Part shown: positions 1-64,000 of the stretch, piece after piece
Position numbering within the stretch: the stretch's first letter is position 1
Layout of the letters: each line of letters opens with the position of its first letter
NCBI GenBank assembly: GCA_918797485.1
Contig: CAKKNE010000002.1
Location: 2,694,501 to 2,758,500 of the forward strand
Length of the DNA stretch: 64,000 nt
Reading direction: 5' to 3'
DNA from: Pelagomonas calceolata
Taxonomy: Eukaryota > Sar > Pelagophyceae > Pelagomonadales > Pelagomonadaceae
The notes under the pieces: generated by a model
Seen by the model: the letters and a program-made list of their open reading frames with translations, nothing else
Told to the model about the DNA's origin: nothing
The model's database searches: none
Position numbers and translations under genes: made by a program

Positions 1-1753
1 GAGTACTTCTACCCTCCGTCGCGGCGCCCTTCTCGCAGAAGCGCTCGACAAATGACACCCAGTCACTCACAGACAAAGATAATATATCTCTAAGTTGCTG
101 CTTCTGCCGCAGCTCAAAGTGCCTCAGTAACTTCTTCAGGTCACCTCCCTCATACCTTTCTTCATCAGACTGATAGAAGTCGAAGGTGTCCTGGACGTTA
201 TCAACCACTTGTTCGACGAACGCTCGGCGCCACTCGCTCGTCAGCTTGTCGCCTAGCTTTTGGCAGTGTTCGGCTTGGGCCGTGGCAAAGTCTTCTAACA
301 CACAAGGTAAGGTGAAGGGTAGGGCTCCTGGTCTCGTGTCGCCGCCGTTCACGAGCGGCGAGATAGATTCATCTATATCTTCCTCTACTGCCTCTTGGAG
401 GGGGTTCTTCCAGACGCGTTTCCTCTCTTTGATTCTATCTAAGGCTGCTCCATCGTCCGGTAGTAACATGAAGCGCGACTGGAGAATCTTCTCCCACGTC
501 GTCGACAGCCACACGAAGCTATCTAATACAGATTTGTGGGCTGATAAGTGTCGTGCCGCTATAATAGCTCGGTTATCCTCATAGGAGTGCGAGGGGATCT
601 GCACTTTACCTAACTCGGGTGCTGGCGGTAAAGGTGCTACCGTATCCTGCGGGAGTTTCAACCTATCGAAATCTCTTTTGAATCCCGGCTCGTTGATGTA
701 CTTTCGTCGAATGATGGTCTTCTTCATGGCTCTCGCATACGCTTGAATGACGTCCGCCGTTAATGTCCTTAACAGCTGGCCCATTGGAGTCCCGGGCTGC
801 GGAAAGGGCATGGACACTAAACCGTCGTTGACGCGCGCATGCACGCCTCGCAGCGTCGTCTGGGCGATGGCTCGGACCGTCGAGGCCGGCTGCTCGCTCA
901 CGAAGTAGTCCAGCCTCAAGTTTCGCTTGACGTTTTCTCTCATCGCATGTGCAGAATTTCTACGATCATTCCAGGCCTTCTCGTCTTCTTCGGCAAACCG
1001 AATGTTCAGGCGGTGGGCCATGCGCTCCTTCTGGCCCATTTTCACCTTGAACTGGCGCAGTTCAGCATCGTACGAAACAATTTTAGCTTTTCTCCACCTC
1101 CAAGTACCCCCAGAAGCACCTTTGGCGTTCATCACGAAGTAGGCCGCGAAGCCGGGCACGAAGGGCTCGTCCTTCGGGTTCTTGCCCTTTTTTGCAGTGG
1201 CCATCCACTCCTCCGGCGACTTGTCCAGTTCTTCGTATTCCGCGGAGTCGAACGTTTCGATGGGCAATTTCGACTCGTCTAATCGCAGGAATAGATCCGG
1301 TTGCTTCATTTCTTCGACTTCCTTATCGAGTAAATCAGGAGGTAGGGGTGGCGGTCCCGCACCGGTCACGCCGTCCCAGCCCAAGTCCGGATCATTTTCG
1401 TCGGGTTCCTTAAACTGGCGGTGCGTGCCGTGCATATAAGCATACCTCGCAACAGCGGAGTCGTCATACACGTCCGTCTGGAGCAATTCAAAGGGAAACG
1501 CGCGCGGCGACTCAGGCTCCCGCGCGTCCGCCTTGCGCTGCCTTTCAGCAGCTTCATCCTCCAGCTGGGCGAAGGTCTTCCAGCCCATCTTGCGGTTGTT
1601 GGCATCTAAATAATCTTTTTCGGCGACGGTCTTCGCGGCCGCGATTTTTTTGCGCTTGACATCTTTGGCGCGTCTAGCGCGCTTCTTCGCTTCCAAGTTA
1701 AGCAACCATTGGGGCAGGGGCCGCTCCTGCATGAGCGTCTCCTGCGTCGGCAT
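1..1753 (-). CDS. Axonemal dynein heavy chain, N-terminal tail (partial, runs off left edge)
   Basis: The minus strand is open without a stop from an ATG at 1753 to base 1, about 584 residues. An in-frame TAA lies 27 nt upstream, so the start is this ATG or the Met seven codons later (1732). The product begins with a basic helical segment (MQERPLPQWLLNLEAKKRAR). It continues with tail-type sequence, for example FVWLSTTWEKILQSRF and FVEQVVDNVQDTFDFYQSD, of the sort found in the stem of axonemal dynein heavy chains, well before the AAA motor ring. Such proteins power flagellar beating. No intron is needed over 1.75 kb. Codons are richer in A/T third positions than in neighbouring genes. The family call comes from overall resemblance to DNAH tails and not from a catalytic motif, because the motor lies outside the window. 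Confidence 0.7.
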   Translation of the reverse strand, partial: MPTQETLMQERPLPQWLLNLEAKKRARRAKDVKRKKIAAAKTVAEKDYLDANNRKMGWKTFAQLEDEAAERQRKADAREPESPRAFPFELLQTDVYDDSAVARYAYMHGTHRQFKEPDENDPDLGWDGVTGAGPPPLPPDLLDKEVEEMKQPDLFLRLDESKLPIETFDSAEYEELDKSPEEWMATAKKGKNPKDEPFVPGFAAYFVMNAKGASGGTWRWRKAKIVSYDAELRQFKVKMGQKERMAHRLNIRFAEEDEKAWNDRRNSAHAMRENVKRNLRLDYFVSEQPASTVRAIAQTTLRGVHARVNDGLVSMPFPQPGTPMGQLLRTLTADVIQAYARAMKKTIIRRKYINEPGFKRDFDRLKLPQDTVAPLPPAPELGKVQIPSHSYEDNRAIIAARHLSAHKSVLDSFVWLSTTWEKILQSRFMLLPDDGAALDRIKERKRVWKNPLQEAVEEDIDESISPLVNGGDTRPGALPFTLPCVLEDFATAQAEHCQKLGDKLTSEWRRAFVEQVVDNVQDTFDFYQSDEERYEGGDLKKLLRHFELRQKQQLRDILSLSVSDWVSFVERFCEKGAATEGRST

Positions 1754-2346
1754 CGTTGCGGCTGCCCTGGGGCTGCCTTAGCCCCAAGGACCAGCTCGGC
1801 GCGGCTGCGTCGAGCGCTGCAGCAACGGCTGCCCCGGCTCGTCCGCGAGCTTGCCGATGCGTGCGAGGGCGCCCGGGCAGTGCCAACCCTGCCTTAGCGT
1901 GCCCTTTTGCCGGCTTTCAGCCGCTCGGCGCTGGGCCTAGCCTGTAAGTCAGTAGTTAGCCTTCCTCGTCCTGAGCAGGTCCCGCGGTTCCCGCGGGCCC
2001 GGTAGGGTGGCGCGGGCATGCGGTGGCCGGCGTGTTTTATGCCCTCGAGGCTCGAGGGATGGGCCCTGGCCTCTGGCATGGGCAGCCCGGTCCCTCCTGG
2101 GAAAGCTTCTAGTACAAAGGCTGCTAAGCTTCCGGCCGTTCGTCAAAGGTCGCGTAAAGCCCCCGCAGTGCCCCAAGAGCCCAAGCCCTCCGACTGCTGC
2201 TTCCTAGTGTCTTACAGTGCTAGGTAATAGCTGCTCTTTGCTCTAGCTCTTGCTGATATACGAAGCCTAGTAGCTCCAAGTATCGATAAAACCCATTTGT
2301 GTAACACATTTCTGGTGCAGTTCACGTCTGCAGCAACTGAGAGCGA
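1754..2346. other. Intergenic region, divergent promoter
   Basis: No convincing ORF is seen. The stretch lies between the dynein gene (leftward) and the rightward ORF that follows. It holds one copy of the recurring CTAG palindrome at 2203-2224 and an AT-richer part after 2220. Nothing else is recognisable. Confidence 0.5.
2203..2224 (+). promoter_or_regulatory. CTAG palindromic promoter element, copy 1
   Basis: Reads CCTAGTGTCTTACAG then TGCTAGG, with half-sites CCTAG/CTAGG facing each other. It matches the GCTAGTGTCTTAC core shared with copies at 19983 and 47761. It lies about 450 bp upstream of the dynein start, farther than most copies. Confidence 0.5.
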
Positions 2347-2841
2347 TTGCTTGCAACAAGCAATAGCATCACGAGTGCTGCAGCCTTCAGAGGCGACGGG
2401 AAATACATTGGAGACGGCGGTGGGGCGCTGCAGACACTGCGGTGCTACTGCGAGTGGAAAGAAATTCGAAACTGCCCGGGCCGCTACACCGTAAGACGGC
2501 GGCGCGACCTCGCGCGCTGGCCGCCGGAACGCCTGCTCGCCGCGGCACTAGGCGCAGCCGCACCGCAAACCAGCCTCTGGCGCCACAGTAGCAGTACAAG
2601 TGACGCAATCCACGCCGTGCGTTTCGCGGGCGGCGGCGGCCTCCTCACGTATGCGCGCGCGGACGGTACGTTCATTCATACGTTCAACACGGAGAGCGGC
2701 CTCCTGCGCAAGATTGCTGCGCTGCGCGTGACGCCGGAGGTGCCTCAGCGTGCGCGCTGCGTGCTCGGCGTCCTTGCGTTCCTCGACGACCGCGACCAGA
2801 ACGCGTCCGCCTATGCCCTCGTAAGGCGGTTTGATGGATGA
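2347..2841 (+). CDS. Unassigned protein, overlaps the JmjC gene start
   Basis: This frame is open for about 165 codons but has no in-frame ATG; the first codon is TTG. The N-terminus must therefore lie in an upstream exon, or the coding part begins after an internal AG (for example the CTGCAG near 2433). The sequence looks like real protein: CYCEWKEIRNCPGRYTVR, then FAGGGGLLTYARADGTFIHT, then ESGLLRKIAALRV. I do not recognise the family. The stop overlaps the next ORF's start (ATGGATGA). A GTAAGG donor-like site at 2821 lies just before the stop and could splice it differently. Boundaries are uncertain. Confidence 0.4.
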   Translation: MLATSNSITSAAAFRGDGKYIGDGGGALQTLRCYCEWKEIRNCPGRYTVRRRRDLARWPPERLLAAALGAAAPQTSLWRHSSSTSDAIHAVRFAGGGGLLTYARADGTFIHTFNTESGLLRKIAALRVTPEVPQRARCVLGVLAFLDDRDQNASAYALVRRFDG

Positions 2842-4684
2842 GGCGAGCCTCGCACAATTCCGCGCGGCGACGGCGCCGAGCCGCCGCGTCGCGAATTTGC
2901 GCCACGTCCGCGATTGCGTCATCAAGCGCGACGCGGACCCGTACTTAAGACCCGCGGAGGTCCTCGCGTTGCTCGAGCCGGAGCGGCTGGGCGCCATCGA
3001 ACTTTATGCTGCGGAGGACCCGGAGCCGCAGATACGTAAAAGTAGAACGATCCCGCGCATCAAGACGATCGAGTTCCGCTCATACATGGACCGCAACGAG
3101 CCGTGCCTGATCGAAGGTATTGGGAGGGACTGGGGTCTGCGGGAGTACGTCACGGAAGGCGTACCGGACCTCGCCAAACTCGCGGAAACGTACGGTAGGG
3201 TCCAGGTGCCGGTCCAGGACGCCGGCGTGGCGAAGATGATGCCGTTGTCACAGTTCGCCCGGGTCTGGCGCGAGAAGATTGCTGAAGGCCGGCGCTACTA
3301 TCTTAAGGACTGGCACTTCCGCCTGGACGGCCTCGGTCATTTGGCGCCCGTTCCTGAAATCTTCGCGGACGACTGGCTGAGCGGGGCCCGCGACATGGAC
3401 TACCATTTCGTGTATCTCGGCGCCGCGGGCACGCGTACGAAGCTGCACTGCGACGTCGTCAACAGCTTCTCGTGGTCGGCGAACGTCTGCGGTTCCAAGC
3501 GCTGGCGGTTCTTACCCGCGGCCGAGACCTCTTTGCTACGGGACGTGTTCGGCGAGGACGTCGCGTCGAGCTTCGGGCCGTCGTCTTCAGAATATCCGCG
3601 GCGTGGGAAAGCACGACCGATCGAGGTCGTGCAGCAGCCCGGGGAAGCCATTTTCGTGCCTTCGGGCTGGTACCACGACGTGGAGAACCTAAACGACTGC
3701 CTCTCCGTGAACTGCAACTGGGCGAACGCCTCGAACTTGTTGTGGTGCGGACCGCGCCTCGTCGACGAAGCAAACGCGGCGCCGGGCGAGGTCTCGACCT
3801 CCCATTTCCTGCGGCGCGTCGCCGCGCGCGCCGCGTCCACACAAAGCCCGCGCGACCTCGCCGCGGCGGCGGCGGCAGCGCGCGCGCTGGAGGGGCGCGA
3901 GGGCGACGCGGCGGTCGCGCTCGCCGCCGCGGCCGACGCGCGGCGCGCGGCGCTCGTCGACTCGGACTCGGACTCCGGCGAGGACTTCCTCGGCCGCGTC
4001 GGCGCGGACTTGTTCGAGGACGATGAAACGCCGCGGCGGCGGCCTACGCGGCGCGGCTGGACGCCGGGCTTCCACGACGTGGTGGACCGCGGCGTGACTA
4101 GCTTTGAGGCTGATGTGGGTGGGCGTAGAGTGTGTTGCCGCTTGGGCTACCGCGAGAGCGGCACCGGGTCTAGTGTTTGGGACGGCGCCGTCGTCCTGGC
4201 GCGCTTTCTGGAAACGCACCCGTCCCTCGTCCGCGGCAAGCGGGTCCTCGAGCTAGGCGCGGGCACGGGCTTTGGCGGGCTCTGCGCGGCGGCGCTCGGC
4301 GCTTCAAATGTGACGCTGACGGACATTGAAGCGTGCCTGCCGCTGCTGCGGGAGAACGCCGCGGGCGTCGACGGGGTGGTCGTTGAGGCGCTCGACTGGA
4401 CCGAGCCCGTAGCCCCGTCGCAGCGCGCGGACGTCCTTCTCGCGGCGGACTGCCTGCTCCCGGGCCGCGAGGGCCTCTTCGCGCCGCTCGCGACGACGCT
4501 CGCGGCGCTGCTCGCCGGGGACGCCGTCGCGTACTTCGTCTACGAACAGCGCTGCATGGACTGTGGGCCCTTCTTCGAGCTGCTGCGCGGCGCCGGCGTC
4601 GCTGTATCCTGTATTCCGGACGACGACCTGCATCCGGAGTACCGAGCTCCCGAGATACGGGTGCTCGAGCTGCGACGAACCTAA
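2834..4684 (+). CDS. JmjC (cupin-8) oxygenase fused to a METTL21-like methyltransferase
   Basis: This is a single exon of 616 aa starting at ATGGATGAGG; an in-frame TAA at 2822 blocks any further N-terminal extension. Residues about 85-320 form a JmjC/cupin-8 domain of the JMJD4/JMJD6 type. It has the iron motif LHCD (H205, D207), the partner His in SGWYHD (H281) and the strand NVCGSKRWRF. A low-complexity Ala/Arg and acidic linker follows. Residues about 425-616 form a class I methyltransferase of the METTL21/FAM86 protein-lysine type: SAM loop VLELGAGTGFGGL (475-487), acidic post-motif LTDIEACLPLL and AADCLLPG. A 2-oxoglutarate oxygenase acts on a protein or RNA side chain, while METTL21-type enzymes methylate lysines. 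One polypeptide carrying both suggests coupled modification of one substrate. The substrate is unknown. Domain calls are firm; the joint role is inference. Confidence 0.85.
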   Translation: MDEASLAQFRAATAPSRRVANLRHVRDCVIKRDADPYLRPAEVLALLEPERLGAIELYAAEDPEPQIRKSRTIPRIKTIEFRSYMDRNEPCLIEGIGRDWGLREYVTEGVPDLAKLAETYGRVQVPVQDAGVAKMMPLSQFARVWREKIAEGRRYYLKDWHFRLDGLGHLAPVPEIFADDWLSGARDMDYHFVYLGAAGTRTKLHCDVVNSFSWSANVCGSKRWRFLPAAETSLLRDVFGEDVASSFGPSSSEYPRRGKARPIEVVQQPGEAIFVPSGWYHDVENLNDCLSVNCNWANASNLLWCGPRLVDEANAAPGEVSTSHFLRRVAARAASTQSPRDLAAAAAAARALEGREGDAAVALAAAADARRAALVDSDSDSGEDFLGRVGADLFEDDETPRRRPTRRGWTPGFHDVVDRGVTSFEADVGGRRVCCRLGYRESGTGSSVWDGAVVLARFLETHPSLVRGKRVLELGAGTGFGGLCAAALGASNVTLTDIEACLPLLRENAAGVDGVVVEALDWTEPVAPSQRADVLLAADCLLPGREGLFAPLATTLAALLAGDAVAYFVYEQRCMDCGPFFELLRGAGVAVSCIPDDDLHPEYRAPEIRVLELRRT

Positions 4685-4836
4685 CTTGAATGTTGAAAAT
4701 CATTATATACACTACTACTACGAATTTCAAAGCCGCGAGAGCACGAATGCGATGGCGCCGGCGTGTACGGCGGACACACATACGCACACGCGTCGACGTC
4801 GACGGCGTCAGCGCCAGCCTCGCACGAGAGAGGTGC

Positions 4837-6246
4837 TCAAGCGCGCTGGCGCTTTTTTTCGACCCAGGCCTGAAACTTGGATAGGGCCGCATCTAGAACG
4901 TCGCGGCCCACGAACGCGTAGCAGATGCGGAACCAGCCCGGAGATACTGCGTGCTGCGCCTCGCCCGGCGTCAGGACCACGCGGATCTCCGTCCGCAACT
5001 GATCGTACAATCGAGCTTCCGCGGCCCACGACTTCTCGTCTAAGAGTGAGCTTAAATCGCACCAAAGGAACATGCCCGCGTCCGGCACGTAGTAAGGTAA
5101 CGAGAGCGAATCCATCATCGCGGTGCACGCCGCACACGACAACCGTAACGCTACGGTATTTGCTCGTAAGTAATCGTCGCAGAACGCGTCGTCCGACAAT
5201 AGCTCCGTGACCATCGCTTGGCAGACGCCCGGCACGCAGCCGAACATGGCCGCCGTGCCCAACGCTTGTCGTAACCGGTCGTTCTGCGTCCACACACACC
5301 CAAACCGCAGCCCGCTCATCCCGAAGTCCTTGGACAGGCCCCAGACCACATGACGTCGATCGCCCAAGGCGCCCTTGGTTATTCGTCCAAGCGAGACGAA
5401 CGCGTCCCCTTTCAGGAGGGACAACGCGTAGACCTCGTCCGAGACGAGGTGCATCTTCTTCGACTCGCACCAGCCGACGGCGAGTCTCAGTTCGTCTTCC
5501 GTCAAGCAGCGGCCCGTCGGGTTGTGCGGGTTCGTGAGCAGGAGGGCCTTTGCCGTTTGACCGCTCGCCGCGTACGCCGCGTCGAGGGCACTCCGTGTCA
5601 GCGCGAAGTCGCCCTGTCTTAATCGAACTGGAATTCTTTTCAGGGCGCAGATCGCTCCTAAATCAGCGTCGAACGCGGCGTAGTAGGGCGCCGGTATTAG
5701 TACAGAATCGCCCGCCTCGCAGATCGATAGAAACAAGTTGTTCAGGCAGGCCGCGGCGCCCGCCGCACAGGAGACGTGGTCACTCACGACGCGCGGCCGT
5801 TCGTCCCTGATAATGCGCCGATCCAAGAACCGCGCCAGCGCGGCTTTCAACTGCGCGCAGCCGTCCATGGGGCCGTAGTTCGCCGTCCAGTCGGGAATCT
5901 GTTTGAGGGCGGCCTCGACGCGCGGCTTCAGGCGCGGCCAGCAGAGCTTGTTCTCCGCGACGGCCAGCAAAATCACGCCCTTGCCCGTCGTCGCATCATA
6001 AGGCTCGGCGAAGCCCTCGAGGACGCCGCCCATGTACGGGAGCGCGGGTCTTGTAAGTCTGGAGCCGCGGCTCGAGAGGCTGTCGTTCTTGTCGTTCTTC
6101 TTGCGTTTTCGCTTCGGTCGCTTGCTCCTCGCCTTCGCGGCGGCCGGCGACGGCATGAGCGTTAAAGCTGCCGCGAGCACTGCCACGCCGCACGTCGCGG
6201 CGGCGGCCACGATGACTTGGGCTCGGGCGGAGAGCTGGCGGACCAT
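4837..6246 (-). CDS. ACC-synthase-like class I/II aminotransferase
   Basis: This 469-aa single-exon gene encodes a pyridoxal-phosphate fold-type I enzyme. Visible motifs are AVAENKLCW near the N-terminus of the fold, NPHNPTGR (substrate/PLP Asn), LVSDEVYAL (PLP Asp and Tyr) and WGLSKDFGMSGLRFG, in which the Lys of SKDF is the expected Schiff-base residue. The SKDFG and AENKL wording matches the 1-aminocyclopropane-1-carboxylate synthase/ACCS branch better than aspartate aminotransferases. The first 40 residues contain a hydrophobic stretch (VIVAAAATCGVAVLAAALTL) followed by a very basic segment, as in a membrane anchor or organelle leader. Whether it makes ACC or acts as an alanine-type aminotransferase cannot be read here. 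It faces away from the next gene across a shared promoter with a CTAG element. Confidence 0.8.
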   Translation of the reverse strand: MVRQLSARAQVIVAAAATCGVAVLAAALTLMPSPAAAKARSKRPKRKRKKNDKNDSLSSRGSRLTRPALPYMGGVLEGFAEPYDATTGKGVILLAVAENKLCWPRLKPRVEAALKQIPDWTANYGPMDGCAQLKAALARFLDRRIIRDERPRVVSDHVSCAAGAAACLNNLFLSICEAGDSVLIPAPYYAAFDADLGAICALKRIPVRLRQGDFALTRSALDAAYAASGQTAKALLLTNPHNPTGRCLTEDELRLAVGWCESKKMHLVSDEVYALSLLKGDAFVSLGRITKGALGDRRHVVWGLSKDFGMSGLRFGCVWTQNDRLRQALGTAAMFGCVPGVCQAMVTELLSDDAFCDDYLRANTVALRLSCAACTAMMDSLSLPYYVPDAGMFLWCDLSSLLDEKSWAAEARLYDQLRTEIRVVLTPGEAQHAVSPGWFRICYAFVGRDVLDAALSKFQAWVEKKRQRA

Positions 6247-6452
6247 ATCTTAGCGTTGAGGCTTCGGGTGTCTGAAGCTTGACGCTTGAGAGAGTGGTTG
6301 TACAGAGGGTTGTTGTTGGCCGCCTTTTTACCGCACCGCTCAGCGTGAAAGTTGGCACACGGCGGCGGAGAGGTTCAGAGGCGCGTGTCGACTCGTCAGG
6401 GAAACGTCTGGGCGCTCCGCGCCGACGATTTCACCGCTGCAGCAAAACCAAC

Positions 6453-6474
6453 CTAGCGTCGCGTAAGACACTAG
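6453..6474 (+). promoter_or_regulatory. CTAG palindromic promoter element, copy 2
   Basis: CTAGCGTC, two bases, then GTAAGACACTAG. It sits midway in the 394-bp divergent gap, about 206 bp from the aminotransferase start and about 167 bp from the DoxX-like start. Confidence 0.65.
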
Positions 6475-6640
6475 CCCAAAATGCTCTCCGACCCCTAAGT
6501 TGTTGAACAGCTCACTGTCACGTGCATTTGGAATTGCCTACGTTGCTCGTACGGACTCCTACGAACACCGGCGCAAGACCTCTCTGTATTTCGCATCTAC
6601 ACGTTTGCTTCCAAGCACTGATACCCACTGTGAATCAGCA

Positions 6641-7201
6641 ATGTCTCTCCTGAACGTCGAGGCCATCCTGCGCATCGGCGCCTGCGGCTGCTTCATCGGC
6701 CACGGCTGGATCGCCGCCTTCAAGCTCGAGTTCAGCGGCTGGAAGAAGTTTTTGTTCAGCGCCGGCTTCAGCGAGGCCGAAGCCCACGTGCTCATGCCGA
6801 TCATCGGCTGGATGGACGTGCTGCTCGCGCTGGCCACCTTAATAAGACCGGTCGAGCTCTTTAGCGCGTGGATGGCGGCGTGGGCCTTCTCGACGGCGCT
6901 CGTGCGGCCCTTCTCGGCCGGCGCGGCTCGAGCCTTCGCGCCCATGTCTGACAACGCCTTGTGGGGCTTCGTCGAGCGCGCGGCCAACTGGGCCTGCCCG
7001 CTCGCGCTGCTGTGCCTGCAGAAGGCCGACGGCTACGAAGCGGCCGACATTACCGGATTGGGTTCGTACCTGGCGCCGCTCGACGCGCTGAACACGGACA
7101 AGGACCTGGCGACGCTCTTCAAGTATATCTGCATCATGGTGTGTGTGGTCTGGGCGCCCGTGCCGTTATTGCGGGCGCGCGGCAAGAACAAGAGCGCGTG
7201 A
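6641..7201 (+). CDS. DoxX-like four-helix membrane protein
   Basis: The product is 186 aa, starting MSLLNVEAILRIG. The ATG at 6641 is chosen because the sequence upstream is not protein-like. Hydrophobic segments fall near residues 10-30, 48-68, 75-95 and 160-180, with GHGWIAAFK at the end of helix 1 and GWMDVLLALATLI in helix 2. This resembles DoxX/DUF-type small membrane proteins. No catalytic residues are evident, and the C-terminus is basic (RARGKNKSA). Assignment to the DoxX superfamily is tentative. Confidence 0.65.
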   Translation: MSLLNVEAILRIGACGCFIGHGWIAAFKLEFSGWKKFLFSAGFSEAEAHVLMPIIGWMDVLLALATLIRPVELFSAWMAAWAFSTALVRPFSAGAARAFAPMSDNALWGFVERAANWACPLALLCLQKADGYEAADITGLGSYLAPLDALNTDKDLATLFKYICIMVCVVWAPVPLLRARGKNKSA

Positions 7202-7281
7202 GCCCGGACGAGCGGTCGAGCAACCCCTTCTCCCGCGCGCCGAGAACCCAGATGTATATATATTCAGTACAAGTAGAGATC

Positions 7282-7301
7282 GCTAGTCCGGAAACGGCTA
7301 G
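7282..7301 (+). promoter_or_regulatory. Possible short CTAG element
   Basis: GCTAGTCC, four bases, then AACGGCTAG, about 97 bp upstream of the ATG at 7398. Half-sites are kept but the GTAAGACA core is absent, so this is a weak member. Confidence 0.3.
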
Positions 7302-7397
7302 ATTTGTGTTATGTGCCTTTCCGCCTTGGGACGAGCCCGCATATTGCCGCAACAAGACAGCCGTGCCGCGAAAAACACACTTCTCGCACCGAGCACC

Positions 7398-8399
7398 ATG
7401 GACCGGCTGCCCGCCGCACCGAACGCGCGCAACAGCCGCTCCCACAGCCGCTCCCACAGCCGCTCGCGCAGCCGCTCGCGCAGCCGTTCGCGCAGCCGCA
7501 GCCCGCTGTCACAAGCCTCCCGATGCAAGCGCACGTCGGGAAAAGCCTGGTCTCGCCAGCCGACCCAAGTCGAGCAGCTCACGGGCGAGTTAGGCCTGAC
7601 GCGCCTGACGGCGCGGGGCGTCACCCCGGTGACGCTAAAGGAGATGTTGGCAGAAGTGGGACCCAAGACGCAAGACGCTTTCTTTGACCTCCTATATAAG
7701 TGCAATATTAGAGATCTCGACTTCGAGTTTGAGCAAACGCTCGATCTCGAAGTGTTGGCCGCCGAGACGGGCCCGGAGACGATGCCCGCCCCTCATCTGC
7801 TGAATATCGTGTTAGCGGTTCTTGCTTCGCGCGACGGCCAGCAGGCCGCTAGTGATGGGAAGAAGGACTTGAGCCTGAGCCCCTCATCTCTCGGACCGCC
7901 CGGCGGCGGCGAGGGCGGCCACGGGTATGCCGACGACGAACAAGAAAAGTACCTGCGAGACTTGGAAGCTGACACCGAGGCTCATGTACGAAAGGCTCAG
8001 CAACGCATAAGGGAGCTGGATCGGTTGCGCGTCGAGACGGCCGCGGAATTTGCACGAAACAAGCACAAGATCAAGACCGTGATGCGCGATTTTGATCGCA
8101 TGGCGCAGGCCCAGGGCTACGCGGGCGCATTCGACGATGGCTCGCGGGGGCCGCACCACAAGAACGCTCCGGCGCCGCGCCGCTACGTCGACCGGGCGTC
8201 GGGACTGCCGTACTGGCACGACGCGGCGACAGGTAGGTCGTACTGGGACGAAGCGATGACGACGGAGACCTTGGTTAGCCGCGGGCGCCGGCGCCAACCT
8301 GCCGCCGCGGCGCCGGCGCCCGCGGCCGCGAAGGTGGCCACAAAGGTTAGACCCTTCATCACCCCGATCAACCCCGACAAATACGACGTCCGGCTCTAG
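7398..8399 (+). CDS. RS-repeat protein with coiled coil and C-terminal WW-like motif
   Basis: A 333-aa protein. Residues about 13-38 are SRSHSRSRSR repeats encoded by near-perfect AGCCGCTCGCGC units. The middle (about 180-240) is a charged helical segment with ERIRELDRL-like heptads. Residues about 255-280 read YVDRASGLPYWHDAATGRSYWDEA, with two Trp about 11 apart and a TGRSYW turn, which fits a WW domain lacking the usual terminal Pro. RS plus WW suggests a splicing or transcription-coupled nuclear factor. That is inference; the family is not recognised. Confidence 0.6.
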   Translation: MDRLPAAPNARNSRSHSRSHSRSRSRSRSRSRSRSPLSQASRCKRTSGKAWSRQPTQVEQLTGELGLTRLTARGVTPVTLKEMLAEVGPKTQDAFFDLLYKCNIRDLDFEFEQTLDLEVLAAETGPETMPAPHLLNIVLAVLASRDGQQAASDGKKDLSLSPSSLGPPGGGEGGHGYADDEQEKYLRDLEADTEAHVRKAQQRIRELDRLRVETAAEFARNKHKIKTVMRDFDRMAQAQGYAGAFDDGSRGPHHKNAPAPRRYVDRASGLPYWHDAATGRSYWDEAMTTETLVSRGRRRQPAAAAPAPAAAKVATKVRPFITPINPDKYDVRL

Positions 8400-8597
8400 A
8401 CGCCTAGCTCTAAGCCTAGTCCCTAGCATAAGCATCCCCCCCTAGCTCTAAGCCGGAGGATGCCGATCGTGAGGTAATCGTGAACGCCGAATGCCACGAC
8501 GACGAAGAGACGTAGGAGCCAAGACTCGTCCGGAAATAGTTAGGTGTCACGGTCGCGGGTTAGGGGAGAGAGGACTCGGTGAGAGGAGCGCGCGTGC

Positions 8598-10041
8598 CTA
8601 GGCCTCGGCCGGCGCGGCTGCCTTCTCGGCGTCGAGGAGGAGTTTGAGGCCGTCGTAGAGGGCCTGGACGATGGCGGACTCCTTGATGAAGAGCCGCGCC
8701 GAGGGCGAGATGTCGACGGTGCCGTCGGCGCCGATGGGCGTGTGCTCGCCGCCCGTGCCGCGGACGCTGAGGCCGAGCGGGCCCGCGATCTCCTTGGCCT
8801 TGGCGTCCGTGCCGTCGGACGTGAGGTTCGGGATCTTGACGTGGACGGACGCGCGCATGCCCGTGCCGAGGTTCGTCGGGCACGACGTGACGTAGCCGTA
8901 CGTGTCGTCCTTCGCGAAGTCGACGCCCTCGATGGACTCGACCGCATCTAAGAGCTCCTTGAGCTCGTTGAAGACCTCGTTGAGGAGGAAGCCCTTCTTC
9001 ATGACCATGATGCGGAGCTGGTCCTCCTCGCCGAACCAGACGATCTTCTTTTTATCTTCCGACTGCCAGCAGCCGCGGCCGTAGGGCCAGTCGTTGGCGA
9101 TGCCCGCCGACGCGAGGTACGTGTCCGCCGCCATGTCCTTGAACATGACGTGCGCCGCCACGAGCTCGTTGTACTTCTCCTCGTCGATCTTGTTCGGGTG
9201 CTCGACGCCTTCGCCGAGGTCGGGCGAGTAGGAGTAGACCGTGCCGCCGAACTTCTCCTTCAAGGCGTCGAAGGAGCCGGTCATGGTCACCTCGAACTTG
9301 ATGCGGTCCTCCTTGGTCATGGCGCCCGGGAGCGGGAACGACGCGAGGTTCCGGCCGACGCGCACGCGCATGGACAGCTCCTCGGCGAGGCCGAGCTTCT
9401 GGAGGTCCAGCACACCGCCCTCGCCGACGCCCGAAATGTCCCAGTCGTTCTCGTGCTTCTCGGCGCAGGCCGGGTCGCCCTTGTGGTAGTCGCCGATCGC
9501 CTTGGCGAAGAAGGGCGCGAAGGTCGTGTAGTCCGTCGGCGTCATGGCGTAGCAGCCCATGCCGGAGTCGGCGTTGTCGAAGCCCGTCTTGATGCACTTG
9601 TAGAAGGTCTCCTTGTCTTCATCACTTAAGCCGTCGTAGTAGGCCTGGTCGAAGTACCTGCGTGTGCATGGCATGAGGCGGGGCGTTCTGCGTTATCGCG
9701 GCGGCAGCGGCGGACAAAGCAATGCGCGGCGCTGCGGCGTCGGGCACCGCCGCGTCGACGGCGTGCTCCCAGCGCCCGCTTGCCAAGATCCGTGCCGCCG
9801 CCGACGGGGCGCCGGCAGGCGAAGCAATGCACGCCCGGTGCTGGGAGGGGCAGCCCCCGGCCGTGGGAGAGCACAGCGCCACCGGCCGACGGCGCCGCGG
9901 CGGCGGCGGACGGGGCGATGCGTGCCCGGTGCCGGGAGGCAAGGAAAGGGACGCTGCTATTCACTTAGCGGCGCGGTTGCCGGGGTTGGACTCGCGGAGG
10001 GCCGCGGCCTGCTTCTCGAGCTCCTCACCAGTGGGCGCCAT
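8598..10041 (-). CDS. Arginine-kinase-type phosphagen kinase (two exons)
   Basis: Exon 1 (10041-9965) encodes MAPTGEELEKQAAALRES and exon 2 (9657-8598) continues with YFDQAYYDGLSDEDKETF. Joining GCTAA to G at a GTGAATAG donor and a CACACGCAG acceptor restores a Lys codon, giving 378 aa. The enzyme transfers phosphate between ATP and a guanidino compound to buffer cytosolic ATP. Visible are the guanidino-specificity loop region DSGMGCYAMTPTDY, the nucleotide-binding RVRVGRN segment and the active-site stretch SCPTNLGTGMRAS with the reactive Cys at about residue 285. Length and motifs match monomeric or dimeric arginine kinases; arginine versus another guanidine cannot be settled. The intron (9658-9964) carries an introner-like core (see findings). 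Confidence 0.9.
9658..9964 (-). other. Spliceosomal intron of the phosphagen kinase gene
   Basis: A 307-nt intron with donor GTGAATAG and acceptor CATGCACACGCAG. It is very GC-rich. It contains, in gene sense, GCACGCCGTCGACGCGGC near 9755, the core seen in other noncoding elements of the window. Open frames inside it are fortuitous. Confidence 0.8.
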
Positions 10042-10317
10042 GTGGTCTTAAAATTGCTACTTACTGGCCTCTCGTTTTTGCGAGAGCCTAGGCAGCGCCC
10101 TTTCTGCACCTTCGGCCTAGCGGTTACAAATTCTGAGATGCCGCGGTCGGAGCCGTCGCCCGGGAGACGCCGCCCGGGAGCCGGTCCGAAGGCCCCCGGG
10201 CTACGAGCTCGCCGGTGCATCGGCGACGCGCGCGGTGCCTGTCTTCTCAACTACGCGTGCCCGATGAATCAACGCGGGATACCCGACTAGTGGTACCGAC
10301 TAAAAACCACCCCTTAC
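10042..10317. other. Intergenic gap
   Basis: This 276-bp stretch is upstream of the kinase and downstream of the next minus-strand gene. No element or ORF could be supported. Confidence 0.4.
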
Positions 10318-11220
10318 TCAGACGCTCGCGAACGCGGACTCGATCGGCGTCGTCCCGCCGCCCTCGCCCTCGATGATCTCCACGACCTTCTTCGAGGCCT
10401 TCCCGTCGGACAGGGCCTGAACGCAGACGTCGGCCACGAGGTCTCGCGAGACCTCGCCGGCGTTCAGCGTGTCCTCCTTCGATACTTTGAGCGGGCCCGT
10501 CGGCGGCTTGGCCTTCAGGCCGCCCGGTCTTACAATGGTGTAGTCCAGTCCGGAAGCTCTGAGATATTTCTCGGCGACGATCTTCTCATCTAAAACATGC
10601 CCGAAGGCGTTCGTGACTTGGAAACCGGGCGAGTTCTCCTGGCCCCACGCGCGGCCGTTCGTCAGGATCGAAGACACCATCACGACCTTCTTCACCCCAG
10701 CCTTTTTGGCGGCATCCACTAACGCGACAGTCCCCAAGTTATCGACGGCGTGCGCCTGGGCGTCCATCTTCAGGGGATTGCCCGGCACGAAGCCCGTCGC
10801 AATAACTAAAGCGTCACTCCCACTGAGCGCGGCGGCCATGTCGTCGACGGACATGGCCACAACATCCAACTTCGCTAATCTCACACCCTTCGTGTCCACC
10901 GCGTCCACCTTCTGGACCATGGCGCCTCGGACGACCGTGCTGGCCTCAGCGAGCGTCTTCTCGGCTTTCTTCGTGTCGCGCACGCCGGCAACCACGGAGC
11001 CGCCCTTGGCGGCGAGGCGTTCCAGCACTCTGCGTCCGGTCTGGCCCGTGGCGCCGGCGACGAAGACGGTGGCGGGCGCCGCTGACGTGCGCATCATCTG
11101 CTCCGCAGCGTTGGCGGGCAGGGCGCAGCCCAGGGGTGCCGTTACTAACCAACGGCGGCGGAGGTCGAGCGCCGCCGCCGTGTGCAGTGTTAGGAGCATC
11201 CATGTGGTGCTGAGGGGCAT
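10318..11220 (-). CDS. TIC62-like NAD(P)-binding (atypical SDR) protein, plastid-targeted
   Basis: A 300-aa Rossmann protein. The dinucleotide motif VFVAGATGQTGRRV lies near residue 52. It is followed by the typical fold of NAD(P)H-binding NmrA/TIC62 proteins: SGSDALVIATG, VKKVVMVSSI and LDYTIVRPGGL. The YxxxK of classical SDRs is absent, as usual for this branch. The N-terminus has two hydrophobic segments: a signal peptide (TTWMLLTLHTAAALD) and then RRRWLVTAPLGCALPANA. The second resembles a twin-arginine thylakoid signal ending in an AxA-type site, so a lumenal or stromal plastid location is possible. The substrate is unknown. Confidence 0.8.
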   Translation of the reverse strand: MPLSTTWMLLTLHTAAALDLRRRWLVTAPLGCALPANAAEQMMRTSAAPATVFVAGATGQTGRRVLERLAAKGGSVVAGVRDTKKAEKTLAEASTVVRGAMVQKVDAVDTKGVRLAKLDVVAMSVDDMAAALSGSDALVIATGFVPGNPLKMDAQAHAVDNLGTVALVDAAKKAGVKKVVMVSSILTNGRAWGQENSPGFQVTNAFGHVLDEKIVAEKYLRASGLDYTIVRPGGLKAKPPTGPLKVSKEDTLNAGEVSRDLVADVCVQALSDGKASKKVVEIIEGEGGGTTPIESAFASV

Positions 11221-11268
11221 GGTTGCCCTCTCTGTGTTTGTGAGTGCACTGATGCCTCACTAGCGTCT

Positions 11269-11292
11269 CTAGTGTGTCAATGGGACGCTAGC
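11269..11292 (+). promoter_or_regulatory. CTAG palindromic promoter element, copy 3
   Basis: CTAGTGTGTC, six bases, then GACGCTAGC. It lies 49 bp upstream of the ATG of the TIC62-like gene on the minus strand. An extra CACTAGCGTC half-site abuts it on the left. Confidence 0.6.
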
Positions 11293-11331
11293 TGCTCTGC
11301 ACTCGGCGGTTGATGAGTTAACAAACAAGAT

Positions 11332-12011
11332 TTAGTCTTCGTCCTCCATGTCGTTCAGCAGCGCCTTGCCCGCTTTGAGCGCGTCTTCGAGGTGCGCCAG
11401 GAAGCTGACGAGCTTCGGGCGCGGGCCCTTGCCGAGCCCCTTGACGACGCCGACGAGGCAGGGCAACGATGCGGACGGCGGCACGCACGCCCGCTCCGCC
11501 GCCGCCCGCAGGCGCGTCGCGTTCCCGATCAAAGTCTTGATGAAGCCGAGGCGCGCGGCGCCGACGTAGCGCTCCATGCCCTCGATGAACGACTCGTTCT
11601 TGAAGAGCTCCGTGAGCGTCGTCGGCCAGAGGACCATGGCCTCCGGACACGACGCGCCGCCGTCGTCCAAGAGGCGGTGGAAGCGCCAGCGGCCGCGGAG
11701 GACCCGGAGGTGCCTCTCCTCGAAGACGACGCCGTGCCGCGCGTTGATGGCGGCGTCCATGAGGCCGTTTGCGAGCGCGAGGCTGTTGTAGACGTCGAGA
11801 AATACTAACGACTTGTCGGCCGCGACCCGCGCCTCCGCCTCCTCGTAGGTTCGTCGCAATAGCTGGCGGCGCCAGGGTAGTGGCATTATCATCCACTAAC
11901 GCGCAGCGGCGTCGGGTAGCCCAGCGCCGCGGCCGTCGCGGGGAACTGCTGGCCGGCCTGCTCGGTGAGCTCGTCGGTGAGCTTGCTGATGTCCCCAAAA
12001 TAGCTGCTCAT
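11332..12011 (-). CDS. Unassigned 213-aa helical protein, putative 38-nt intron
   Basis: Exon 1 (12011-11901) encodes MSSYFGDISKLTDELTEQAG and ends ALGYPTPLR. Exon 2 (11862-11332) continues LLRRTYEEAEARVAADKSL and ends NDMEDED. Both exons are in phase 0 and the joint removes a stop. The donor is GTTAGT and the acceptor GCCGCCAG. If unspliced, the first frame would end three codons after the donor and the second would start from an internal ATG. The protein is alpha-helical, Ala/Leu-rich, without a signal peptide or known motif. Upstream lies a CTAG element at 12162. Confidence 0.6.
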
Positions 12012-12161
12012 GTTTTGTGGTCCAGAGAGCAGGCTCCAGTGCGGTTCAAATTTGGCACAGCGCTGCGCGAACCGTCAGAGCTTACACACAGCGTGTCCAC
12101 GCGTTCATGCTGTACGCTAGGCCAGCCATATCATGCCGATAATGGTCCACAAGCCGGAATT

Positions 12162-12185
12162 CTAGTGTGTCAAAGACGCGCTAGC
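12162..12185 (+). promoter_or_regulatory. CTAG palindromic promoter element, copy 4
   Basis: CTAGTGTGTC, seven bases, then CGCTAGC. It is 151 bp upstream of the minus-strand start at 12011. Confidence 0.65.
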
Positions 12186-12378
12186 TCATTATGGGTTGTT
12201 GCAGTCGAGTGCAGCGCTAACTACACGTACTCACGCGTGGCACACGCCAGCGAGTCGTACTCTTATCTCATTGATCGCGCTGCGCGCGCGCTGCGACTGC
12301 TTTCGCTTGTGCAGCGGTCTCGCCAACACATCAATTGGCGAGCTTTGCTCGTAGAACTTAGTTACAGCTCTCTTGAAC

Positions 12379-12777
12379 ATGCTGTCATCGATCCGATGCG
12401 CTGCGTGCGATATTGGTCGTCTAGGCGGTGCTCCGAAGGTACACATGTGCCGCCGCCTGCTCAATGCCGATGTATTACAAGCGCTCCTCGCCACCGAGCC
12501 CGACGCGCGGCTCGGGTGCTGGCAAAGGATTGTCGACGCGGAAGTCGATCATCGTTTGGGCGTCGACGGCGCTAATGTCCTCGCCGGCGGACTCCGCGTC
12601 TTTCAGGTCACTTGCACGCGCGCGCCCGATGGACATCGCCACGTCATCGAGCGGGCGTCGCGTCGACGGCGTGGAGGTCACGATTCAGCACCACATCGCC
12701 ACGCCATCGAGCAGGCGTCGCGTCGATGGCGTGGAGGCCATGTTCAGCAGTGTTGGAGACGCGCCGCGACAATTTGA
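12379..12777 (+). CDS. Possible small gene, doubtful
   Basis: An open frame starts MLSSIRCAACDIGRLGG and reads LLATEPDARLGCWQRIVDAE and VLAGGLRVFQ before entering the 60-bp tandem repeat, where it becomes Arg-rich. The first 75 codons look protein-like; the remainder does not. A real gene might end by splicing at the CAG/GT near 12606. The family is not recognised, and the ORF could be chance in GC-rich DNA. Confidence 0.25.
   Translation: MLSSIRCAACDIGRLGGAPKVHMCRRLLNADVLQALLATEPDARLGCWQRIVDAEVDHRLGVDGANVLAGGLRVFQVTCTRAPDGHRHVIERASRRRRGGHDSAPHRHAIEQASRRWRGGHVQQCWRRAATI
12633..12752 (+). repeat. Two-copy tandem repeat, 60-bp unit
   Basis: Units 12633-12692 and 12693-12752 both begin ACATCGCCACG and share GGGCGTCGCGTCGA or its variant plus GGCGTGGAGG. 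They differ at a handful of positions. The reverse complement contains CACGCCRTCGACGCG, the core also found in introner-like sequences at 9.75, 15.07, 28.0 and 29.4 kb. Confidence 0.75.
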
Positions 12778-13266
12778 TTTCTACACGGATAGGGACCACC
12801 CACCCTTTCCCTTTATACGCCCACGTGTCGTCCTTCAAGTTGACCTCAAGGGACGCGGGATGGTTGTCTTGACCACCACGCTAAAAGGCTTCAAGTGGAA
12901 CATAGGGTGCAGTATTCCCAGAAGCTGCGGAGCAAGTTTGCTTTTTTAAGCACGGACAAGATGCAACGGTCGGCTCCTACGCTTATTATGGCGATGAATG
13001 ATCTCGGTAGCCATTTTAATTTTGGGATAAGAGGCAACACGGCCTGCTGCCTCAATATACTAGAAGTCATAGTAGGTTCTTGGAAAACGAAACGCAACAC
13101 ATGGGTTGTGCACAGCTGCCTGCGGTACGAGTCAATGGACCCGGGCGACCTCTCCGACATTCAGCCCGGGAGCAAAGAAAAAGGGAAAAAAGGAGAAAGT
13201 CTACTAACACGCCAACAGTACGGTGCGCTCGTCGGCAACGACTTGCGCTTTCTTAACGTATTAAAG
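12778..13266. other. Gene-poor stretch
   Basis: Less GC-rich than its surroundings, with several short unrelated open frames on both strands and no convincing protein. It could hold introns or untranslated sequence belonging to the short exon-like segment that follows. Confidence 0.35.
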
Positions 13267-13370
13267 GCTATGGTCACGACGCGCCCGAGGGCATCATTGA
13301 TGAAATCGCCGACGCCGTGGAGGAGGCCATCGAGACCCTCGCCGAGGCCGAGATTGCGGTGGCCCTCTAG
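13267..13370 (+). CDS. Possible 3' exon of an unidentified gene
   Basis: After an AAAG acceptor-like site the frame reads GYGHDAPEGIIDEIADAVEE then an acidic helix ending EIAVAL and a stop. Composition is typical of a real acidic C-terminus, but an in-frame TAA lies just upstream, so it needs a 5' exon that I cannot locate. Confidence 0.3.
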
Positions 13371-13517
13371 GCCGCACCCGAAGGACGTTTCCATGACGGC
13401 GGCGCGCATCACGTCGACGCGTGCCGCCCGAGCCTAATGTCCCTGTGTAAGGCTTTGTGGGTTGCCTAGACAAAACTTTCATCTATTTTTGGGGTTTATT
13501 GGGATTAAAATTCGTTA

Positions 13518-13568
13518 GGGGGAGCCAGATGCCAACCGAGCAACGCGAGGTGGGCATCTGGCACCCCC
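13518..13568. repeat. Hairpin-forming inverted repeat
   Basis: Left arm GGGGGAGCCAGATGCC (13518-13533) pairs with the right arm at 13553-13568, with one mismatch over 16 bp and a 19-nt loop. It lies just beyond the 3' end of the MFS fragment. It might act as an RNA 3'-end structure or be a miniature element. Confidence 0.7.
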
Positions 13569-13655
13569 TATATCTCTCGCTATCGCCCCCGCCCAGGGTA
13601 ACGTCGCCGAGCATTATAAGACAAATAACACCATTAAACAAAAAACCACGATCGA

Positions 13656-14012
13656 TCAGACGACCGTCTCCCCCGTCCGCGCCGCGGCGAGCAAAGACTC
13701 CGGCGGCTCCGCGGCACGCGCGTAGCGCTTCCGCGACCGGACTCCCAACAAAAGAGCCATGACGGCGCCGCTGCCGCAAGCCGCCGCCGTGGCGAGGAAC
13801 GTCGTGCCAAAGCAGGCCGCGCCGGCGCAGCCGTCGTCGTCGGCGTGCTTTGAGTATACCGCAGGCGCGAGGATGGTCGAGAATAAGACCGCGGCCAAAC
13901 TCACCGCCGGGAGGATCAACGCGTAATTTGCACCAAAATGTTTCCGCCCGAATAAATCCGCGGCGAGCGTGGGAATCAGCGTCCAGATGGCCCCGTAGGC
14001 CGCCCGTTTTCG
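13656..14012 (-). pseudogene. C-terminal fragment of a nodulin-like MFS transporter
   Basis: About 118 codons match the last part of nodulin-like/NFD4 major facilitator proteins: AAYGAIWTLIPTLAADLFGR then KHFGANYALILPAVSLAAV, then a Cys-flanked loop (GCAGAACFGTTFLA) and a final helix followed by VRSRKRYARA. Full-length members have around 500-600 residues and 10-12 helices; only two or three remain here. The open frame can be extended to an in-frame stop at 14079-14081, but an ATG is absent. The next gene on the same strand ends at 14167, leaving no room for the rest unless an intron spans it. This is either a truncated remnant or the last exon of a disrupted gene. The 5' boundary is approximate. 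Confidence 0.6.
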
Positions 14013-14166
14013 CTCGGCACGGGTTTTGGAAAGTTTCGGCGCGACGGGGAGCTGGGACCCGCCGCGGATTACCTCAGTTTAGCACGAGGCACCCAGGGTC
14101 AGTCGTCCGGGACCGTGACGTGGGAGGGGCGGGCCGCGTGCAGAGACAAAAAGATAGAAACAGCCA

Positions 14167-15033
14167 TTAGAAGAGACTCCTCCCCGCGGCGCAGAGCCCG
14201 ACCCCCGCCGCCTCCAGGTCGTCGCAGCAGCCGTCCCCGTCGAGGTCGTGGCCGAAGACGATCTCGTCGACCGACGTGCGCCGCGCCGGCGCATGCTTCA
14301 CGATCTTCAGCTGGTAGCCGCCGTCGACTAACCCGGGGTGCGACCGGCGCTGCGCCTCGTCGCCGCGCGGGACCAGCGAACTCTTGTTCCAGCCCCGCCG
14401 GCGCCGGCCCAGCCGCCGCGTCATCGACGTCGCGCCGCTCGCGACGGATCCGGCCGTCACGGGACGCACCGGCAGGCGCCGCGCGTAGACGACGCCGCCC
14501 GTCGTCGGCCGGAACGCCGCCAGCCCCTCCCGCCGCGAGGGCAGCGCGCCCGGCGCGGCGTCGACCATGCCGTTCCGTCGCGATAGATTGTTGTAGGTGG
14601 CCCGCGCGCGGAAGGGCGCCGGCGGCGCGGACCGCGGCCGCACGGGCCGCGCGCTCTTCGGGCGCCCCGTCGCGCTCGTCGCCGTCGAGGCGCCCGCCGT
14701 CGACGCGCCCATCGTCGACGCGCCGGTCGTCGACCCGCCCGCCGACGCGTCGTCCTTCATCACGGTCAGAGGCCGGGGCCGCAGCCAGCGCTTCTGCTCC
14801 TCATCTACACATGTCTCGTGGAGCGGCCGGCAGTAGGTCGTGCGGTCCCAGGGCTTGGCCTTCTCGCGGTAGACGCGCGCCGTCCGCGGCCGCGCGCGCT
14901 CTCTTGTAAAGGTCTCGCGGCGCTTCGCGTCGAGGCGCTGCTGGCGCGTCACTCGTCGCGGCTGCGGGAAGCCGCGCGTCGACGCAGTGTAGGACGTGCC
15001 CCCGTCGGTTGTGTAGCCGTCGGTCTCGCTCAT
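14167..15033 (-). CDS. Unassigned basic protein with a C-terminal calcium-loop-like motif
   Basis: A 288-aa single-exon product starting MSETDGYTTDGGTSYTAST. It is basic and low-complexity, with ASTMGASTAGAST repeats (about 100-120) and RPKSARPVRPRSAPP near 130. RPxSA phrases of this kind also occur in the gene at 35 kb and are common in cytoskeletal or ciliary proteins. The C-terminus reads VFGHDLDGDGCCDDLEAAG; DLDGDGCCDDLE has the spacing of an EF-hand or dockerin-type calcium loop, single and unpaired. Function unknown; a link to the flagellar cytoskeleton is a guess. Confidence 0.6.
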   Translation of the reverse strand: MSETDGYTTDGGTSYTASTRGFPQPRRVTRQQRLDAKRRETFTRERARPRTARVYREKAKPWDRTTYCRPLHETCVDEEQKRWLRPRPLTVMKDDASAGGSTTGASTMGASTAGASTATSATGRPKSARPVRPRSAPPAPFRARATYNNLSRRNGMVDAAPGALPSRREGLAAFRPTTGGVVYARRLPVRPVTAGSVASGATSMTRRLGRRRRGWNKSSLVPRGDEAQRRSHPGLVDGGYQLKIVKHAPARRTSVDEIVFGHDLDGDGCCDDLEAAGVGLCAAGRSLF

Positions 15034-15517
15034 GGTGTTGGGTCTGTTAGGCTTTGCTTATCGCGAAGCGGCCGCGTCGATGGCGTGCTGGTCTGTTAGG
15101 CTTTGCCTCGCACTGTTAAGCGGCGCTAGCGGAGGGCTGCCCCGTGGAGAGCCGGTGTCTGCAGGTCTCACGTGCTTCAAGCTGCTGGCCTTACGTGCTT
15201 CACGGCTGTGTGTGCTTGCGTTTTGATCGGAGAGCTTGGCGCTGCAGGCAGAGGGCGCTACGATCGCGAGGCGGGCCGGCCCGAGAATACCACTCTCATC
15301 CGTGCCGGCGAGGCCTGAGCGATCGGCCGAGCGCTCGGGACGCGTAAACAATCGCGCAAAAACCGCACCCTCTCCCATCACCGAAGCAGCGTTCGCGCCG
15401 CACTGCGCAAACGCACACCGCCTATTTTGCGAGTTGAGCGTAATAAATACTCGCAGGCTTGGCCACAACACGAAGGACCAAAAAAGGGCAGCAATAACAC
15501 ACAAAAGGGCAGCAGCA
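15034..15517. other. Divergent intergenic region
   Basis: Separates two divergent genes. It contains an introner-like core (CGCGTCGATGGCGTG at about 15072) close to the minus-strand start and no canonical CTAG palindrome, although GCGCTAGCGGAGGGC near 15121 is half-like. Confidence 0.45.
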
Positions 15518-16081
15518 ATGGCGCAGGAGCCCCTCACCTACGACGAGTGGGTCCAACGGGCCGCGTCGGAAGAGGTGCCGCCGCCCGCCGACGGCGTGCT
15601 CCACTTCGGGGAACGCGCGGCGCTCGTCGAGCAGCTGAGCTACCTGAAACGGCGCAACGCGAAGCTCTCGCGGCAGCAGCGCGCTGTGCTGCTGGCGGCC
15701 TGCGAGGCCCAGGCGGCGCACGCGCGCTGCGCCGACTTCGCCGGCGAATTGTTGTCGAAGAGCGGCGACAACGAGGACCTCAATCGGTTGACACAGGAGA
15801 ACGCGGAGCTCAGACGAAAGACCGCGGCGCTCGCGGACTATGTCAGGCGGACGGCGCCCGCCGAGGAGGGGCACGTGGACTCGGACACGACCTCGTCGGA
15901 TGATGATGATGATGATGACGACGAGGTGCTGCCGCCTCCACCTTCAGATGACGTGCGGCCGTCGTGCCTCGGCGACGACGACCGGCGGCGCTGCGAGTGG
16001 GGCGCTTTCGTCGCTGGCGTCGTCGGGGCCTTCGGCGCGCGGGACGACAAGCACATCCCTCAATGGTCTGATGGCATCTAG
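15518..16081 (+). CDS. Unassigned coiled-coil protein with poly-Asp tract
   Basis: 187 aa from MAQEPLTYDEWVQRAAS. Residues about 35-110 form a coiled coil (LVEQLSYLKRRNAKL and LNRLTQENAELRRKTAAL). Residues about 122-135 are SDTTSSDDDDDDDDE, encoded by a GAT/GAC run. Just past the stop another frame reads FERVCGIKGYSYDVAAAA to a stop at 16157; this looks coding and suggests either a +1 shift in this copy or an unrecognised splice. No family is recognised; the length and coil suggest a small scaffold. Confidence 0.6.
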   Translation: MAQEPLTYDEWVQRAASEEVPPPADGVLHFGERAALVEQLSYLKRRNAKLSRQQRAVLLAACEAQAAHARCADFAGELLSKSGDNEDLNRLTQENAELRRKTAALADYVRRTAPAEEGHVDSDTTSSDDDDDDDDEVLPPPPSDDVRPSCLGDDDRRRCEWGAFVAGVVGAFGARDDKHIPQWSDGI

Positions 16082-16157
16082 ATTCGAACGCGTGTGCGGT
16101 ATTAAGGGCTACTCGTACGACGTCGCCGCGGCGGCGCGTGCGGCGCTGGGGCTATAA

Positions 16158-17014
16158 GTTCCTGATTTGTTTTATTACTACCTCGTCGCCTCGTCGCCGC
16201 CGAGAATGATTCAAGGTACATCCACGACTCCGCCTGCGCAGACACTAAAAAAAATTCCTTGGGCCTGGGAGATGCTGATGAGATGCTGGGAAGCGCTGCA
16301 CGCAAACGCTGCCTGCCGGCCCGCGTGGCTAACTCGATGGCGCAGCAGCGCCTCGACAGCGCCGCGGCGCGCCGCGAAAGCGGGCGCGCTCCTCTCGATA
16401 GCTTGTGTGTTGCCCCCTCATCTCCAGCTGCCCCAGTGGCGAGACTAGGTGCCGAGTACTGGGGCGGAGATAGGCCGCGACGCGGCCGCGGGCGGGCCAC
16501 CAGACGGGCGTTGCGTTCTTGTGGGAGCGGAGGGATGCTTTATGGTGAGGCGCGGGCAGGAGCGCGTCGATGACACCTCGCGACCGCGGCTTGACTTGAT
16601 GTTCAGGCAGCGGTCGCCTTGTGTTTGTGACTGTTCCCGTGACGTCCGCGAGCGTTGCTCGTGATGCCCCCTCCCTACCTTACCCCCACCCCCTACCCCT
16701 ATCTGAAAAGCTACCCACACTGCTGCCATAATCCAGCCCAGAAACGCGCCACCCAACGCGCTATCAGTGCTTGCGAGCTAGCGGTTACCTTACTGATAGC
16801 TGACGACCTCGCCTGCGAAGTCTCCTTGCCTCAAGTGCATCAGTGCAAGAGGAGGCTCTCTCTGGTTTGAAAACTCCTGGTGCTGCACTCGCGGCACGGC
16901 GCACGCCGCGCGCTGGAACACTGCTGAAAGTACTGTTGCGTTACTGCGCTGCAGCCGCTCCGTCATTTCGTGCCATACTCATCGAGACGTCGTCGAACGT
17001 GCGTACGATCGAAG
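16158..17014. other. Intergenic region, about 0.85 kb
   Basis: Open frames here are Arg/Ala-rich and unconvincing on both strands. The right part carries pyrimidine-rich CCTCCCTACCTTACCCCCAC (about 16670) and a variant CTAG palindrome at 16777-16800. It probably contains the promoter of the gene at 17015. Confidence 0.4.
16777..16800 (+). promoter_or_regulatory. Variant CTAG element inside a larger inverted repeat
   Basis: GCTAGCGGTTACC then TTACTGATAGC. It is flanked so that CTATCAGT (16761-16768) pairs with ACTGATAG (16792-16799). It lies 215 bp upstream of the ATG at 17015. The right half-site has decayed to GATAGC. Confidence 0.4.
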
Positions 17015-18850
17015 ATGCCCCCCCCCGTCTACGACACCGATCTCGCGAGGATCATCAAGAAAACGGAGGACGAGACCGGCCTGCAGGCGCCGCTCTTCGG
17101 CGAGTTGACGCAAGAGGCCGCGTATGAAGGCAAACACTGGCGCGCTATCGGCAAGGCATGGCGCGGCCGCACCGGCAAAACGGCCTTCCTGGCCTACCGA
17201 GAACGCTTCCCGGACAAGGACAATGCGTATGCCGCCCGCTACGACGACTCGACGAAAGAAGCGGTGCTGCGCGGCGAGCACGACGATGCGCTGAAACGGG
17301 CGGTGGCGTACTGCCACCTGAAAAGCTTAGATATCTGGAAGTACGCCTACAAGTTCGTGGCCCTCGACGTCGACGCGCCAACCATCTACCAGCGGCTCAA
17401 GGCGCTCGACGCGACGCGACAGAAAAAGATCTGGCGCTCGGAGCTGCAGGCCGAGGTGGACGCGCTGAAAGAGGAGTTCGACGGCAAGACGTTCTTCGAC
17501 GACGAGGACGTGCAGAACGTCGTCGTCACGATCGGCTTCCGCGAGGGCGAGGACGAGGGCGTGCACGACCCCGACCCCTGCCTGTTGTGCCGCTTCTCCA
17601 CGGACTGCGACGACGTCGAGCTGGAGCCGCTCGCGCCCGAGGACGTCCGCGACTGGATCGCCGGGCGCTCGCCGCCGGAACCCGTCGTGGTGGTGGAGGC
17701 GGAGAAGGTGCTGCCGCCCGTGCCGGAGCCGCCGAAGCCGCCGCCGCCGCCGCCGACGCGCGCGGGGCTGAAGCGGGCCGCGGCGAAGACCGCGAAGAGC
17801 GGAGGCATGAAGAAGGTTAATGAGGCGCGCTCCAAGAAGGCGCGCCGCGACAAGGAGGCCGACGAGGAGGAGAGGCCGCACGACGTCGAACCGGACGACG
17901 AGGCGTGGGCGAGGTGGGCTCCGTTCCTCAACGTCGCCGAAGGCGACACGCGCGCGACGGTCGTCGACCGCCGCGCCCTCCGCGCGACCATCGGCAGCGG
18001 CGCCTCGCTGCTGCGCCTCGACGACGTCAAGACGTCGGTGACGCGGCGCATCGACGCGTTCACGCCGCAGAACCCGCCGAGGGGCGGCGTGCCGCGCGAG
18101 CCGTTCCGCTGTCTGACGCGCATTGGACTGGCGCGCTTCGCGGTCGTGGGCGACCCGGACCGCACGAAGATGAAGCTGGTCGTCGATTACCTCCGGGAGC
18201 TCGTCAACGGGCTCACGTTCGTCGGAAACTTCGGCGACGGCGACGGAGCGAGGGCCTGGATCGCGCCGGGCGTCATGGCGGGGCGGCGCCGCGCGAACTG
18301 CACGACGATATGTTTCGGCCACTGCAGCGACGGCACGCTGTCGGACCACAAGAAGGCGGTGCTGGCGTTTCTCGCGGGCGCGGCGGACGAGGCGTCGGGC
18401 GAGCTCGAGGCGGCGTTGTTGTGGTTTATTGACTTCATCAAGAACTGCTTCGCGACGCGCACGGTCGATCTGGAGCTCGTGCTCTACGGGCCGGGCCAGG
18501 AGGGCAACGTCCACGACGACAAGGAGGAGCCCACGAAGAAGCGCAACGGCGTCGTCGTTGCCGGGACCGTCGAGTTCCGCGCCGCGTGCTCGGTCGACGG
18601 CGACCGCACGATGTCGATCCACGACAAGCGCGGCCACCTCGTGACGCTCCCGCGCACGACCGGTACCGGCGTGGTCTTCGTCGCCGGCGCGCACACGCGC
18701 CAGCGCGGCATCGTCAAGCACCGGAACGACGCCGGCACCGCGCCCGGCGCGACGCTCATCGTCACGCTCCGCGCCGACGTCTCCAACGCCTTCGAGCGCA
18801 TGTCGCCGGTCGAGCGCCTCTTCGCGCACGCCGGCATCGCGCTATTCTAG
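17015..18850 (+). CDS. Unassigned 611-aa protein
   Basis: Starts MPPPVYDTDLARIIKKTEDE. The first 200 residues are helical and charged. Around 190-205 a DPDPCLLCRFSTDCDD segment has three Cys. Residues about 225-300 are a Pro-rich then Lys-rich linker (PPKPPPPPPTR and KKARRDKEADEE), likely nuclear. The C-terminal half (about 310-611) is a folded domain with FRCLTRIGLARFAVVGDPDR, TICFGHCSDGTLSDHKK and GVVFVAGAHTRQRGIVKHR. The late G-VVF-H-R order faintly resembles a 2-oxoglutarate oxygenase core, but the HxD motif is not clear, so I assign nothing. It converges with the EEP gene, stops 28 bp apart. Confidence 0.6.
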   Translation: MPPPVYDTDLARIIKKTEDETGLQAPLFGELTQEAAYEGKHWRAIGKAWRGRTGKTAFLAYRERFPDKDNAYAARYDDSTKEAVLRGEHDDALKRAVAYCHLKSLDIWKYAYKFVALDVDAPTIYQRLKALDATRQKKIWRSELQAEVDALKEEFDGKTFFDDEDVQNVVVTIGFREGEDEGVHDPDPCLLCRFSTDCDDVELEPLAPEDVRDWIAGRSPPEPVVVVEAEKVLPPVPEPPKPPPPPPTRAGLKRAAAKTAKSGGMKKVNEARSKKARRDKEADEEERPHDVEPDDEAWARWAPFLNVAEGDTRATVVDRRALRATIGSGASLLRLDDVKTSVTRRIDAFTPQNPPRGGVPREPFRCLTRIGLARFAVVGDPDRTKMKLVVDYLRELVNGLTFVGNFGDGDGARAWIAPGVMAGRRRANCTTICFGHCSDGTLSDHKKAVLAFLAGAADEASGELEAALLWFIDFIKNCFATRTVDLELVLYGPGQEGNVHDDKEEPTKKRNGVVVAGTVEFRAACSVDGDRTMSIHDKRGHLVTLPRTTGTGVVFVAGAHTRQRGIVKHRNDAGTAPGATLIVTLRADVSNAFERMSPVERLFAHAGIALF

Positions 18851-18878
18851 GCGTCGGTGCTTGTCTAGACTAATAAAC

Positions 18879-19841
18879 TTATCCAAACTCCATCTCCAAA
18901 TCCACGACCACGGGGTAGTGGTCCGACGCGTCGCTGTCCACGCGTCGGTAGTCAACGACGCGACATCGTTTGTGGAGCGCGGCGTTCAACAGGACGTGGT
19001 CGATGCGGAAGAGCGGGTTCGCCGTCCAGCACGTCGGCTCGATGTTAAACCCCGCGCCGGCGTCGACGAAACCCTCGGCGTACGCCGCGTCTAAAGCCAA
19101 AGCGTCCTCGCCTGGCGCCGGCCAGCCCCGCTTTTCATAAAATTTCAAGATGCGGTCCCACGCTTCAGAAGAATGGTCCCTCCTCTGAAACGCGTTGAGG
19201 TCGCCGCAAATCAAATGCAAGGCCGGCGCGTTGCGCTTCAGTTCGTCCAGGAACAAGGTCAGCTGCTTCTCGCGGAGCGGGTCCGCTTTATGGTCCAGAT
19301 GCGCGGCGCACACGCCAATACGCTCGTCGCCGACGGCGACGCTCGCCCAGACGGCGGCCCTCGCTTCCACGCTGTCGCGCGGCTGCTCGCCCAGTAAAAT
19401 ATCGCCCGGCGCGGGCCGCGCTATCACATGACCGGCGTCGAGGATCGGCCTCCGCGACAGGATGGCGTTGCCGAAGGCGCAGTTCCCGAAGAAGCACTGC
19501 TCCCGCTCCGCTTCCACAAACACCACGTGCGGCGTCCCCAGCGCCGCCGCCAGGCGCTGCAAGTAGCCTTCCCGCGGCGCGCACTCGACAATAGCGTGGC
19601 CGACGCCGGCGCGCTTCTTCACGGCTTCAAAGTAGGACGCGGGCTGGCGGGCGCCGTCGTACGGCTGCAGCACCTCGTTCAGGCAGATCACGTCCGCGTC
19701 CACGGCGAGGCACGTGTCCGCGACGCGCTGCAGGTTGTCCACGTGGTCGCCGTCGCGCCACGCGTGGATGTTGTAGGTGAGGATGCGGAGGCGTTCTTTT
19801 CTTAGGGCGCTTGCTGCTGCCAGGCAGAGGAGGAGCCTCAT
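18879..19841 (-). CDS. Endonuclease/exonuclease/phosphatase (EEP) family hydrolase, secretory leader
   Basis: 320 aa from MRLLLCLAAASALRKERLRI. That ATG is chosen over one 75 nt upstream because it gives a clean signal peptide ending ASA. EEP motifs occur in order: ILTYNIHAW (Asn), CLNEVL (metal Glu), AAHLDHKAD, HLICGDLNAF (Asp/Asn pair), IDHVLLN and a final SDHYPVVVDLE (catalytic Asp-His). The fold cleaves phosphodiesters in nucleic acids, phosphoinositides or sphingomyelin; secretion or organelle targeting favours a lipid or extracellular nucleic-acid role, but this is open. Confidence 0.8.
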   Translation of the reverse strand: MRLLLCLAAASALRKERLRILTYNIHAWRDGDHVDNLQRVADTCLAVDADVICLNEVLQPYDGARQPASYFEAVKKRAGVGHAIVECAPREGYLQRLAAALGTPHVVFVEAEREQCFFGNCAFGNAILSRRPILDAGHVIARPAPGDILLGEQPRDSVEARAAVWASVAVGDERIGVCAAHLDHKADPLREKQLTLFLDELKRNAPALHLICGDLNAFQRRDHSSEAWDRILKFYEKRGWPAPGEDALALDAAYAEGFVDAGAGFNIEPTCWTANPLFRIDHVLLNAALHKRCRVVDYRRVDSDASDHYPVVVDLEMEFG

Positions 19842-19982
19842 GCTCTCCCTGTGCCCCTGACAATTGCTTTTCGGTTTTGTGCTGCGTCCAGAAATGCGTT
19901 GCGAGTTATCGTGCAATATATCGTAATTATATATTGCAGCTAGCCCGCTCGGCCAAGCTGCAGCCCAGCCCTGGCTCGGTCT

Positions 19983-20006
19983 GCTAGTGTCTTACAGACC
20001 GCTAGC
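19983..20006 (+). promoter_or_regulatory. CTAG palindromic promoter element, copy 5
   Basis: GCTAGTGTCTTACAG, two bases, then CGCTAGC, one of the best-conserved copies. It lies 142 bp from the EEP start on the left and 98 bp from the ATG at 20104 on the right. Confidence 0.7.
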
Positions 20007-20103
20007 TCGAGACGGCCGTAAACACTATATAGAGACCCACCGGCCCTCGCCACGTGACGGCTATTCCGCTCGGTCAGGCAAAACATTTAAACCGATCACC
20101 GAT

Positions 20104-21054
20104 ATGGGCGGCGGCCTAAATGATCTCGAGTTGGAGACCGAGACCTTGGATGAAGTTTGCCTCTCGCCGCTCCCGGCCGCGCGGCGCCGCCCCGTCAAGC
20201 CGACGCAAGGCGAATTAGACGCGCCGCCGGCACGCGGCGCGCGCCGACTCGGCTCGGGCGTCGCCCTCGGCGTGACGCTGATCCTGGCGTTGATTACGTG
20301 GGTCTCGCTACGCGTTGATACGCCGCCGAAGGCGCGCGCGGCCCCCGACTTGGTATCCACTCCCCCGGCGGCGGCCGACGTTCCGGAGATCATCACCCCG
20401 GTCGCGGTTTCGTACGGCCGGCCGCACCCCTCCTCGCACGCCGCGCAACACGCGCACCATCGCCACGCGCACAACCACACGCACAATCACACGAGGTCAC
20501 ACGTCTCTCCCGTGGCCGACGTCGCGCCGGTCTCGGAAATTGTTGAGGCGCAGCTACCCGCCGCTCCTGTCGAGCCGCCTCTGCTCGATCTCCTTTCCGC
20601 GCCGTTGGACTTCAAGGTCTCGGACACGGCCGCGACGGAGATGCAGGAGGTCCAGAGCGTCGCCGATGCTGCGGCGACGGCGCTCCTTACGCCACTGGAG
20701 GGCTCGGAAACAGCCACGACGGAGGAAGTGCAGAGCACCGTCGCCGACGCCGCGGCGACGGCGCTGGTCGACGCGATGGCCGCGCTCAAGGAAGCCCAGG
20801 CCGCGGTGGCCGCCGCCGAGGAGCCCATCGATATCCAGAGCGTCTCGGAGAGTGAGCGGCGCCTCCAGGAAGTCGAGATGGAGGAGCCGATTCAGGCGCC
20901 GACGCCGCGTGAGCAAGAAGACGAGCCAATTCAGGCGCCGACGCCGCGTGAGCCGGAGGACGCGGAGCCCGAGATCGTGACGCCCGCGATCATGCGCCGG
21001 CGCCTCCGTGGCGGCGGCGGCGCGTCGTGGTGGGCCCGCCTGTTGAGAGTGTAG
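20104..21054 (+). CDS. Unassigned type II membrane protein with His-rich and repeat segments
   Basis: 316 aa from MGGGLNDLELETETLDEVCL. One hydrophobic segment (VALGVTLILALITWVSL, about residues 53-70) follows an Arg-rich stretch, so the N-terminus is probably cytosolic and the rest lumenal. Beyond it are a His-rich run (AHHRHAHNHTHNHTRSHV), two VADAAATAL repeats, two EPIQAPTPRE repeats and an Arg/Gly-rich C-terminus. The His run could bind metal. No family is recognised. Confidence 0.55.
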   Translation: MGGGLNDLELETETLDEVCLSPLPAARRRPVKPTQGELDAPPARGARRLGSGVALGVTLILALITWVSLRVDTPPKARAAPDLVSTPPAAADVPEIITPVAVSYGRPHPSSHAAQHAHHRHAHNHTHNHTRSHVSPVADVAPVSEIVEAQLPAAPVEPPLLDLLSAPLDFKVSDTAATEMQEVQSVADAAATALLTPLEGSETATTEEVQSTVADAAATALVDAMAALKEAQAAVAAAEEPIDIQSVSESERRLQEVEMEEPIQAPTPREQEDEPIQAPTPREPEDAEPEIVTPAIMRRRLRGGGGASWWARLLRV

Positions 21055-21095
21055 AGGTCGAGGTAAGGAGTGTTCGTGCAGGAGGACGGACAAGA

Positions 21096-21110
21096 GTTAC
21101 GGTGCTAGGA
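21096..21110 (+). promoter_or_regulatory. GTTACGGTGCTAGGA motif, upstream of a CTAG element
   Basis: The same 15-mer, allowing one change, occurs twice on the minus strand upstream of the gene starting at 34578. In both places it sits farther from the gene than the CTAG palindrome and in the same orientation relative to transcription. Confidence 0.45.
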
Positions 21111-21127
21111 CTAGTGGGAGCCCTTTA

Positions 21128-21149
21128 GCTAGCGTCGTCGCACACTAGG
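21128..21149 (+). promoter_or_regulatory. CTAG palindromic promoter element, copy 6
   Basis: GCTAGCGTC, four bases, then GCACACTAGG, about 156 bp upstream of the RNA polymerase start. Confidence 0.5.
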
Positions 21150-21304
21150 AACGCCAGCTCCGCAGACTGAACAGGCAGCTTGCTGACCCTTGGTTACGCC
21201 CGAATACGATACAAATCGTCTTGGCACAACGCATACTTGACGCCCAACCACAGCGAGAGGCGAAACCACCAGCACTTGGGCTCAAACGCTAAGAGAGCAT
21301 AGCG

Positions 21305-24292
21305 ATGCTGCACGTCTTCCTGCGCCGAGCCGCGCAGCGCGCTGCAAGACGACGGCGACACTTGTCCACGAAGTCGCCAAGACGACAGCAGTCCACGAAG
21401 CCGCCGACGCGCCGGCAGTCCGTCGCGCCGCAGCTCGCCGTCCTCGAGGACGACTTCTTGGAACAGCAGACCTACTACCAGCCCACGGCTACGGAGGCCA
21501 TCCAGCACCAGGTCGAAATGATCGACGAGGAGGAGCAGGAGCTCCAACGGTACAACGAACTTTACAGGAGACAGATCGAGACCGAGGAGGAGTGCCTCGA
21601 GAAGGCGTCGGCGGACTACGCGGCGATGGTCGACGAGCTCATGGCGCTCGGCAAGGGCGCCGAGCTCAAACCGGTCCAGGCGCTGGTTGCGTCGTGGTAC
21701 GAGCCGCTCGTCGACGTGATTGTCGAGGAGCGGAACAACGCGCTGGCGGGCGCGAAGTCTCCGGACCTGAAGATCTATGGACCACTCCTGCTGTTGTTAC
21801 CACCGGAGCAATTAGCTGTGCTGACGATGCATCATGTGCTCGGCCACTGCCTCAAGCACGGCGAGCCCGGTGCCAAATATTCTTCTCTCGTGACGGCGTT
21901 GGGCGAGGCGATCCAGGTCGAAGCACGAGTTTTGCGAGTAAGGCAGCAACGGCGGCGGCACCTCGCGTCTCGACGGGGCGAGAGCGACGAGCTCGCAAAC
22001 GAGGAGGCGAAGGAGGCCCTCAAGGCGAAATTGGGTCGGGGGCGCTTCCTCGACGCGAAGGCACTGGCTCGATTACCGCAGCACGTCGTCAACGCGCGGG
22101 CGAAGAAAGCCTTGGAGGAGGACGATGCGGACGACGCGGACTGGCCGACGATGACGCGGGCGAAGCTGGGAGGCGTCTTAGTGACGCGGTTCTTAGACGT
22201 TGCTGTTGATAACGAAGGGAATCGACTGTTCGAGCACGACGTGGTCGTGAAACTGAAGCGGAAGGTCGGCGTCGTACGCGCGTCGAAGGAGCTCCTGCAG
22301 CGCGCCAGAGGCGACCCGATCATGCTCCAGTGGGCCGCGACGCCGCGGTTCCTCCCGATGTTGGTGGAGCCGCGGCCGTGGCGCGGCTTCCAGAAGGGCG
22401 GCTTTTTGAGGTTACGAGCCGCGGCGATGCGTACGCATGGGTGTGATGTGCAAAGAGAGGCGTTCCTGCGAGCGAACCGGGGTTTGGCCGACGGCGTCCT
22501 GGCGGGGCTGGACGCCATGGGCCGCGTGCCGTGGTCCATCAACGGTCCCATCCTGGACCTGGTCCAGGAGGCCTGGCAGCAGGGCGGGACGTGGCCCGAT
22601 TTACCTTCTTTACATGACTTCGAGATCCGCGAGTACGAGGGCGACGATCCCGAGGCGAAGGAATTGCACGGGAGGCGCAACGCCAAATTGCGACGGAAGA
22701 ACGCGGAACTGCATTCTTTAAGATGTGACACGACCTTAAAGCTAGACATCGCCGAACGCTTTCGAAACGACGCGTTCTACTTTCCGTACAACGTGGACTT
22801 CCGCGGGCGGGCCTATCCTTTGCCACCTAATTTAAACCACCTCGGCAGCGACGTGTGTCGCGCGGTCTTGCAATTCGCGGAACCGAAGCGGTTAGGTGAC
22901 GACGGGTTGTATTGGCTCCGCGTGCACCTCGCGAACTTGTTCGGCCTCGCGAAGCGATCCTTGGAGGAGCGGCACCAGTTCGCTCTCGATAGACACGCGG
23001 ACATTCTAGATAGCTTCACGAATCCGATGCGTGGGAAGCAGTGGTGGCTCGAGGCCGAGGAGCCCTGGCAGGCGTTGGCGTGCATCTGTGAGTTAGGAAG
23101 AGCGTCGCTGCTCGAGGACCCGCGGGACCACTTATGTGCTTTGCCGGTGCATATGGACGGTTCGTGTAACGGGTTGCAGCACTACGCGGCACTCGGGCGG
23201 GACCGCGAAGGCGGGAAGCAGGTTAATCTCATCCCGGGAGACGAGCCGCGCGATGTCTACGAGGGCGTGCGCGCGCTAGTGGCTCAAAAGGTTGCGGCAG
23301 ACGCGAGGTCGTGGGTGACGCCGTCACCACCCGAGGCGTTCGGCGTCTCCCTGGAAGAAGACCCTCATGATGAGGGGATGCTATCACCGGAGGAGGCCGC
23401 GCGGGAGGAGATCGCGCGAGCCGCCCAGGACGAGATCGAGCGAAGTAAGTCGCGACGCGGCGAGACCGAGAAGGAGGCGGCGGTGCGGCGGGCGCAGATC
23501 GTCGACGGTCTCGTCAGTAGGAAGGTCGTGAAGCAGACGGTCATGACGAGTGTGTATGGTGTCACCTTCGTCGGCGCGCGGCAGCAAGTCTTGGCGCGGC
23601 TACAGGACGTCGTCGAGGACTTGCTCACGCATCCGGAAGACAACGCCGAAGAAATTGCGAGGCTGACGGAGCTCGGCGCCATCACGCCGGACGGCGACGC
23701 GGACGACGACGAACTCTACCACTGCGCCTGCTACGTGGCGTCGTTGACGCTGGAGGTTTTGGAGGAGTTATTTACGAGCGCCAGGCAGCTTATGGCCTGG
23801 ATGGCGCAGTGTGCTCGCTTAGTAGCTCAACATGATCAGCCCGTCAGCTGGATCACACCCTTAGGTTTACCTGTCGTGCAACCGTATAGAAGGGACGGGC
23901 AGCACGCAGTTAGGACACTGGCTCAAACCGTGGTGCTCGTCGATCATTCCGATAAACTACCGGTCTCGGTAACGAAGCAGAAGAGCGCTTTTCCTCCGAA
24001 TTACGTCCACTCATTAGATAGTACCCATATGCTCATGACTGCCAACGAGATGGACCATCGCGGTCTCAGATTTGCCGCCGTCCATGATAGTTATTGGACG
24101 CACGCGTGCGACGTACCAGTGATGAACGACACGTTGCGAAGGCAGTTTTTGGCGCTGTACGAAGAGCCGCTGCTCGAACAATTACTGGAGTCCTTCCAAC
24201 TGCGGTACCCAGGCGTCGAGTTCCCACCACTGCCTCCCCGGGGCGACCTGGACGTGACGGAGGTCCTGGCGGCGGACTACTTCTTTTCCTAA
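21305..24292 (+). CDS. Single-subunit T7-type organellar (mitochondrial) RNA polymerase
   Basis: 995 aa in one exon. The N-terminus (MLHVFLRRAAQRAARRRRHL) is Arg-rich, hydroxylated and acid-free, as in a mitochondrial presequence. The palm/fingers motifs of T7-like polymerases are present: motif A VHMDGSCNGLQHYAALGRD (catalytic D618), motif B RKVVKQTVMTSVYGVT (K743, Y751) and motif C AAVHDSYWTHACD (D928), plus NYVHSLDSTHML before motif C. It transcribes organelle DNA, most likely mitochondrial because stramenopile plastids use a bacterial-type enzyme. The length is near that of fungal and plant enzymes with a short N-terminal extension. It converges on the next gene with 21 bp between stops. 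Confidence 0.95.
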   Translation: MLHVFLRRAAQRAARRRRHLSTKSPRRQQSTKPPTRRQSVAPQLAVLEDDFLEQQTYYQPTATEAIQHQVEMIDEEEQELQRYNELYRRQIETEEECLEKASADYAAMVDELMALGKGAELKPVQALVASWYEPLVDVIVEERNNALAGAKSPDLKIYGPLLLLLPPEQLAVLTMHHVLGHCLKHGEPGAKYSSLVTALGEAIQVEARVLRVRQQRRRHLASRRGESDELANEEAKEALKAKLGRGRFLDAKALARLPQHVVNARAKKALEEDDADDADWPTMTRAKLGGVLVTRFLDVAVDNEGNRLFEHDVVVKLKRKVGVVRASKELLQRARGDPIMLQWAATPRFLPMLVEPRPWRGFQKGGFLRLRAAAMRTHGCDVQREAFLRANRGLADGVLAGLDAMGRVPWSINGPILDLVQEAWQQGGTWPDLPSLHDFEIREYEGDDPEAKELHGRRNAKLRRKNAELHSLRCDTTLKLDIAERFRNDAFYFPYNVDFRGRAYPLPPNLNHLGSDVCRAVLQFAEPKRLGDDGLYWLRVHLANLFGLAKRSLEERHQFALDRHADILDSFTNPMRGKQWWLEAEEPWQALACICELGRASLLEDPRDHLCALPVHMDGSCNGLQHYAALGRDREGGKQVNLIPGDEPRDVYEGVRALVAQKVAADARSWVTPSPPEAFGVSLEEDPHDEGMLSPEEAAREEIARAAQDEIERSKSRRGETEKEAAVRRAQIVDGLVSRKVVKQTVMTSVYGVTFVGARQQVLARLQDVVEDLLTHPEDNAEEIARLTELGAITPDGDADDDELYHCACYVASLTLEVLEELFTSARQLMAWMAQCARLVAQHDQPVSWITPLGLPVVQPYRRDGQHAVRTLAQTVVLVDHSDKLPVSVTKQKSAFPPNYVHSLDSTHMLMTANEMDHRGLRFAAVHDSYWTHACDVPVMNDTLRRQFLALYEEPLLEQLLESFQLRYPGVEFPPLPPRGDLDVTEVLAADYFFS

Positions 24293-24313
24293 GATGTTGT
24301 GTTTTATCTATAC

Positions 24314-25573
24314 TTAGAGCGCTCTGCGCGTGTCGCAGTCCTCGAAGTAGTCCCCGATGAACTCGACGTACTTCTCCTCATCAAATGAACCCCGGAAGAA
24401 GTTGCACGAGAGGTTGACCTCGAGTAGGCATGCGCCGTGGTCCTTTGACAGAACCACGTCCCACCCTGCCAGGGGTACGGTAGGTAATAACTTCCGGTGC
24501 GCTTCTGTGGCCAAAGCCGCCACTCGTTTCTGAAAATCAGGAACAGTAGCACCAGTAACGCGTTTGCCCGGGCAGTCCGGGTGGTCCAGGATGTCCGGCG
24601 GTGGGGCCCACCGCACGCCGCCGATCAGGCAGTTTCTCAGACCTAGTCGATACCACTGCATGTTCGTCGTGCCGCGGCCGATCTTCCCCGTCTTGACATC
24701 TACATCAAACAGGATGGAGTCGTGGTCCGTCGCGGCGCCTTTGCGCCCCGCTCTGAACACGCACGAGATAGCCTCGATGCTGTTCTCTTTCGATGAGAGG
24801 CCGAGCCGCGACGCGGTCATCACGCGGAACGTCGACAGCGGCGCATTCTCCGGTAACAGACCAGCCACGAACGCTTCGTTCTGCATCACCTCCTGCAGGA
24901 TCCAGTCGCCGCCCTCGAGCGCGTTCCGGAAGAAGTGGATGCCCATGCCGCCCTCCTCGTTTTTATGTTTAATACATAAAGCCGGCGTCTCCAGGACGGG
25001 CGACACGGCCACTCCTTTGTTGCGACCCTTCTCGATGAAGGCCCACTTGTTCTCCATGTCGTAGTCGCCCCATCCCTGCGTCTCCTTTTTGACGCAGAGC
25101 GAGTGCCACGCCGCCAGCCGGCTATTGGTCCGCCAGAGCGAGAACCAGTCGCGCGGCTTGAGGAGTTGTTCCCTGTAGTTCTCCGCGATTTTTCTGAGGG
25201 AGAAGTAGGAGCCCGTGTCGCGCTTGGCCTTGGCTACTGCCGCCACAAAGCTCCAGCACGGCGCGCCGATGAGCAAGAACCCGACCGCGACCGGTCGCAT
25301 GACGCAGACTTTGCTAAGCGCCATGCCCGTGCCCGGGACAGCAACATTGGACAGATTGGCCCGCAAATCCGCGGCATAGCTCGTCGTGCGGTAGTGCGGC
25401 CGGTGCCACATTCTAATAGCCAATGCCGCGCCAAAGACGTGGCAGGCCTGTCGCCGGTCGCCGTCGAAGAATTTCTCGTGCGAGCCCGCGAAGGCGCCGC
25501 CCCGCGCGTAGTACGCGAACGCGCGCCAGTAGCGCAGTGTGTCGCCCGTGATTTGGAGGAGGGCGGGCGGCAT
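24314..25573 (-). CDS. Sugar-transfer-associated ATP-grasp-like protein
   Basis: 419 aa from MPPALLQITGDTLRYWRAF; an upstream in-frame ATG at 25687 is less likely because that stretch is Arg/Ser-rich and promoter-like. The C-terminal half has the features of ATP-grasp enzymes of the sugar-transfer-associated group: GGDWILQEVMQNE, TFRVMTASRLG, DSILFDVDVKTGKIG and the metal-binding end LAGWDVVLSKDHGACLLEVN then LSCNFFRG. One hydrophobic segment (VAVGFLLIGAPCWSFVAAVA) near residue 115 could anchor it. These enzymes couple ATP to ligate a carboxylate to an amine or sugar; the substrate is unknown. Confidence 0.7.
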   Translation of the reverse strand: MPPALLQITGDTLRYWRAFAYYARGGAFAGSHEKFFDGDRRQACHVFGAALAIRMWHRPHYRTTSYAADLRANLSNVAVPGTGMALSKVCVMRPVAVGFLLIGAPCWSFVAAVAKAKRDTGSYFSLRKIAENYREQLLKPRDWFSLWRTNSRLAAWHSLCVKKETQGWGDYDMENKWAFIEKGRNKGVAVSPVLETPALCIKHKNEEGGMGIHFFRNALEGGDWILQEVMQNEAFVAGLLPENAPLSTFRVMTASRLGLSSKENSIEAISCVFRAGRKGAATDHDSILFDVDVKTGKIGRGTTNMQWYRLGLRNCLIGGVRWAPPPDILDHPDCPGKRVTGATVPDFQKRVAALATEAHRKLLPTVPLAGWDVVLSKDHGACLLEVNLSCNFFRGSFDEEKYVEFIGDYFEDCDTRRAL

Positions 25574-25822
25574 CGTTTTTTGCCGTGTGCAGTGTGCCTC
25601 GCCGGCGTCAAATGGAGAGCGTTGAGGAGCGATACGCTTAGCACTGATGCGTGTGCTGCGCAGTGACTTTGATGCAGTGTGGCGCACAGGCGTGGAAACG
25701 ATCCGCGTGGAGCAGCGATACGCGCCGCAGTGATGCGGCTGACACGCCTTGCTTGTGCTTGCGTCTGTGTTGCCTCACAGCTGCTCTTTTTGATGTTGAT
25801 GTCGCGCTGGTCGAATTATTAT

Positions 25823-25846
25823 CTAGCGGCAAGTAAAGACACTAGG
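25823..25846 (+). promoter_or_regulatory. CTAG palindromic promoter element, copy 7
   Basis: CTAGCGGC, three bases, then TAAAGACACTAGG, about 250 bp upstream of the minus-strand start at 25573. Confidence 0.5.
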
Positions 25847-25905
25847 ACCAGTACGGTATATAGCAATTAGGAAAATTCGACCGGGGATAGCTCGCTTTTT
25901 TTGCT

Positions 25906-26172
25906 CGTATGCGGGGCATGTGTGGAAGCATGGAACCTATCTCGCAGATGCGGGGGGCAGGATTTCGACCGGCTGAAAGGGTCGCGATTGGCGCTCGGCG
26001 CTCGGCACCATAGGTATATATATAATATACCCTTTAAAAAAAATTCACTGGGGACGGCCGGGAAATTTTCTCCGAATGCCGGGCATATGTGGAAGCATGG
26101 AACCTATCTCGCAGATGCGGGGGGCAGGATTTCGACCGGCTGAAAGGGTCGCGATTGGCGCTCGGCGGCGCT
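25906..26172 (+). repeat. Direct repeat pair, about 95 bp each, 167-bp offset
   Basis: Copy 1 (about 25906-26006) and copy 2 (about 26073-26172) are nearly identical from ATGTGTGGAAGCATGGAACC (or ATATGTGG) through GGATTTCGACCGGCTGAAAG to GCGCTCGG. Between them lie TAGGTATATATATAATATAC and an A-run. No coding potential. The arrangement looks like a recent local duplication, or two solo copies of a short element. Confidence 0.8.
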
Positions 26173-26217
26173 CGGCCGTCGACGCAACGACTAGGAACGT
26201 ACTTAACCACGACCTCT

Positions 26218-27561
26218 CTACTCGACGGGCGCCGCGTTCGACGACCGCAGCCCCGCGCCGAGGTTCTTCAGTCGGTCCGGGATGGCGAAAGCCGGCTTTC
26301 CGACATCTTCCGCCTTAACATTAAAGCGCTTGAGGTCCGAGGCCGTCAGGCCCTGCGCGCCGTCGACGGCGCGACCTAAGGCCGCCGGCTGCAACCAGTG
26401 GAAGCTGAGCGCCACGGGGAAGGGCCAGAGCTTCCGCAGGCCCTGCCGCCCGCCCGGGATGTGCGTGCCGCCGAGCACCGCGGCGTCGAGGCGCTCCTGG
26501 ACGTAGTCGCTCAAAAACATTTCTAAGTCGCGCTTCTGCGCCCGCGCGGACCAAGCCGTCTTCGCCAGCGCCGCCTTGGCCTTCTGGTCGAAGAACGCGA
26601 CCGACTGGGAGACCATTTTTTGGGCATCTTGCCTGACGCCTCGTTGGATCCGTAGACCCTTGAGCTTCTTCTTGAGCTCGCCGAAAGCCTTCGCTCGTAG
26701 CAACTCAAGCTGCGCCGGCAGGACGGTCCGTTCCAGCGCCCGCCTCGCGTCCCTCGCAACACTGTCTCTTGTAGCTTTCAGGAGCGCGCCGCCCTCGCCC
26801 GCCGCCGCGTCGAAGGCCTCCAAGACATCACCGACGACGCCCTCGCACTCCGCTCCTAAAGTTTCGCAGAACGTCGATGCGAGTTGCACTCTAGCTTCTA
26901 ACGCGGCGGCTAATCTCGGGAGGTCCTCCTCGATGGCTTTTGAGGCCGCGGCGACGACGGACGGCGCCGCGCTGACCTCGGCAGCATCCGCTTCCACGGA
27001 GACGGACGCGTGCTTGCTGGCGAAGGCCTGGGCCGCCTTCAATTGCGCGACGGCCTCGGCGCCGCCCTCGGTGGACCCGGCCGCCTGGAGCGCGGCGGCG
27101 ACGGCGGAGGCGTCCTCGACGACCGTCGCCTTCAGGACGGCGTCCCTATCCACGTCGGCCATGGAGGGTGGTTTCGCGGCGGCCGCCCACATTTTATCAA
27201 GCGCCTTTTTTGCCGCCTTTGTGTTGCTCGCGACCACGACCACGACTTTCGGTGGCCGCGCGCCGCCGCTCGACGCCCGTAATGCGAGGTCGACTTCGAC
27301 CGCCTCCAATAAACCAGCGAAATTCGCGTCCGCGCCGTCGCCCGCGGAGTAGACCACCGCGTCGGCGGCGACCATGGTCGCTGTAGTTCCTTCGACGACG
27401 ATGGTGCCTTCTTCTACGCCTTCAATGTCGCCGCAGCCGACGGAGGAGACGGTCCTCACGGGTCCAGCGAGCTTGCTTGCAGCGCGGGCATAGTCGCCCG
27501 GCAGCGTCAGGCCATGCACACAGGCGGCGATGAGTGACACAGTTGCATATCGTCGATGCAT
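26218..27561 (-). CDS. Unassigned secreted or plastid-targeted 447-aa helical protein
   Basis: Starts MHRRYATVSLIAACVHGLTL, a signal peptide ending VHG|LTLP, chosen over a Met 66 nt upstream. Residues about 40-130 form a small alpha/beta domain with KVVVVVASNTKAAKK. The middle is a long Ala-rich helical bundle. The C-terminal 130 residues are the most distinctive: SVAFFDQKAKAALAKTAWSA then RDLEMFLSDYVQERLDAAVL, then LWPFPVALSFHWLQP. This tail looks conserved, but I cannot name the family. A leader of this type in an alga is compatible with plastid delivery. Confidence 0.6.
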   Translation of the reverse strand: MHRRYATVSLIAACVHGLTLPGDYARAASKLAGPVRTVSSVGCGDIEGVEEGTIVVEGTTATMVAADAVVYSAGDGADANFAGLLEAVEVDLALRASSGGARPPKVVVVVASNTKAAKKALDKMWAAAAKPPSMADVDRDAVLKATVVEDASAVAAALQAAGSTEGGAEAVAQLKAAQAFASKHASVSVEADAAEVSAAPSVVAAASKAIEEDLPRLAAALEARVQLASTFCETLGAECEGVVGDVLEAFDAAAGEGGALLKATRDSVARDARRALERTVLPAQLELLRAKAFGELKKKLKGLRIQRGVRQDAQKMVSQSVAFFDQKAKAALAKTAWSARAQKRDLEMFLSDYVQERLDAAVLGGTHIPGGRQGLRKLWPFPVALSFHWLQPAALGRAVDGAQGLTASDLKRFNVKAEDVGKPAFAIPDRLKNLGAGLRSSNAAPVE

Positions 27562-27950
27562 CGTTGCTTGCGAGGCGCCTCGCGCCATGCACATGCGCCT
27601 CAAAACTGGGTGCAAGTGATAGCGCAAACCCGCAAGAAGCGCATGCGTCTCTGCGCGGCGAAGAAGCCTGCAGGATTGACTTCAGGTGTCCTTGGACTCG
27701 GACTGGTCGTCGTTTGCGTCCGGCGGCGGAGGCTTCAGAGTCTCACAAAGGTGGTCCTTGGGGCTCGGCGCTCTCGAGCTAGAGCCAAGGACAAGGGTCT
27801 GTTGTGGCTCTATTTATTGTATAAAGTTCGCGCACAATTGATTTCTCAAGCCGCCTGACGAGTGAAGCTTGAGCAAAAAATCTCCTGAAACCCCTGGACA
27901 CGAGTTCAGATTGCCCAAATCACTCGCGGCGAGACAAATACGTGACAAAA
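27562..27950. other. Intergenic region between divergent genes
   Basis: Separates the 447-aa protein from the Cys-rich mini-gene. GCTCTCGAGCTAGAGCC (about 27770) is a short palindrome unrelated in core sequence to the CTAG element. Nothing else is evident. Confidence 0.35.
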
Positions 27951-28382
27951 ATGACCGGCGCAGACGTCGAACACAGTGCGCAAATCAAAATTCACGGCGT
28001 CATCCTGCACGCCATCGACGCGCGCGACGTCGTCGCGAGCCGGCGGAGCCGCGTCGTCGCCAAAAAATGAGTTACACAGGTCGCACCCGCGAAGCCGCCC
28101 AAGAAGAAGACGGCCCAGGAGAAGCGGCGAGACTTCGACCGCCAGCGCGACTGCGAGAAGTGCCAGCGGACGTGCATGGACTGCATCTATCTGCCGTTTT
28201 TTCTCTGCGCGTCGTGTTGCTGCCGGTCGTGGGTCGCAAAGAAGCGTAAGGAAGAGGAGCACGCCAAGGCCAAGAAAAACCGCGAGCGCCGAGCCAAGGC
28301 CGAGGCCGAGGCCAAGGCCGAGGCCGTCCTCGCCGACCAGCCGAACCTCGCGGAGCCCCTCGGCAACAACGCGACGACGTAG
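27951..28382 (+). CDS. Small Cys-rich membrane-associated protein, one introner-type intron
   Basis: Exon 1 (27951-27965) is MTGAD; exon 2 (28080-28382) continues VAPAKPPKKKTAQEKRRDFD, total 105 aa. Without splicing the first frame runs through the intron to a TGA. Residues about 28-50 read DCEKCQRTCMDCIYLPFFLC then ASCCCRSW: eight to nine Cys around a short hydrophobic patch. This is followed by a Lys/Glu/Ala helix ending LGNNATT. Such a Cys-rich patch may be palmitoylated, or bind zinc, at a membrane. I do not know the family. Confidence 0.65.
27966..28079 (+). mobile_element. Introner element forming the intron of the Cys-rich gene
   Basis: A 114-nt intron. Flanking octamers GTCGAACA (27966-27973) and GTCGCACC (28080-28087) agree at 6 of 8 bases, as expected of an ageing 8-bp target duplication. 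The donor GT is the start of the left octamer and the acceptor TTACACAG is the element's own end, so splicing restores the pre-insertion reading. Its interior (AAATCAAAATT, CGTCGTCGCC, AAAAAATGA) matches the intron at 35.1 kb. Confidence 0.7.
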
Positions 28383-28413
28383 GCCCTCGCTAGGCTAATA
28401 CACACGACTACAT

Positions 28414-30066
28414 TTACCTCACCTTCGTCGACGCCTTCGAAGGCGCCCCCGGCTGGGGTTTCTTCTTCAGGCGCGGCGGCGCCTTCTTCCGCGGCGGCTG
28501 AGGAGCGATCTCGCCTCTACGAAACGCGTCCGCGGCGTCGGCGCCGGCCTCGAGCCGCGCCGCATCGGCGGAAGCAGAGGCGGCGGACGCCTCGTCCTTG
28601 GCCGCGACCGGCAGATTCAATAAATCCCAGGCCGCCACGACCTCACCATCAAACGCAGAGCGCGCCGCGTCCTCGATCTTCGCCATCACGGCCAGCGCCG
28701 CCGGCGACGCGTCGCCCTTGTAGCGCGGCGAGAAGTGGTTGAGGACCAGGCGCTCCGCGCCAGCTAACGCCGCGAAGCGCCCCGCGAGCTGGGGCGTCGA
28801 GTGGCCGTGAGAAACGCTACTCCGCTCCACTTCTTCTTCGGTGACGTCATTGTCAAAGGGCTCCACCCTACAATTCGTCGCCTCGTGGACCACGACGTCG
28901 GCGCCCCGCGCCGGTAACAACGGTAACAGTGACGACGCGTCCGCCGTGTCCCCACAAAACACGAGCACGCGCCCCCGCTTGTCGGGCCCGACCACATCAT
29001 CTCTTCGAATGACGGCGCCGTCGGGGAACGTGAACTGCTGGTCCGCACCCATCTCCTTGATGACCCTATATAGTCTTCGAGGTTCCTTGATGCCTTTTGC
29101 TTTGAGCGCCTCGATGTTTCGCTCTAAAATAGGTGCGACTTTGTCCACATCCAACGCGCCCGGCCGGTCCGGTTCCACGACTACGAAACCCACGCAAGGT
29201 ACCGTGTGGGCCATCGGCGCCGCTCTTACTGTCAACGCCTTGGACCGTGTCTCGCAGGTCCACGCGCCGTCGGCGTCTCTGGGAATGTTTCTCCCTTCGA
29301 AGACTTCCCCAAAGGCCGCTTCCGACTGGCCCGTCGCCTTCGGCGACACGAAGGGGCCGCGCGGCGGGCCTGCGTTTTTTCTCGTCGTCAACGCGTCGCG
29401 GCGATGGCGTCCAGCTTCACGCCGTCGACGCGCCGCCCCCAACGCAAAGGCAACAATGAAGGACGCCGCGCGCGCACGGAAACCGGGTGGCGGTCGATTC
29501 GGCACGCCAACAAGCTCATGGATAACATGAGGAGCCGCCACTCTGGATTGAGTGAGTTGTAGGGAAGCGCGCACGTACGCGCGCAGACCCTCCGGGCCGA
29601 AGATCTCGATCGGTTGATCACTGGCATCTCGATCCTGCCCACATAAACAGAGCAGCCCGGGCAGGCCGAAGGTGTGGTCGCCGTGGAGATGCGTGACGAA
29701 GATCGCTTCGACCTTGCCCGGTTTCACGAGGGTTGTTCGTTGCGCCTGCACTTGCGTCGCTTCGCCGGCGTCGAACAAGTAGGTGGCGCCGTCGTAGCGT
29801 AATGCCGTGCAGCTTACGCCGCGCGTCACGCTGGGAACGCAGGACGCCGTTCCTAAAAAGGTGATTTCTAGATCAGACGCCGTTTCCGCGAGTTGTTGTT
29901 GCCGCTCCGCGCGGAAGTCATCCGCTCCAGCGTAGGGTTTCAGCCAGTCGTCGAGCTCGGCGGGTTCTTGCGGCAGGCGCGTTGCTCTTTTAACGATGTG
30001 TCGTCGTCTCGCGGGGAGGCGCCAGGCATGGGCTGTGATTACAGTGCTGAGGACAAGCAACTGCAT
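28414..30066 (-). CDS. Plastid-type RNase Z (tRNA 3' processing metallo-beta-lactamase)
   Basis: 550 aa from MQLLVLSTVITAHAWRLPAR, a signal peptide whose AHA|WRLP junction resembles stramenopile plastid leaders. RNase Z motifs occur in order: ITFLGTASCVPSVTRGVSC, FVTHLHGDHTFGLPGLLC (zinc motif), LVFCGDTAD, VVVHEATN, SHGHSTPQLAGRFA and LVLNHFSPRY. It would cut the 3' trailer from tRNA precursors, here in the plastid. Residues about 207-245 form an Arg-rich insertion at a position where the family is contiguous (see findings); it may be an unspliced intron. The C-terminal 70 residues are a Lys/Pro-rich tail. Confidence 0.85.
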   Translation of the reverse strand: MQLLVLSTVITAHAWRLPARRRHIVKRATRLPQEPAELDDWLKPYAGADDFRAERQQQLAETASDLEITFLGTASCVPSVTRGVSCTALRYDGATYLFDAGEATQVQAQRTTLVKPGKVEAIFVTHLHGDHTFGLPGLLCLCGQDRDASDQPIEIFGPEGLRAYVRASLQLTQSRVAAPHVIHELVGVPNRPPPGFRARAASFIVAFALGAARRRREAGRHRRDALTTRKNAGPPRGPFVSPKATGQSEAAFGEVFEGRNIPRDADGAWTCETRSKALTVRAAPMAHTVPCVGFVVVEPDRPGALDVDKVAPILERNIEALKAKGIKEPRRLYRVIKEMGADQQFTFPDGAVIRRDDVVGPDKRGRVLVFCGDTADASSLLPLLPARGADVVVHEATNCRVEPFDNDVTEEEVERSSVSHGHSTPQLAGRFAALAGAERLVLNHFSPRYKGDASPAALAVMAKIEDAARSAFDGEVVAAWDLLNLPVAAKDEASAASASADAARLEAGADAADAFRRGEIAPQPPRKKAPPRLKKKPQPGAPSKASTKVR

Positions 30067-30479
30067 GGCTCAACTACCGCTTTGTTGCGTTTCGCAGTGA
30101 TCTGTCCTGATCGATGCGCTACCAGACCAGCCCTTTTTCTCCTTCGAATCGTCCGCGCGGCGGAGTGCAGCAACAGCACCCAGCTTCTCGCCCTGCCCAG
30201 CCTGCACAGCGGCCAAGTCGCGCCTCCACGTACCGGTCCAGGCGCTCAGATGCGGGCCCTAGAGAAGTTCCGCCCTGTCTGGGACGCCACAGCCCGGAGT
30301 GGTCGGATTTGGAAGTTGGAAGCCACCAAGGGCAGGCATGGGCCGGGAGAGCTCTTGCATTGCAAACAGGACCCTCTCTCGTCAGAAGGAGGGCGTGTCC
30401 GGTGGGAACACGAGGGGGGGGGTCGAAGTCGCTGCTTTCATGCATCACCCTGTACACGCAGCAAAAAAGCGAGGCAAAC
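30067..30479. other. Divergent promoter region of RNase Z and AtpC
   Basis: 413 bp without a convincing ORF. It contains a G-run (about 30413-30421) and no CTAG element. Both neighbours are plastid proteins, so a shared light-responsive promoter is conceivable. Confidence 0.4.
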
Positions 30480-31860
30480 ATGGCTCGGCTAGCGGTGGCA
30501 TTGGCCCTGGCCGCCGGGGCGCAGGCCTTTATGGCCCCGGTCACCACGCAGCCGGCCAAGACCGTTGTTTACGGCAAGGGCGGCGAATTACGAGACCGTA
30601 CAAACCAGTGTGGTATCCTCGGCTCGTGCCGGCCGCTATCACGCCCCCGCTGCACCGGACGATGGCTCCAGCAGCAAGCGCTGCAGCCAAGCTCTCGGCT
30701 CCGCAAGCGGTATGCATAAAAACGGCCAATAAGAGACAAACTCGCGCCGCGCCGAGACCTCCGCACACGCCCAAAAAAAAAAATCTCACCCGCGCGCACC
30801 TCGCGCCGCGCCGAGACGCGTGGCCAGAAGTAAAACTGGCGCGCCGCGCCGAGACGCGCGCCGAGACGCCGAGACGCCCAAAAACTCACCCGCACTCACG
30901 TCACGCCACGAAACCGCTCACCCGCTTCATTCACGCACAGGAATCGCCACGGTCGGCAACACGCAGAAGATCACCGAGGCCATGCGCCTCGTCGCCGCGG
31001 CCAAGGTCCGCCGCGCGCAGGAGGCGGTGCTCCAGACGCGGCCGTTCTCGGAGACGCTCCAGTCCGTCTTCCTCGGCTTAATTGATCAGCTCGGCAAGGA
31101 GCCCATCGACATTCCCCTCCTCGAGACGCGCGAGGTGAAGAAGGTGACGCTCCTCGCCATGTCGGGCGACCGCGGCCTCTGCGGCTCGTACAACACGTAC
31201 ATCATCAAGAAGACGGAGGCGCGCAAGCAGGAGCTCGAGGCGCAGGGCATCGAGGTCGAGATCGTGCCCGTCGGCACGAAGGTCGCGGGCTACTTCCGCC
31301 GGCGCGGCGTCGAGTTCCCGTCGGAGTACAACTGCCCCCAGGTGCCCACGGCCGAGTTCGCGGCGGCGGTGTCCTCGGAGATGCTCAACAAGTTCCTCGA
31401 CGGCGAGACGGACAAGGTCGAGCTCATCTACACGCAGTTCGTGTCGCTCATCGCGTCGGCGCCGAAGCTCAAGACGCTGCTGCCCCTGTCCAAGACGGGC
31501 CTCGAGGCCGCCGAGGACGAGATGTTCGAGCTCACGACGGAGGACGGCGAGCTCGCCGTCGAGACGACGCCGCTCGACGCGCCCGAGGCGAAGGAGTTCC
31601 CCAAGGACACGATCTTCGAGCAGGACCCGATCGCCATCCTCAACGGCATCCTCCCGCTCTACCTCGACGGCCAGATCCTGCGCTCGCTCCAGGAGGCCGT
31701 CGCGTCCGAGCTCGCGTCGCGCATGCAGTCGATGCAGTCGGCGTCGGACAACGCGAAGGACCTGAAGAAGTCGCTCTCGCAGACCTACAACCGCATCCGC
31801 CAGGCGGGCGTGACGCAGGAGATCCTCGAGATCGTCGCGGGCGCGTCGGCGTCGGAGTAG
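30480..31860 (+). CDS. atpC: Chloroplast ATP synthase gamma subunit (two exons)
   Basis: Exon 1 (30480-30597) encodes MARLAVALALAAGAQAFMAP and ends ELRDR; exon 2 (30941-31860) begins with the last two bases of CGA and reads IATVGNTQKITEAMRLVAAA. Together these give the hallmark N-terminal helix of F-type gamma subunits, 345 aa in total. The leader has a signal peptide and the AQA|FMAP junction typical of complex red plastids. GDRGLCGSYNTYI and the C-terminal RSLQEAVASELASRMQSM are diagnostic. The plant-type redox Cys pair between these is absent, as in diatoms, so no thioredoxin switch is expected. It acts as the rotor shaft of thylakoid CF1. Confidence 0.95.
30598..30940 (+). other. Intron of the ATP synthase gamma gene
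   Basis: 343 nt, donor GTACAAAC, acceptor CATTCACGCACAG. It holds an 11-A run near 30774 and several copies of CGCGCCGCGCCGAGAC (about 30746, 30800, 30838), with shorter CGCCGAGACG units after them. Confidence 0.85.
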
Positions 31861-32042
31861 ATTGACGCGGCGGCGTTGATTTCGGATTGTTCTCTATTTG
31901 ATTATTGCCGCGCGGGCATCGGCACTTCCCCCCCCGCCGGGCGCGCGCACGCGGTATGTAAAAGAAATATCATATATACTTTCGTCACGGCGACGGCGTT
32001 AAGGGGCTTACGCGTTCCCCGGCGGCGACGGCGGCGCGTCAG

Positions 32043-32342
32043 TCGAGGTCGAGCGGGAAGGGGGCTGTGCACTTTGCTAAGAATTGGGAGGATTACGAGC
32101 GTAACCTCGAGCGCAAGCTCAAGTTCGATGGTGGTAATTTCCGACCGTCTGGTCCGCTCGTCGTCGTCTGCAAGCAGTGGCGCCATGCTCTACAGAAGGC
32201 GACGAAGCAGGCGTGCTCGCGTCTCCCCATCGCCAACGAGTGGTATTTCAAGTTGCTGCAGTATATGCGAAAGCACAAGAAGGATTATCCGCAGGCGCGG
32301 GAGGACGAAGACGAGTATCCTGATTCCGAGCCGCACATGTGA
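32043..32342 (+). CDS. Possible 3' exon or short gene, unassigned
   Basis: After a GCGTCAG acceptor-like site the frame reads SRSSGKGAVHFAKNWEDYER then KLKFDGGNFRPSG, LVVVCKQWRHALQKATKQAC and NEWYFKLLQYMRKHKKDYPQ to a stop. There is no in-frame ATG. Residue use is clearly protein-like and less GC-biased. The upstream 180 bp contain TATCATATATAC and no obvious first exon. It could be a truncated gene. It converges on the PWWP gene. Confidence 0.4.
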   Translation, partial: SRSSGKGAVHFAKNWEDYERNLERKLKFDGGNFRPSGPLVVVCKQWRHALQKATKQACSRLPIANEWYFKLLQYMRKHKKDYPQAREDEDEYPDSEPHM

Positions 32343-32532
32343 AGACGCGTCGAGCCAAGCGCGTGCGAAGGTGCTTAGTACCAAGACCAAAGTAAGACCA
32401 AAGTTCGAACTCATAGAACCGGGGGACCCCCACATACCCGCTCACATATTTGTGGCGCAGCCGCTGAACTCCAAACCAAGGGCAAAGGGGAACTTACGCC
32501 AGCCGCGCCCGGCCAATCACCAAGAGAAAAGA

Positions 32533-34578
32533 TCACCGCGCAAACGCGTCGGCCAGCGGGTCGCCGGTCTTCTTCTTCTTTTTCTTCTCCTTCTTCTTCT
32601 CGCCGTCTTCCAACGGCCTCTTCTTCGGCGCGGCGGCGGGCGGTGCGGCGGCCGAGGCGGGCGGCGCGGCCGCGGGCGCCGACGCAGCGGCGGGCGGGGC
32701 GACCGTGGTCTCCGGCGCCACCGCGGCGGGCGGCGCAGCGGCCGCGGGCGCCGCCTCCTCGGGCTTCGGCGCGGCGGGCGCCGGGGCCGCGGCGGCCGGC
32801 GCTGCGCTCGGCGCTTCGGGCGCTGCCGGCGCCGGCGCGCTCGGCGCGGGCGCGGGCGCCGGTGCGGCCGCCGCGGGCGCTGGTGCGGGTGCGGCCGCGG
32901 CCTCCGCCGTCGCGGCCGGCGCCAGCGCCGTTGCGGCCGCCGGCACGGCGGGCGCCGGCGCTGCAGCAGGCGCTGGAGCGGCCGGCGCCGGCGCGGCCTT
33001 GGGCGCCCGGTGCGCCTCCTTGAGCGCTGCTTTCAAACGCTTGAGGCCCTCGGCGATGCGCTCGTCTTGGCCCTCGTTCAGCGCGCCGCGGATCACGGCC
33101 ACCAGATCCCTAAGCAGCGCATCATCAGCGACGACCTCGTTGATAAAATCTCTGTAAATCTTGGCCATGGTCATGCGCGTGATCTTCGTTGACTTATCCG
33201 GACCGACCGTCGCTTTCCGTAAAGCCTCCACCAGACCCCGCGCGTCGGTTGGGAGCTCAAAGGGTTTGTTGTCCTTGGGAGGCGACTTCGGCGCGACCTT
33301 GTCCTCAGCCCGCCCGCTCAGCTGCTTCCAGACGGGAACGCCGGAGTCTCGAGCGTCCTTCATTTTTTTGTCGCGCGCCGCTTGCTTCCTTTCCTCCTCT
33401 TCGCGCTTTTCGCGCTTCTTGGCGGCCAGCGCGTCGAGGGCGCGTTTCTTGTCCTCGTCGGTGCGCGGCTTCTTCGGTACAGTGCTCCCACCTTCCTTCT
33501 TGGGGGCGCTACGCTTCTTCGCGCGGAGCGCAGCCATATCGTCATCTGAGTCATCCTTACTAATGAAGTCGTCGTCGCGTTGTTTCCGTACAACCTTCTT
33601 TTTAATAGGAGGCTTCTTCTTTGTTTTAGTGTGAACGTCGCCGCCGCTCCGCTGCTCCTTGGGCTTAGAGTGTTCCTCGATGGCCTCGGCCAAAGCTTTG
33701 GGGAAGGCCTTCTCGTACTTCTTGGGCTTGAAATGACTGGCGTTCTTGTCGTAGCCCCGTCGCAGACCTTCCTCCCACGGCACAATACTACTCAGGGGTT
33801 CATAAGCGAACCTTTCGCTCGCGTCCATCGCGTAAAACAAGCAGACGTGCTTTTTGCCGAGGTACTTCATGGCCGACGTGTTGATGTTGCCCTTGGTCCA
33901 GCGCGGGTCGTAGATAATGGACGGCCAATGCTCAAATCCTTGCGATTCGACCCACGCGACGTCGGCATATCTATCTTTCCACTCGCTCGGTACTTTCTCG
34001 AACTTGTGATCATCCTTGTGGGGCTCCTTCTCGCGCCGTGCGATTTCTTCGTCATCTAGGGATTCGTCGTCATCGTCCTCTTCTTCGTCGTCCTCGTCCT
34101 CGGGTTCCTCTTCTATCACTCTCTTGGGCTTGGGCTTGGGTTTCGGTTTCGGTTTCGGAGCCTTGGGGGCCTTGGGGGCCTTGGGCTTCTCCTCCTCCTT
34201 GGGCTTGCCGTCGTCTTGCAACGCCGTCGCCACGAGCAGCATCTCCGTCTTCATGAGGTCCTTGTATTGCTTTTTCAAAGTCGCGTCGCCGTCGTCGCCC
34301 AGTGCCATGCGCCGGACGACGGTCTTCCGGACCATCTTGAGAGTGAGCGTGCCGGTCTGCGCCGCCTCCCTCAAGGCGGAGTCCTCTTTGATTGCCGAGG
34401 CCGTAGCGGCCTTCACGGAGGCGTCGGTGAGGGGCTCCGGCGCCTTGGCGGGCTTGGCTTTTTTGGGGATCTTGGCCGGCGGCGCGGCCGGTGCCGGCGC
34501 CGGTGCGGCGGGCGGCTCGCTCGCCGGTGCCGGTGCGGCGGCACTCGCGGCCGGTGCGGGCGGGGCGGCGTCGGCCAT
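32533..34578 (-). CDS. PWWP chromatin reader with DEK-C-like and TFIIS-N/LEDGF-like domains
   Basis: 681 aa. After an Ala/Pro-rich start, residues about 50-115 resemble a DEK C-terminal domain (LTLKMVRKTVVRRM and LKKQYKDLMKTEM). An acidic stretch follows. Then comes a PWWP domain at about 205-290 (YADVAWVESQGFEHWPSIIY and KKHVCLFYAMDASERFAYEP), a basic linker (KKKPPIKKKVVRKQR) and a helical TFIIS-N/IBD-like module near 465-535 (DARGLVEALRKATVGPDKST, KIYRDFINEVVADDALLRD). The tail is an Ala/Pro repeat, then KKRPLEDGEKKKEKKKKKK. This order is that of HDGF/LEDGF-type proteins, which bind methylated H3K36 nucleosomes and tether transcription factors. PWWP is the firmest call. Confidence 0.75.
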   Translation of the reverse strand: MADAAPPAPAASAAAPAPASEPPAAPAPAPAAPPAKIPKKAKPAKAPEPLTDASVKAATASAIKEDSALREAAQTGTLTLKMVRKTVVRRMALGDDGDATLKKQYKDLMKTEMLLVATALQDDGKPKEEEKPKAPKAPKAPKPKPKPKPKPKRVIEEEPEDEDDEEEDDDDESLDDEEIARREKEPHKDDHKFEKVPSEWKDRYADVAWVESQGFEHWPSIIYDPRWTKGNINTSAMKYLGKKHVCLFYAMDASERFAYEPLSSIVPWEEGLRRGYDKNASHFKPKKYEKAFPKALAEAIEEHSKPKEQRSGGDVHTKTKKKPPIKKKVVRKQRDDDFISKDDSDDDMAALRAKKRSAPKKEGGSTVPKKPRTDEDKKRALDALAAKKREKREEEERKQAARDKKMKDARDSGVPVWKQLSGRAEDKVAPKSPPKDNKPFELPTDARGLVEALRKATVGPDKSTKITRMTMAKIYRDFINEVVADDALLRDLVAVIRGALNEGQDERIAEGLKRLKAALKEAHRAPKAAPAPAAPAPAAAPAPAVPAAATALAPAATAEAAAAPAPAPAAAAPAPAPAPSAPAPAAPEAPSAAPAAAAPAPAAPKPEEAAPAAAAPPAAVAPETTVAPPAAASAPAAAPPASAAAPPAAAPKKRPLEDGEKKKEKKKKKKTGDPLADAFAR

Positions 34579-34806
34579 GGCTCGTAAAGGGAAAACGCCG
34601 GCGCGGCACGCGACGACGCTGCGCCGGGTGCTGCCTCTCGCGCGCGCCTCGAGGCTGGAGGCAGGGCTTACCAGTCACACCTGCACGCAGCGATGGTGGC
34701 TGGACAGGGAGTAAAGGCTGCGAGTGAGTCCTGAAACGCACCAGCCGGCTCTGTAAAGCTGAACAGTGCCCACAAAAGCGGCAGCGATGTCGATGCTCGG
34801 GTGAGA

Positions 34807-34826
34807 GCTAGCTGCAAGGCACTAGC
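34807..34826 (+). promoter_or_regulatory. Short CTAG palindromic element, copy 8
   Basis: GCTAGCTG then CAAGGCACTAGC, 20 bp, 229 bp upstream of the PWWP start (minus strand). It has shorter spacing than most copies but the same half-sites. Confidence 0.45.
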
Positions 34827-34877
34827 GAACGCGACGTAACTAGCCTCAGCCCTCAGGAACCTCCCAGGGGCTCCGCC

Positions 34878-34960
34878 CACTCCTAGCACCGTAACAATAA
34901 GAGATTACGCGACGGAACCAGGGAGCCTGAGCCCGACGACTCCCAGCACCGTAACAATAG
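34878..34960 (-). repeat. Twice-repeated CTCCYAGCACCGTAAC motif
   Basis: ACTCCTAGCACCGTAACAAT (ending about 34898) and ACTCCCAGCACCGTAACAAT (ending about 34958) are spaced exactly 60 bp. The reverse complement, GTTACGGTGCTAGGA, recurs upstream of the RNA polymerase at 21096. Confidence 0.6.
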
Positions 34961-35022
34961 GCGGCCTAGCTCGTAAGGAAGGAACAATCCTCGGGGAACG
35001 ACTTACGCGAGAAAAAAAACAC

Positions 35023-35727
35023 TCATCGCCGCAGCGCCGCGGGATCCACCGAATAGTCCTCGAGCATCGTCTTCTTCTGGGCGTCTTTGAGCGCGTCCTC
35101 GAGGATGTTGACCTGTGTGGAAATCAAAATTTTACGGCGCGTTCGTGCAGAATCGTCGCGTCGTCCTCCGCGCGATGGAGCCAGCACGGCCGCGTCATCG
35201 CCGAGAAATGACTTCGTGACTATTCATTGGGTGCACCCGACACACTGGTCGATTACCATCATGTACAGATCAAAGTCCGCCAACATCTCCGTGAACTGGT
35301 CGTAGACCTCCTTCTGCTTGTCGTCCAGCGTATACCCGCCCCGCAGGATCTCCTTGGTCTCGGCCGAGAGGTCCCGCGTCCCGGACTCGATCGCTCGCCT
35401 CCCATCGCGCGTCGCGGGCCGTTGCGGCGTCTTCGGTCGCCTGGCACCGGCGGACTTCGGTCGTCGCTTGATGTCCACCTCCGGCCGGAAGGTCTTCCGC
35501 TTCATCGTCCGCGGCGTTCGGCAGTCCACGAGGCAGGGCGTCTTTCCCGTCCCGATGTCGGCCAAGCGCTGCGCGTGGCACGCGTACCCGTACTCGCTCA
35601 CGACCGCCGAAATCGGTAAATCCTTCCAGTTCTGCCGCAACAACGTAAGCTCCCGCTCGACGTCGTGCTCCGGCATCTTCAGGGTCCCGTAGTGCTTGGG
35701 CATGCGCGGGATGTTGTAGTCGGCCAT
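35023..35727 (-). CDS. Unassigned 186-aa protein with RPKSA-type motif, one introner intron
   Basis: Exon 1 (35727-35257) starts MADYNIPRMPKHYGTLKMPE and ends TEMLADFDLYMM; exon 2 (35112-35023) reads VNILEDALKDAQKKTMLEDY then SVDPAALRR. Both are phase 0. Read through, the first frame would stop soon after the donor. The middle is basic (FRPEVDIKRRPKSAGARRPK), recalling the RPKSA phrase at 14.6 kb; the end is helical. No enzyme motif is visible. A cytoskeletal or flagellar role is only a guess. Confidence 0.65.
35113..35256 (-). mobile_element. Introner element forming an intron
   Basis: A 144-nt intron with donor GTAATCGA and acceptor TTTTGATTTCCACACAG. On the plus strand its body begins CTGTGTGGAAATCAAAATT and later has CGTCATCGCC and GAGAAATGA. 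These match the 28.0-kb intron, which is read in the opposite orientation. The flanking octamers (GTAATCGA, GTCAACAT) agree at only 4 of 8 bases. Confidence 0.65.
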
Positions 35728-36015
35728 GCTGGCTGCTGCTTCTCCGCACCGCGGGCAGCTCCTCCGATGTGTGTCGGGCCGCGCGCGGGGCGCGGGCTGC
35801 TTTTGCGCGCGGGAGATGGCGCACTCCCCGCGTGATGCGCTATGCTCTCCGGGCGTTGAGGGGGGGGGGTCCGAGCGCCCACGCCGGAGGGCTCAGGACG
35901 ACCCACCCGCCCTCACCATAGGCATCCCCCGCGCTCGAGCCCCTAGTCCGGGCCGGCCGCTTTTTGTCGAGTAGGTGTACTCACCATCACATTACACAGC
36001 TATCCCGTCAACGCG
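35728..36015. other. Intergenic gap
   Basis: Lies between two minus-strand genes. It has a G-run near 35863-35870. No element is supported. Confidence 0.35.
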
Positions 36016-36864
36016 TCAAAAACCGCCAAGAAACGCGGCGACGCCCGCGACGGCGTCGGGCTGGTGCCGGATGCGCGCGGCGACCTCGGGCGCGACGACG
36101 GCCGCGGCCGCGACGTGCGGGCAGCCCTCCCTCACAAACAACTCCCAGCCGCACCTGCCGGGGCAGTTGACGGGCTGGCCGACGAAGCCCCGGTACGATG
36201 TTGAAGGGAATGGCCGCGGCACAACATCTGAAACGAGGCGGCCGCCCTTCGCCGCCGCCGAGTGGTGGCACAGACTGGCGCAGAGCGGTCTCAGATAAGT
36301 CTCGAGGAAGACCATGTCGTCTCCATATTTATCAGTGGAATGCGACGCGGCGAAGGCCCGCATCTGCGCGTAGAGGTCTGGCAACGGCGGCTGCCCGTCG
36401 AGCGACCGCGCGCCCCAGGCGCCGCCCAGGATGCCCGCCTCCGGATCGTGCGGCGCCTCGTGCATGGCGTGGAACTTTTTCTCTGAAGAAAGCCATTCAA
36501 ACACGGCGGCCGCGTCGCGCGGATTGAGCCTCGAGTCGACGTCGCGCACGATCACCGCGGACACGCCCGGCTCGCATGCCGGCAGAAAACGCATCATTTG
36601 GAGCCGCCGGCCGCCGAACATGCCCGTACAGCGTCGTATTGTAGCGCCGGCGCTTTCCAGCGCGTCGATCGTTTCTGTAGAAACGCCGTCGCCTACATAA
36701 AAGACGCAGGCCCAGCCGGGGAAGAGCGCCTTCGCCAGGTGCGCGTTCTGGACCGCGCCCTCTCCATAAATCGTTTTATCTCCGAAGAGGCAAAAACTAA
36801 TGATCCTCGTCCCGCACGGCGCCGCCTCGGGCGGTGACGCGGGCCACGCGGCGAACGCGGCCAT
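36016..36864 (-). CDS. Glycosyltransferase-like (GT-A) protein
   Basis: 282 aa. After a short Pro/Ala start the protein reads RIISFCLFGDKTIYGEGAVQ then LFPGWACVFYVGDG, a pattern seen in small nucleotide-sugar transferases. The acidic DxD-like site is AVIVRDVDSRLNPRD (about residues 103-117), followed by a Trp/Leu helix, HAMHEAPHDPEAGILGGAWG, and DKYGDDMVFLETYLRP. No signal peptide is obvious. The donor sugar and acceptor are unknown. The C-terminal 60 residues are Ala/Val-rich and less conserved-looking. Confidence 0.6.
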   Translation of the reverse strand: MAAFAAWPASPPEAAPCGTRIISFCLFGDKTIYGEGAVQNAHLAKALFPGWACVFYVGDGVSTETIDALESAGATIRRCTGMFGGRRLQMMRFLPACEPGVSAVIVRDVDSRLNPRDAAAVFEWLSSEKKFHAMHEAPHDPEAGILGGAWGARSLDGQPPLPDLYAQMRAFAASHSTDKYGDDMVFLETYLRPLCASLCHHSAAAKGGRLVSDVVPRPFPSTSYRGFVGQPVNCPGRCGWELFVREGCPHVAAAAVVAPEVAARIRHQPDAVAGVAAFLGGF

Positions 36865-37384
36865 GGCCTGCGCGGATGATGTGCGGACCGTATACTTCGC
36901 TGCCGCGTTGACTCGTCGCGGGGAAACCTGAGCGGCCCGGCCCCCGCGGCGTCGCGCCGGGGGGCGGTCGGTGGCTCTCGGGAAACCTGCTCGCGCGCGC
37001 CGCGCCGGTAAGCCGCGGCGGCGCTGGAATTCTTATTTTTTGGCCCCTTTGATTTGAGTTGGCGCTGGACCGCACCGATGCGCAACTCCTGTGAGAGCAG
37101 GTGGCACAGCTGTACACTTGTGCACGGGTAGCCGCGGTATTTGTCGTAGCAGTGGCTCCGTATGCAATATTCCGCTATATTTAGCGAGCGAGGAGCACAG
37201 ATTACTGCAAGACGCGCGTGTTTGGCCGCTGGCTACCCCTGAAGCTAGCGTCCGGTAAGACACTAGGCATCCCATGGCAGCCGCAAGTAAGCAAGCAAAC
37301 AGCACGCTAGGCTGCGATTGCAAGCCTAGAAGCTGGCGGGGACAGTGCATATATAGTGCAGATACCGGCCAGTGCATCGGAAGC
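36865..37384. other. Divergent intergenic region
   Basis: The left half is very GC-rich, the right half AT-richer with CAATATTCCGCTATATTT near 37162 and a CTAG palindrome at 37244. It is the likely promoter for the lumenal mini-protein. Confidence 0.45.
37244..37267 (+). promoter_or_regulatory. CTAG palindromic promoter element, copy 9
   Basis: GCTAGCGTC, two bases, then GGTAAGACACTAGG, 118 bp upstream of the ATG at 37385. A close match to the consensus. Confidence 0.7.
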
Positions 37385-37675
37385 ATGCGTCACTTGTGCC
37401 TCGTTGCTGTGTGGGTAGCAGCTCTCCAGCACTTGTGTGTGACAGCTCTCCACCAGCAGCAAAGGAGAGCAACCCCTGCCGCATCTGTGGACCAGTCGCG
37501 CCGCCGGTTCGCACAAGCCGCCGCGAGTTCATTAGTCGCAACCGCGCCCCGAGCCGCGAGCGCGGCGAACGAGACGCAACCTGAGTTCGACGCCGCCGCG
37601 TACTTCGGCATCTTCAGCTGCGAGGGCTGGGGCCAGAAGCGCATGCCCGGGTCGAACACGTGCATGCCCAAGTGA
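37385..37675 (+). CDS. Tiny thylakoid-lumen protein with tripartite Tat leader
   Basis: 96 aa. An ER signal peptide (MRHLCLVAVWVAALQHLCVT) is followed by a transit stretch and then SRRRFAQAAASSLVATAPRA then ASA. This is a twin-arginine thylakoid signal with an AxA site. The mature part would be only about 36 residues: NETQPEFDAAAYFGIFSCEG then a short end with KRMPGSNTCMPK, with two Cys that could form a disulfide. Size and topology suggest a small photosystem-associated lumenal subunit or an assembly factor. I do not recognise the mature sequence. Confidence 0.7.
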   Translation: MRHLCLVAVWVAALQHLCVTALHQQQRRATPAASVDQSRRRFAQAAASSLVATAPRAASAANETQPEFDAAAYFGIFSCEGWGQKRMPGSNTCMPK

Positions 37676-37992
37676 GTCGGCGCGTCGTCGGTCGGTCGCG
37701 CGTCGTGGACGCGCGAGACGGCGCTCCGGCGCCGCGCGATGAGCGCTCGAGTAAGAACTATTCATGTCTCAATGGACCGCTCTTTCCTAGTGAGCCTGGA
37801 TACCACCAGGCGGCGTCGACCGCTGGCCGCTAGCGTACTGTAAGGCACTAGCAAGCCGGGCAGGCTGGCGTTCGGCAGCTTTTTGCAGGCGTCTGAGACT
37901 CACCGATCAAAATCGACGTACAGGCAGCATCCATGCGCCATGCAACTGCAAAATCCAATGATTCGGGCTGCCCTGGCTGCTCACAATAACAC
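37676..37992. other. Intergenic gap
   Basis: Contains one CTAG palindrome (37829-37852) serving the next plus-strand gene. Nothing else was found. Confidence 0.4.
37829..37852 (+). promoter_or_regulatory. CTAG palindromic promoter element, copy 10
   Basis: GCTAGCGTAC, then TGTAAGGCACTAGC, 141 bp upstream of the ATG at 37993. One mismatch in the GTAAGACA core. Confidence 0.7.
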
Positions 37993-38751
37993 ATGATGAG
38001 GGCAGCCCTCCTGGCGTGCAGCGCCGCCGCCGCAGTACGCATCAATTGCACCGTCGCCGTGCCGCAGCGCATCCGCGCGGGCGACCGCGTCGCGGCACGC
38101 GTCGACGTCGCCGTCGCGGGCGCCGCGGCCGAGAGCCTCGTCGTCGAGCTACGCGCCGCGGGGCCAGTCACCTTCGGCCCCGGTGCGCCGGGCCTCGATC
38201 CGCCGGGCGACGCTGGTGATGATGATGTCATCTACGCCGTGCGCGGCGAGCGGAGGCGCCGCTGGCTCGTGCGCCTCGGCGCGCGGCGGCGGCGCGCCGT
38301 GTGGGCACTGTTCGCCGCCGAACGCCCGGACGCCGTTACGCTCCGCGCGCGCGCGGCGCTCGGCGGCGCGACGGCCACGTGCGAGGCGCCCGTCTCCGTC
38401 GTCGCCGCGGCGCCGCGCGCTGCGGGCTGCCTCGCGCCAGTGAGTGCCGCGCTCGACGCCCGGGCCCTCGTCGTCGGCGAAGCTACGCGACTACGCGCCC
38501 CGGCCCTATCAAGAGTGCCGCTGCCGGCGGGCCTCTCGCTCCTCCGCGGCGGCCGCGTCGACGCGAGCGGTGTTATATTTGTCGACGGCGGCGGCGCCGC
38601 AGACGTCGTCGCCGCGTGGCCAGGCTTCTTCCGCGCGCCTGACGGCTGCGCGAACGCGTCTGCGGGCCTCCGGGTCGCCGTCGGTACCGGTCGCGGGGCG
38701 GACGGGAGGCTCCGGCTCGGCGACGTCTCGTGGGACTACTCCTCCTTGTAA
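37993..38751 (+). CDS. Unassigned secreted beta-rich protein
   Basis: 252 aa. It starts MMRAALLACSAAAAVRINCT, a short signal peptide, followed by what looks like repeated beta-sandwich sequence (IRAGDRVAARVDVAVAGAAA, AVWALFAAERPDAVTLRARA). Three scattered Cys may form disulfides. It resembles immunoglobulin-like extracellular domains in composition only, and no family is claimed. Confidence 0.5.
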   Translation: MMRAALLACSAAAAVRINCTVAVPQRIRAGDRVAARVDVAVAGAAAESLVVELRAAGPVTFGPGAPGLDPPGDAGDDDVIYAVRGERRRRWLVRLGARRRRAVWALFAAERPDAVTLRARAALGGATATCEAPVSVVAAAPRAAGCLAPVSAALDARALVVGEATRLRAPALSRVPLPAGLSLLRGGRVDASGVIFVDGGGAADVVAAWPGFFRAPDGCANASAGLRVAVGTGRGADGRLRLGDVSWDYSSL

Positions 38752-38775
38752 GTGTATGTGCTGCTTAGTCCCCGG

Positions 38776-38991
38776 TCAGTCGTCGTCCTCCAGGAACATG
38801 GCGCGGTAGATGTCGTCCTTCGTGCCTCTTTTGGACGCGATGATACGGAAGCCTTCGCCGGCGCGCGACTGGTCCAGAGACGCAATATTCTCGTCCTCGC
38901 ATAGGGCTCTATTGTCCTCGAACTGTGAGAGGAAAGCGTCGACGATGAACGCGACGATGAGCCCCTCCTTGACGATGAGGATGCCGACGAT
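38776..38991 (-). pseudogene. C-terminal exon of a voltage-gated (two-pore-channel-like) ion channel, orphaned
   Basis: Beginning at a CCCGCGCAG acceptor, the frame reads IVGILIVKEGLIVAFIVDAF then LSQFEDNRAL, and ends RGTKDDIYRAMFLEDDD. A hydrophobic final helix running into LSQFE fits the last S6 and C-terminus of TPC/Cav-type channels. The rest of the gene should lie to the right, but immediately there a protein disulfide isomerase begins on the other strand. Only about 72 codons remain. Identification rests on one helix. Confidence 0.45.
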
Positions 38992-39028
38992 CTGCGCGGG
39001 GGGGGGAACATCCAAAAAATGCCACTAG

Positions 39029-39572
39029 TTGATTTCAACACTAAGCTCGTCGCCGACGTGGACTGCACGGCGGCCGGCGACAAGCTCTGCGAGACGCACG
39101 GCATCAAGGGCTTCCCGACGATCAAGTGGGGTGACCCGAACGGCGAGCTCGAGGCGTACGAAGGCGGCCGCGACGAGGAGTCGCTCATGAAGTTCGCGAC
39201 GGAGAACCTGGGCCCGGTACGCCCCCGCGCATGATATCTGCTCGACGGCGCGCACTGACTCGCTGTTCGATTTCCACACAGGTCTGCTCGCCGGGCAACA
39301 TCGATGTCTGCGACGACGCGCAGAAGAAGTTGATTGCCAAGTACCAGGCCATGGACGCCGACGCCCTGACGAAGCTCATCGATGGGAAGGAGAAGGAGCT
39401 CGCCGACGCAGAAAAGGCGTTCAGCGACGCCGTCAGCGAGCTCCAGGCAACCTACGAGAAGCTCAGTAAGGAAAAGGACGAGACGAAGGAGCGGATCAAC
39501 GACGACGACTTCAAGTTCGCGAAGGCCGTGAAGAAGGCGGCGGTCAAGGCCTCCGCGACCGACGAGCTCTAA
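39029..39572 (+). CDS. Protein disulfide isomerase-like ER protein, 3' half only
   Basis: Exon a (about 39029 or 39046 to 39216) encodes LVADVDCTAAGDKLCETHGI then KGFPTIKWGDPNGELEAYEG, the second half of a thioredoxin fold with its cis-Pro. Exon b (39282-39572) continues VCSPGNIDVCDDAQKKLIAK, then a helical tail ending KASATDEL, an ER-retention-type tetrapeptide. The order matches algal PDI-D/ERp38-like proteins. The CxxC-bearing first half is missing: to the left lie an introner-like tail, a G-run and an unrelated exon on the other strand. The 5' boundary is uncertain. Confidence 0.75.
39217..39281 (+). mobile_element. Short introner-derived intron in the PDI gene
   Basis: 65 nt, donor GTACGCCC, acceptor TTCGATTTCCACACAG. 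Only the 3' terminus keeps the introner inverted-repeat sequence. The octamers GTACGCCC and GTCTGCTC match at 5 of 8 bases. Splicing gives LGP|VCSPGN in phase 0. Confidence 0.7.
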
Positions 39573-39771
39573 AGAACTAACGGCATACCGACGCCCGCGC
39601 AGCCCATGACGCGTCCTGCAGGCTCCCGTCTGCCGGACGCCGAAACCCGCCGCAACGGTCGGAGGACCGTCCTCGAGCGCTTTCATCTCGTGTCGAGGCC
39701 GTCCCCTCCGGTCCGCGCGGCACGCGTGCGCGTCGCCACTCCGTAATTCTGGCTCACAAAAACTACTAGTA

Positions 39772-40707
39772 TTAACAATTCGAGCACATCCCCACATATG
39801 CGTTCGTGCGGTCGATGCCGGGCGTATCTAGGTTGGATGGGTCCCACGCCAGCGGGTATACCGTCTGATTCGAGTGGCGGTCGAAGCGCGCCGCGTAGAC
39901 CTTGGTCGAGCCGTTCACCGGGAATCGCGCCGCCTTACAGAACCACTTGTCACAGGGATTGGTCAGCGTCTCGCCACCGCCCGCCGGTCGGCCCTCCCAG
40001 AAGCGCCATGAGACGCCGTCCCAGAGCTCGACCCAGTTGTGGTTGCCCTTCGTGGGGTCTCCGAGCCACGCCGGCGTGCCGACCAGCCTCGCCGGGATTC
40101 CGGCGACTCGCAGCGCGGCGATGTAGGTCGTAGACACCCCGGTACATGACGCATAGCCAAATGCAACCGTGGACACGGGGTCATAGATGAGGGGTGTCTG
40201 GCCGCTATGAAACTTGACGCCGCCGACATTTTGCCAGACCGAACTGTTGCCGCCGTAGCCATTGATCGCCTCGGCCACGTCGGCAATAGAAGCGTGCCGG
40301 GGCAGCGCCTCGAGGATCGGCTCAACGGCCTTGGCCAGCAGGCCGTGCCAGTGCGTCCGCGGCTCGTTTGCGGAAGCATAGGGCAAGACGTAATCACGAA
40401 ATATGTCGCGTGGCACACCCCAAGCCCAGGGCCACCTCATTTTTGCGGTCAGCGTCGCGTTCGCGGCCACGGCCGCCACGCCGGCGTCGAGGCCGTCCAC
40501 GCCGCCGGGCGTCCCGAAGAGCGTCGCCACGTTTCGCAGGTCCGACGGCGGCGCGTTCTTCCGCAGCCACTTGAGCGCGTCCCGCTTTGCCGTGGAGAAC
40601 GGCTCGCAGCTCCCGTCGCCCCACGGTACGGTGTTCGCGGGGCAGGGCGTAGCGATGCGCACGGAGACGGCCGCGGCCGACGCCGCGAGAGGGATGAGGC
40701 AACGCAT
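39772..40707 (-). CDS. Secreted transglutaminase-like cysteine protein
   Basis: 311 aa from MRCLIPLAASAAAVSVRIAT, a signal peptide; the longer frame upstream is Arg/Ser-rich noise. The transglutaminase-like core reads FGYASCTGVSTTYIAALRVA then GIPARLVGTPAW (nucleophile Cys), KGNHNWVELWDG (His) and a later Asp. This is the papain-like triad order of bacterial-type transglutaminase-like proteases. Additional Cys (CPANTVPWGDGSCEP near the start, PCDKWFC and MCSNC at the end) suggest disulfides outside the cytosol. Likely a protease or amidase; the substrate is unknown. Confidence 0.75.
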   Translation of the reverse strand: MRCLIPLAASAAAVSVRIATPCPANTVPWGDGSCEPFSTAKRDALKWLRKNAPPSDLRNVATLFGTPGGVDGLDAGVAAVAANATLTAKMRWPWAWGVPRDIFRDYVLPYASANEPRTHWHGLLAKAVEPILEALPRHASIADVAEAINGYGGNSSVWQNVGGVKFHSGQTPLIYDPVSTVAFGYASCTGVSTTYIAALRVAGIPARLVGTPAWLGDPTKGNHNWVELWDGVSWRFWEGRPAGGGETLTNPCDKWFCKAARFPVNGSTKVYAARFDRHSNQTVYPLAWDPSNLDTPGIDRTNAYVGMCSNC

Positions 40708-41045
40708 CGATTGAGAATGCGCTGTATTTAATCTTGCAGCCAACGAACGACGCGATCTATGCGAGGAATGAGAGGCCTGGCGTGTCTGTGCGATTAGGAG
40801 CCGTGGCCTCGACTCACTAAGATTGCCTGGCTGTGCGCTGTGGGCCGTGCCTCGTCTCACGTGCGTTCACGCGTCGTCGACGATCTGTTTGAACGTTGTC
40901 GTGCCCGCAAGCCCTGTGCCACTGCGGCGCCGCTCACGGCTGGCAGAGTCTTTGGCCAAGGAGAGCACCACCACCATCTCTCCTCTGCTCGGCAAAAACG
41001 TCGCGAGACCTGCAAAAATCTCGCCAGCAGTCGCATCGCTCACAA
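40708..41045. other. Divergent promoter region
   Basis: 338 bp between the transglutaminase-like and glutaredoxin-DUF547 genes. No CTAG palindrome and no ORF could be supported. Confidence 0.4.
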
Positions 41046-42251
41046 ATGATGCCCCCAGCGCTCGGAGCCCTCTTAATTTGGACAGCCACTGCCTTGGTGC
41101 CACCAGCACCACACACGCAACGCCTGGAGCCGCTGAGCGCCACGCTCACGGTTTACAGTACGCTGGGCTGCCCGCACTGCCAGCGCTGCAAGAAGGCTTT
41201 GGACGCGGCGGGCCTCGCATACGACGTCGTCGACGTCGCCGACGCGGCCGCGCGCGCGGCGCTCGAGGCGCGCTGCGGCCTGCCGACGGTGCCGCAGGTC
41301 TACCTGGACGAGGAAAGAGTGGGCGGCGCCGACGATACCCTTAAAGCGCTCGCCGACGGCTGGCTGCTCGAGCGCGACATTCCGCGCGTCGAGCCGAAAC
41401 GAGTCGAGAAGACGGAGGAGGCCGTCATTTTTATCGAAGCGCCGCCGGGAGGGCCGCTCAACGCGCCTGTGGCCGGACGCGCCGTGGAGCCGCTCGAGGG
41501 CGACGTCGCCGCGCGGCTCCAGCGGTCGGCGCTCGAGCTCATCGACGCGCACGTCACGCTGGACGGCATCGACTACGCCTCCCTGAAGACGTCGCGCCAG
41601 TTCCAGAACTTTGTGGACATCGCGCGCCGGCTGCCGGATATTGACGGTGCGAGCGTTGGCGACGCCTTCTGGATAAATCTCTACAACGCGATGGTGCTCC
41701 ACGCGACCGTGGTCCTGGGGTCGCCGGAAAACACGCCCGAGGCGCGCACCGATTTTTTCTCCGGGGCCACTGGCGCGACGTACGAAGTCGCGGGCCATGT
41801 TCTAAGCCTCGACGACGTCGAGCACGCGCTCCTGCGGCGGTCGCCCGCCGGCGACGCGCGGAGCTTTACGGAGGACGACCCGCGGCGCCGGACCTTCGCG
41901 CCGACGCTCGCTCGGAAATTCGACAACCGCATCCACTTCGCGCTGAACTGCGGGGCGTCGAGTTGCCCGCCGGTCAAGCTGTTCCGGGACGAGAGCCTCG
42001 ACGAGGACCTGGCTGCCGCGGCGCGGGCGTTCGTCGGGTCCGAGGTCAGCGTTTCTGGGAGCACGGTCACGGCCTCCAAGCTCTTCCTGTGGTATGGTGG
42101 TGATTTCGGCGAGGACGTGCCTCGTGCGATCGCGGCGCTCGGCGCCGGGACGCCGAGCGGCGACGCCGTGGCGGGCCTGCTCGAGGATGAGAATGTGGAG
42201 CTCGCGTTCGCGGACTACGACTGGTCGCCGAACGACGCTTCGTCTGTGTAG
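41046..42251 (+). CDS. Glutaredoxin-DUF547 fusion protein
   Basis: 401 aa from MMPPALGALLIWTATALVPP; the leader resembles a signal or plastid leader ending TATA|LVPP. Residues about 35-110 are a glutaredoxin: TVYSTLGCPHCQRCKKALDA (active CPHC), LPTVPQVYLDEERVGGADDT (cis-Pro and GSH-binding loop). Residues about 150-385 are DUF547: DYASLKTSRQFQNFVDIARR, DAFWINLYNAMVLHATV, IHFALNCGASSCPPVKLF and KLFLWYGGDFGED. DUF547 proteins are uncharacterised and share conserved His/Cys/Asn in NLYNA and NCGASSCP. The fusion suggests that thiol redox state controls, or is delivered to, the DUF547 part. Confidence 0.85.
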   Translation: MMPPALGALLIWTATALVPPAPHTQRLEPLSATLTVYSTLGCPHCQRCKKALDAAGLAYDVVDVADAAARAALEARCGLPTVPQVYLDEERVGGADDTLKALADGWLLERDIPRVEPKRVEKTEEAVIFIEAPPGGPLNAPVAGRAVEPLEGDVAARLQRSALELIDAHVTLDGIDYASLKTSRQFQNFVDIARRLPDIDGASVGDAFWINLYNAMVLHATVVLGSPENTPEARTDFFSGATGATYEVAGHVLSLDDVEHALLRRSPAGDARSFTEDDPRRRTFAPTLARKFDNRIHFALNCGASSCPPVKLFRDESLDEDLAAAARAFVGSEVSVSGSTVTASKLFLWYGGDFGEDVPRAIAALGAGTPSGDAVAGLLEDENVELAFADYDWSPNDASSV

Positions 42252-42281
42252 TAAGAGTGATGTTATTAATCCCCCTCGTCA

Positions 42282-42674
42282 TCACGTGAAGTAGGCGCGC
42301 ACGTAGAGTCTGCGCCCGTCCAGCTCGGTGCCATTGAGGTCTTGGATTGCGGCGGTCGCAGAAGCTGCTGAGTAGAATTGGACGACCGCCGAGCCCGTGG
42401 GTACCGTTCCATTGTATCCACGCATGAGGAGCTCCACAGACGCGACCTCGCCGACGGACGAGCAATGCTCGCGCAGGAGGTAGTCCCCCTGCCCCGCGTC
42501 GGGGAGGTTCGTCACAAAAATTTTCGTGGGGTCTACAGTCTTGCCCGCCGGCGGGCCGCGGGCGCGAGCTTTCCGGGGCCGAGCGGACTTCTGGCCCTTG
42601 TCCACGCGGACCCGGAGCTCGCGCCCGTCGAGCGTTATCCCGTCGCAGGATTCCGCCGCGGACGTCGCCTCCGC
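42282..42674 (-). CDS. RRM RNA-binding protein, C-terminal exon
   Basis: 131 codons. It starts with the tail of one RRM (AEATSAAESCDGITLDGREL then RVRVD), a basic linker, then a complete second RRM with RNP2 IFVTNLPDAGQGD and a degenerate RNP1 GTVPTGSAVVQFYSAASA, ending GRRLYVRAYFT. The first RRM needs an upstream exon. Across the introner the only compatible frame reads GDNEFATA, which joins to AEATSA as a plausible RNP1-distal strand. Farther upstream that frame stops looking like an RRM. The gene is therefore truncated or has an unrecognised upstream intron. Confidence 0.7.
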   Translation of the reverse strand, partial: AEATSAAESCDGITLDGRELRVRVDKGQKSARPRKARARGPPAGKTVDPTKIFVTNLPDAGQGDYLLREHCSSVGEVASVELLMRGYNGTVPTGSAVVQFYSAASATAAIQDLNGTELDGRRLYVRAYFT

Positions 42675-42759
42675 CTGTGTGGAAATCAATCAGTGAGTTA
42701 TGTTAGGCCGTCATGGGAACGGTGGGGTGCCTGAAATTTGATCTCCACACAGGCCTCAC
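42675..42759 (-). mobile_element. Introner element with intact terminal inverted repeats
   Basis: The body (42675-42752) begins CTGTGTGGAAATCAA and ends TTTGATCTCCACACAG, near-perfect inverted termini of about 15 bp. Flanking octamers GCCTCCGC (42667-42674) and GCCTCACC (42753-42760) match at 6 of 8 bases. In gene sense the donor GTGAGG comes from the duplicated target and the acceptor CACACAG from the element. Confidence 0.75.
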
Positions 42760-43016
42760 CGCCGTCGCGAACTCGTTGTCTCCGTGAACAGCGGCGCGGC
42801 GTCGCGACTCTTCGGCGCTCGCGCGCGGCGCATCGCCGCCGTTGTTTTGCGGCCCTCGGCGTACTCGCGGCAAAAGTCCTGGAAGGCGACGCTCGTGTCG
42901 CTCCGCGCTTCAAAGCGCTCCCTCAACTCTCTTGTGTGGTCTTGCCACTCGGCGTCCGTGAGCCAGGGGCCGACTTTCGTGCCCTCAAGACGGTCGAGGC
43001 CCGCGACAAGGACCAT
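42756..43016 (-). CDS. Possible 86-aa protein upstream of the RRM exon
   Basis: An ATG-initiated frame reads MVLVAGLDRLEGTKVGPWLT then RELRERFEARSDTSVAFQDF and CREYAEGRKTTAAMR. It looks protein-like for 70 codons and ends at a TGA overlapping the introner's donor. It is not in the RRM frame. Either it is a separate small gene, or a frameshift or unrecognised splice separates it from the RRM exon. Confidence 0.35.
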   Translation of the reverse strand: MVLVAGLDRLEGTKVGPWLTDAEWQDHTRELRERFEARSDTSVAFQDFCREYAEGRKTTAAMRRARAPKSRDAAPLFTETTSSRRR

Positions 43017-43150
43017 TAATCAACGCTTGCCGCGTCAATACTCAGCAAACGACTCCAGTCAAATCAAGGTCAAAAACCTGTTTTGTTTGGACCCTGCGAG
43101 GACGGCGAACGGCGAAGAGGACAGTGCTAAATACAGAACAACCTACTCAC

Positions 43151-43882
43151 TCAACCCCTCCGCTTCCGCCGCCGCCGCCGCCGCCGTATCTGCCGGTCGT
43201 CGCCCTCGCCGGCGGGCGCGACGCCGGAGACGACTCGGCTAAAGGACTCTGGGTCCTTGACCGATCCAGGATCGACGAGAACCAGGTACGCCCGCGTCTC
43301 GTCGTCCGGCAGGCAGAACGTCTTCAGGCGCGACGTGTCGCTCGGCGCCGACCGCGGGATGATGTCGACGAGCGGCGCCTCGTCGACGCGCTCGCCGCCG
43401 GCCGGACCGTAGGTCGTCACCCGCAGCGTGGGCGCCGCCGGCGCCGCGGAGTCGATGACGAGGCGGCCCACGGTCTTCGCGGCGAGCGTGCGCACGACGA
43501 ACGCCCCGCACGCGACGCTCGAGACGCCGATGAAGCCCACGATGCCGCTGTTCGAGGCGATGGCGCCCGTCGGGTCGATGATGAATGCGTCCGCGGCCAC
43601 GTAGCCGAGCCAGCACGTCGCGTAAACGCCGCCGAAGGCCGACAGCGCCTTGAACTTGAACGACTGGTCGCTCTCGTAGATGAGGTGCTGCGATTCGTCA
43701 TCTGTGCGCAGCGTGGCGTGGCAGCGGTGCTGCAGGAGCTGTCCAAGGGCTGGAAAGCAGCGATGCGGACGGCGCCGCGCCGGCGTCAGCGCGAGTCGCA
43801 GCGGTGGTCGCAGAGCAATACCTAATCGACGACGCGTGCCGGTGCGAGACGCTGCCAGCCGGCGCGCGCTGCAGCGCAGCAT
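43151..43882 (-). CDS. TMEM70/TMEM186/TMEM223-like mitochondrial inner-membrane protein
   Basis: 243 aa. The N-terminus (MLRCSARRLAASRTGTRRRL) is an Arg-rich mitochondrial presequence. Two membrane helices follow as a hairpin, FKALSAFGGVYATCWLGYVA and SGIVGFIGVSSVACGAFVV, then RTLAAKTVGRLVID and a beta-rich domain. The DQSFK-helix-short loop-helix-basic-strand layout is that of the TMEM70/186/223 family, which assists assembly of respiratory complexes. Which member is unclear. The C-terminus is an Arg run (QIRRRRRRRKRRG). Confidence 0.6.
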   Translation of the reverse strand: MLRCSARRLAASRTGTRRRLGIALRPPLRLALTPARRRPHRCFPALGQLLQHRCHATLRTDDESQHLIYESDQSFKFKALSAFGGVYATCWLGYVAADAFIIDPTGAIASNSGIVGFIGVSSVACGAFVVRTLAAKTVGRLVIDSAAPAAPTLRVTTYGPAGGERVDEAPLVDIIPRSAPSDTSRLKTFCLPDDETRAYLVLVDPGSVKDPESFSRVVSGVAPAGEGDDRQIRRRRRRRKRRG

Positions 43883-43953
43883 TGCTAACAGTAAAGTGCG
43901 GCGGTTCCTAACCCGTCTGGGCCGCCCAGGTCAATATTCGCTATCAAGTGCTT

Positions 43954-43977
43954 GCTAGCGTAACGAGACGCTCTAGG
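43954..43977 (+). promoter_or_regulatory. CTAG palindromic promoter element, copy 11 (diverged)
   Basis: GCTAGCGTAAC then GAGACGCTCTAGG. Half-sites are kept, the core altered. 72 bp from the minus-strand start at 43882 and 136 bp from the ATG at 44113. Confidence 0.45.
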
Positions 43978-44112
43978 CCTCGGCCCAGTAGTGTGAGGCT
44001 TTGGTGTGCGTAAGAGGACTGACTGATAAGAATAATCTCTGCGCCTCGTAAAATACGAGCACTGATCGCTCACATTAGCCGCGCCTCAAAGACACGCTCT
44101 GATCGATAAGCA

Positions 44113-45423
44113 ATGCGGCGCCTCATCTACGCAGCACTGTGCGCCGCCGCGGCACATGGCATCACAATAGCGCCAGGGTGGGAGCAGCGCCTCACAAATG
44201 AGCTTCATAAAATAGCACGCAACGAGTCGCAAAAGTACAACTGCTCGGTCAGCATCGCCTTCCGCAGCGCTCGCGGCAAAGCCGCCGCGGCCTTCGGCGC
44301 CGTCGACCCGACCGGCGCGCCCGCGACGACGAGCGACGTCTTCGTCTGGGGCAGCGTCACGAAGGTCGTGACCGGCGCCTCTATACTCAGACTCGTGGCC
44401 GACGGCCACCTCGCGCTGGACGACGCCGCGGCGCCCTACGTGGACCGCTTCCTCGCGAGGCTGGGCGTGGCGTGGACGCTCGGCGACCTCTGGGGCGCCC
44501 GGAACGTCTCCAGTACCAGCATCAGGGACCTGCTGGGCATGACATCGTCGGTGCCCGACTTCGATACGGCGAATCCCTGCTTTCCGCAGCCCTGTAAGCT
44601 GACGGACCCGATGCGGCAGTTACTGTATAGCACGAAGCAGCCCTACGGACCCCTCGATTTACTAAGCTTGCCCTGGGTCAACGCCTCGTGGCGCCCGCCG
44701 TGCAAGGCCTTTTCGCCCGCGTTGGAGCCGTTCTGCTACTCGTCGACGGGCTTCATGCTCCTGGGCATGGTCCTCGGTGTGTTCCAGAACGCCACGTCCA
44801 TCGCGGCGGTGGACCAGGGTGTTTACCTGCCGCCTTCCATCAAAAGTCGCGCGGGTTTCGTCTCAAATGGAAAGCCGCCCGCGTCCTACACGCGCGTCCA
44901 CGGAATAGATAGGACGTCGTACGACGCGCCGCCGGGCCAGACGAACCATGAAGATGTGTTCGAAATCCCGGGCGTCTTCGCGGGCTGGAGCGCGTCGGAC
45001 TTTGTGGGCGACGCCCAGGCCGCCGCCGACGTGGCGTTCGCTATCTACGGTTCGAAACGAGTGACGCCGAACGCCGACCTCATGATCCCTGGGAACGGGA
45101 CGAAGAAGAAGGCGATCTACGGGCTGGCGACCTTCGACCTCGCCTCGAGTACGGGCCAGAAGGGCGACTGGGGCGTCGCCTACGGCCACATGGGCGCGAC
45201 CTACGGCTACCAGTCGCTGATCGCCTACTTCCCGAAGTTAGAAGCTGCCATCGCCGTCGGCACTTCCCTCGAGACGGACACGCAGCAGCACCCGTCTGAC
45301 ACGTTGTGTTTCGCCTACAACAAGGCCGTCGACGTCGTCTACGGCGTCGCGCACGCGTGCTCGTTCGCGGCGGGGTCGTACTACGGCGGGGCTTGCGTGT
45401 GCGAGCCGATTCCCGTCTCGTAA
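44113..45423 (+). CDS. Secreted serine beta-lactamase-like hydrolase
   Basis: 436 aa with signal peptide MRRLIYAALCAAAAHGITIA. The SxxK pair is VWGSVTKVVTGAS (S81, K84). The second motif is FCYSSTGFMLLGMV (Tyr of YxN/YxS) and the third is GHMGATYGYQSL in the position of KTG/HxG. This layout is the class C/LACTB-type family of esterases, transpeptidase relatives and peptidases. There are several N-glycosylation sites (NVS, NAT, NGT) and Cys pairs consistent with secretion. Likely substrates are peptides or esters, not antibiotics. Confidence 0.8.
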   Translation: MRRLIYAALCAAAAHGITIAPGWEQRLTNELHKIARNESQKYNCSVSIAFRSARGKAAAAFGAVDPTGAPATTSDVFVWGSVTKVVTGASILRLVADGHLALDDAAAPYVDRFLARLGVAWTLGDLWGARNVSSTSIRDLLGMTSSVPDFDTANPCFPQPCKLTDPMRQLLYSTKQPYGPLDLLSLPWVNASWRPPCKAFSPALEPFCYSSTGFMLLGMVLGVFQNATSIAAVDQGVYLPPSIKSRAGFVSNGKPPASYTRVHGIDRTSYDAPPGQTNHEDVFEIPGVFAGWSASDFVGDAQAAADVAFAIYGSKRVTPNADLMIPGNGTKKKAIYGLATFDLASSTGQKGDWGVAYGHMGATYGYQSLIAYFPKLEAAIAVGTSLETDTQQHPSDTLCFAYNKAVDVVYGVAHACSFAAGSYYGGACVCEPIPVS

Positions 45424-45489
45424 TCGGCGGCGGCGGGTGACATTCCCCCGCTACCCATCGTAAGCAATTGTGTATCGTGCTTAGGCGTC

Positions 45490-46335
45490 CTAGTTGGGAT
45501 TGGTCTCCGCGGCCCGCGGGAGCGCGGCGACGGCGGCCGCGGAAACGTAGAAGCCAGTGTGGGCCCAGAAGGCGACGACGCGCGGGAATATTTCCTCGGG
45601 GATGTGCGCCGTGAAATTCGTCGCGAGCATCGATGCGAGTGCCCGCGTGTGTGCCTTTTCGTAGGCCTTGAAGCCGCCGGCCGCCTCAATCATGCGCAGA
45701 TACTCGTAGCGCTGCGCCACCAGGGTGTCTCCTTGCTCCTCGTTGTAAGCCTGCATTCTCTTCCAGGAGTTCGGAATCTCAGCCCCGGCTTGGAGGAATA
45801 GGGGCCACAGGCGGTGATACCCGTGGCAGACCGCAATCCTAAACGGAGTTTCATTCAAAGGTGGGTTGTTCTGGGACGCGTGATCAGCGCCGGCCGCCAG
45901 TAGCAGTCGAACAATTTCGTTGTACTCCGGCGCTCGGTGCCCCCGCAATACTGCGTGGTGCAGTATCGTGGTTCGGAATCCATTGGGATTCGCCGGCACG
46001 TTCGGGTCCGCTCTGGCCGAGAGAAGTAGCCGCACAAACTCGGGCCGGCACTGGTCCACCGCTGAACCAAGGGGGGTTAATGGAGGATTATTCCGAGAGT
46101 CAGTCGGGGGACCGTCGGGGAGGGCGCCGGCGTCGAGACAAAGTTCGACGCAAGCGAAGATATTTCGTACAGCGTCGTAGTCCTTCGAACGTGTCATTTT
46201 TTTTAGCATGTGCATGGCCCATTCGATCGCACATTGGCCCATGTAGGAGCCTAGCTCGTTTGGGTCCGCGCCGCGGGCGAGCAGAACGCGGACTAGTTCG
46301 ACGTCGCCGTTGGCGACGGCGGGACATAATGACAT
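45490..46335 (-). CDS. Ankyrin-repeat protein
   Basis: 281 aa from MSLCPAVANGDVELVRVLLA. Ankyrin units appear at about 1-30 (VRVLLARGADPNELG), 75-110 (PEFVRLLLSARADPNVP), 112-150 (TILHHAVLRGHRAPEYNEIV then RLLLAAGAD) and 155-180. The C-terminal 90 residues (EAAGGFKAYEKAHTRALASM and HIPEEIFPRVVAFWAHTGFY) form a separate helical module that I associate with many pelagophyte ankyrin proteins. Binding partner unknown. Confidence 0.75.
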   Translation of the reverse strand: MSLCPAVANGDVELVRVLLARGADPNELGSYMGQCAIEWAMHMLKKMTRSKDYDAVRNIFACVELCLDAGALPDGPPTDSRNNPPLTPLGSAVDQCRPEFVRLLLSARADPNVPANPNGFRTTILHHAVLRGHRAPEYNEIVRLLLAAGADHASQNNPPLNETPFRIAVCHGYHRLWPLFLQAGAEIPNSWKRMQAYNEEQGDTLVAQRYEYLRMIEAAGGFKAYEKAHTRALASMLATNFTAHIPEEIFPRVVAFWAHTGFYVSAAAVAALPRAAETNPN

Positions 46336-46399
46336 GACGAATCGTCGCGTTGTGGGCCGATCAAGCCGAGCGCCCTTATTCGTCTTCCAGCCCGCGTGA

Positions 46400-46423
46400 G
46401 CTAGCGGAGTGTAAGACACTAGC
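46400..46423 (+). promoter_or_regulatory. CTAG palindromic promoter element, copy 12
   Basis: GCTAGCGGAG then TGTAAGACACTAGC. It sits between divergent starts: 65 bp to the ankyrin gene, 161 bp to VAMP7. Confidence 0.75.
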
Positions 46424-46583
46424 AAAGCACCAGGACTTTTGCTCGACCTTTGCGCTGCGTGAACGCTCAGAGTGGCTTAGAGGCAGCCAGTTGTACGCCG
46501 TCAAGGCAAGGCATCGTAGCAGCCCGCCGACGCCAACAGCTGCGGCGCCACAACGCGCCACAGACCACAGCCAGCAAAAAAGC

Positions 46584-47267
46584 ATGATCGTCTACGCCCT
46601 CGTCGCGCGGGGCCGCACGGTGCTGGCCGAGTTCACGAGCCAACGGGGCAACTTCTCGACAGTAACGAGAGCTCTCTTATCAAAGATCCCGGCCGCGGAC
46701 GGCCGCATGTCTTATGTGTGCGACGACCACGTGTTCCACTACCAAGTTGTCGACGGCATCACGTATCTGTGCATGGCCGACCAGGAAGGTAAAAGAAGAA
46801 TAGCCTTCGCCTTCCTGGAGGACGTGAAGCGGCGCTTCGAGTCGAACTACGGTTCCTCAAAACACGACGCGGCCCCGTTCGCGCTCAACGCGGACTTCGC
46901 CCCCACACTAGAGCGGCAGCTGACCTTCTACAACTCGGACCCCTCGTCGGACGACCTACAGCGCGTCCAGACGCAGTTGGAAGCGGTCAAAGGGGTGATG
47001 GTCGAAAATGTGGAAAAAGTGCTGGAACGGGGCGAGAAATTCGAGTTATTGGTGGACAAGACGGACCGGTTGGCGCGCCAGGCGTTCCGCTTCGAGTCGT
47101 CCTCCCGAGAGCTGAAGTCGGCCATGTTCTGGCGCAAGGTCAAGATGTACTCCATTTACTTTGGCGTCGCTGCCGTTCTTGGATTGATCTTGGTGTCGTG
47201 GGCCTGCGGCGGCGTGACGGCTCCGAGTTGTAGATCTAAACCTGATGCGAAACGGCGGCTCGTGTAA
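46584..47267 (+). CDS. VAMP7: VAMP7-type longin R-SNARE
   Basis: 227 aa. A longin domain (MIVYALVARGRTVLAEFTSQ, residues 1-115) with FSTVTRALLSKIP and ITYLCMADQEGKRRIAFAFL is followed by the SNARE helix. That helix reads LQRVQTQLEAVKGVMVENVE then KVLERGEKFELLVDKTDRL, with Arg of ERG as the zero-layer residue. A membrane anchor (YSIYFGVAAVLGLILVSWA) and a short lumenal tail complete the protein. It drives fusion of endosomal, vacuolar or secretory vesicles with target membranes. Length and layout are standard. Confidence 0.9.
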   Translation: MIVYALVARGRTVLAEFTSQRGNFSTVTRALLSKIPAADGRMSYVCDDHVFHYQVVDGITYLCMADQEGKRRIAFAFLEDVKRRFESNYGSSKHDAAPFALNADFAPTLERQLTFYNSDPSSDDLQRVQTQLEAVKGVMVENVEKVLERGEKFELLVDKTDRLARQAFRFESSSRELKSAMFWRKVKMYSIYFGVAAVLGLILVSWACGGVTAPSCRSKPDAKRRLV

Positions 47268-47299
47268 CAAACATGTGATTAAACCTAGCGGCGACGGCG

Positions 47300-47524
47300 T
47301 CAGAGCTCGGCGCCGCCTCGCGTCGGCCCTCGCGCGGGCGCACGCGGCCGCGGCGGGCACTTGCGGCAGGAAACCGGGCAGTGCTCGGCCATCCAGTCGC
47401 GCATCTCGTCGCTGTCGCACTCGCCCTCCTCCGCCCAGTCGCTACAGTCGATGTTGCGATCGTGGCAGTCGTCGGCTGACGCGACGGCGAGCAGCGCCAG
47501 CGTCGCGCGGGCGAGCCATCGCAT
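47300..47524 (-). CDS. Secreted ShKT-domain mini-protein
   Basis: 74 aa: signal peptide MRWLARATLALLAVASA, then one ShKT domain with six Cys (DCHDRNIDCSDWAEEGECDS and CPVSCRKC) and a Pro/Arg tail. ShKT domains occur as small extracellular modules in many protists, often beside peptidases or prolyl hydroxylases, and do not imply toxicity. Here it stands alone. It converges with VAMP7, stops 32 bp apart. Confidence 0.75.
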   Translation of the reverse strand: MRWLARATLALLAVASADDCHDRNIDCSDWAEEGECDSDEMRDWMAEHCPVSCRKCPPRPRAPARGPTRGGAEL

Positions 47525-47760
47525 CGATGCAGCTGTCACCCGACCAGACAAAGCCAGTTGGTTAGCCCTGCGGCCCGTAGCTGATTCCTGCGGCAGAGCA
47601 CTGAGGGTTGGGAGAGCAGATCTCTGCGAGAGAGCCGAAGCGATGCTCAACGACTGCGACAACAAAGCGTCGTACTTGAGGCAAGCCTAAGCGCACGCGT
47701 GTGCTCAAAAGCTCTTGCCACTGGATGAGCTCTGGCCCGGCACAGCCTGCCTGGCTGCTT

Positions 47761-47784
47761 GCTAGTGTCTTACAGAACGCTAGC
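47761..47784 (+). promoter_or_regulatory. CTAG palindromic promoter element, copy 13
   Basis: GCTAGTGTCTTACAG, two bases, then CGCTAGC. 155 bp upstream of the giant channel gene and 237 bp from the ShKT start. Differs from copy 5 at one central base. Confidence 0.75.
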
Positions 47785-47938
47785 TCTTTGTACAAGAGAG
47801 ACCCATCCCTTACAGCCCTCCAATTCTCCATGAAGAGCTCCCCCACCGTTCTCTCGCGAACAACCCGCGCGCGTCCCTGTGCTGCTGTGCCTTTTGCATG
47901 CTGCCCTCTCCGTGGCGCGCTGCCCCGAGCGGTCGAGA

Positions 47939-50900
47939 ATGGGTGCAAGCGACGTCGAAAAAGCGACGACCGCAAACAGAAAGGGCTGGCTCCACGTCCA
48001 GGACGAGGACAGCCCCGCCCAGGTCCTCTGGCACGCCGCTCTGCTCGCAGCGACGCTCTGGAGCTGCGCGCGCGCGCCCCTGATCGACGGGCCCTCTTCG
48101 GATGGAGCGTTCGACGTACTTGCCGACCTCGTTTTTGTGGGAGAGGTCTTCGTCCAGTTCCTGTTCCCGCTCTACGACGGCGAGAGCCGCGAGCTCGTCG
48201 ACGACGTGCGGCAGATCCGCGACCGCTACCTCCACTCGCGGCGGTTCTACGTTAACATAGTGTTGGCGCTGCCAGTCTGCTCCAGCCACATCAAGCCGCT
48301 CGCGCGCGCCACGGCCGTCGTCCGGTCGCTGCGCGCCGCGAAGTGCAAGCCGACCTTATTATCATTACGCGGCACCCTCCAGCGCGTCCGCGACGTCGCC
48401 GTGGCGGTCGAGCTCGTGGAGTTGGCGACAGTCCTGCTCTACGCGACGCTGTTGACGTTGGTGCTCGCGGGCGCGCGCTGGGCGCCGCGGCTGCCCTACG
48501 ACGCCAGGAACCTCGTGCTGACGATTATGGTCGTCACGTTATCTTTAGCGCTCCACGCCGTGGCCTTCGCGAACCTCCAGTCCGCGAACGACGCCATGAA
48601 CGTGGTAGAAGCGCACCACGACAAACAAACAAAACCAGTCCTGCAATTCCTCGACGAATCAAATGTCGACGACGACACTCAGTTACGTGTCCGCGCGCAT
48701 TTCGACTACCTGATGGTGAAGCAGGGCGGCCTGGCCGACGACCGGATCCTGGCCGAGCTGCCCGCTTCCTTAGTACGGCGCGTCCGGGACCAGAACCGGT
48801 CGCTGCTCGTGAAGGTGCCGTTCTTTTCTCCAGCGAGTCGCCCCCCAAAATTCCTCGACGCGGTCGTCGACGCGCTTTCCACGAGAATCTTCCTGCCGAA
48901 CCAGTGGCTCGTCGAGCCCTACTCGACCAAAAGGGAGCTCTTCGTCCTCCGCGAGGGCGTCGCGATTGTAATAAGCGGGCGCCAGACCGTCGCGACCTTG
49001 ACGCGGGGCGACGTCGTCGGCGACTGGGGGTGCATCCTCGGGGGACGAGCCACCCTGGGCGTCCGCGCGGGGCCGCAGTCCTTCGTCGAAGCGCTGGCGT
49101 TGGACCACGCGACGCTCTCGAGAATCATCGCCGCGTGCAAGCCGCACCCCGACGACGCGTTCCGGGCGGCCGTCGCCGAGAAGCGGGACCGGGCCCTCGC
49201 CAAGGCGAAAATAGCGCTGGCGTTCCGGAAGAAGCAGGGCGAGTCGACGGAGGCGGACGGAGGCGGCGGAGGCAACGGAGGCCAAGTCGTCGGGGCCAAG
49301 ACGCCGGGGCCAAGGCGGCCGGGGCAAGGCGCCGAGGCCAAGGCGACGGAGGCGACGACGGCCGCGCCGACGCCAAAGCGTCGAAGCAAGGACGAGCCGG
49401 TGTCGCTGCTCGACGAGAATGACCCGGGCGTCGTCGCAACGAAGGCGCGTCGGGACGAAGGGTTGGAACGGTGGCGGGACGCGGGGCCGGCGAAGAAAGT
49501 ACTCCCGTCGACCTCGTACCGGCCGACGCAGCGCGTCGTGCTGCCGGACTCGACGGGGCGCTTCGCCTGGGACTGCTTGCTGGTGCTGCTGCTCGCCTAC
49601 GCCTGCGTCCGCCCGCAGCTGCGATTGCTCGGCAACAGGGACGCCTTCGACGCGTCGCTGATCGCGGACTATGTGTGCGACCTGCTCTTCGCTTGTGATT
49701 TGGTCCTGCGCCTGTGGTTCTTCGGCGTCCACGTGGAAGAGGACGGCCGCGAGGTGCTGGTCGTGGACCGCCGGGAGATCTTCCATCAGCACGTCACGTC
49801 GAAGCGGTTCTGGATCGACGCTGTATCAACCATACCGTTCGACCTGCTGGGCTTCGTGAACGGGCGCTGGTGGCGCGTCCTGCGGCTGCCGCACGTCGCG
49901 CGGATCCTGAACCTCGATTCCTATATAAGGACGCCGTTGACGTTCGTCGAAGAGCATCTTGAAGTCGATATGGACGCGAGGACGGTGCCCGTCGCGGTCC
50001 AGCTCGGCCAGCTCGCTTTCACCATAGTGACGGTGGCGTGCGTGCGTGGGATGCGAGGGAATGATGATGAGGCCTTTCCGCAACTCGCGCACGGCGCGCT
50101 CCGGGACCTGATGACCGTGGACTACGTGACGATCAAGGAGGCCGCCGTGGCGAAGCGCCACGTCGACCTCGTTTTGTCGGTGGGCCTCGTGGCCTTCTTC
50201 GCCACGCTCGTCTCGCGCGGCGCGTTACTCCTGAGACGCGCGGACCTCACGGACCGGAGCCCGGGCCACGCGCGGCGCGTCTGCGAGGCGTTTCTGGCGA
50301 GCCATCATGCGTCGGTCGCCCTCAGGACGCGCATCGACGCGTACCTCGCCCACCTTGAGTCGTCGGGCGACGGCGCGCGGTCGCTCGCCGCGCTGCCGCC
50401 CGATCTGAGGAATGATGTCGAGGCCTCGCTGCTGAAGCCGGCCTTCGACGCGTCGCCGCTCCTACGGGACCTCGACGGCCGCTTCCGGGCGCAGCTCGCC
50501 GCGGCGGCCGAGCGCCACGTCTACGCGGCGGGCGATGTCCTCTCCAATAATGAGGGGGCCTTCTACCTCAAGGCGGGCGCCGTGGAGATTTTTCGGGGCG
50601 AGGACGTGGTCACGCGGCTCGGCCCGCGCGACGGCTTCGGCGAGGACGCGCTGCTGGACGCGGTGCCAGCGACCTACGGCGCGCGCGCCGAGAGTATCGT
50701 CGAGGCGTGGCACCTGCCCCGGCGGCGCTTCCTGGAGCTGCTTCGCCAGTACCCGGCCATCCGCGAGCGCCGCGACGAGCTCCGGTCGAAGCCGGCGCGC
50801 TTCGAAACCGTGGCGCCTCGCAGAGCTCAAATCGTCCGGAACTCGTCGCGCCTCAGGCGGTTGGTGCGGCGGACGACGGCGCGGAACCGGGCCCTCTCCC

Positions 50901-53900
50901 TCGGGACGCGCGACGACGTCCCGGCGCGCGACGCCGCGCAGACGCGCGCGGGCCACGCCTGGAACGTGGCCGCGCTTTCGTTTGTGCTATTCAACGTCAT
51001 GAAAGTGCCCTTCGACGCGGCCTTCCGCGAGGGCCATTCGTTACGGTGGCTCGACTGGCTGCCGTACTACGCGGGCGACGTGCTCCTGGCCATCGACGCC
51101 TTAGTCTGGCACTCGCACGGCGTCGGCGCCGCCTCGAAGGGCGCTCTTTTAGCTACCGTGCCCTTCGACGTGTTCGCGCTCGCGATCACAGACAAAAACC
51201 TCGGCGCGGTGCAGCGCGTCGCGCTGTGCCGCCTGCCGAAGCTTTTACGAGTGCTGGACCTCCCGTCGCTCGCCCGCGCGTGCGCGAACGCGGCCGAGGC
51301 GTTCCTGAAATGCCGCCTCTCCAACAACGCGCGGTCGCTGGCCGCGCTCGCCGGCGGCTACGCGCTCACGGCGCACCTCTGCGCCGTCGGCTTCTTCTGG
51401 TGCGCGAACTCGATCCATCTCCGGGGCGGCGAGTCGTGGGCCGGCGCCGCGGGCTTCCTGCGGGCCTGCTCGCGCGGCGGGGTTGGTGGGTGCGACGTCG
51501 TCGTCGACGTCGCCCCGAACCCGAAATATTTGGACGTCGCCGGCCGCGCGTTTGAGAAGCGGGCCTGGTCGATGAATAGCGCCCTCGACGCCTACGTCGC
51601 GGCGCTGCTCTGGGCCTTTGGAACATTGACGGCGCGCGACCAGCCGTTCGCCGCGACGAGCGGCCGCGAGGTGGCGTTCGCGAGCGGCGCGCTCGGCGCG
51701 GCGATCGTCGTCTTCGCGGTCGTCGTCGCGACGCTCGAGGACGCGGCGTCGGCGGCGGGCCTGTCGCGGTCGCTTTTTTTACGGCGCCTCGAGCGCGCGA
51801 CGCGCTACTGCGACCACCAGCAGCTGCCCGTGGCGCTGCGGCGGAAGTTCCTCGGGGCCTACGACCGGCTCTGGGCCGCGCAGCGCGGCGCGAGCGGCGG
51901 CGACGCCTTAGCGAGGCTGCCGGATAATCTGAGGCGGGACTTCGTCGTGGACGTGGCGCCGCACCTCTCTCATTTATTTTACGTCCGAGCGCTCGGCCAG
52001 GCGGACCTCATCCATGAACTCGCGGCGCGCGTGTCCTTGGAACACTACGCGCGCGGCGACGTTTTATTTGGAGCGGGCGAGCGGGCCGACGCGGCCTTCT
52101 GCGTGACGAGTGGCGTGGTCGACGTCCTGGGGAGCGGCGACGGGTTGTTGCTCGGCCGCTTCTCGACGCAAGTCGTCCTCGGCGAGGGCGAGTTCATCGA
52201 AAGGGCGTTGTATGCCGCGTCGGCGCGGTGCGTGCGGTCGACGCGGTGCGTGCTGCTGACGCACGACGCCTTCCTCGAAGCTCTGAGACGGACGGACCAG
52301 ACCGGGGCGTACCGAGAAAAGGTGCTGGCGACGGCCGGCGAGATTCCGCAACTGCGCACGGACGCGCGCGCGGCCGCCGCGGGCGAAGCGGTCCGGAAGA
52401 CCGCGCCAGAGCGCCCATCGGCGCGCTTCTGGGAGCAGGCGCGGCTCGTCGCGAACGCGGGAGGTCTGCTCTGGTTCGCCACCACCGTGCCGTTCCTCGT
52501 TACGTTTGCTTCGAGCGCCGCGGGGCTCCCCGTGGGCGTCGTCGTCGCCGATGGGTTATTCCTCGCTTTGATGGCGTTTGATTTGTACCTCGATGACGAC
52601 GCGATGATGGTCGACTTCGCGAGCGTCGCGCCCCTCGGGCTGCTGGCCCACGCCTGCCGCTTGGATCGATCCGTGTGCGCGTCACTACGTACGCTGCATT
52701 TGATCATGCTGCGCCGCGGCGCCGAGCGCGTCGATGCCGTGCTCAAGTTTCTGGCCGAGGAGAAGCGCATTCGATGGTTGGGGGCCGCTGGCGCGGGCGC
52801 GGCCGCGCGTTTGTTGATCGTCTTCTGCCTCGCGATCCACTGGGTGGCCTGCTTGTGGTACGGCCTCGCGCGAATCCAGGAAAGGTCCTGGGTCGACGCT
52901 TACCGAAGGCGCGGCGTTTTGAGTTATGACATGAAGACCGGTTCAAATGGAGATAGACGTTTCTGGTATAGGGCCGCCCTCACGTGGGCCTTCTCGACGA
53001 TAACGTCCTTCGGCGACGGCGGCGCCGACGCCACGAATCCCCTCGAGCGGGCCTTCCAGATTTTGGTCATGGCCGCCGGCGTCCTGCTGTGCGACGTGAA
53101 CGTGCTTGCTGTGTTAGCCTCGATCGTGGAATTGAACGCGTTGCAGCGCCACCGGAACTTGCGACGGACGATTTGCGCGCGGAGGTTCATGGGGCGCCTG
53201 AATTTGAAACCGGAACTGAGGAAGAACGTGCTCGACTACTTCGACTACGTCGACGAGAACAAGAACTTGGACGAGGCTTTACTACTCAAGGAGGTGGGCC
53301 GGTCGTGCCGCGAGGACGTATTAAGGCACTTCGCGTTCCGGAAGCTGTGCGATTCGATCAAGTTCGGGGCCTTCCAGGAGGGCGTCGTTGCGTCTCTCGT
53401 AAGAAGCATGGCGCCGCGGACGGCGGCGCCGGGCGAGATCATACTCGAGGGGAACGACGACGCCTACTACGTGCTGCGGGCGGGCCGCGCGCACACCGTC
53501 GATGCGTGCGGTCATTCAGAGCCGGTGTCGACGGGCGCGTTGCTGGCCCAGTCCGAGTTCGTGGCGGCGGCGAAGCGCGTCGGGCCCTGCACGCGATTGC
53601 TCGAGCTCGACGTCTACGAGGCGGTCATATCGAGGGCGGGCACGACGCACCCCTACGTCCGGTGCGTGACGGAGACCGTGACGCCCTTCGGCGTGTCTGT
53701 CAAAAGAGTCGAGTCGGGCGTCCGGAAGTACACGAAGCGTCCCCACTTCGACGAGCGTTTCGAGCTCAAGGTGTACGCGAATACGACGTGCTGCGTCCAC
53801 GTGCTCCACCACCGGCGCGGCCTCGACGGTATTACCATAGGGCGCGTCGAGCTGCGGCTCAGCGAAGGCGCGCCGCGGTGGCACACGATACTCGATGGCA

Positions 53901-54463
53901 GGAACCGGCCGGCGGGCCGCGTGCGCCTCGCCGCGCGGACGTCGGCGCTTCCCCCGTCCCGAGTCGCGGCGAGCGCCGAGGTGACCGTCGTCGCCGACAC
54001 GTTCTGCCACCTCTACGTCCTCGCCGCGGCGGCGCAGGAGGATTTGCGGCGCTACATGCGCGCGATGCGCCTGCCGCTCGCGAAGCGCCTGCCCGCGGAC
54101 GCGCGCGCCGACGTCGCCATGAAGCGCGACCGCGCCCTCGCCAAGGCGCGAAACGTCGCCGCGGCCATCCGGCCCCTTGCTTCGGCGCCGGCCTCTCCGG
54201 TCGAGGCGCCGGCTCCGGCGGGCGACGTCGAGGCGCCGCCTCCGAGTGAGGAGGCCCCGCGGCCGTCGAGCCGCGCGCGGCCCGCGACGCGCGGCGCGCT
54301 CCGGGCGACGCTCCGGGCCGGATCGGCGCGGTCGACGCCCTCTTTCTCGCGATCGGTTCGGCGCGCCACGCAGCGCGGGCAGCCGGCGACGCCGTTCTCG
54401 CGGGTGGCGCGCGTGGCGCCCGCCGCCATCTTTGAGGAGGGAGACGAGGACGAGGCGGTGTGA
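47939..54463 (+). CDS. Giant four-module cyclic-nucleotide-binding ion channel with C2-like tail
   Basis: 2174 aa in one exon from MGASDVEKATTANRKGW. Four HCN/CNG-type units (S1-S6, C-linker, CNBD) lie in tandem, at residues about 25-400, 540-960, 1000-1470 and 1495-1910. S4-like basic helices are visible (WWRVLRLPHVARILN in unit 2). Filter-like loops exist only in unit 3 (LLWAFGTLTARDQPF) and unit 4 (LTWAFSTITSFGDGGAD); units 1 and 2 have none recognisable. Unit 2 keeps the best cNMP cassette (GFGEDALLDAVPATYGARAES), while that of unit 4 is degraded. A C2-like domain follows (about 1930-2020), then a Pro/Arg-rich end. The layout recalls the single-chain CNGK channels of sea urchin sperm. Ion selectivity cannot be read. 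Confidence 0.85.
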   Translation: MGASDVEKATTANRKGWLHVQDEDSPAQVLWHAALLAATLWSCARAPLIDGPSSDGAFDVLADLVFVGEVFVQFLFPLYDGESRELVDDVRQIRDRYLHSRRFYVNIVLALPVCSSHIKPLARATAVVRSLRAAKCKPTLLSLRGTLQRVRDVAVAVELVELATVLLYATLLTLVLAGARWAPRLPYDARNLVLTIMVVTLSLALHAVAFANLQSANDAMNVVEAHHDKQTKPVLQFLDESNVDDDTQLRVRAHFDYLMVKQGGLADDRILAELPASLVRRVRDQNRSLLVKVPFFSPASRPPKFLDAVVDALSTRIFLPNQWLVEPYSTKRELFVLREGVAIVISGRQTVATLTRGDVVGDWGCILGGRATLGVRAGPQSFVEALALDHATLSRIIAACKPHPDDAFRAAVAEKRDRALAKAKIALAFRKKQGESTEADGGGGGNGGQVVGAKTPGPRRPGQGAEAKATEATTAAPTPKRRSKDEPVSLLDENDPGVVATKARRDEGLERWRDAGPAKKVLPSTSYRPTQRVVLPDSTGRFAWDCLLVLLLAYACVRPQLRLLGNRDAFDASLIADYVCDLLFACDLVLRLWFFGVHVEEDGREVLVVDRREIFHQHVTSKRFWIDAVSTIPFDLLGFVNGRWWRVLRLPHVARILNLDSYIRTPLTFVEEHLEVDMDARTVPVAVQLGQLAFTIVTVACVRGMRGNDDEAFPQLAHGALRDLMTVDYVTIKEAAVAKRHVDLVLSVGLVAFFATLVSRGALLLRRADLTDRSPGHARRVCEAFLASHHASVALRTRIDAYLAHLESSGDGARSLAALPPDLRNDVEASLLKPAFDASPLLRDLDGRFRAQLAAAAERHVYAAGDVLSNNEGAFYLKAGAVEIFRGEDVVTRLGPRDGFGEDALLDAVPATYGARAESIVEAWHLPRRRFLELLRQYPAIRERRDELRSKPARFETVAPRRAQIVRNSSRLRRLVRRTTARNRALSLGTRDDVPARDAAQTRAGHAWNVAALSFVLFNVMKVPFDAAFREGHSLRWLDWLPYYAGDVLLAIDALVWHSHGVGAASKGALLATVPFDVFALAITDKNLGAVQRVALCRLPKLLRVLDLPSLARACANAAEAFLKCRLSNNARSLAALAGGYALTAHLCAVGFFWCANSIHLRGGESWAGAAGFLRACSRGGVGGCDVVVDVAPNPKYLDVAGRAFEKRAWSMNSALDAYVAALLWAFGTLTARDQPFAATSGREVAFASGALGAAIVVFAVVVATLEDAASAAGLSRSLFLRRLERATRYCDHQQLPVALRRKFLGAYDRLWAAQRGASGGDALARLPDNLRRDFVVDVAPHLSHLFYVRALGQADLIHELAARVSLEHYARGDVLFGAGERADAAFCVTSGVVDVLGSGDGLLLGRFSTQVVLGEGEFIERALYAASARCVRSTRCVLLTHDAFLEALRRTDQTGAYREKVLATAGEIPQLRTDARAAAAGEAVRKTAPERPSARFWEQARLVANAGGLLWFATTVPFLVTFASSAAGLPVGVVVADGLFLALMAFDLYLDDDAMMVDFASVAPLGLLAHACRLDRSVCASLRTLHLIMLRRGAERVDAVLKFLAEEKRIRWLGAAGAGAAARLLIVFCLAIHWVACLWYGLARIQERSWVDAYRRRGVLSYDMKTGSNGDRRFWYRAALTWAFSTITSFGDGGADATNPLERAFQILVMAAGVLLCDVNVLAVLASIVELNALQRHRNLRRTICARRFMGRLNLKPELRKNVLDYFDYVDENKNLDEALLLKEVGRSCREDVLRHFAFRKLCDSIKFGAFQEGVVASLVRSMAPRTAAPGEIILEGNDDAYYVLRAGRAHTVDACGHSEPVSTGALLAQSEFVAAAKRVGPCTRLLELDVYEAVISRAGTTHPYVRCVTETVTPFGVSVKRVESGVRKYTKRPHFDERFELKVYANTTCCVHVLHHRRGLDGITIGRVELRLSEGAPRWHTILDGRNRPAGRVRLAARTSALPPSRVAASAEVTVVADTFCHLYVLAAAAQEDLRRYMRAMRLPLAKRLPADARADVAMKRDRALAKARNVAAAIRPLASAPASPVEAPAPAGDVEAPPPSEEAPRPSSRARPATRGALRATLRAGSARSTPSFSRSVRRATQRGQPATPFSRVARVAPAAIFEEGDEDEAV

Positions 54464-54546
54464 GTATTATTATGTTGCTTTTCTTGGTAAGTTGGATTGG
54501 TGTATATTTATCGAGGCTCCCGATACTTCCAAACTCTCGACTTCAG

Positions 54547-54568
54547 GCTAGCGGTGTAAGATACTAGC
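54547..54568 (+). promoter_or_regulatory. CTAG palindromic promoter element, copy 14
   Basis: GCTAGCGG then TGTAAGATACTAGC, 22 bp, 264 bp upstream of the ATG at 54832 and 84 bp after the channel stop. Confidence 0.65.
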
Positions 54569-54831
54569 AAGCGCACCCACCTTTCACAGCCGGCAGGTGC
54601 GTGGCTTGCAGCTTGTACGGCCGCATCGCTCATATTTAGGCTTCGCATAGTTCCCTTTCTTCATCGGCAAGCTGCCAGTTCGCGCCGAGAGAGGCGCTGG
54701 CACAGCTGCACTCCTCAGGAGCAGCAGCTGTGGCGCCGCTGAAGACGACGGATCGCAGCGCTGGCGCGCGCCGCCGTGGGCGCAGTCCGACCAACTGTGC
54801 TGCCTCAGGCGACGGCAGCACGGTCGGTCCG

Positions 54832-55899
54832 ATGACGCCGCGGCCGGCACCATGGCGCGCCTTCGTGGGTCCGCTGCTCATCGCGGCATGCCTCCTGTCC
54901 CGCCTACTCGTCCCGAGCGATACGCGCCGCGCGCTGCAAGAGTCGCCGCCCAGCGCTAAAACGTGTGCGGCCGTCGCTAACAGGCGCGGGCCGCGCCTTG
55001 TCGCGGTGGGTGACGTCCACGGTGACTTCGAGGCGCTTGCAGACGTCCTGAGCGCCGCGAAGATCTCAAACGCCAGCTGCGGCTCTTGGACGGGAGGCAA
55101 TGCGATCCTCGTGCAGATGGGCGACGTAGCAGATCGCGGCCGAGACGTGCAGAAGGCGAACGCCTGCCTACGACGGCTGCAGCGCCTCGCGCCCGAGACT
55201 GGCGGCCAGGTAATACGACTGGTGGGCAACCACGAGCTCATGCGCGCTGAGGGTTCCCTTCGCGACGCGCACCCGGCCGAGTCGAGCGCCGCGGCGGTGG
55301 CCGGCGTCATGCAGTGGAAAGTTGACGTGAAGAGCGGTGCCGTACGCGCCTCGTATTCGGACGGGCCGTACTTTTTCACGCACGCCGGGGTTAGGCCCGC
55401 GCTGCTCGAACGTTTGCCGACGTCGTCGATCGGAGAACTCGTGAGCTACCTCAACGACCGCCTCCGCGACGCCGTCGTCGAGTGCCAGGAGAACCCCGTC
55501 CGCGGTCGATACCTCGAACGCGCGTGTCGCTTCAAGGACGACGTCTTTACGGCGGGCATTGACCGGGGCGGTCGAGGCGTTGGCGGCACGTTTTGGACGG
55601 ACTGGCGAATCCTGGAAGGCTCCCCGGCCGAAGCGCTGCCCGACGCCGTCCAGATCGTCGGCCACTCAGCCGCCCGGTGCCGGCCGCGGCGCGGAAGCCC
55701 CTGCGAGCCGATCCGGTTTCGGTCCGACCTGCGGGCCGTCGTCATCGACGCGGGGCTGTCGAAGGCCTACGCGTCGAACCGCGCGTACCTAGAGATCGAT
55801 GGATCGATCTACGCGAAATGGCTCGAGGCCGACTCGTCCGTGTGGCGGAGGCGCGACCTGGCCGGCCCGTGCGATATAGCCAGCGGATCTAATAAATAG
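54832..55899 (+). CDS. Shewanella-like calcineurin-type metallophosphatase, membrane-anchored
   Basis: 355 aa from MTPRPAPWRAFVGPLLIAAC; an N-terminal hydrophobic segment acts as signal anchor. The metallophosphatase motifs follow in order: VAVGDVHGDFEAL, QMGDVADRGRDVQ, RLVGNHELM, FFTHAGVRP and VQIVGHSAARC, with VVIDAGLSKAY near the end. This set is typical of the Shewanella-like (SLP) phosphatases of algae and bacteria. Likely a protein phosphatase in an endomembrane compartment or plastid. It converges on the ankyrin gene with only 9 bp between stops. Confidence 0.85.
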   Translation: MTPRPAPWRAFVGPLLIAACLLSRLLVPSDTRRALQESPPSAKTCAAVANRRGPRLVAVGDVHGDFEALADVLSAAKISNASCGSWTGGNAILVQMGDVADRGRDVQKANACLRRLQRLAPETGGQVIRLVGNHELMRAEGSLRDAHPAESSAAAVAGVMQWKVDVKSGAVRASYSDGPYFFTHAGVRPALLERLPTSSIGELVSYLNDRLRDAVVECQENPVRGRYLERACRFKDDVFTAGIDRGGRGVGGTFWTDWRILEGSPAEALPDAVQIVGHSAARCRPRRGSPCEPIRFRSDLRAVVIDAGLSKAYASNRAYLEIDGSIYAKWLEADSSVWRRRDLAGPCDIASGSNK

Positions 55900-55908
55900 T
55901 ATGTAGTC

Positions 55909-56610
55909 TTAGATCAGAAACGAGGCAATTTGGGGTGCCAAGTGCCTCATCCGGTTCCGCGACGGATGCTCGGCGTTCCCACCGATGACGTACTTGCGTA
56001 CAACGAGGATGAAGTACTTTCGGAGGAGGGCCTTCATGCGGGGGTGCTGCGCGTAGTCAAGCACCGTTCTTCCGCAGTCATCCTTTCGGTAGATGGTCGA
56101 CCCGGCCCCGTGCTCCAGGAGAACCCGCATGATATCTATACTCACGCGCACGCCGCCGGGCCGGGGCCCGAAAGAGGACGTTAGGTGGAGTGGCGTCATT
56201 CCGTGAGCGAGGCATGGGTCTGCGCCATGACCCAGCAACGTGCGCACGAAAGCGCGCGGATCATCTTGTCTACACACAATGACGAGTGGCGGCGACGCAG
56301 ATAATAGGTAATTAGGGTTGGCGCCGCGGTCGAGGAGCAGGGAAGCCAATTCCTCGCGCCCGTGCCAGCAAGTTGCATTTAGCGCACGTCCCAGAAGGTC
56401 GGCGTCGGTCCCTTTGTTCAATAGCATCGTCGCGATTTGCACCTTCTCCGCGGGCGAACCATAGGGCGAGTGACACACCGACATCAAACACTCCGCCAAC
56501 GCACCCCTGTCAGCGCCATTCGCCCAGGTGTAATTCGTCAGGCAGGCAAGCGCCCCCTCGACATTGCCTTTCCTGCAAGCCTCCAGTAATGGGCTCTCGT
56601 TAAACGCCAT
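55909..56610 (-). CDS. Ankyrin-repeat protein
   Basis: 233 aa from MAFNESPLLEACRKGNVEGA; an ATG at 56706 in frame is an alternative. About five ankyrin units: SPLLEACRKGNVEGALACL, VQIATMLLNKGTDADLLGRA, REELASLLLDRGANPNYLLS, RAFVRTLLGHGADPCLAHGM then TPLHLTSS, and DIMRVLLEHGAG. The tail is short and basic. It lacks the C-terminal module of the ankyrin protein at 45.5 kb, so the two are not simple duplicates. Confidence 0.7.
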   Translation of the reverse strand: MAFNESPLLEACRKGNVEGALACLTNYTWANGADRGALAECLMSVCHSPYGSPAEKVQIATMLLNKGTDADLLGRALNATCWHGREELASLLLDRGANPNYLLSASPPLVIVCRQDDPRAFVRTLLGHGADPCLAHGMTPLHLTSSFGPRPGGVRVSIDIMRVLLEHGAGSTIYRKDDCGRTVLDYAQHPRMKALLRKYFILVVRKYVIGGNAEHPSRNRMRHLAPQIASFLI

Positions 56611-56818
56611 CCTGGTTAAGTGACCCGAGTCAACAGCGCCTTTATTGATTGTTATTCGCCTCCAAGAACTGAACCACTCGTCGCCGCCGTGGAGTGACGG
56701 AAGCACGGCGTTAAAATACCACGCCGCGATGCTTTGAAGACCAGTGGATTGGGTTCCGGCACCCCAAAAACCCGCGCGCCCTCGTCGACAAGAACGCGAT
56801 AAATCGTACGAATCGTTG

Positions 56819-59407
56819 TTATTCCCAACTCAGGACCACCTCCCTCTCCCCCGCGGCCGCGAGGTCCAGCGTCACCAGGCCGTCGGCGAAGGCCGCGTCA
56901 ACGCGCGCGCCGTCGACCGTCACCGAGACGGGCGCTCGCTCCGCATAAACGCCGAAGCGCCCCGGCCCGCGCGCGTTGACGCGGACGCCGTCCGCGCCCT
57001 CGTCGCAAGATAAGACGGCGCCGCCGCCGTTGAGCATGTCAAGTAAACCAAGCGGCGCGTAGGCCACGCCCTTCCAGGCGCGGAGGCGCCGCAGCGCCAC
57101 GACGCGAAAGCCCGCAGGGTCCAGCGTCAATTTTACCGAGTCGTCGGCGCCGAGGACACGCACGGCATTCGACCGAAACTCGTAAGACGCCCAGCGCGCA
57201 TTCTCATCAAAGGCGTCGAACGCCACGGACGCGTCGCGCGGTTTGTACGAGCAAGCGAGCGTCGCGTTCTCGCCGAAGGCGAAGCGCCGCTCGTCCCGCC
57301 GCCAGTGGCCGCCCTGGACGTTGTACAGGCCGAGCACGGCGGCCTCGTCCCCGTTCGGCGCCGCGAGTTTCAGCGCCGTCACACCATCGTGTGACACGTC
57401 CCGAAACAGGCAGTCCGCGCAGAGCCGCGCGGAACCCGTGGCGCCGAGCGTCGTGCCGTCCGGCAGCGCTAAAGCTCTCAACACCTCGGCGTCGTGCTCG
57501 CCCGGCGCGTCGCTGACGGTCACGGGGCCGCCCGATGCTGCCCTAGCGGCAGCGTGGGGCCAGGCCGCGGGGTGCCTCGACTGGAACATGTCCCAGTCCG
57601 GCAGCGCGACTTGTCCGATGAGTAACGAGTTGTACGCGCACGCCGTCAAATGCCAGAGCCAGCTCTCCGGTTCTCGGGGGTAGAAGTCGTCCGACGCCCT
57701 TGCTATTGCTGAATCGAAGTATCTATAAAGGTTCTCGGTCGAGTGGCACATGCAGTTGGACACGCTGATCGAACCATCGTCACTCGCAAAATGTTTTGAA
57801 CCGGCCTTCTCCATGGCTCCAACAAATAAAGCGACGGCTCGGGGACCGCCGCCATGCCCATCACCTAGAGCTCCCACACCCGACTGCGCGTCCGCTTTCA
57901 CACCATCCACACCACACCTCTTCAAGGTCGCATACAGTTCATCGTAGACCTTGTTGATGCCCGGCGGGTCCGTCGGCGTTTTCACGCCACCTAGGGTCGC
58001 GGGGTCCCAGTCGATGGCGGGCTCGACCTTCCTTAATTGATCCGTGGGCTTCGCTCGTAAGACTTCCGCTCCCGGAGAATCGACGCCGCCCCAATAACCG
58101 GCAGCAGCGTGCCAGCACGCCACGTGGTCGACGCCGTACTCGCTCTTCACCGTGTCCTTGATGAAGGCCGTGAACCCGGCCTCGCCGCCGAATTTTGACG
58201 GGTGCGGCTCCGGCGGCCATGCGAGGGCCTTCGTAAAGTCCGTAGACTCGTCGAAGAAGTGGACGAGGGGGCCCTTCAGGATCGTCGTGGCTAGGAGCCG
58301 CCACAAACGCACTCCAAACGAATCCGCCGGGGCCCGCTCCACATGCTTCGCATACATACCCCCTACGGTTTCTGCGAACCGTCTCTTGGCGCCCGCCAAC
58401 ACATCGGAATCGTCATAGATGTCGGGATTCACCATCTCGTCGGCCTTCAGGATTTCTCCTGACAAATTCAAATCTTCGTCCGTGTCCCTGTCCAATCTCA
58501 TCCAGCCGTCGTCGACGATCAACCGTCTCACGGACGAGATCTCCGCCAGTGTTCGTAAGCCTTCCTCGATTTTGTTTTGATCCACGGACGAATAAAAGGC
58601 GTCCCAGGTGCACCAGCCCAGACCTTGCACCATGCCCTGCGGCGGCGCTTTCCGCGAGAGTGGCCTAAAAGACCCTTTGCGCTGCGCTATTGCTTGTACA
58701 GCTTTCTCCAGCAGGGCGTGGACGCAGCCCGCGTCTGTAGCTTTCGTCGCGGCGACGTAGGCCGCGCCGTCGAACTCTCTCGCGCGCACATTAGGATCGC
58801 CGGACTCGACGCGCGCGATCAGTCGGATTCTGTCGTTCTCGGTCTCGCCGCGCACGGCGCAGCGGAACGCGTGGCGGCCGTCCTGGAGGCGCGCCGGGTC
58901 CTGGCCCGCCAGCAACGGCAGGACGAGCGAGTAGGTCCGGAGGCCGTCATCATCTTCCTCGCCCTCCACCAGCACCGCCTGCGACTCGATGGGCACTTCC
59001 CCAAAGGCCGGCGTGATCCACCAGCGCTTGTTTCGCGCTATGGATAAGATGCGCCCCGGCGGCAGGAGACCGAGGTCCACATCCACTTTCGATTTCGCCT
59101 TGCGCAGCGAGAAGCTCAGGAAGCAGCCGCCGTTGCGCGCCGTTTCTCTTGCGGTTTCCACGTCGGCGAGTTTCGTGGCGCCTCGTCGTCGACTGCGCGC
59201 CGGCTCGAGGACGGTGTCTCCGCCCAATACGACGGCGCCGTCGTCGCGCACGGCCGTGGCGGGGGTTGCGTCGCGTAGCGGTTCTTGCTGCGGCAGTGGC
59301 AGCGTCGCGGAATTGAGCGCTGTTCCTGGCCGATTAACCGGGGGGCGCAAGGCGCTCGTTGCCGCCAATAAAAGCAGCCACAGCGGTGACATCATCTGGC
59401 TGCGCAC
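56819..59407 (-). CDS. Glycoside hydrolase family 36, raffinose-synthase/SIP-like, targeted
   Basis: 862 aa with leader MRSQMMSPLWLLLLAATSAL ahead of RPPVN. Family signatures: GLGWCTWDAFYSSVDQNKIE then EGLRTL, RRLIVDDGWMRLD, CGVDGVKADAQSGVGALGDG (nucleophile Asp in KADAQ) and VSNCMCHSTENLYRYFDSA, all characteristic of the plant SIP/raffinose synthase branch. It ends in a beta-sandwich domain. These enzymes transfer or hydrolyse alpha-galactosyl groups; synthase versus alpha-galactosidase is not decided. The leader suggests entry into the secretory path or plastid, unusual for the cytosolic plant enzymes. Confidence 0.85.
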   Translation of the reverse strand: MRSQMMSPLWLLLLAATSALRPPVNRPGTALNSATLPLPQQEPLRDATPATAVRDDGAVVLGGDTVLEPARSRRRGATKLADVETARETARNGGCFLSFSLRKAKSKVDVDLGLLPPGRILSIARNKRWWITPAFGEVPIESQAVLVEGEEDDDGLRTYSLVLPLLAGQDPARLQDGRHAFRCAVRGETENDRIRLIARVESGDPNVRAREFDGAAYVAATKATDAGCVHALLEKAVQAIAQRKGSFRPLSRKAPPQGMVQGLGWCTWDAFYSSVDQNKIEEGLRTLAEISSVRRLIVDDGWMRLDRDTDEDLNLSGEILKADEMVNPDIYDDSDVLAGAKRRFAETVGGMYAKHVERAPADSFGVRLWRLLATTILKGPLVHFFDESTDFTKALAWPPEPHPSKFGGEAGFTAFIKDTVKSEYGVDHVACWHAAAGYWGGVDSPGAEVLRAKPTDQLRKVEPAIDWDPATLGGVKTPTDPPGINKVYDELYATLKRCGVDGVKADAQSGVGALGDGHGGGPRAVALFVGAMEKAGSKHFASDDGSISVSNCMCHSTENLYRYFDSAIARASDDFYPREPESWLWHLTACAYNSLLIGQVALPDWDMFQSRHPAAWPHAAARAASGGPVTVSDAPGEHDAEVLRALALPDGTTLGATGSARLCADCLFRDVSHDGVTALKLAAPNGDEAAVLGLYNVQGGHWRRDERRFAFGENATLACSYKPRDASVAFDAFDENARWASYEFRSNAVRVLGADDSVKLTLDPAGFRVVALRRLRAWKGVAYAPLGLLDMLNGGGAVLSCDEGADGVRVNARGPGRFGVYAERAPVSVTVDGARVDAAFADGLVTLDLAAAGEREVVLSWE

Positions 59408-59705
59408 GCGGCCTGAGGCGCCGGACTTGTTGCAGGCTGCCGTGCTTGGTTGCTCTCGAGTGTTTAAGCAATGTTCCGTGCAACCCAGTGCTATATTCGC
59501 CGAGCCACTCAGCTTTTTTCAGGCGCCGCTCTGCTCTGATGCAATCCAGGCGAAAAACGAGGCACGAGCCGCAGCACTCTTCCGCTCCTGAAAGAGACGG
59601 TAGCTGATCCCCGGTACCAATAGGACCAAAATTCGCGTCCAGCAAGCCGCCTGGCAAGACAGCACCGCCGCGCGTCGTAGAAGAGCAATAAGGTTAAAGA
59701 CAAAC
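59408..59705. other. Upstream region of the GH36 gene
   Basis: 298 bp with no CTAG palindrome. Open frames here are antisense or chance. It also contains the 3' flank of the SET gene. Confidence 0.4.
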
Positions 59706-60962
59706 TTAGTTCAGCGACCCGCGGCACGTCGCCGCGCCGCAGTGGCACGGGATCTTCTCGTCCTCGAGCTCGAACTTGTAGTCGTAGGACAGCTCCTCGC
59801 CCGCCTCTATATCTCTCTTCGTGTAGAGCACGATCTTCTTCCGCCCCGCGTGGGGCACGATCTTGGAGACGCAGTTCGGCGCGCACGAGTGGTTCACGAA
59901 CCGCGCGAGCGAGCCCATGCGCGTCGCGTCCACTATAAGCTGGTCGTCGACGCGGAATAAATAATCAATCTCGCCGTTGCGCTCGTACATCTCCTGGCGC
60001 CGCTCGCCAACCTGCAGGCCGATCTCCTCGCCGCGATACTCGAGCACTTGCGTCCCCTGGACGATGGGCTCGTCCGTAAACACGCCCCACGAGTGGATCG
60101 GCGACCGCGCAAACCTCAGTCGCAGCCGCCGCGTCTCGGCGTAGACGCCGCCGTTCAGGGGGTCGGCCGCGTCGCCGACGCCGTGCCTTGCTAATGCTCG
60201 GCGCTCGCTGCGGAACGCGCGGCCTCGGGCCGCCGATTGCTTCTTGGCGTCGTCCTGGGGCGACTCCCGCTTCGGTGGTGGTGGTGGTGCTGCTGGGGCC
60301 TCCTCGCGGCGGCGGCGCGCCTTCCGGCCCTTCTTTTTTTTTGCGGTCTCTTGCTTCGTCTGGCGCGGGCGGCACCGCGCGCAGGGCTGCCACGGCTCCT
60401 CGCGCGCTGCGAGTGGTTTCACGGGGCTCCCCGGCAGCGACCGCGCGGCGGGCGGCGGCGTGCGCGGCCGCGCGCGGACCTGCGCGCAGTGCGAGCACGC
60501 GCAGTCCTTGGCGTGGTCGTAGCGGTCGGTCTCGCCTATTTTAAATGTGACCTCGAGGGGAGGCCGCTCGTCCTCGTCATCCGGCGTTGCCGGCCGCGGC
60601 TTCTTCCTCGTCGACGGCTCCTCGGCGTCGGCGTCGTCGTCGTCCTCCTCCTGGTACGCTTCTTCCTCCTCCTTCTCGGGACGGGCCCCGCTCCGGGACC
60701 CGCTCCGAGAACCGCTCCGCCGAGACCCGCTCCGGGACCCGCTGCGCCGCCGCTTCGGCGGCGCCGGCGACCGCGAGCGGTGTGGCGACCGGCGGCGCGA
60801 CGACGGCGGGGCGTCGGGCGTGTACGCGTTCGTCTGCTGCCGCCGCCGGGCCGGCGGCGCCGACCACTCGGCCTGGAGGCGCCGCGCCATCTCCTCGTCG
60901 GTCTCCGCGGGCGCCGTCTGCTGCCTCTCGCGACCTCCGAACACCAGGTTGTTTAAATCCAT
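59706..60962 (-). CDS. SET1-like histone H3K4 methyltransferase (SET and post-SET)
   Basis: 418 aa from MDLNNLVFGGRERQQTAPAE; an in-frame Met 58 codons upstream is possible but would add a hydrophobic, non-nuclear segment overlapping promoter sequence. The N-terminal half is low-complexity with RS-type repeats (SGSRSGSRRSGSRSGSRSG), acidic runs and a Cys cluster (DCACSHC, PCARC). Residues about 275-418 are a SET domain: RFARSPIHSWGVFTDEPI, RNGEIDYLFRVDDQLIVDAT, SLARFVNHSCAPNC (SAM/knot), EELSYDYKF, and post-SET CHCGAATCRGSLN. The wording is that of SET1/MLL enzymes, although an nSET domain is not obvious. Confidence 0.85.
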   Translation of the reverse strand: MDLNNLVFGGRERQQTAPAETDEEMARRLQAEWSAPPARRRQQTNAYTPDAPPSSRRRSPHRSRSPAPPKRRRSGSRSGSRRSGSRSGSRSGARPEKEEEEAYQEEDDDDADAEEPSTRKKPRPATPDDEDERPPLEVTFKIGETDRYDHAKDCACSHCAQVRARPRTPPPAARSLPGSPVKPLAAREEPWQPCARCRPRQTKQETAKKKKGRKARRRREEAPAAPPPPPKRESPQDDAKKQSAARGRAFRSERRALARHGVGDAADPLNGGVYAETRRLRLRFARSPIHSWGVFTDEPIVQGTQVLEYRGEEIGLQVGERRQEMYERNGEIDYLFRVDDQLIVDATRMGSLARFVNHSCAPNCVSKIVPHAGRKKIVLYTKRDIEAGEELSYDYKFELEDEKIPCHCGAATCRGSLN

Positions 60963-61148
60963 GTCCGACAGCTTGTTTTTAGTTTCAAGCCTAGGGAGAG
61001 CCCTGGCTGGGTGAGCTGTGGGGAGCAAGGTCGGGCCGAAAAGGGTTGCGGCAGAATATATGACTACGGTGAGGAGATTACGAAACACAATGGCGTGACC
61101 GTCGATGCACTTAGCCCCTGGTTTAGCGCTTGCCAAGCCGTGAAAACT

Positions 61149-61170
61149 CTAGTGTCGGTGTGACGCTAGC
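61149..61170 (+). promoter_or_regulatory. CTAG palindromic promoter element, copy 15
   Basis: CTAGTGTC, five bases, then GACGCTAGC. Almost exactly centred between divergent starts: 187 bp to SET, 184 bp to the hydrolase. Confidence 0.65.
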
Positions 61171-61353
61171 TAAATCCAAGCTCAGGCCGGCCAGCGGCAT
61201 AAATGCAGAACAGGGGTGCTGCTGTTCTTAAATCGTCGCTGCGACACCCGTCAAGCAGCTACACTGCACGGCTGCGCGTGGCAAGCCCTGCGAGCTGATT
61301 GCAAGCGGGCAGTTTCAGGAGAGCAGAGCCCAGGGAGCACATATACAGCCACG

Positions 61354-62397
61354 ATGCGTTGCAGCCTCGTAGCGCTCGCACCAGTGGCCTCGGCGCTCAT
61401 GCAGTTCCGCGCACCCCTCGTCGCCGACGGCTACGCCGCGAAAACTGCTGGAGACGCGCTGTTGGTCTACCTGCCGGGCTTCGACGGCGCCAATCTAGCG
61501 CCCTTCCTCCAGTGGCCCGCGTTGCACGACGCGGGCTTCGACGTGCGCTGCGCGAGCATCGACGAGGATGACAGGAGCACGTTCGACGAGCTAGTAAAGG
61601 CGGCCTCGTCCTATATCGACCGGGAAGCGTGCGACAGGCCCTGCCTGTTGGTCGGCGAGTCCTTTGGAGGCGCCCTCGCGACGGTCGTGGCGCAGCGCAC
61701 CTCGAATGTGGAGGGCGTGGTCCTCGTGAACCCGGCGACGTGCTACGCGGAGTCGGCCCTCGCGTCGAAGGCACCGCCCATCCTGGAGCTGCCGGCCTGG
61801 GCCTACTACGTCGGCCTCGCCTCGTTGCTGCCGCTCTTCGTCGACCGGCACGGCGTCCGCGCGCTGTTCGACATCGTCACGAACAAGCGCCTGCCGTGCG
61901 TCATCGAGACCCCGCGCCAGGAGGCCTACATGGGTCGTGTGGCATTATCCCTACCGGAGCGGATCGCGCGCATGCCGCGCGGGACGCTCGCGTGGCGCCT
62001 CCGGGAATGGCTCGACGTCGGGGCGAAGGTCGACGTCGGTGCTCTGAAACAACCTACACTAGTAGTCTTCGGCGACGAGGACAACACGTTGCCCTCGGAG
62101 CGCGAGGCGGCCCGCGTCGTCGCTTTACTCACGAAGGCACGAGCGGTCCGCGTGCCGGGCGCGGGCCACGCGGCGACGCTCGGGAGTCGCATCGACCTGC
62201 GAGCCGAGGTCGCGGCGTTCTTCGGGGCGGAGCCGGGGTTTTCTTTCCTGGCGGGTGCTCCCCGGAAGATGCGCGCCGACGCGTCGCAAGACGGCGAGGC
62301 GTCGTCGCTGTACGGCCTCTACCCGCGGACGCACGCGCCCGTGGCCGTCTTCGACTACTTCAACGCGGAGAACGACGCGCGCGTCGGCGTAAGGTAA
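61354..62397 (+). CDS. Plastid-type alpha/beta hydrolase (phytyl-ester-synthase-like)
   Basis: 347 aa with leader MRCSLVALAPVASALMQFRA. The alpha/beta fold is clear: LLVYLPGFDGANLAPFLQWP (oxyanion strand), CLLVGESFGGALATVVAQRT (nucleophile Ser in GESFGG), VVLVNPATCY, LVVFGDEDNTLPSEREA (acid) and GAGHAATLGSR (His). This combination resembles the esterase/lipase half of plant phytyl ester synthases. Whether it moves acyl groups or only hydrolyses is open. The stop codon overlaps a GTAAGG donor-like site. Convergent with the next gene, 11 bp between stops. Confidence 0.75.
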   Translation: MRCSLVALAPVASALMQFRAPLVADGYAAKTAGDALLVYLPGFDGANLAPFLQWPALHDAGFDVRCASIDEDDRSTFDELVKAASSYIDREACDRPCLLVGESFGGALATVVAQRTSNVEGVVLVNPATCYAESALASKAPPILELPAWAYYVGLASLLPLFVDRHGVRALFDIVTNKRLPCVIETPRQEAYMGRVALSLPERIARMPRGTLAWRLREWLDVGAKVDVGALKQPTLVVFGDEDNTLPSEREAARVVALLTKARAVRVPGAGHAATLGSRIDLRAEVAAFFGAEPGFSFLAGAPRKMRADASQDGEASSLYGLYPRTHAPVAVFDYFNAENDARVGVR

Positions 62398-62408
62398 CAG
62401 TTCAATTC

Positions 62409-63398
62409 TTACCCGAGCTCGGACGCCGACGAGTACGCCCGCGCCATTCGAGGCGCGGGCGCCGGCGCCGACAAAAGCGCCGACGAGTATGGCGCAGGCG
62501 CGGGCGCCATTTGAATGCGACCGTAGGCCTCGTCCTCGCGTTGTTGGAGCGCCGCCTCCTCGGCGGCCAGCGCGTGGCGCACCTGCCCCTGGAGCAGCTC
62601 GACGCCCGCGTCCGCGACGGCCGCTTTGACGCCGTCCGCGAGGAGCGGCTCGTTTTCTAGGCGGTCCCGTAATGAAACGCAGCGCCGCAATGCGTCGTCG
62701 AGCCGGCCCACCTGCAGGGCCGTGGCCCGCAACGATAAGTAGTGGTAGACCTCCAACGACGTCGACTTGGCCCCCAGCGCGCCGGCGAGGTGCCGCAGCG
62801 AGGCCGTCCTCAAGACGTGGGTCTCGCACGTCTCGCGCACGGCCCGCTCGGCGGCGGCCTTGCGGTCCCTTTCATATTGTGCCGCGACCTCCTCCAGCGC
62901 TTCGGGGGCCACGTCCGCCGCGAGCGCCTCGACGGCGTCGAGCGCGTCGTAGACGAGCTCGCTCTTCGCGTCGGCGAAGGCCTCCTCGACCATATTCGGC
63001 ATCTCCGCTTCGATGGCGTCGTAGATTGCCTCGTAGGCCATTTCACTACGCCTTTGCATGAGGTAGGCGTCCGCACGTTCTCTGATAAATTCCTCGACGA
63101 GGCCGGGCACCTGCTCCGATACTTCCTCGTCAATCAGGTCGTCGACGACGTCAGAGGTCATGTCCCGCGGCATCACCTCCGCCTGCACCTGCCGCACGGA
63201 CGTCATGCGCTCATCCAGGATCGCCGTCAGGGCGTCGTCGCGGAGCCATCCTCTCAAGTCCTCGACCGTCTCGTTGATTATACTGTTTACGACGCCCGGC
63301 AGGTACGGCTCCAATGCTTGGGCGAGCTTGGCTCGCGCGCGTGCGGCCCGGCGCTTGCCCGCGGGGGACAGGGGCTGGGCGTTCGACGGGCGCAGCAT
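62409..63398 (-). CDS. Unassigned all-helical acidic protein
   Basis: 329 aa from MLRPSNAQPLSPAGKRRAAR. Nearly the whole length is predicted helix with Val/Glu/Ala repeats such as VVDDLIDEEVSEQVPGLVEE then FIRERADAYL and AIYDAIEAEMPNMVEEAFAD. These read as repeated approximately 20-residue amphipathic units. The C-terminus is Ala/Pro-rich (PAPAPYSSALLSAPAPAPR). No known family; a scaffold or microtubule-associated role is possible. Confidence 0.6.
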   Translation of the reverse strand: MLRPSNAQPLSPAGKRRAARARAKLAQALEPYLPGVVNSIINETVEDLRGWLRDDALTAILDERMTSVRQVQAEVMPRDMTSDVVDDLIDEEVSEQVPGLVEEFIRERADAYLMQRRSEMAYEAIYDAIEAEMPNMVEEAFADAKSELVYDALDAVEALAADVAPEALEEVAAQYERDRKAAAERAVRETCETHVLRTASLRHLAGALGAKSTSLEVYHYLSLRATALQVGRLDDALRRCVSLRDRLENEPLLADGVKAAVADAGVELLQGQVRHALAAEEAALQQREDEAYGRIQMAPAPAPYSSALLSAPAPAPRMARAYSSASELG

Positions 63399-63816
63399 CG
63401 TGAGGTCTTAGGGCTGCCCAACTAGGCTGCCTCGTCCGGTTGCCTCAGGATCATGATTTTGAGCTATCAATGCGCCAATAACTGGTCACGCAGACCCCGC
63501 GGCGGTCGAGGTGGCTAGGCGGCCTAGCTCTAAGCAAAGCAACTGGTCGTCCAGGGCCCAGGCAGCCCTGTTTTGGCGCAGGCGCAAAACGAACCTGAAC
63601 CCGATTTTTTGTGCAAAGGCTGAATCACCGTCAGAGCTGTTTGAATTGAGCAGCATTCGTATATCTTGCCGGGGAGGGTTTTTACAGCTAGCGGCTGTAA
63701 GACACTAGGCATATCCCAGCCTGGCTTTGTGAGCAGCCTTTGTAGTCGAACGACTGGCTTTTGAGGCTTCGCTGATAACTGACGAATCGCCTGATAGCTG
63801 CGCTGCTGCAGGCGAC
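63399..63816. other. Intergenic region
   Basis: 418 bp with a CTAG palindrome at 63687. No supported ORF. Confidence 0.4.
63687..63709 (+). promoter_or_regulatory. CTAG palindromic promoter element, copy 16
   Basis: GCTAGCGGC then TGTAAGACACTAGG. 207 bp upstream of the ATG at 63916 and 289 bp from the helical-protein start at 63398. Confidence 0.7.
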
Positions 63817-63904
63817 TCATTTCTTCCGCAGCGCGTCGAGCGCTTCCTCCAGTGCGCGCACCTCGGCAGCTTGGGCTGCCGCTCGCTCGGCGACGCGGAG
63901 CACT
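63817..63904 (-). CDS. Possible last exon of a minus-strand gene (partial)
   Basis: After a TTTTTTTGTATCAG acceptor-like site, the minus strand reads LRVAERAAAQAAEVRALEEA then LDALRKK and a stop, typical of a coiled-coil C-terminus. Its upstream exons would lie beyond the window. It conflicts with the plus-strand start below, so probably only one of the two is real. Confidence 0.35.
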
Positions 63905-63915
63905 GATACAAAAAA

Positions 63916-64000
63916 ATGGACCCAGACAAGCGCGCCAAGCTAGTGGCAATGGAGATCGAAGAGACGCCGCCGCCACAACCACCGGCACCACCGGCGAAAC
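63916..64000 (+). CDS. 5' end of an unidentified plus-strand gene (partial)
   Basis: An ATG after an A-run (AAAAAAATGGAC) opens MDPDKRAKLVAMEIEETPPP then QPPAPPAK at the window edge. The CTAG element at the usual distance supports a promoter here. Too short to identify. Confidence 0.45.
   Translation, partial: MDPDKRAKLVAMEIEETPPPQPPAPPAK

Follow-up and report, generated by a model that had tools for sequence, protein, structure and literature searches.

The window, by which we mean the whole stretch of 64,000 nucleotides of Pelagomonas calceolata DNA that was analyzed, carries repeated copies of a near-palindromic element, about 24 bases long, with two halves that differ consistently. The consensus reads A-GCTAGCG-GCCT-GTAAGACACTAGC-AAGC, with a left half-site GCTAGCG and a right half-site GTAAGACACTAGC separated by a spacer of mostly 2-4 bases. 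Sites were scored with a two-box weight matrix (GCTAGCG, 0-9 bases, GTAAGACACTAGC) refined from unambiguous copies. Its training set, consisting of the window, the adjoining 80 kb and 30 loci of chromosome 1, overlaps the tested sites in part, and the strict core CTAGCG..CACTAG was used as a training-free pattern. At a score of at least 11 bits, the matrix returned 16 sites in the window, all of them among the 18 positions listed in the initial annotation. The recurrence described there is real, and only the positions 7282 and 16777 found no support.

Gap classes and distances given in the following refer to start codons predicted by a custom gene finder. Three divergent gaps hold an element with the consensus in both boxes, scoring 41.0 bits each: 19983..20006 (minus strand; 142 and 98 bp from the flanking starts), 46400..46423 (plus strand) and 47761..47784 (minus strand; 237 and 155 bp). 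Further elements in divergent gaps are found at 2203..2224 (minus strand, spacer of 2 bases, 28.0 bits), 6452..6475 (plus strand, spacer 4, 37.0 bits; 206 and 166 bp from the predicted starts) and 63687..63709 (plus strand, spacer 3, 37.3 bits; 289 and 240 bp). Two plus-strand copies with a spacer of 4 bases, 37244..37267 (39.0 bits) and 37829..37852 (36.1 bits), occupy one long divergent gap, the second being located 144 bp from the plus-strand start. Weak elements lie between divergent starts at 43954..43977 (plus strand, 13.6 bits; 72 and 136 bp) and 61148..61170 (minus strand, 12.2 bits; 186 and 229 bp). Tandem gaps contain a TTGACACACTAG variant twice on the minus strand, at 11268..11292 and 12161..12185 (24.9 bits each), as well as plus-strand elements at 25822..25846 (spacer 5, 25.1 bits) and 54547..54568 (spacer 2, 35.3 bits), a short plus-strand element without spacer at 34807..34826 (21.9 bits) and a plus-strand CGCACACTAG variant at 21128..21149 (21.6 bits), 11 bp past a CTAG sequence of the 3'-end type. 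No site lies within the predicted coding exons of the window, as the initial annotation had stated. Its description of the neighboring genes as functionally unrelated also agrees with our data, since 15 of the 20 window frames scanned match varied Pfam families, among them aminotransferase, ATP:guanido phosphotransferase, NmrA, RNA polymerase, SET, synaptobrevin and metallophosphatase.

In the window, 12 matches to CTAGCG-N7..13-CACTAG were counted, compared to a mean of 0.01 and a maximum of 1 in 100 dinucleotide-preserving shuffles. In the 144 kb formed by the window and the adjoining 80 kb, 29 sites reached at least 8 bits and none did so when the same sequence was reversed without complementing; at 6 bits the numbers were 30 and 1. 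Over 224 kb, 41 matrix sites were called (27 and 14), with reversed controls of 0 and 1. The genome scan covered 32,445,274 bases in 8 contigs and yielded 3,990 copies of CTAGCG-N8..13-CACTAG against 23 in the reversed control. The sequence GTAAGACACTAGS was found in 2,124 copies (1056+1068) and GCTAGYGN{3,8}GTAAGACACTAGS in 742+741, each with 0 in the reversed control. Extrapolated from 0.7% of the sequence, the whole-genome total would amount to approximately 5,900 sites. For strain RCC100, the main text of Guerin et al. 2022 gives six nuclear contigs with a total of 32.4 Mb and 63.6% GC, next to one plastid and one mitochondrial contig (PMC9481584). The GC content of the window is 64.4% by base counts and that of the C4 sample 63.6%. 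A scan of viral contigs for the element gave 0 matches.

The spacer measured 4, 3 or 2 bases in 13, 11 and 7 of the 37 sites with at least 14 bits in the 224 kb. Among the 100 genomic cores listed, the length from CTAG to CTAG was 22 in 54 cases, 21 in 25, 20 in 13 and 23-25 in 8, and the right box ended in AGACACTAG in 62, in ACACACTAG in 20 and in GGCACTAG in 12. The register is mostly fixed within the right box, and the distance to the left box varies. The initial annotation had taken the element for an imperfect palindrome with a free pyrimidine in its boxes. A near-palindrome it is, but the pyrimidine is not free, as nearly always a C stands on one side and a T on the other. Genome-wide, the mixed form CTAGCG..CACTAG was counted 3,990 times, compared to 120 copies of CTAGTG..CACTAG and 37 of CTAGCG..CGCTAG; the reversed controls for the mixed, T/T and C/C forms were 23, 8 and 47. 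If the halves were independent, with C or T allowed at the sixth base of each, a ratio of 2073:1079:996 would be expected instead of the observed 3990:120:37. Nine of the 50 T/T sites listed are copies of another repeat. The element is hence a pseudo-palindrome in which the difference between the halves is enforced and nearly obligate.

To place the sites relative to genes, we used gene models from a finder that combines coding and non-coding Markov chains with start, stop and GT-AG rules and was self-trained on the sequence; the 125 genes it predicted in 224 kb are unchecked against annotation. Of the 41 sites, 38 are located in gaps upstream of genes. By class, 29 are divergent, 9 tandem and 0 convergent, with 1 site in coding sequence (13.6 bits, against 32.1 coding sites expected by length), 1 in a called intron and 1 at an edge. 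The intron call depends on a first exon of 13 bp, in a place where an earlier gene model had a tandem gap, and is likely a gene-model error. Counted by gaps, with those below 10 bp excluded, a site is present in 28 of 46 divergent and 9 of 30 tandem gaps, compared to 0 of the 44 convergent gaps between predicted genes in the 224 kb (upstream-type versus convergent, p 9e-10; divergent versus tandem, p 0.011). The upstream placement described initially, often between divergent starts, is thereby borne out. The element is not universal, since at 11 bits no site is found in 39 of the 76 upstream-type gaps. In a wider set of 78 sites with at least 14 bits, which includes loci picked for strong sites, 45 were divergent, 20 tandem, 7 at an edge, 5 in introns, 1 convergent and 0 coding; a full-score site at locus L027 lies inside a gap modeled as convergent.

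In divergent gaps, sites stand between 35 and 965 bp away from the predicted start codons, with medians of 174 and 201 bp for the two sides. Sites are found nearer to the middle of the gap than expected: in the 27 divergent gaps with one site each, the site was on average removed from the nearer predicted start by 0.357 of the gap length, compared to 0.266 for random placement (p 0.0004). Only 31 of the 123 neighboring gene pairs in the 224 kb are tandem, against 61.5 expected for random strands (p 3e-8), and thus the genes form alternating divergent pairs. The element is in keeping with this arrangement, occupying the shared gap of 28 of the 46 pairs.

The orientation of the element is not set by the neighboring genes. 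According to the initial annotation, the GTAAGACA half usually points toward the gene when only one is nearby. This did not hold: in 20 tandem gaps it points toward the gene 11 times and away from it 9 times (p 0.82). Likewise, it is the right box that lies closer to a start in 26 of the 45 divergent gaps (p 0.37), and the nearest start lies on the right-box side at 37 sites and on the other at 28 (65 sites; 13 of the 78 had no start assigned). With orientation bias relative to predicted genes not significant in the tandem, divergent and nearest-start counts, a gene-directed orientation is not supported. The fixed orientation expected of a core promoter element such as TATA or initiator is also not seen in the 11 versus 9 tandem cases.

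Searches for further upstream signals revealed no second word of comparable strength in the upstream gaps, the top words being ACCGCT (47 versus 24.7) and AGCGAT (31 versus 14.4). There was also no sign of leftover weaker copies in these gaps, as CTAG occurs 108 times in 34,302 masked bases, compared to about 114 by a rough composition estimate.

Contigs from a close relative allowed a comparison of orthologous gaps. They came from a scan of prokaryote genomes (257 billion bases) with a strict pattern of 18 fixed bases, in which six loci matched, filed as Spirochaeta MED672 and as two metagenome bins named after ERR599032 and ERR599052. By a rough estimate, six matches could arise by chance for such a pattern, and the matches alone prove nothing. 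Five loci (L055-L059) were retained, whose main pieces are 82-96% identical to the P. calceolata genome, and the sixth (L060, GC 0.43) was taken as a chance match and left out. L058 and L055 are collinear with P. calceolata chromosome 6 at 82-94% DNA identity, positions 2043-3600 of L056 match at 90-96%, three main pieces of L057 match at 82-88%, and of L059 only positions 3551-3889 match, at 89%. We take the five contigs to be mis-binned DNA of the alga from relatives or strains. Across the complete MAG bins, core counts do not exceed those of the control (9 versus 8, 1 versus 42 and 2 versus 7), as would be expected if few bin contigs are algal, and the comparison was therefore confined to the L055-L059 contigs. 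Two further contigs of the relative with cores (G001:C146 and C182) were left out of it.

Nine sites were compared, and the orthologous gap holds the element in both genomes in eight of the nine cases, six of the nine relative sites having been ascertained through a strict-pattern match. Five sites are in place (L058 2198, L058 4290, L057 1064, L056 2146 and L059 3761). L058 5352 has an inverted counterpart at nearly the same place, and L055 7906 and L058 7635 have one in the same gap that is displaced or of very unequal strength (15.4 versus 39.0 bits for L058 7635). L058 461 lacks a counterpart. Site identity is 88, 95 and 96% for L058 2198, L058 4290 and L057 1064, respectively, compared to 43, 51 and 45% for the left 60 bases and 75, 72 and 60% for the right 60 bases. 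Since random 60-mers are 50% identical in this baseline, the left flanks of these three in-place pairs are at random identity and the site is conserved above its surroundings, albeit in a small sample. The L056 and L059 pairs are similar both at the site and on either side of it (left 88 and 92%, right 89 and 90%) and say little on constraint. Flank identities of the inverted and displaced pairs were set aside, as these bases are non-orthologous. A site that is constrained with its place and direction drifting somewhat would be the pattern of a binding site under selection; the displaced and inverted copies could equally well have been gained separately.

We consider it probable that the sequence represents a general, orientation-free and mainly bidirectional promoter element, i.e., a genome-wide binding site of promoter regions that would be read by an asymmetric protein complex. 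Judging by its sequence and distribution, we seem to be dealing with a general promoter element that has not been described before. One sequence-specific complex might read the two unlike half-sites, GCTAGCG and GTAAGACACTAGC, over the variable spacer, and the binder could be a heterodimer or a single chain having two DNA-binding parts and a flexible linker. Binding would open the chromatin or keep the gap between the genes free of nucleosomes, and transcription could then start on either side from core promoters within a few hundred base pairs. The mode of action would resemble that of the yeast general regulatory factors (Reb1, Abf1, Rap1), and divergent promoters shared by two genes would be favored. 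The initial annotation had suggested a general promoter or insulator element bound by a dimer. We retain a general upstream element, but the C/T asymmetry of the halves (3990:120:37) argues against a plain symmetric homodimer. Because the element stands before functionally unrelated genes and is nearly absent from coding sequence, it is not a pathway regulator, in agreement with the earlier view.

Among the alternatives, a role as insulator or boundary appears unlikely. Here, the complex would separate neighbors or block read-through by roadblock termination without activating transcription itself. The location in inter-gene gaps and the 39 of 76 upstream gaps without an element would suit such a function. 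So would a second CTAG-containing sequence, all 7 copies of which in the 224 kb lie 38-127 bp past a stop codon of the same strand; three of the four tandem gaps containing it also carry a called element. However, none of the 44 convergent gaps carries the element, although read-through should matter there, and tandem gaps have it less often than divergent ones. The absence from convergent gaps likewise counts against a tiny mobile or copied palindrome that accumulates wherever insertion is tolerated, as it should be in such gaps. This possibility, already raised in the initial annotation, was weakened by our tests in several respects and strengthened in one, and we regard it as improbable. 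Target-site duplications of 5-9 bp, a feature expected of a MITE or other transposon-derived repeat, were present in none of 77 sites, and duplication-like matches of 4 bp numbered 2 against 0.32 expected (largest 3 in 500 shuffles). Farther out than -1 and +2, every flank column stays below 0.25 bit, and three pairs are kept in place in the relative despite diverged left flanks. In favor of mobility are the thousands of copies and the orthologous places with one inverted, two displaced or weak and one absent site (the empty gap being 1 of 9). Pairs of sites with shared flanks are also slightly in excess: on the right, 7 of 2,926 pairs share at least 10 of 13 bases, compared to 1.45 after column shuffling (largest 4), and on the left 3 of 3,003, compared to 0.6 (largest 2). 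In addition, the L057 site matches other genomic copies across 30-71 bases, and a dispersed repeat of about 155 bp adjoins two of the relative's sites.

We give very little credence to the idea that the element marks replication origins, cohesin or recombination sites which coincide with open promoter regions. Promoter regions are common sites of origins and recombination in eukaryotes, but a genome this large usually has far fewer active origins than the thousands of copies counted here. Least probable of all is a role at the RNA level, in which the element would form a hairpin in 5' leaders and thereby influence translation or processing. The consensus in the reverse direction does fold better as RNA (-10.4 versus -6.8 kcal/mol). 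An RNA hairpin would, however, be expected to show a preferred direction, and the lack of a significant orientation bias (11 versus 9) therefore speaks for DNA and against RNA; sites nearer to the middle of divergent gaps than chance also disagree with a position in leaders.

The promoter element favored here can be set beside several known systems. Motifs of the animal NRF1 and ZBTB33/BANP type are abundant palindromic sites near the starts of widely expressed genes. They are symmetric, whereas symmetric forms of the Pelagomonas element are rare (120 and 37 versus 3,990). The yeast Abf1 site consists of two boxes and a spacer, as does the Pelagomonas element. By analogy, the yeast general regulatory factors would be the nearest working counterpart. 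Their sites are short and lie upstream of many unrelated genes, and a further reported action of these factors is to restrict divergent noncoding transcription (PMC9481977). The Pelagomonas element differs from them in sequence, in being strongest at divergent gaps and in its spacer, which varies and mostly measures 2-4 bases. In bacteria, pseudo-symmetrical bidirectional promoters similarly tie a near-symmetric sequence to divergent transcription, but engage RNA polymerase directly (PMC12825309), whereas the Pelagomonas site is eukaryotic and lies, by the above medians, well apart from predicted start codons. In the literature listings and main texts searched, we found no report of a Pelagomonas promoter element that is of this kind or has this sequence, and GTAAGACACTAG was not among the matches listed for motif words. 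The words motif and promoter are absent from the main texts of PMC9481584, PMC13284251, PMC12054182 and PMC10087736, and palindrome from those of the first three.

More tentatively, and with less than even expectation on our part, pelagophyte nuclei might possess one dominant asymmetric factor, possibly with a new DNA-binding mode, whose heteromorphic site of about 24 bp would define around half of the gene-start gaps and organize the genome into divergent pairs. If true, the strict C/T rule would serve to address a heteromeric complex of defined order, and the site would not be a degenerate palindrome. An element of this strength could be used as bait for a main promoter factor and as a part for gene tools, and would offer a test case of a nearly palindromic site that is strictly asymmetric yet placed in either direction.

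Introner elements of Pelagomonas (PMC9481584) and Aureococcus (PMC9860276) are, like the present element, short dispersed repeats of the same lineage. Introners are introns, however, and their lengths in Pelagomonas peak near 210 bp (PMC9481584), whereas the element described here is upstream and about 24 bp long. An introner origin was rejected, as only 1 of 41 sites and 5 of 78 in the wider set were in called introns, mostly behind tiny first exons, and none of the 41 sites was within an intron having repeat matches. Three of the five intron cases among the 78 follow first exons of 5, 13 and 18 bp and one lies in an intron of 966 bp; the fifth, a weak site at locus L030, may have a genuine intron location.

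Within the 224 kb of C2 and C4 covered by our gene models, a second CTAG sequence, TGTTACGGTGCTAGGACTAGTG, with matches counted at up to 5 substitutions, follows a stop codon at a distance of 38-127 bp in 7/7 cases, each time with the gene model on its own strand. Copies of this type lie at window positions 21095-21116 (+), 34875-34896 (-) and 34935-34956 (-), at C2:2837608-2837629 (-) and in three places in loci L047-L054. Tandem gaps between gene models harbor 5/7 of the copies in the 224 kb. Genome-wide, ACGGTGCTAGGACTAG was counted 115+126 times, the reversed, uncomplemented control giving 0. The second CTAG sequence may represent a 3'-end or termination element.

In the same 224 kb, gene strands alternate strongly, as tandem arrangements account for only 31/123 neighboring pairs, and the median gap is 63 bp for convergent versus 419 bp for divergent genes. 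The gene models also include very long single open frames of about 2,170 codons (window 47939-54463) and about 4,590 codons (C2:2801008-2814771).

The TGTTACGGTGCTAGGACTAGTG type of sequence also forms the start of a dispersed repeat of ~155 bp, which occurs in at least 39 places of the genome at 80-88% identity; copies were seen at L058:299-455, L062:3130-3285 and L011:2198-2353. One copy adjoins the L058 2198 site, where a relative's contig carries the CTAG near-palindrome typical of upstream regions, and the orthologous place is without a copy.

Pelagophyte-like contigs are present inside public prokaryote MAGs: L055, L057 and L058 in Spirochaeta sp. MED672, as well as L056 (CAJWEZ010000013.1) and L059 (CAJWOS010000634.1). 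In L056, the alga-like stretch 2043-3600 adjoins genes that appeared bacterial by eye, and this contig looks chimeric.

A further recurrent word, CTAGTGAGTTTTGCGCCACTAG, was observed on C1 between 2722326 and 3004774; among the C1 matches listed, 6/8 copies fall within 2.72-3.01 Mb. PMC9481584 describes a low-GC centromere region, to which this cluster possibly corresponds.
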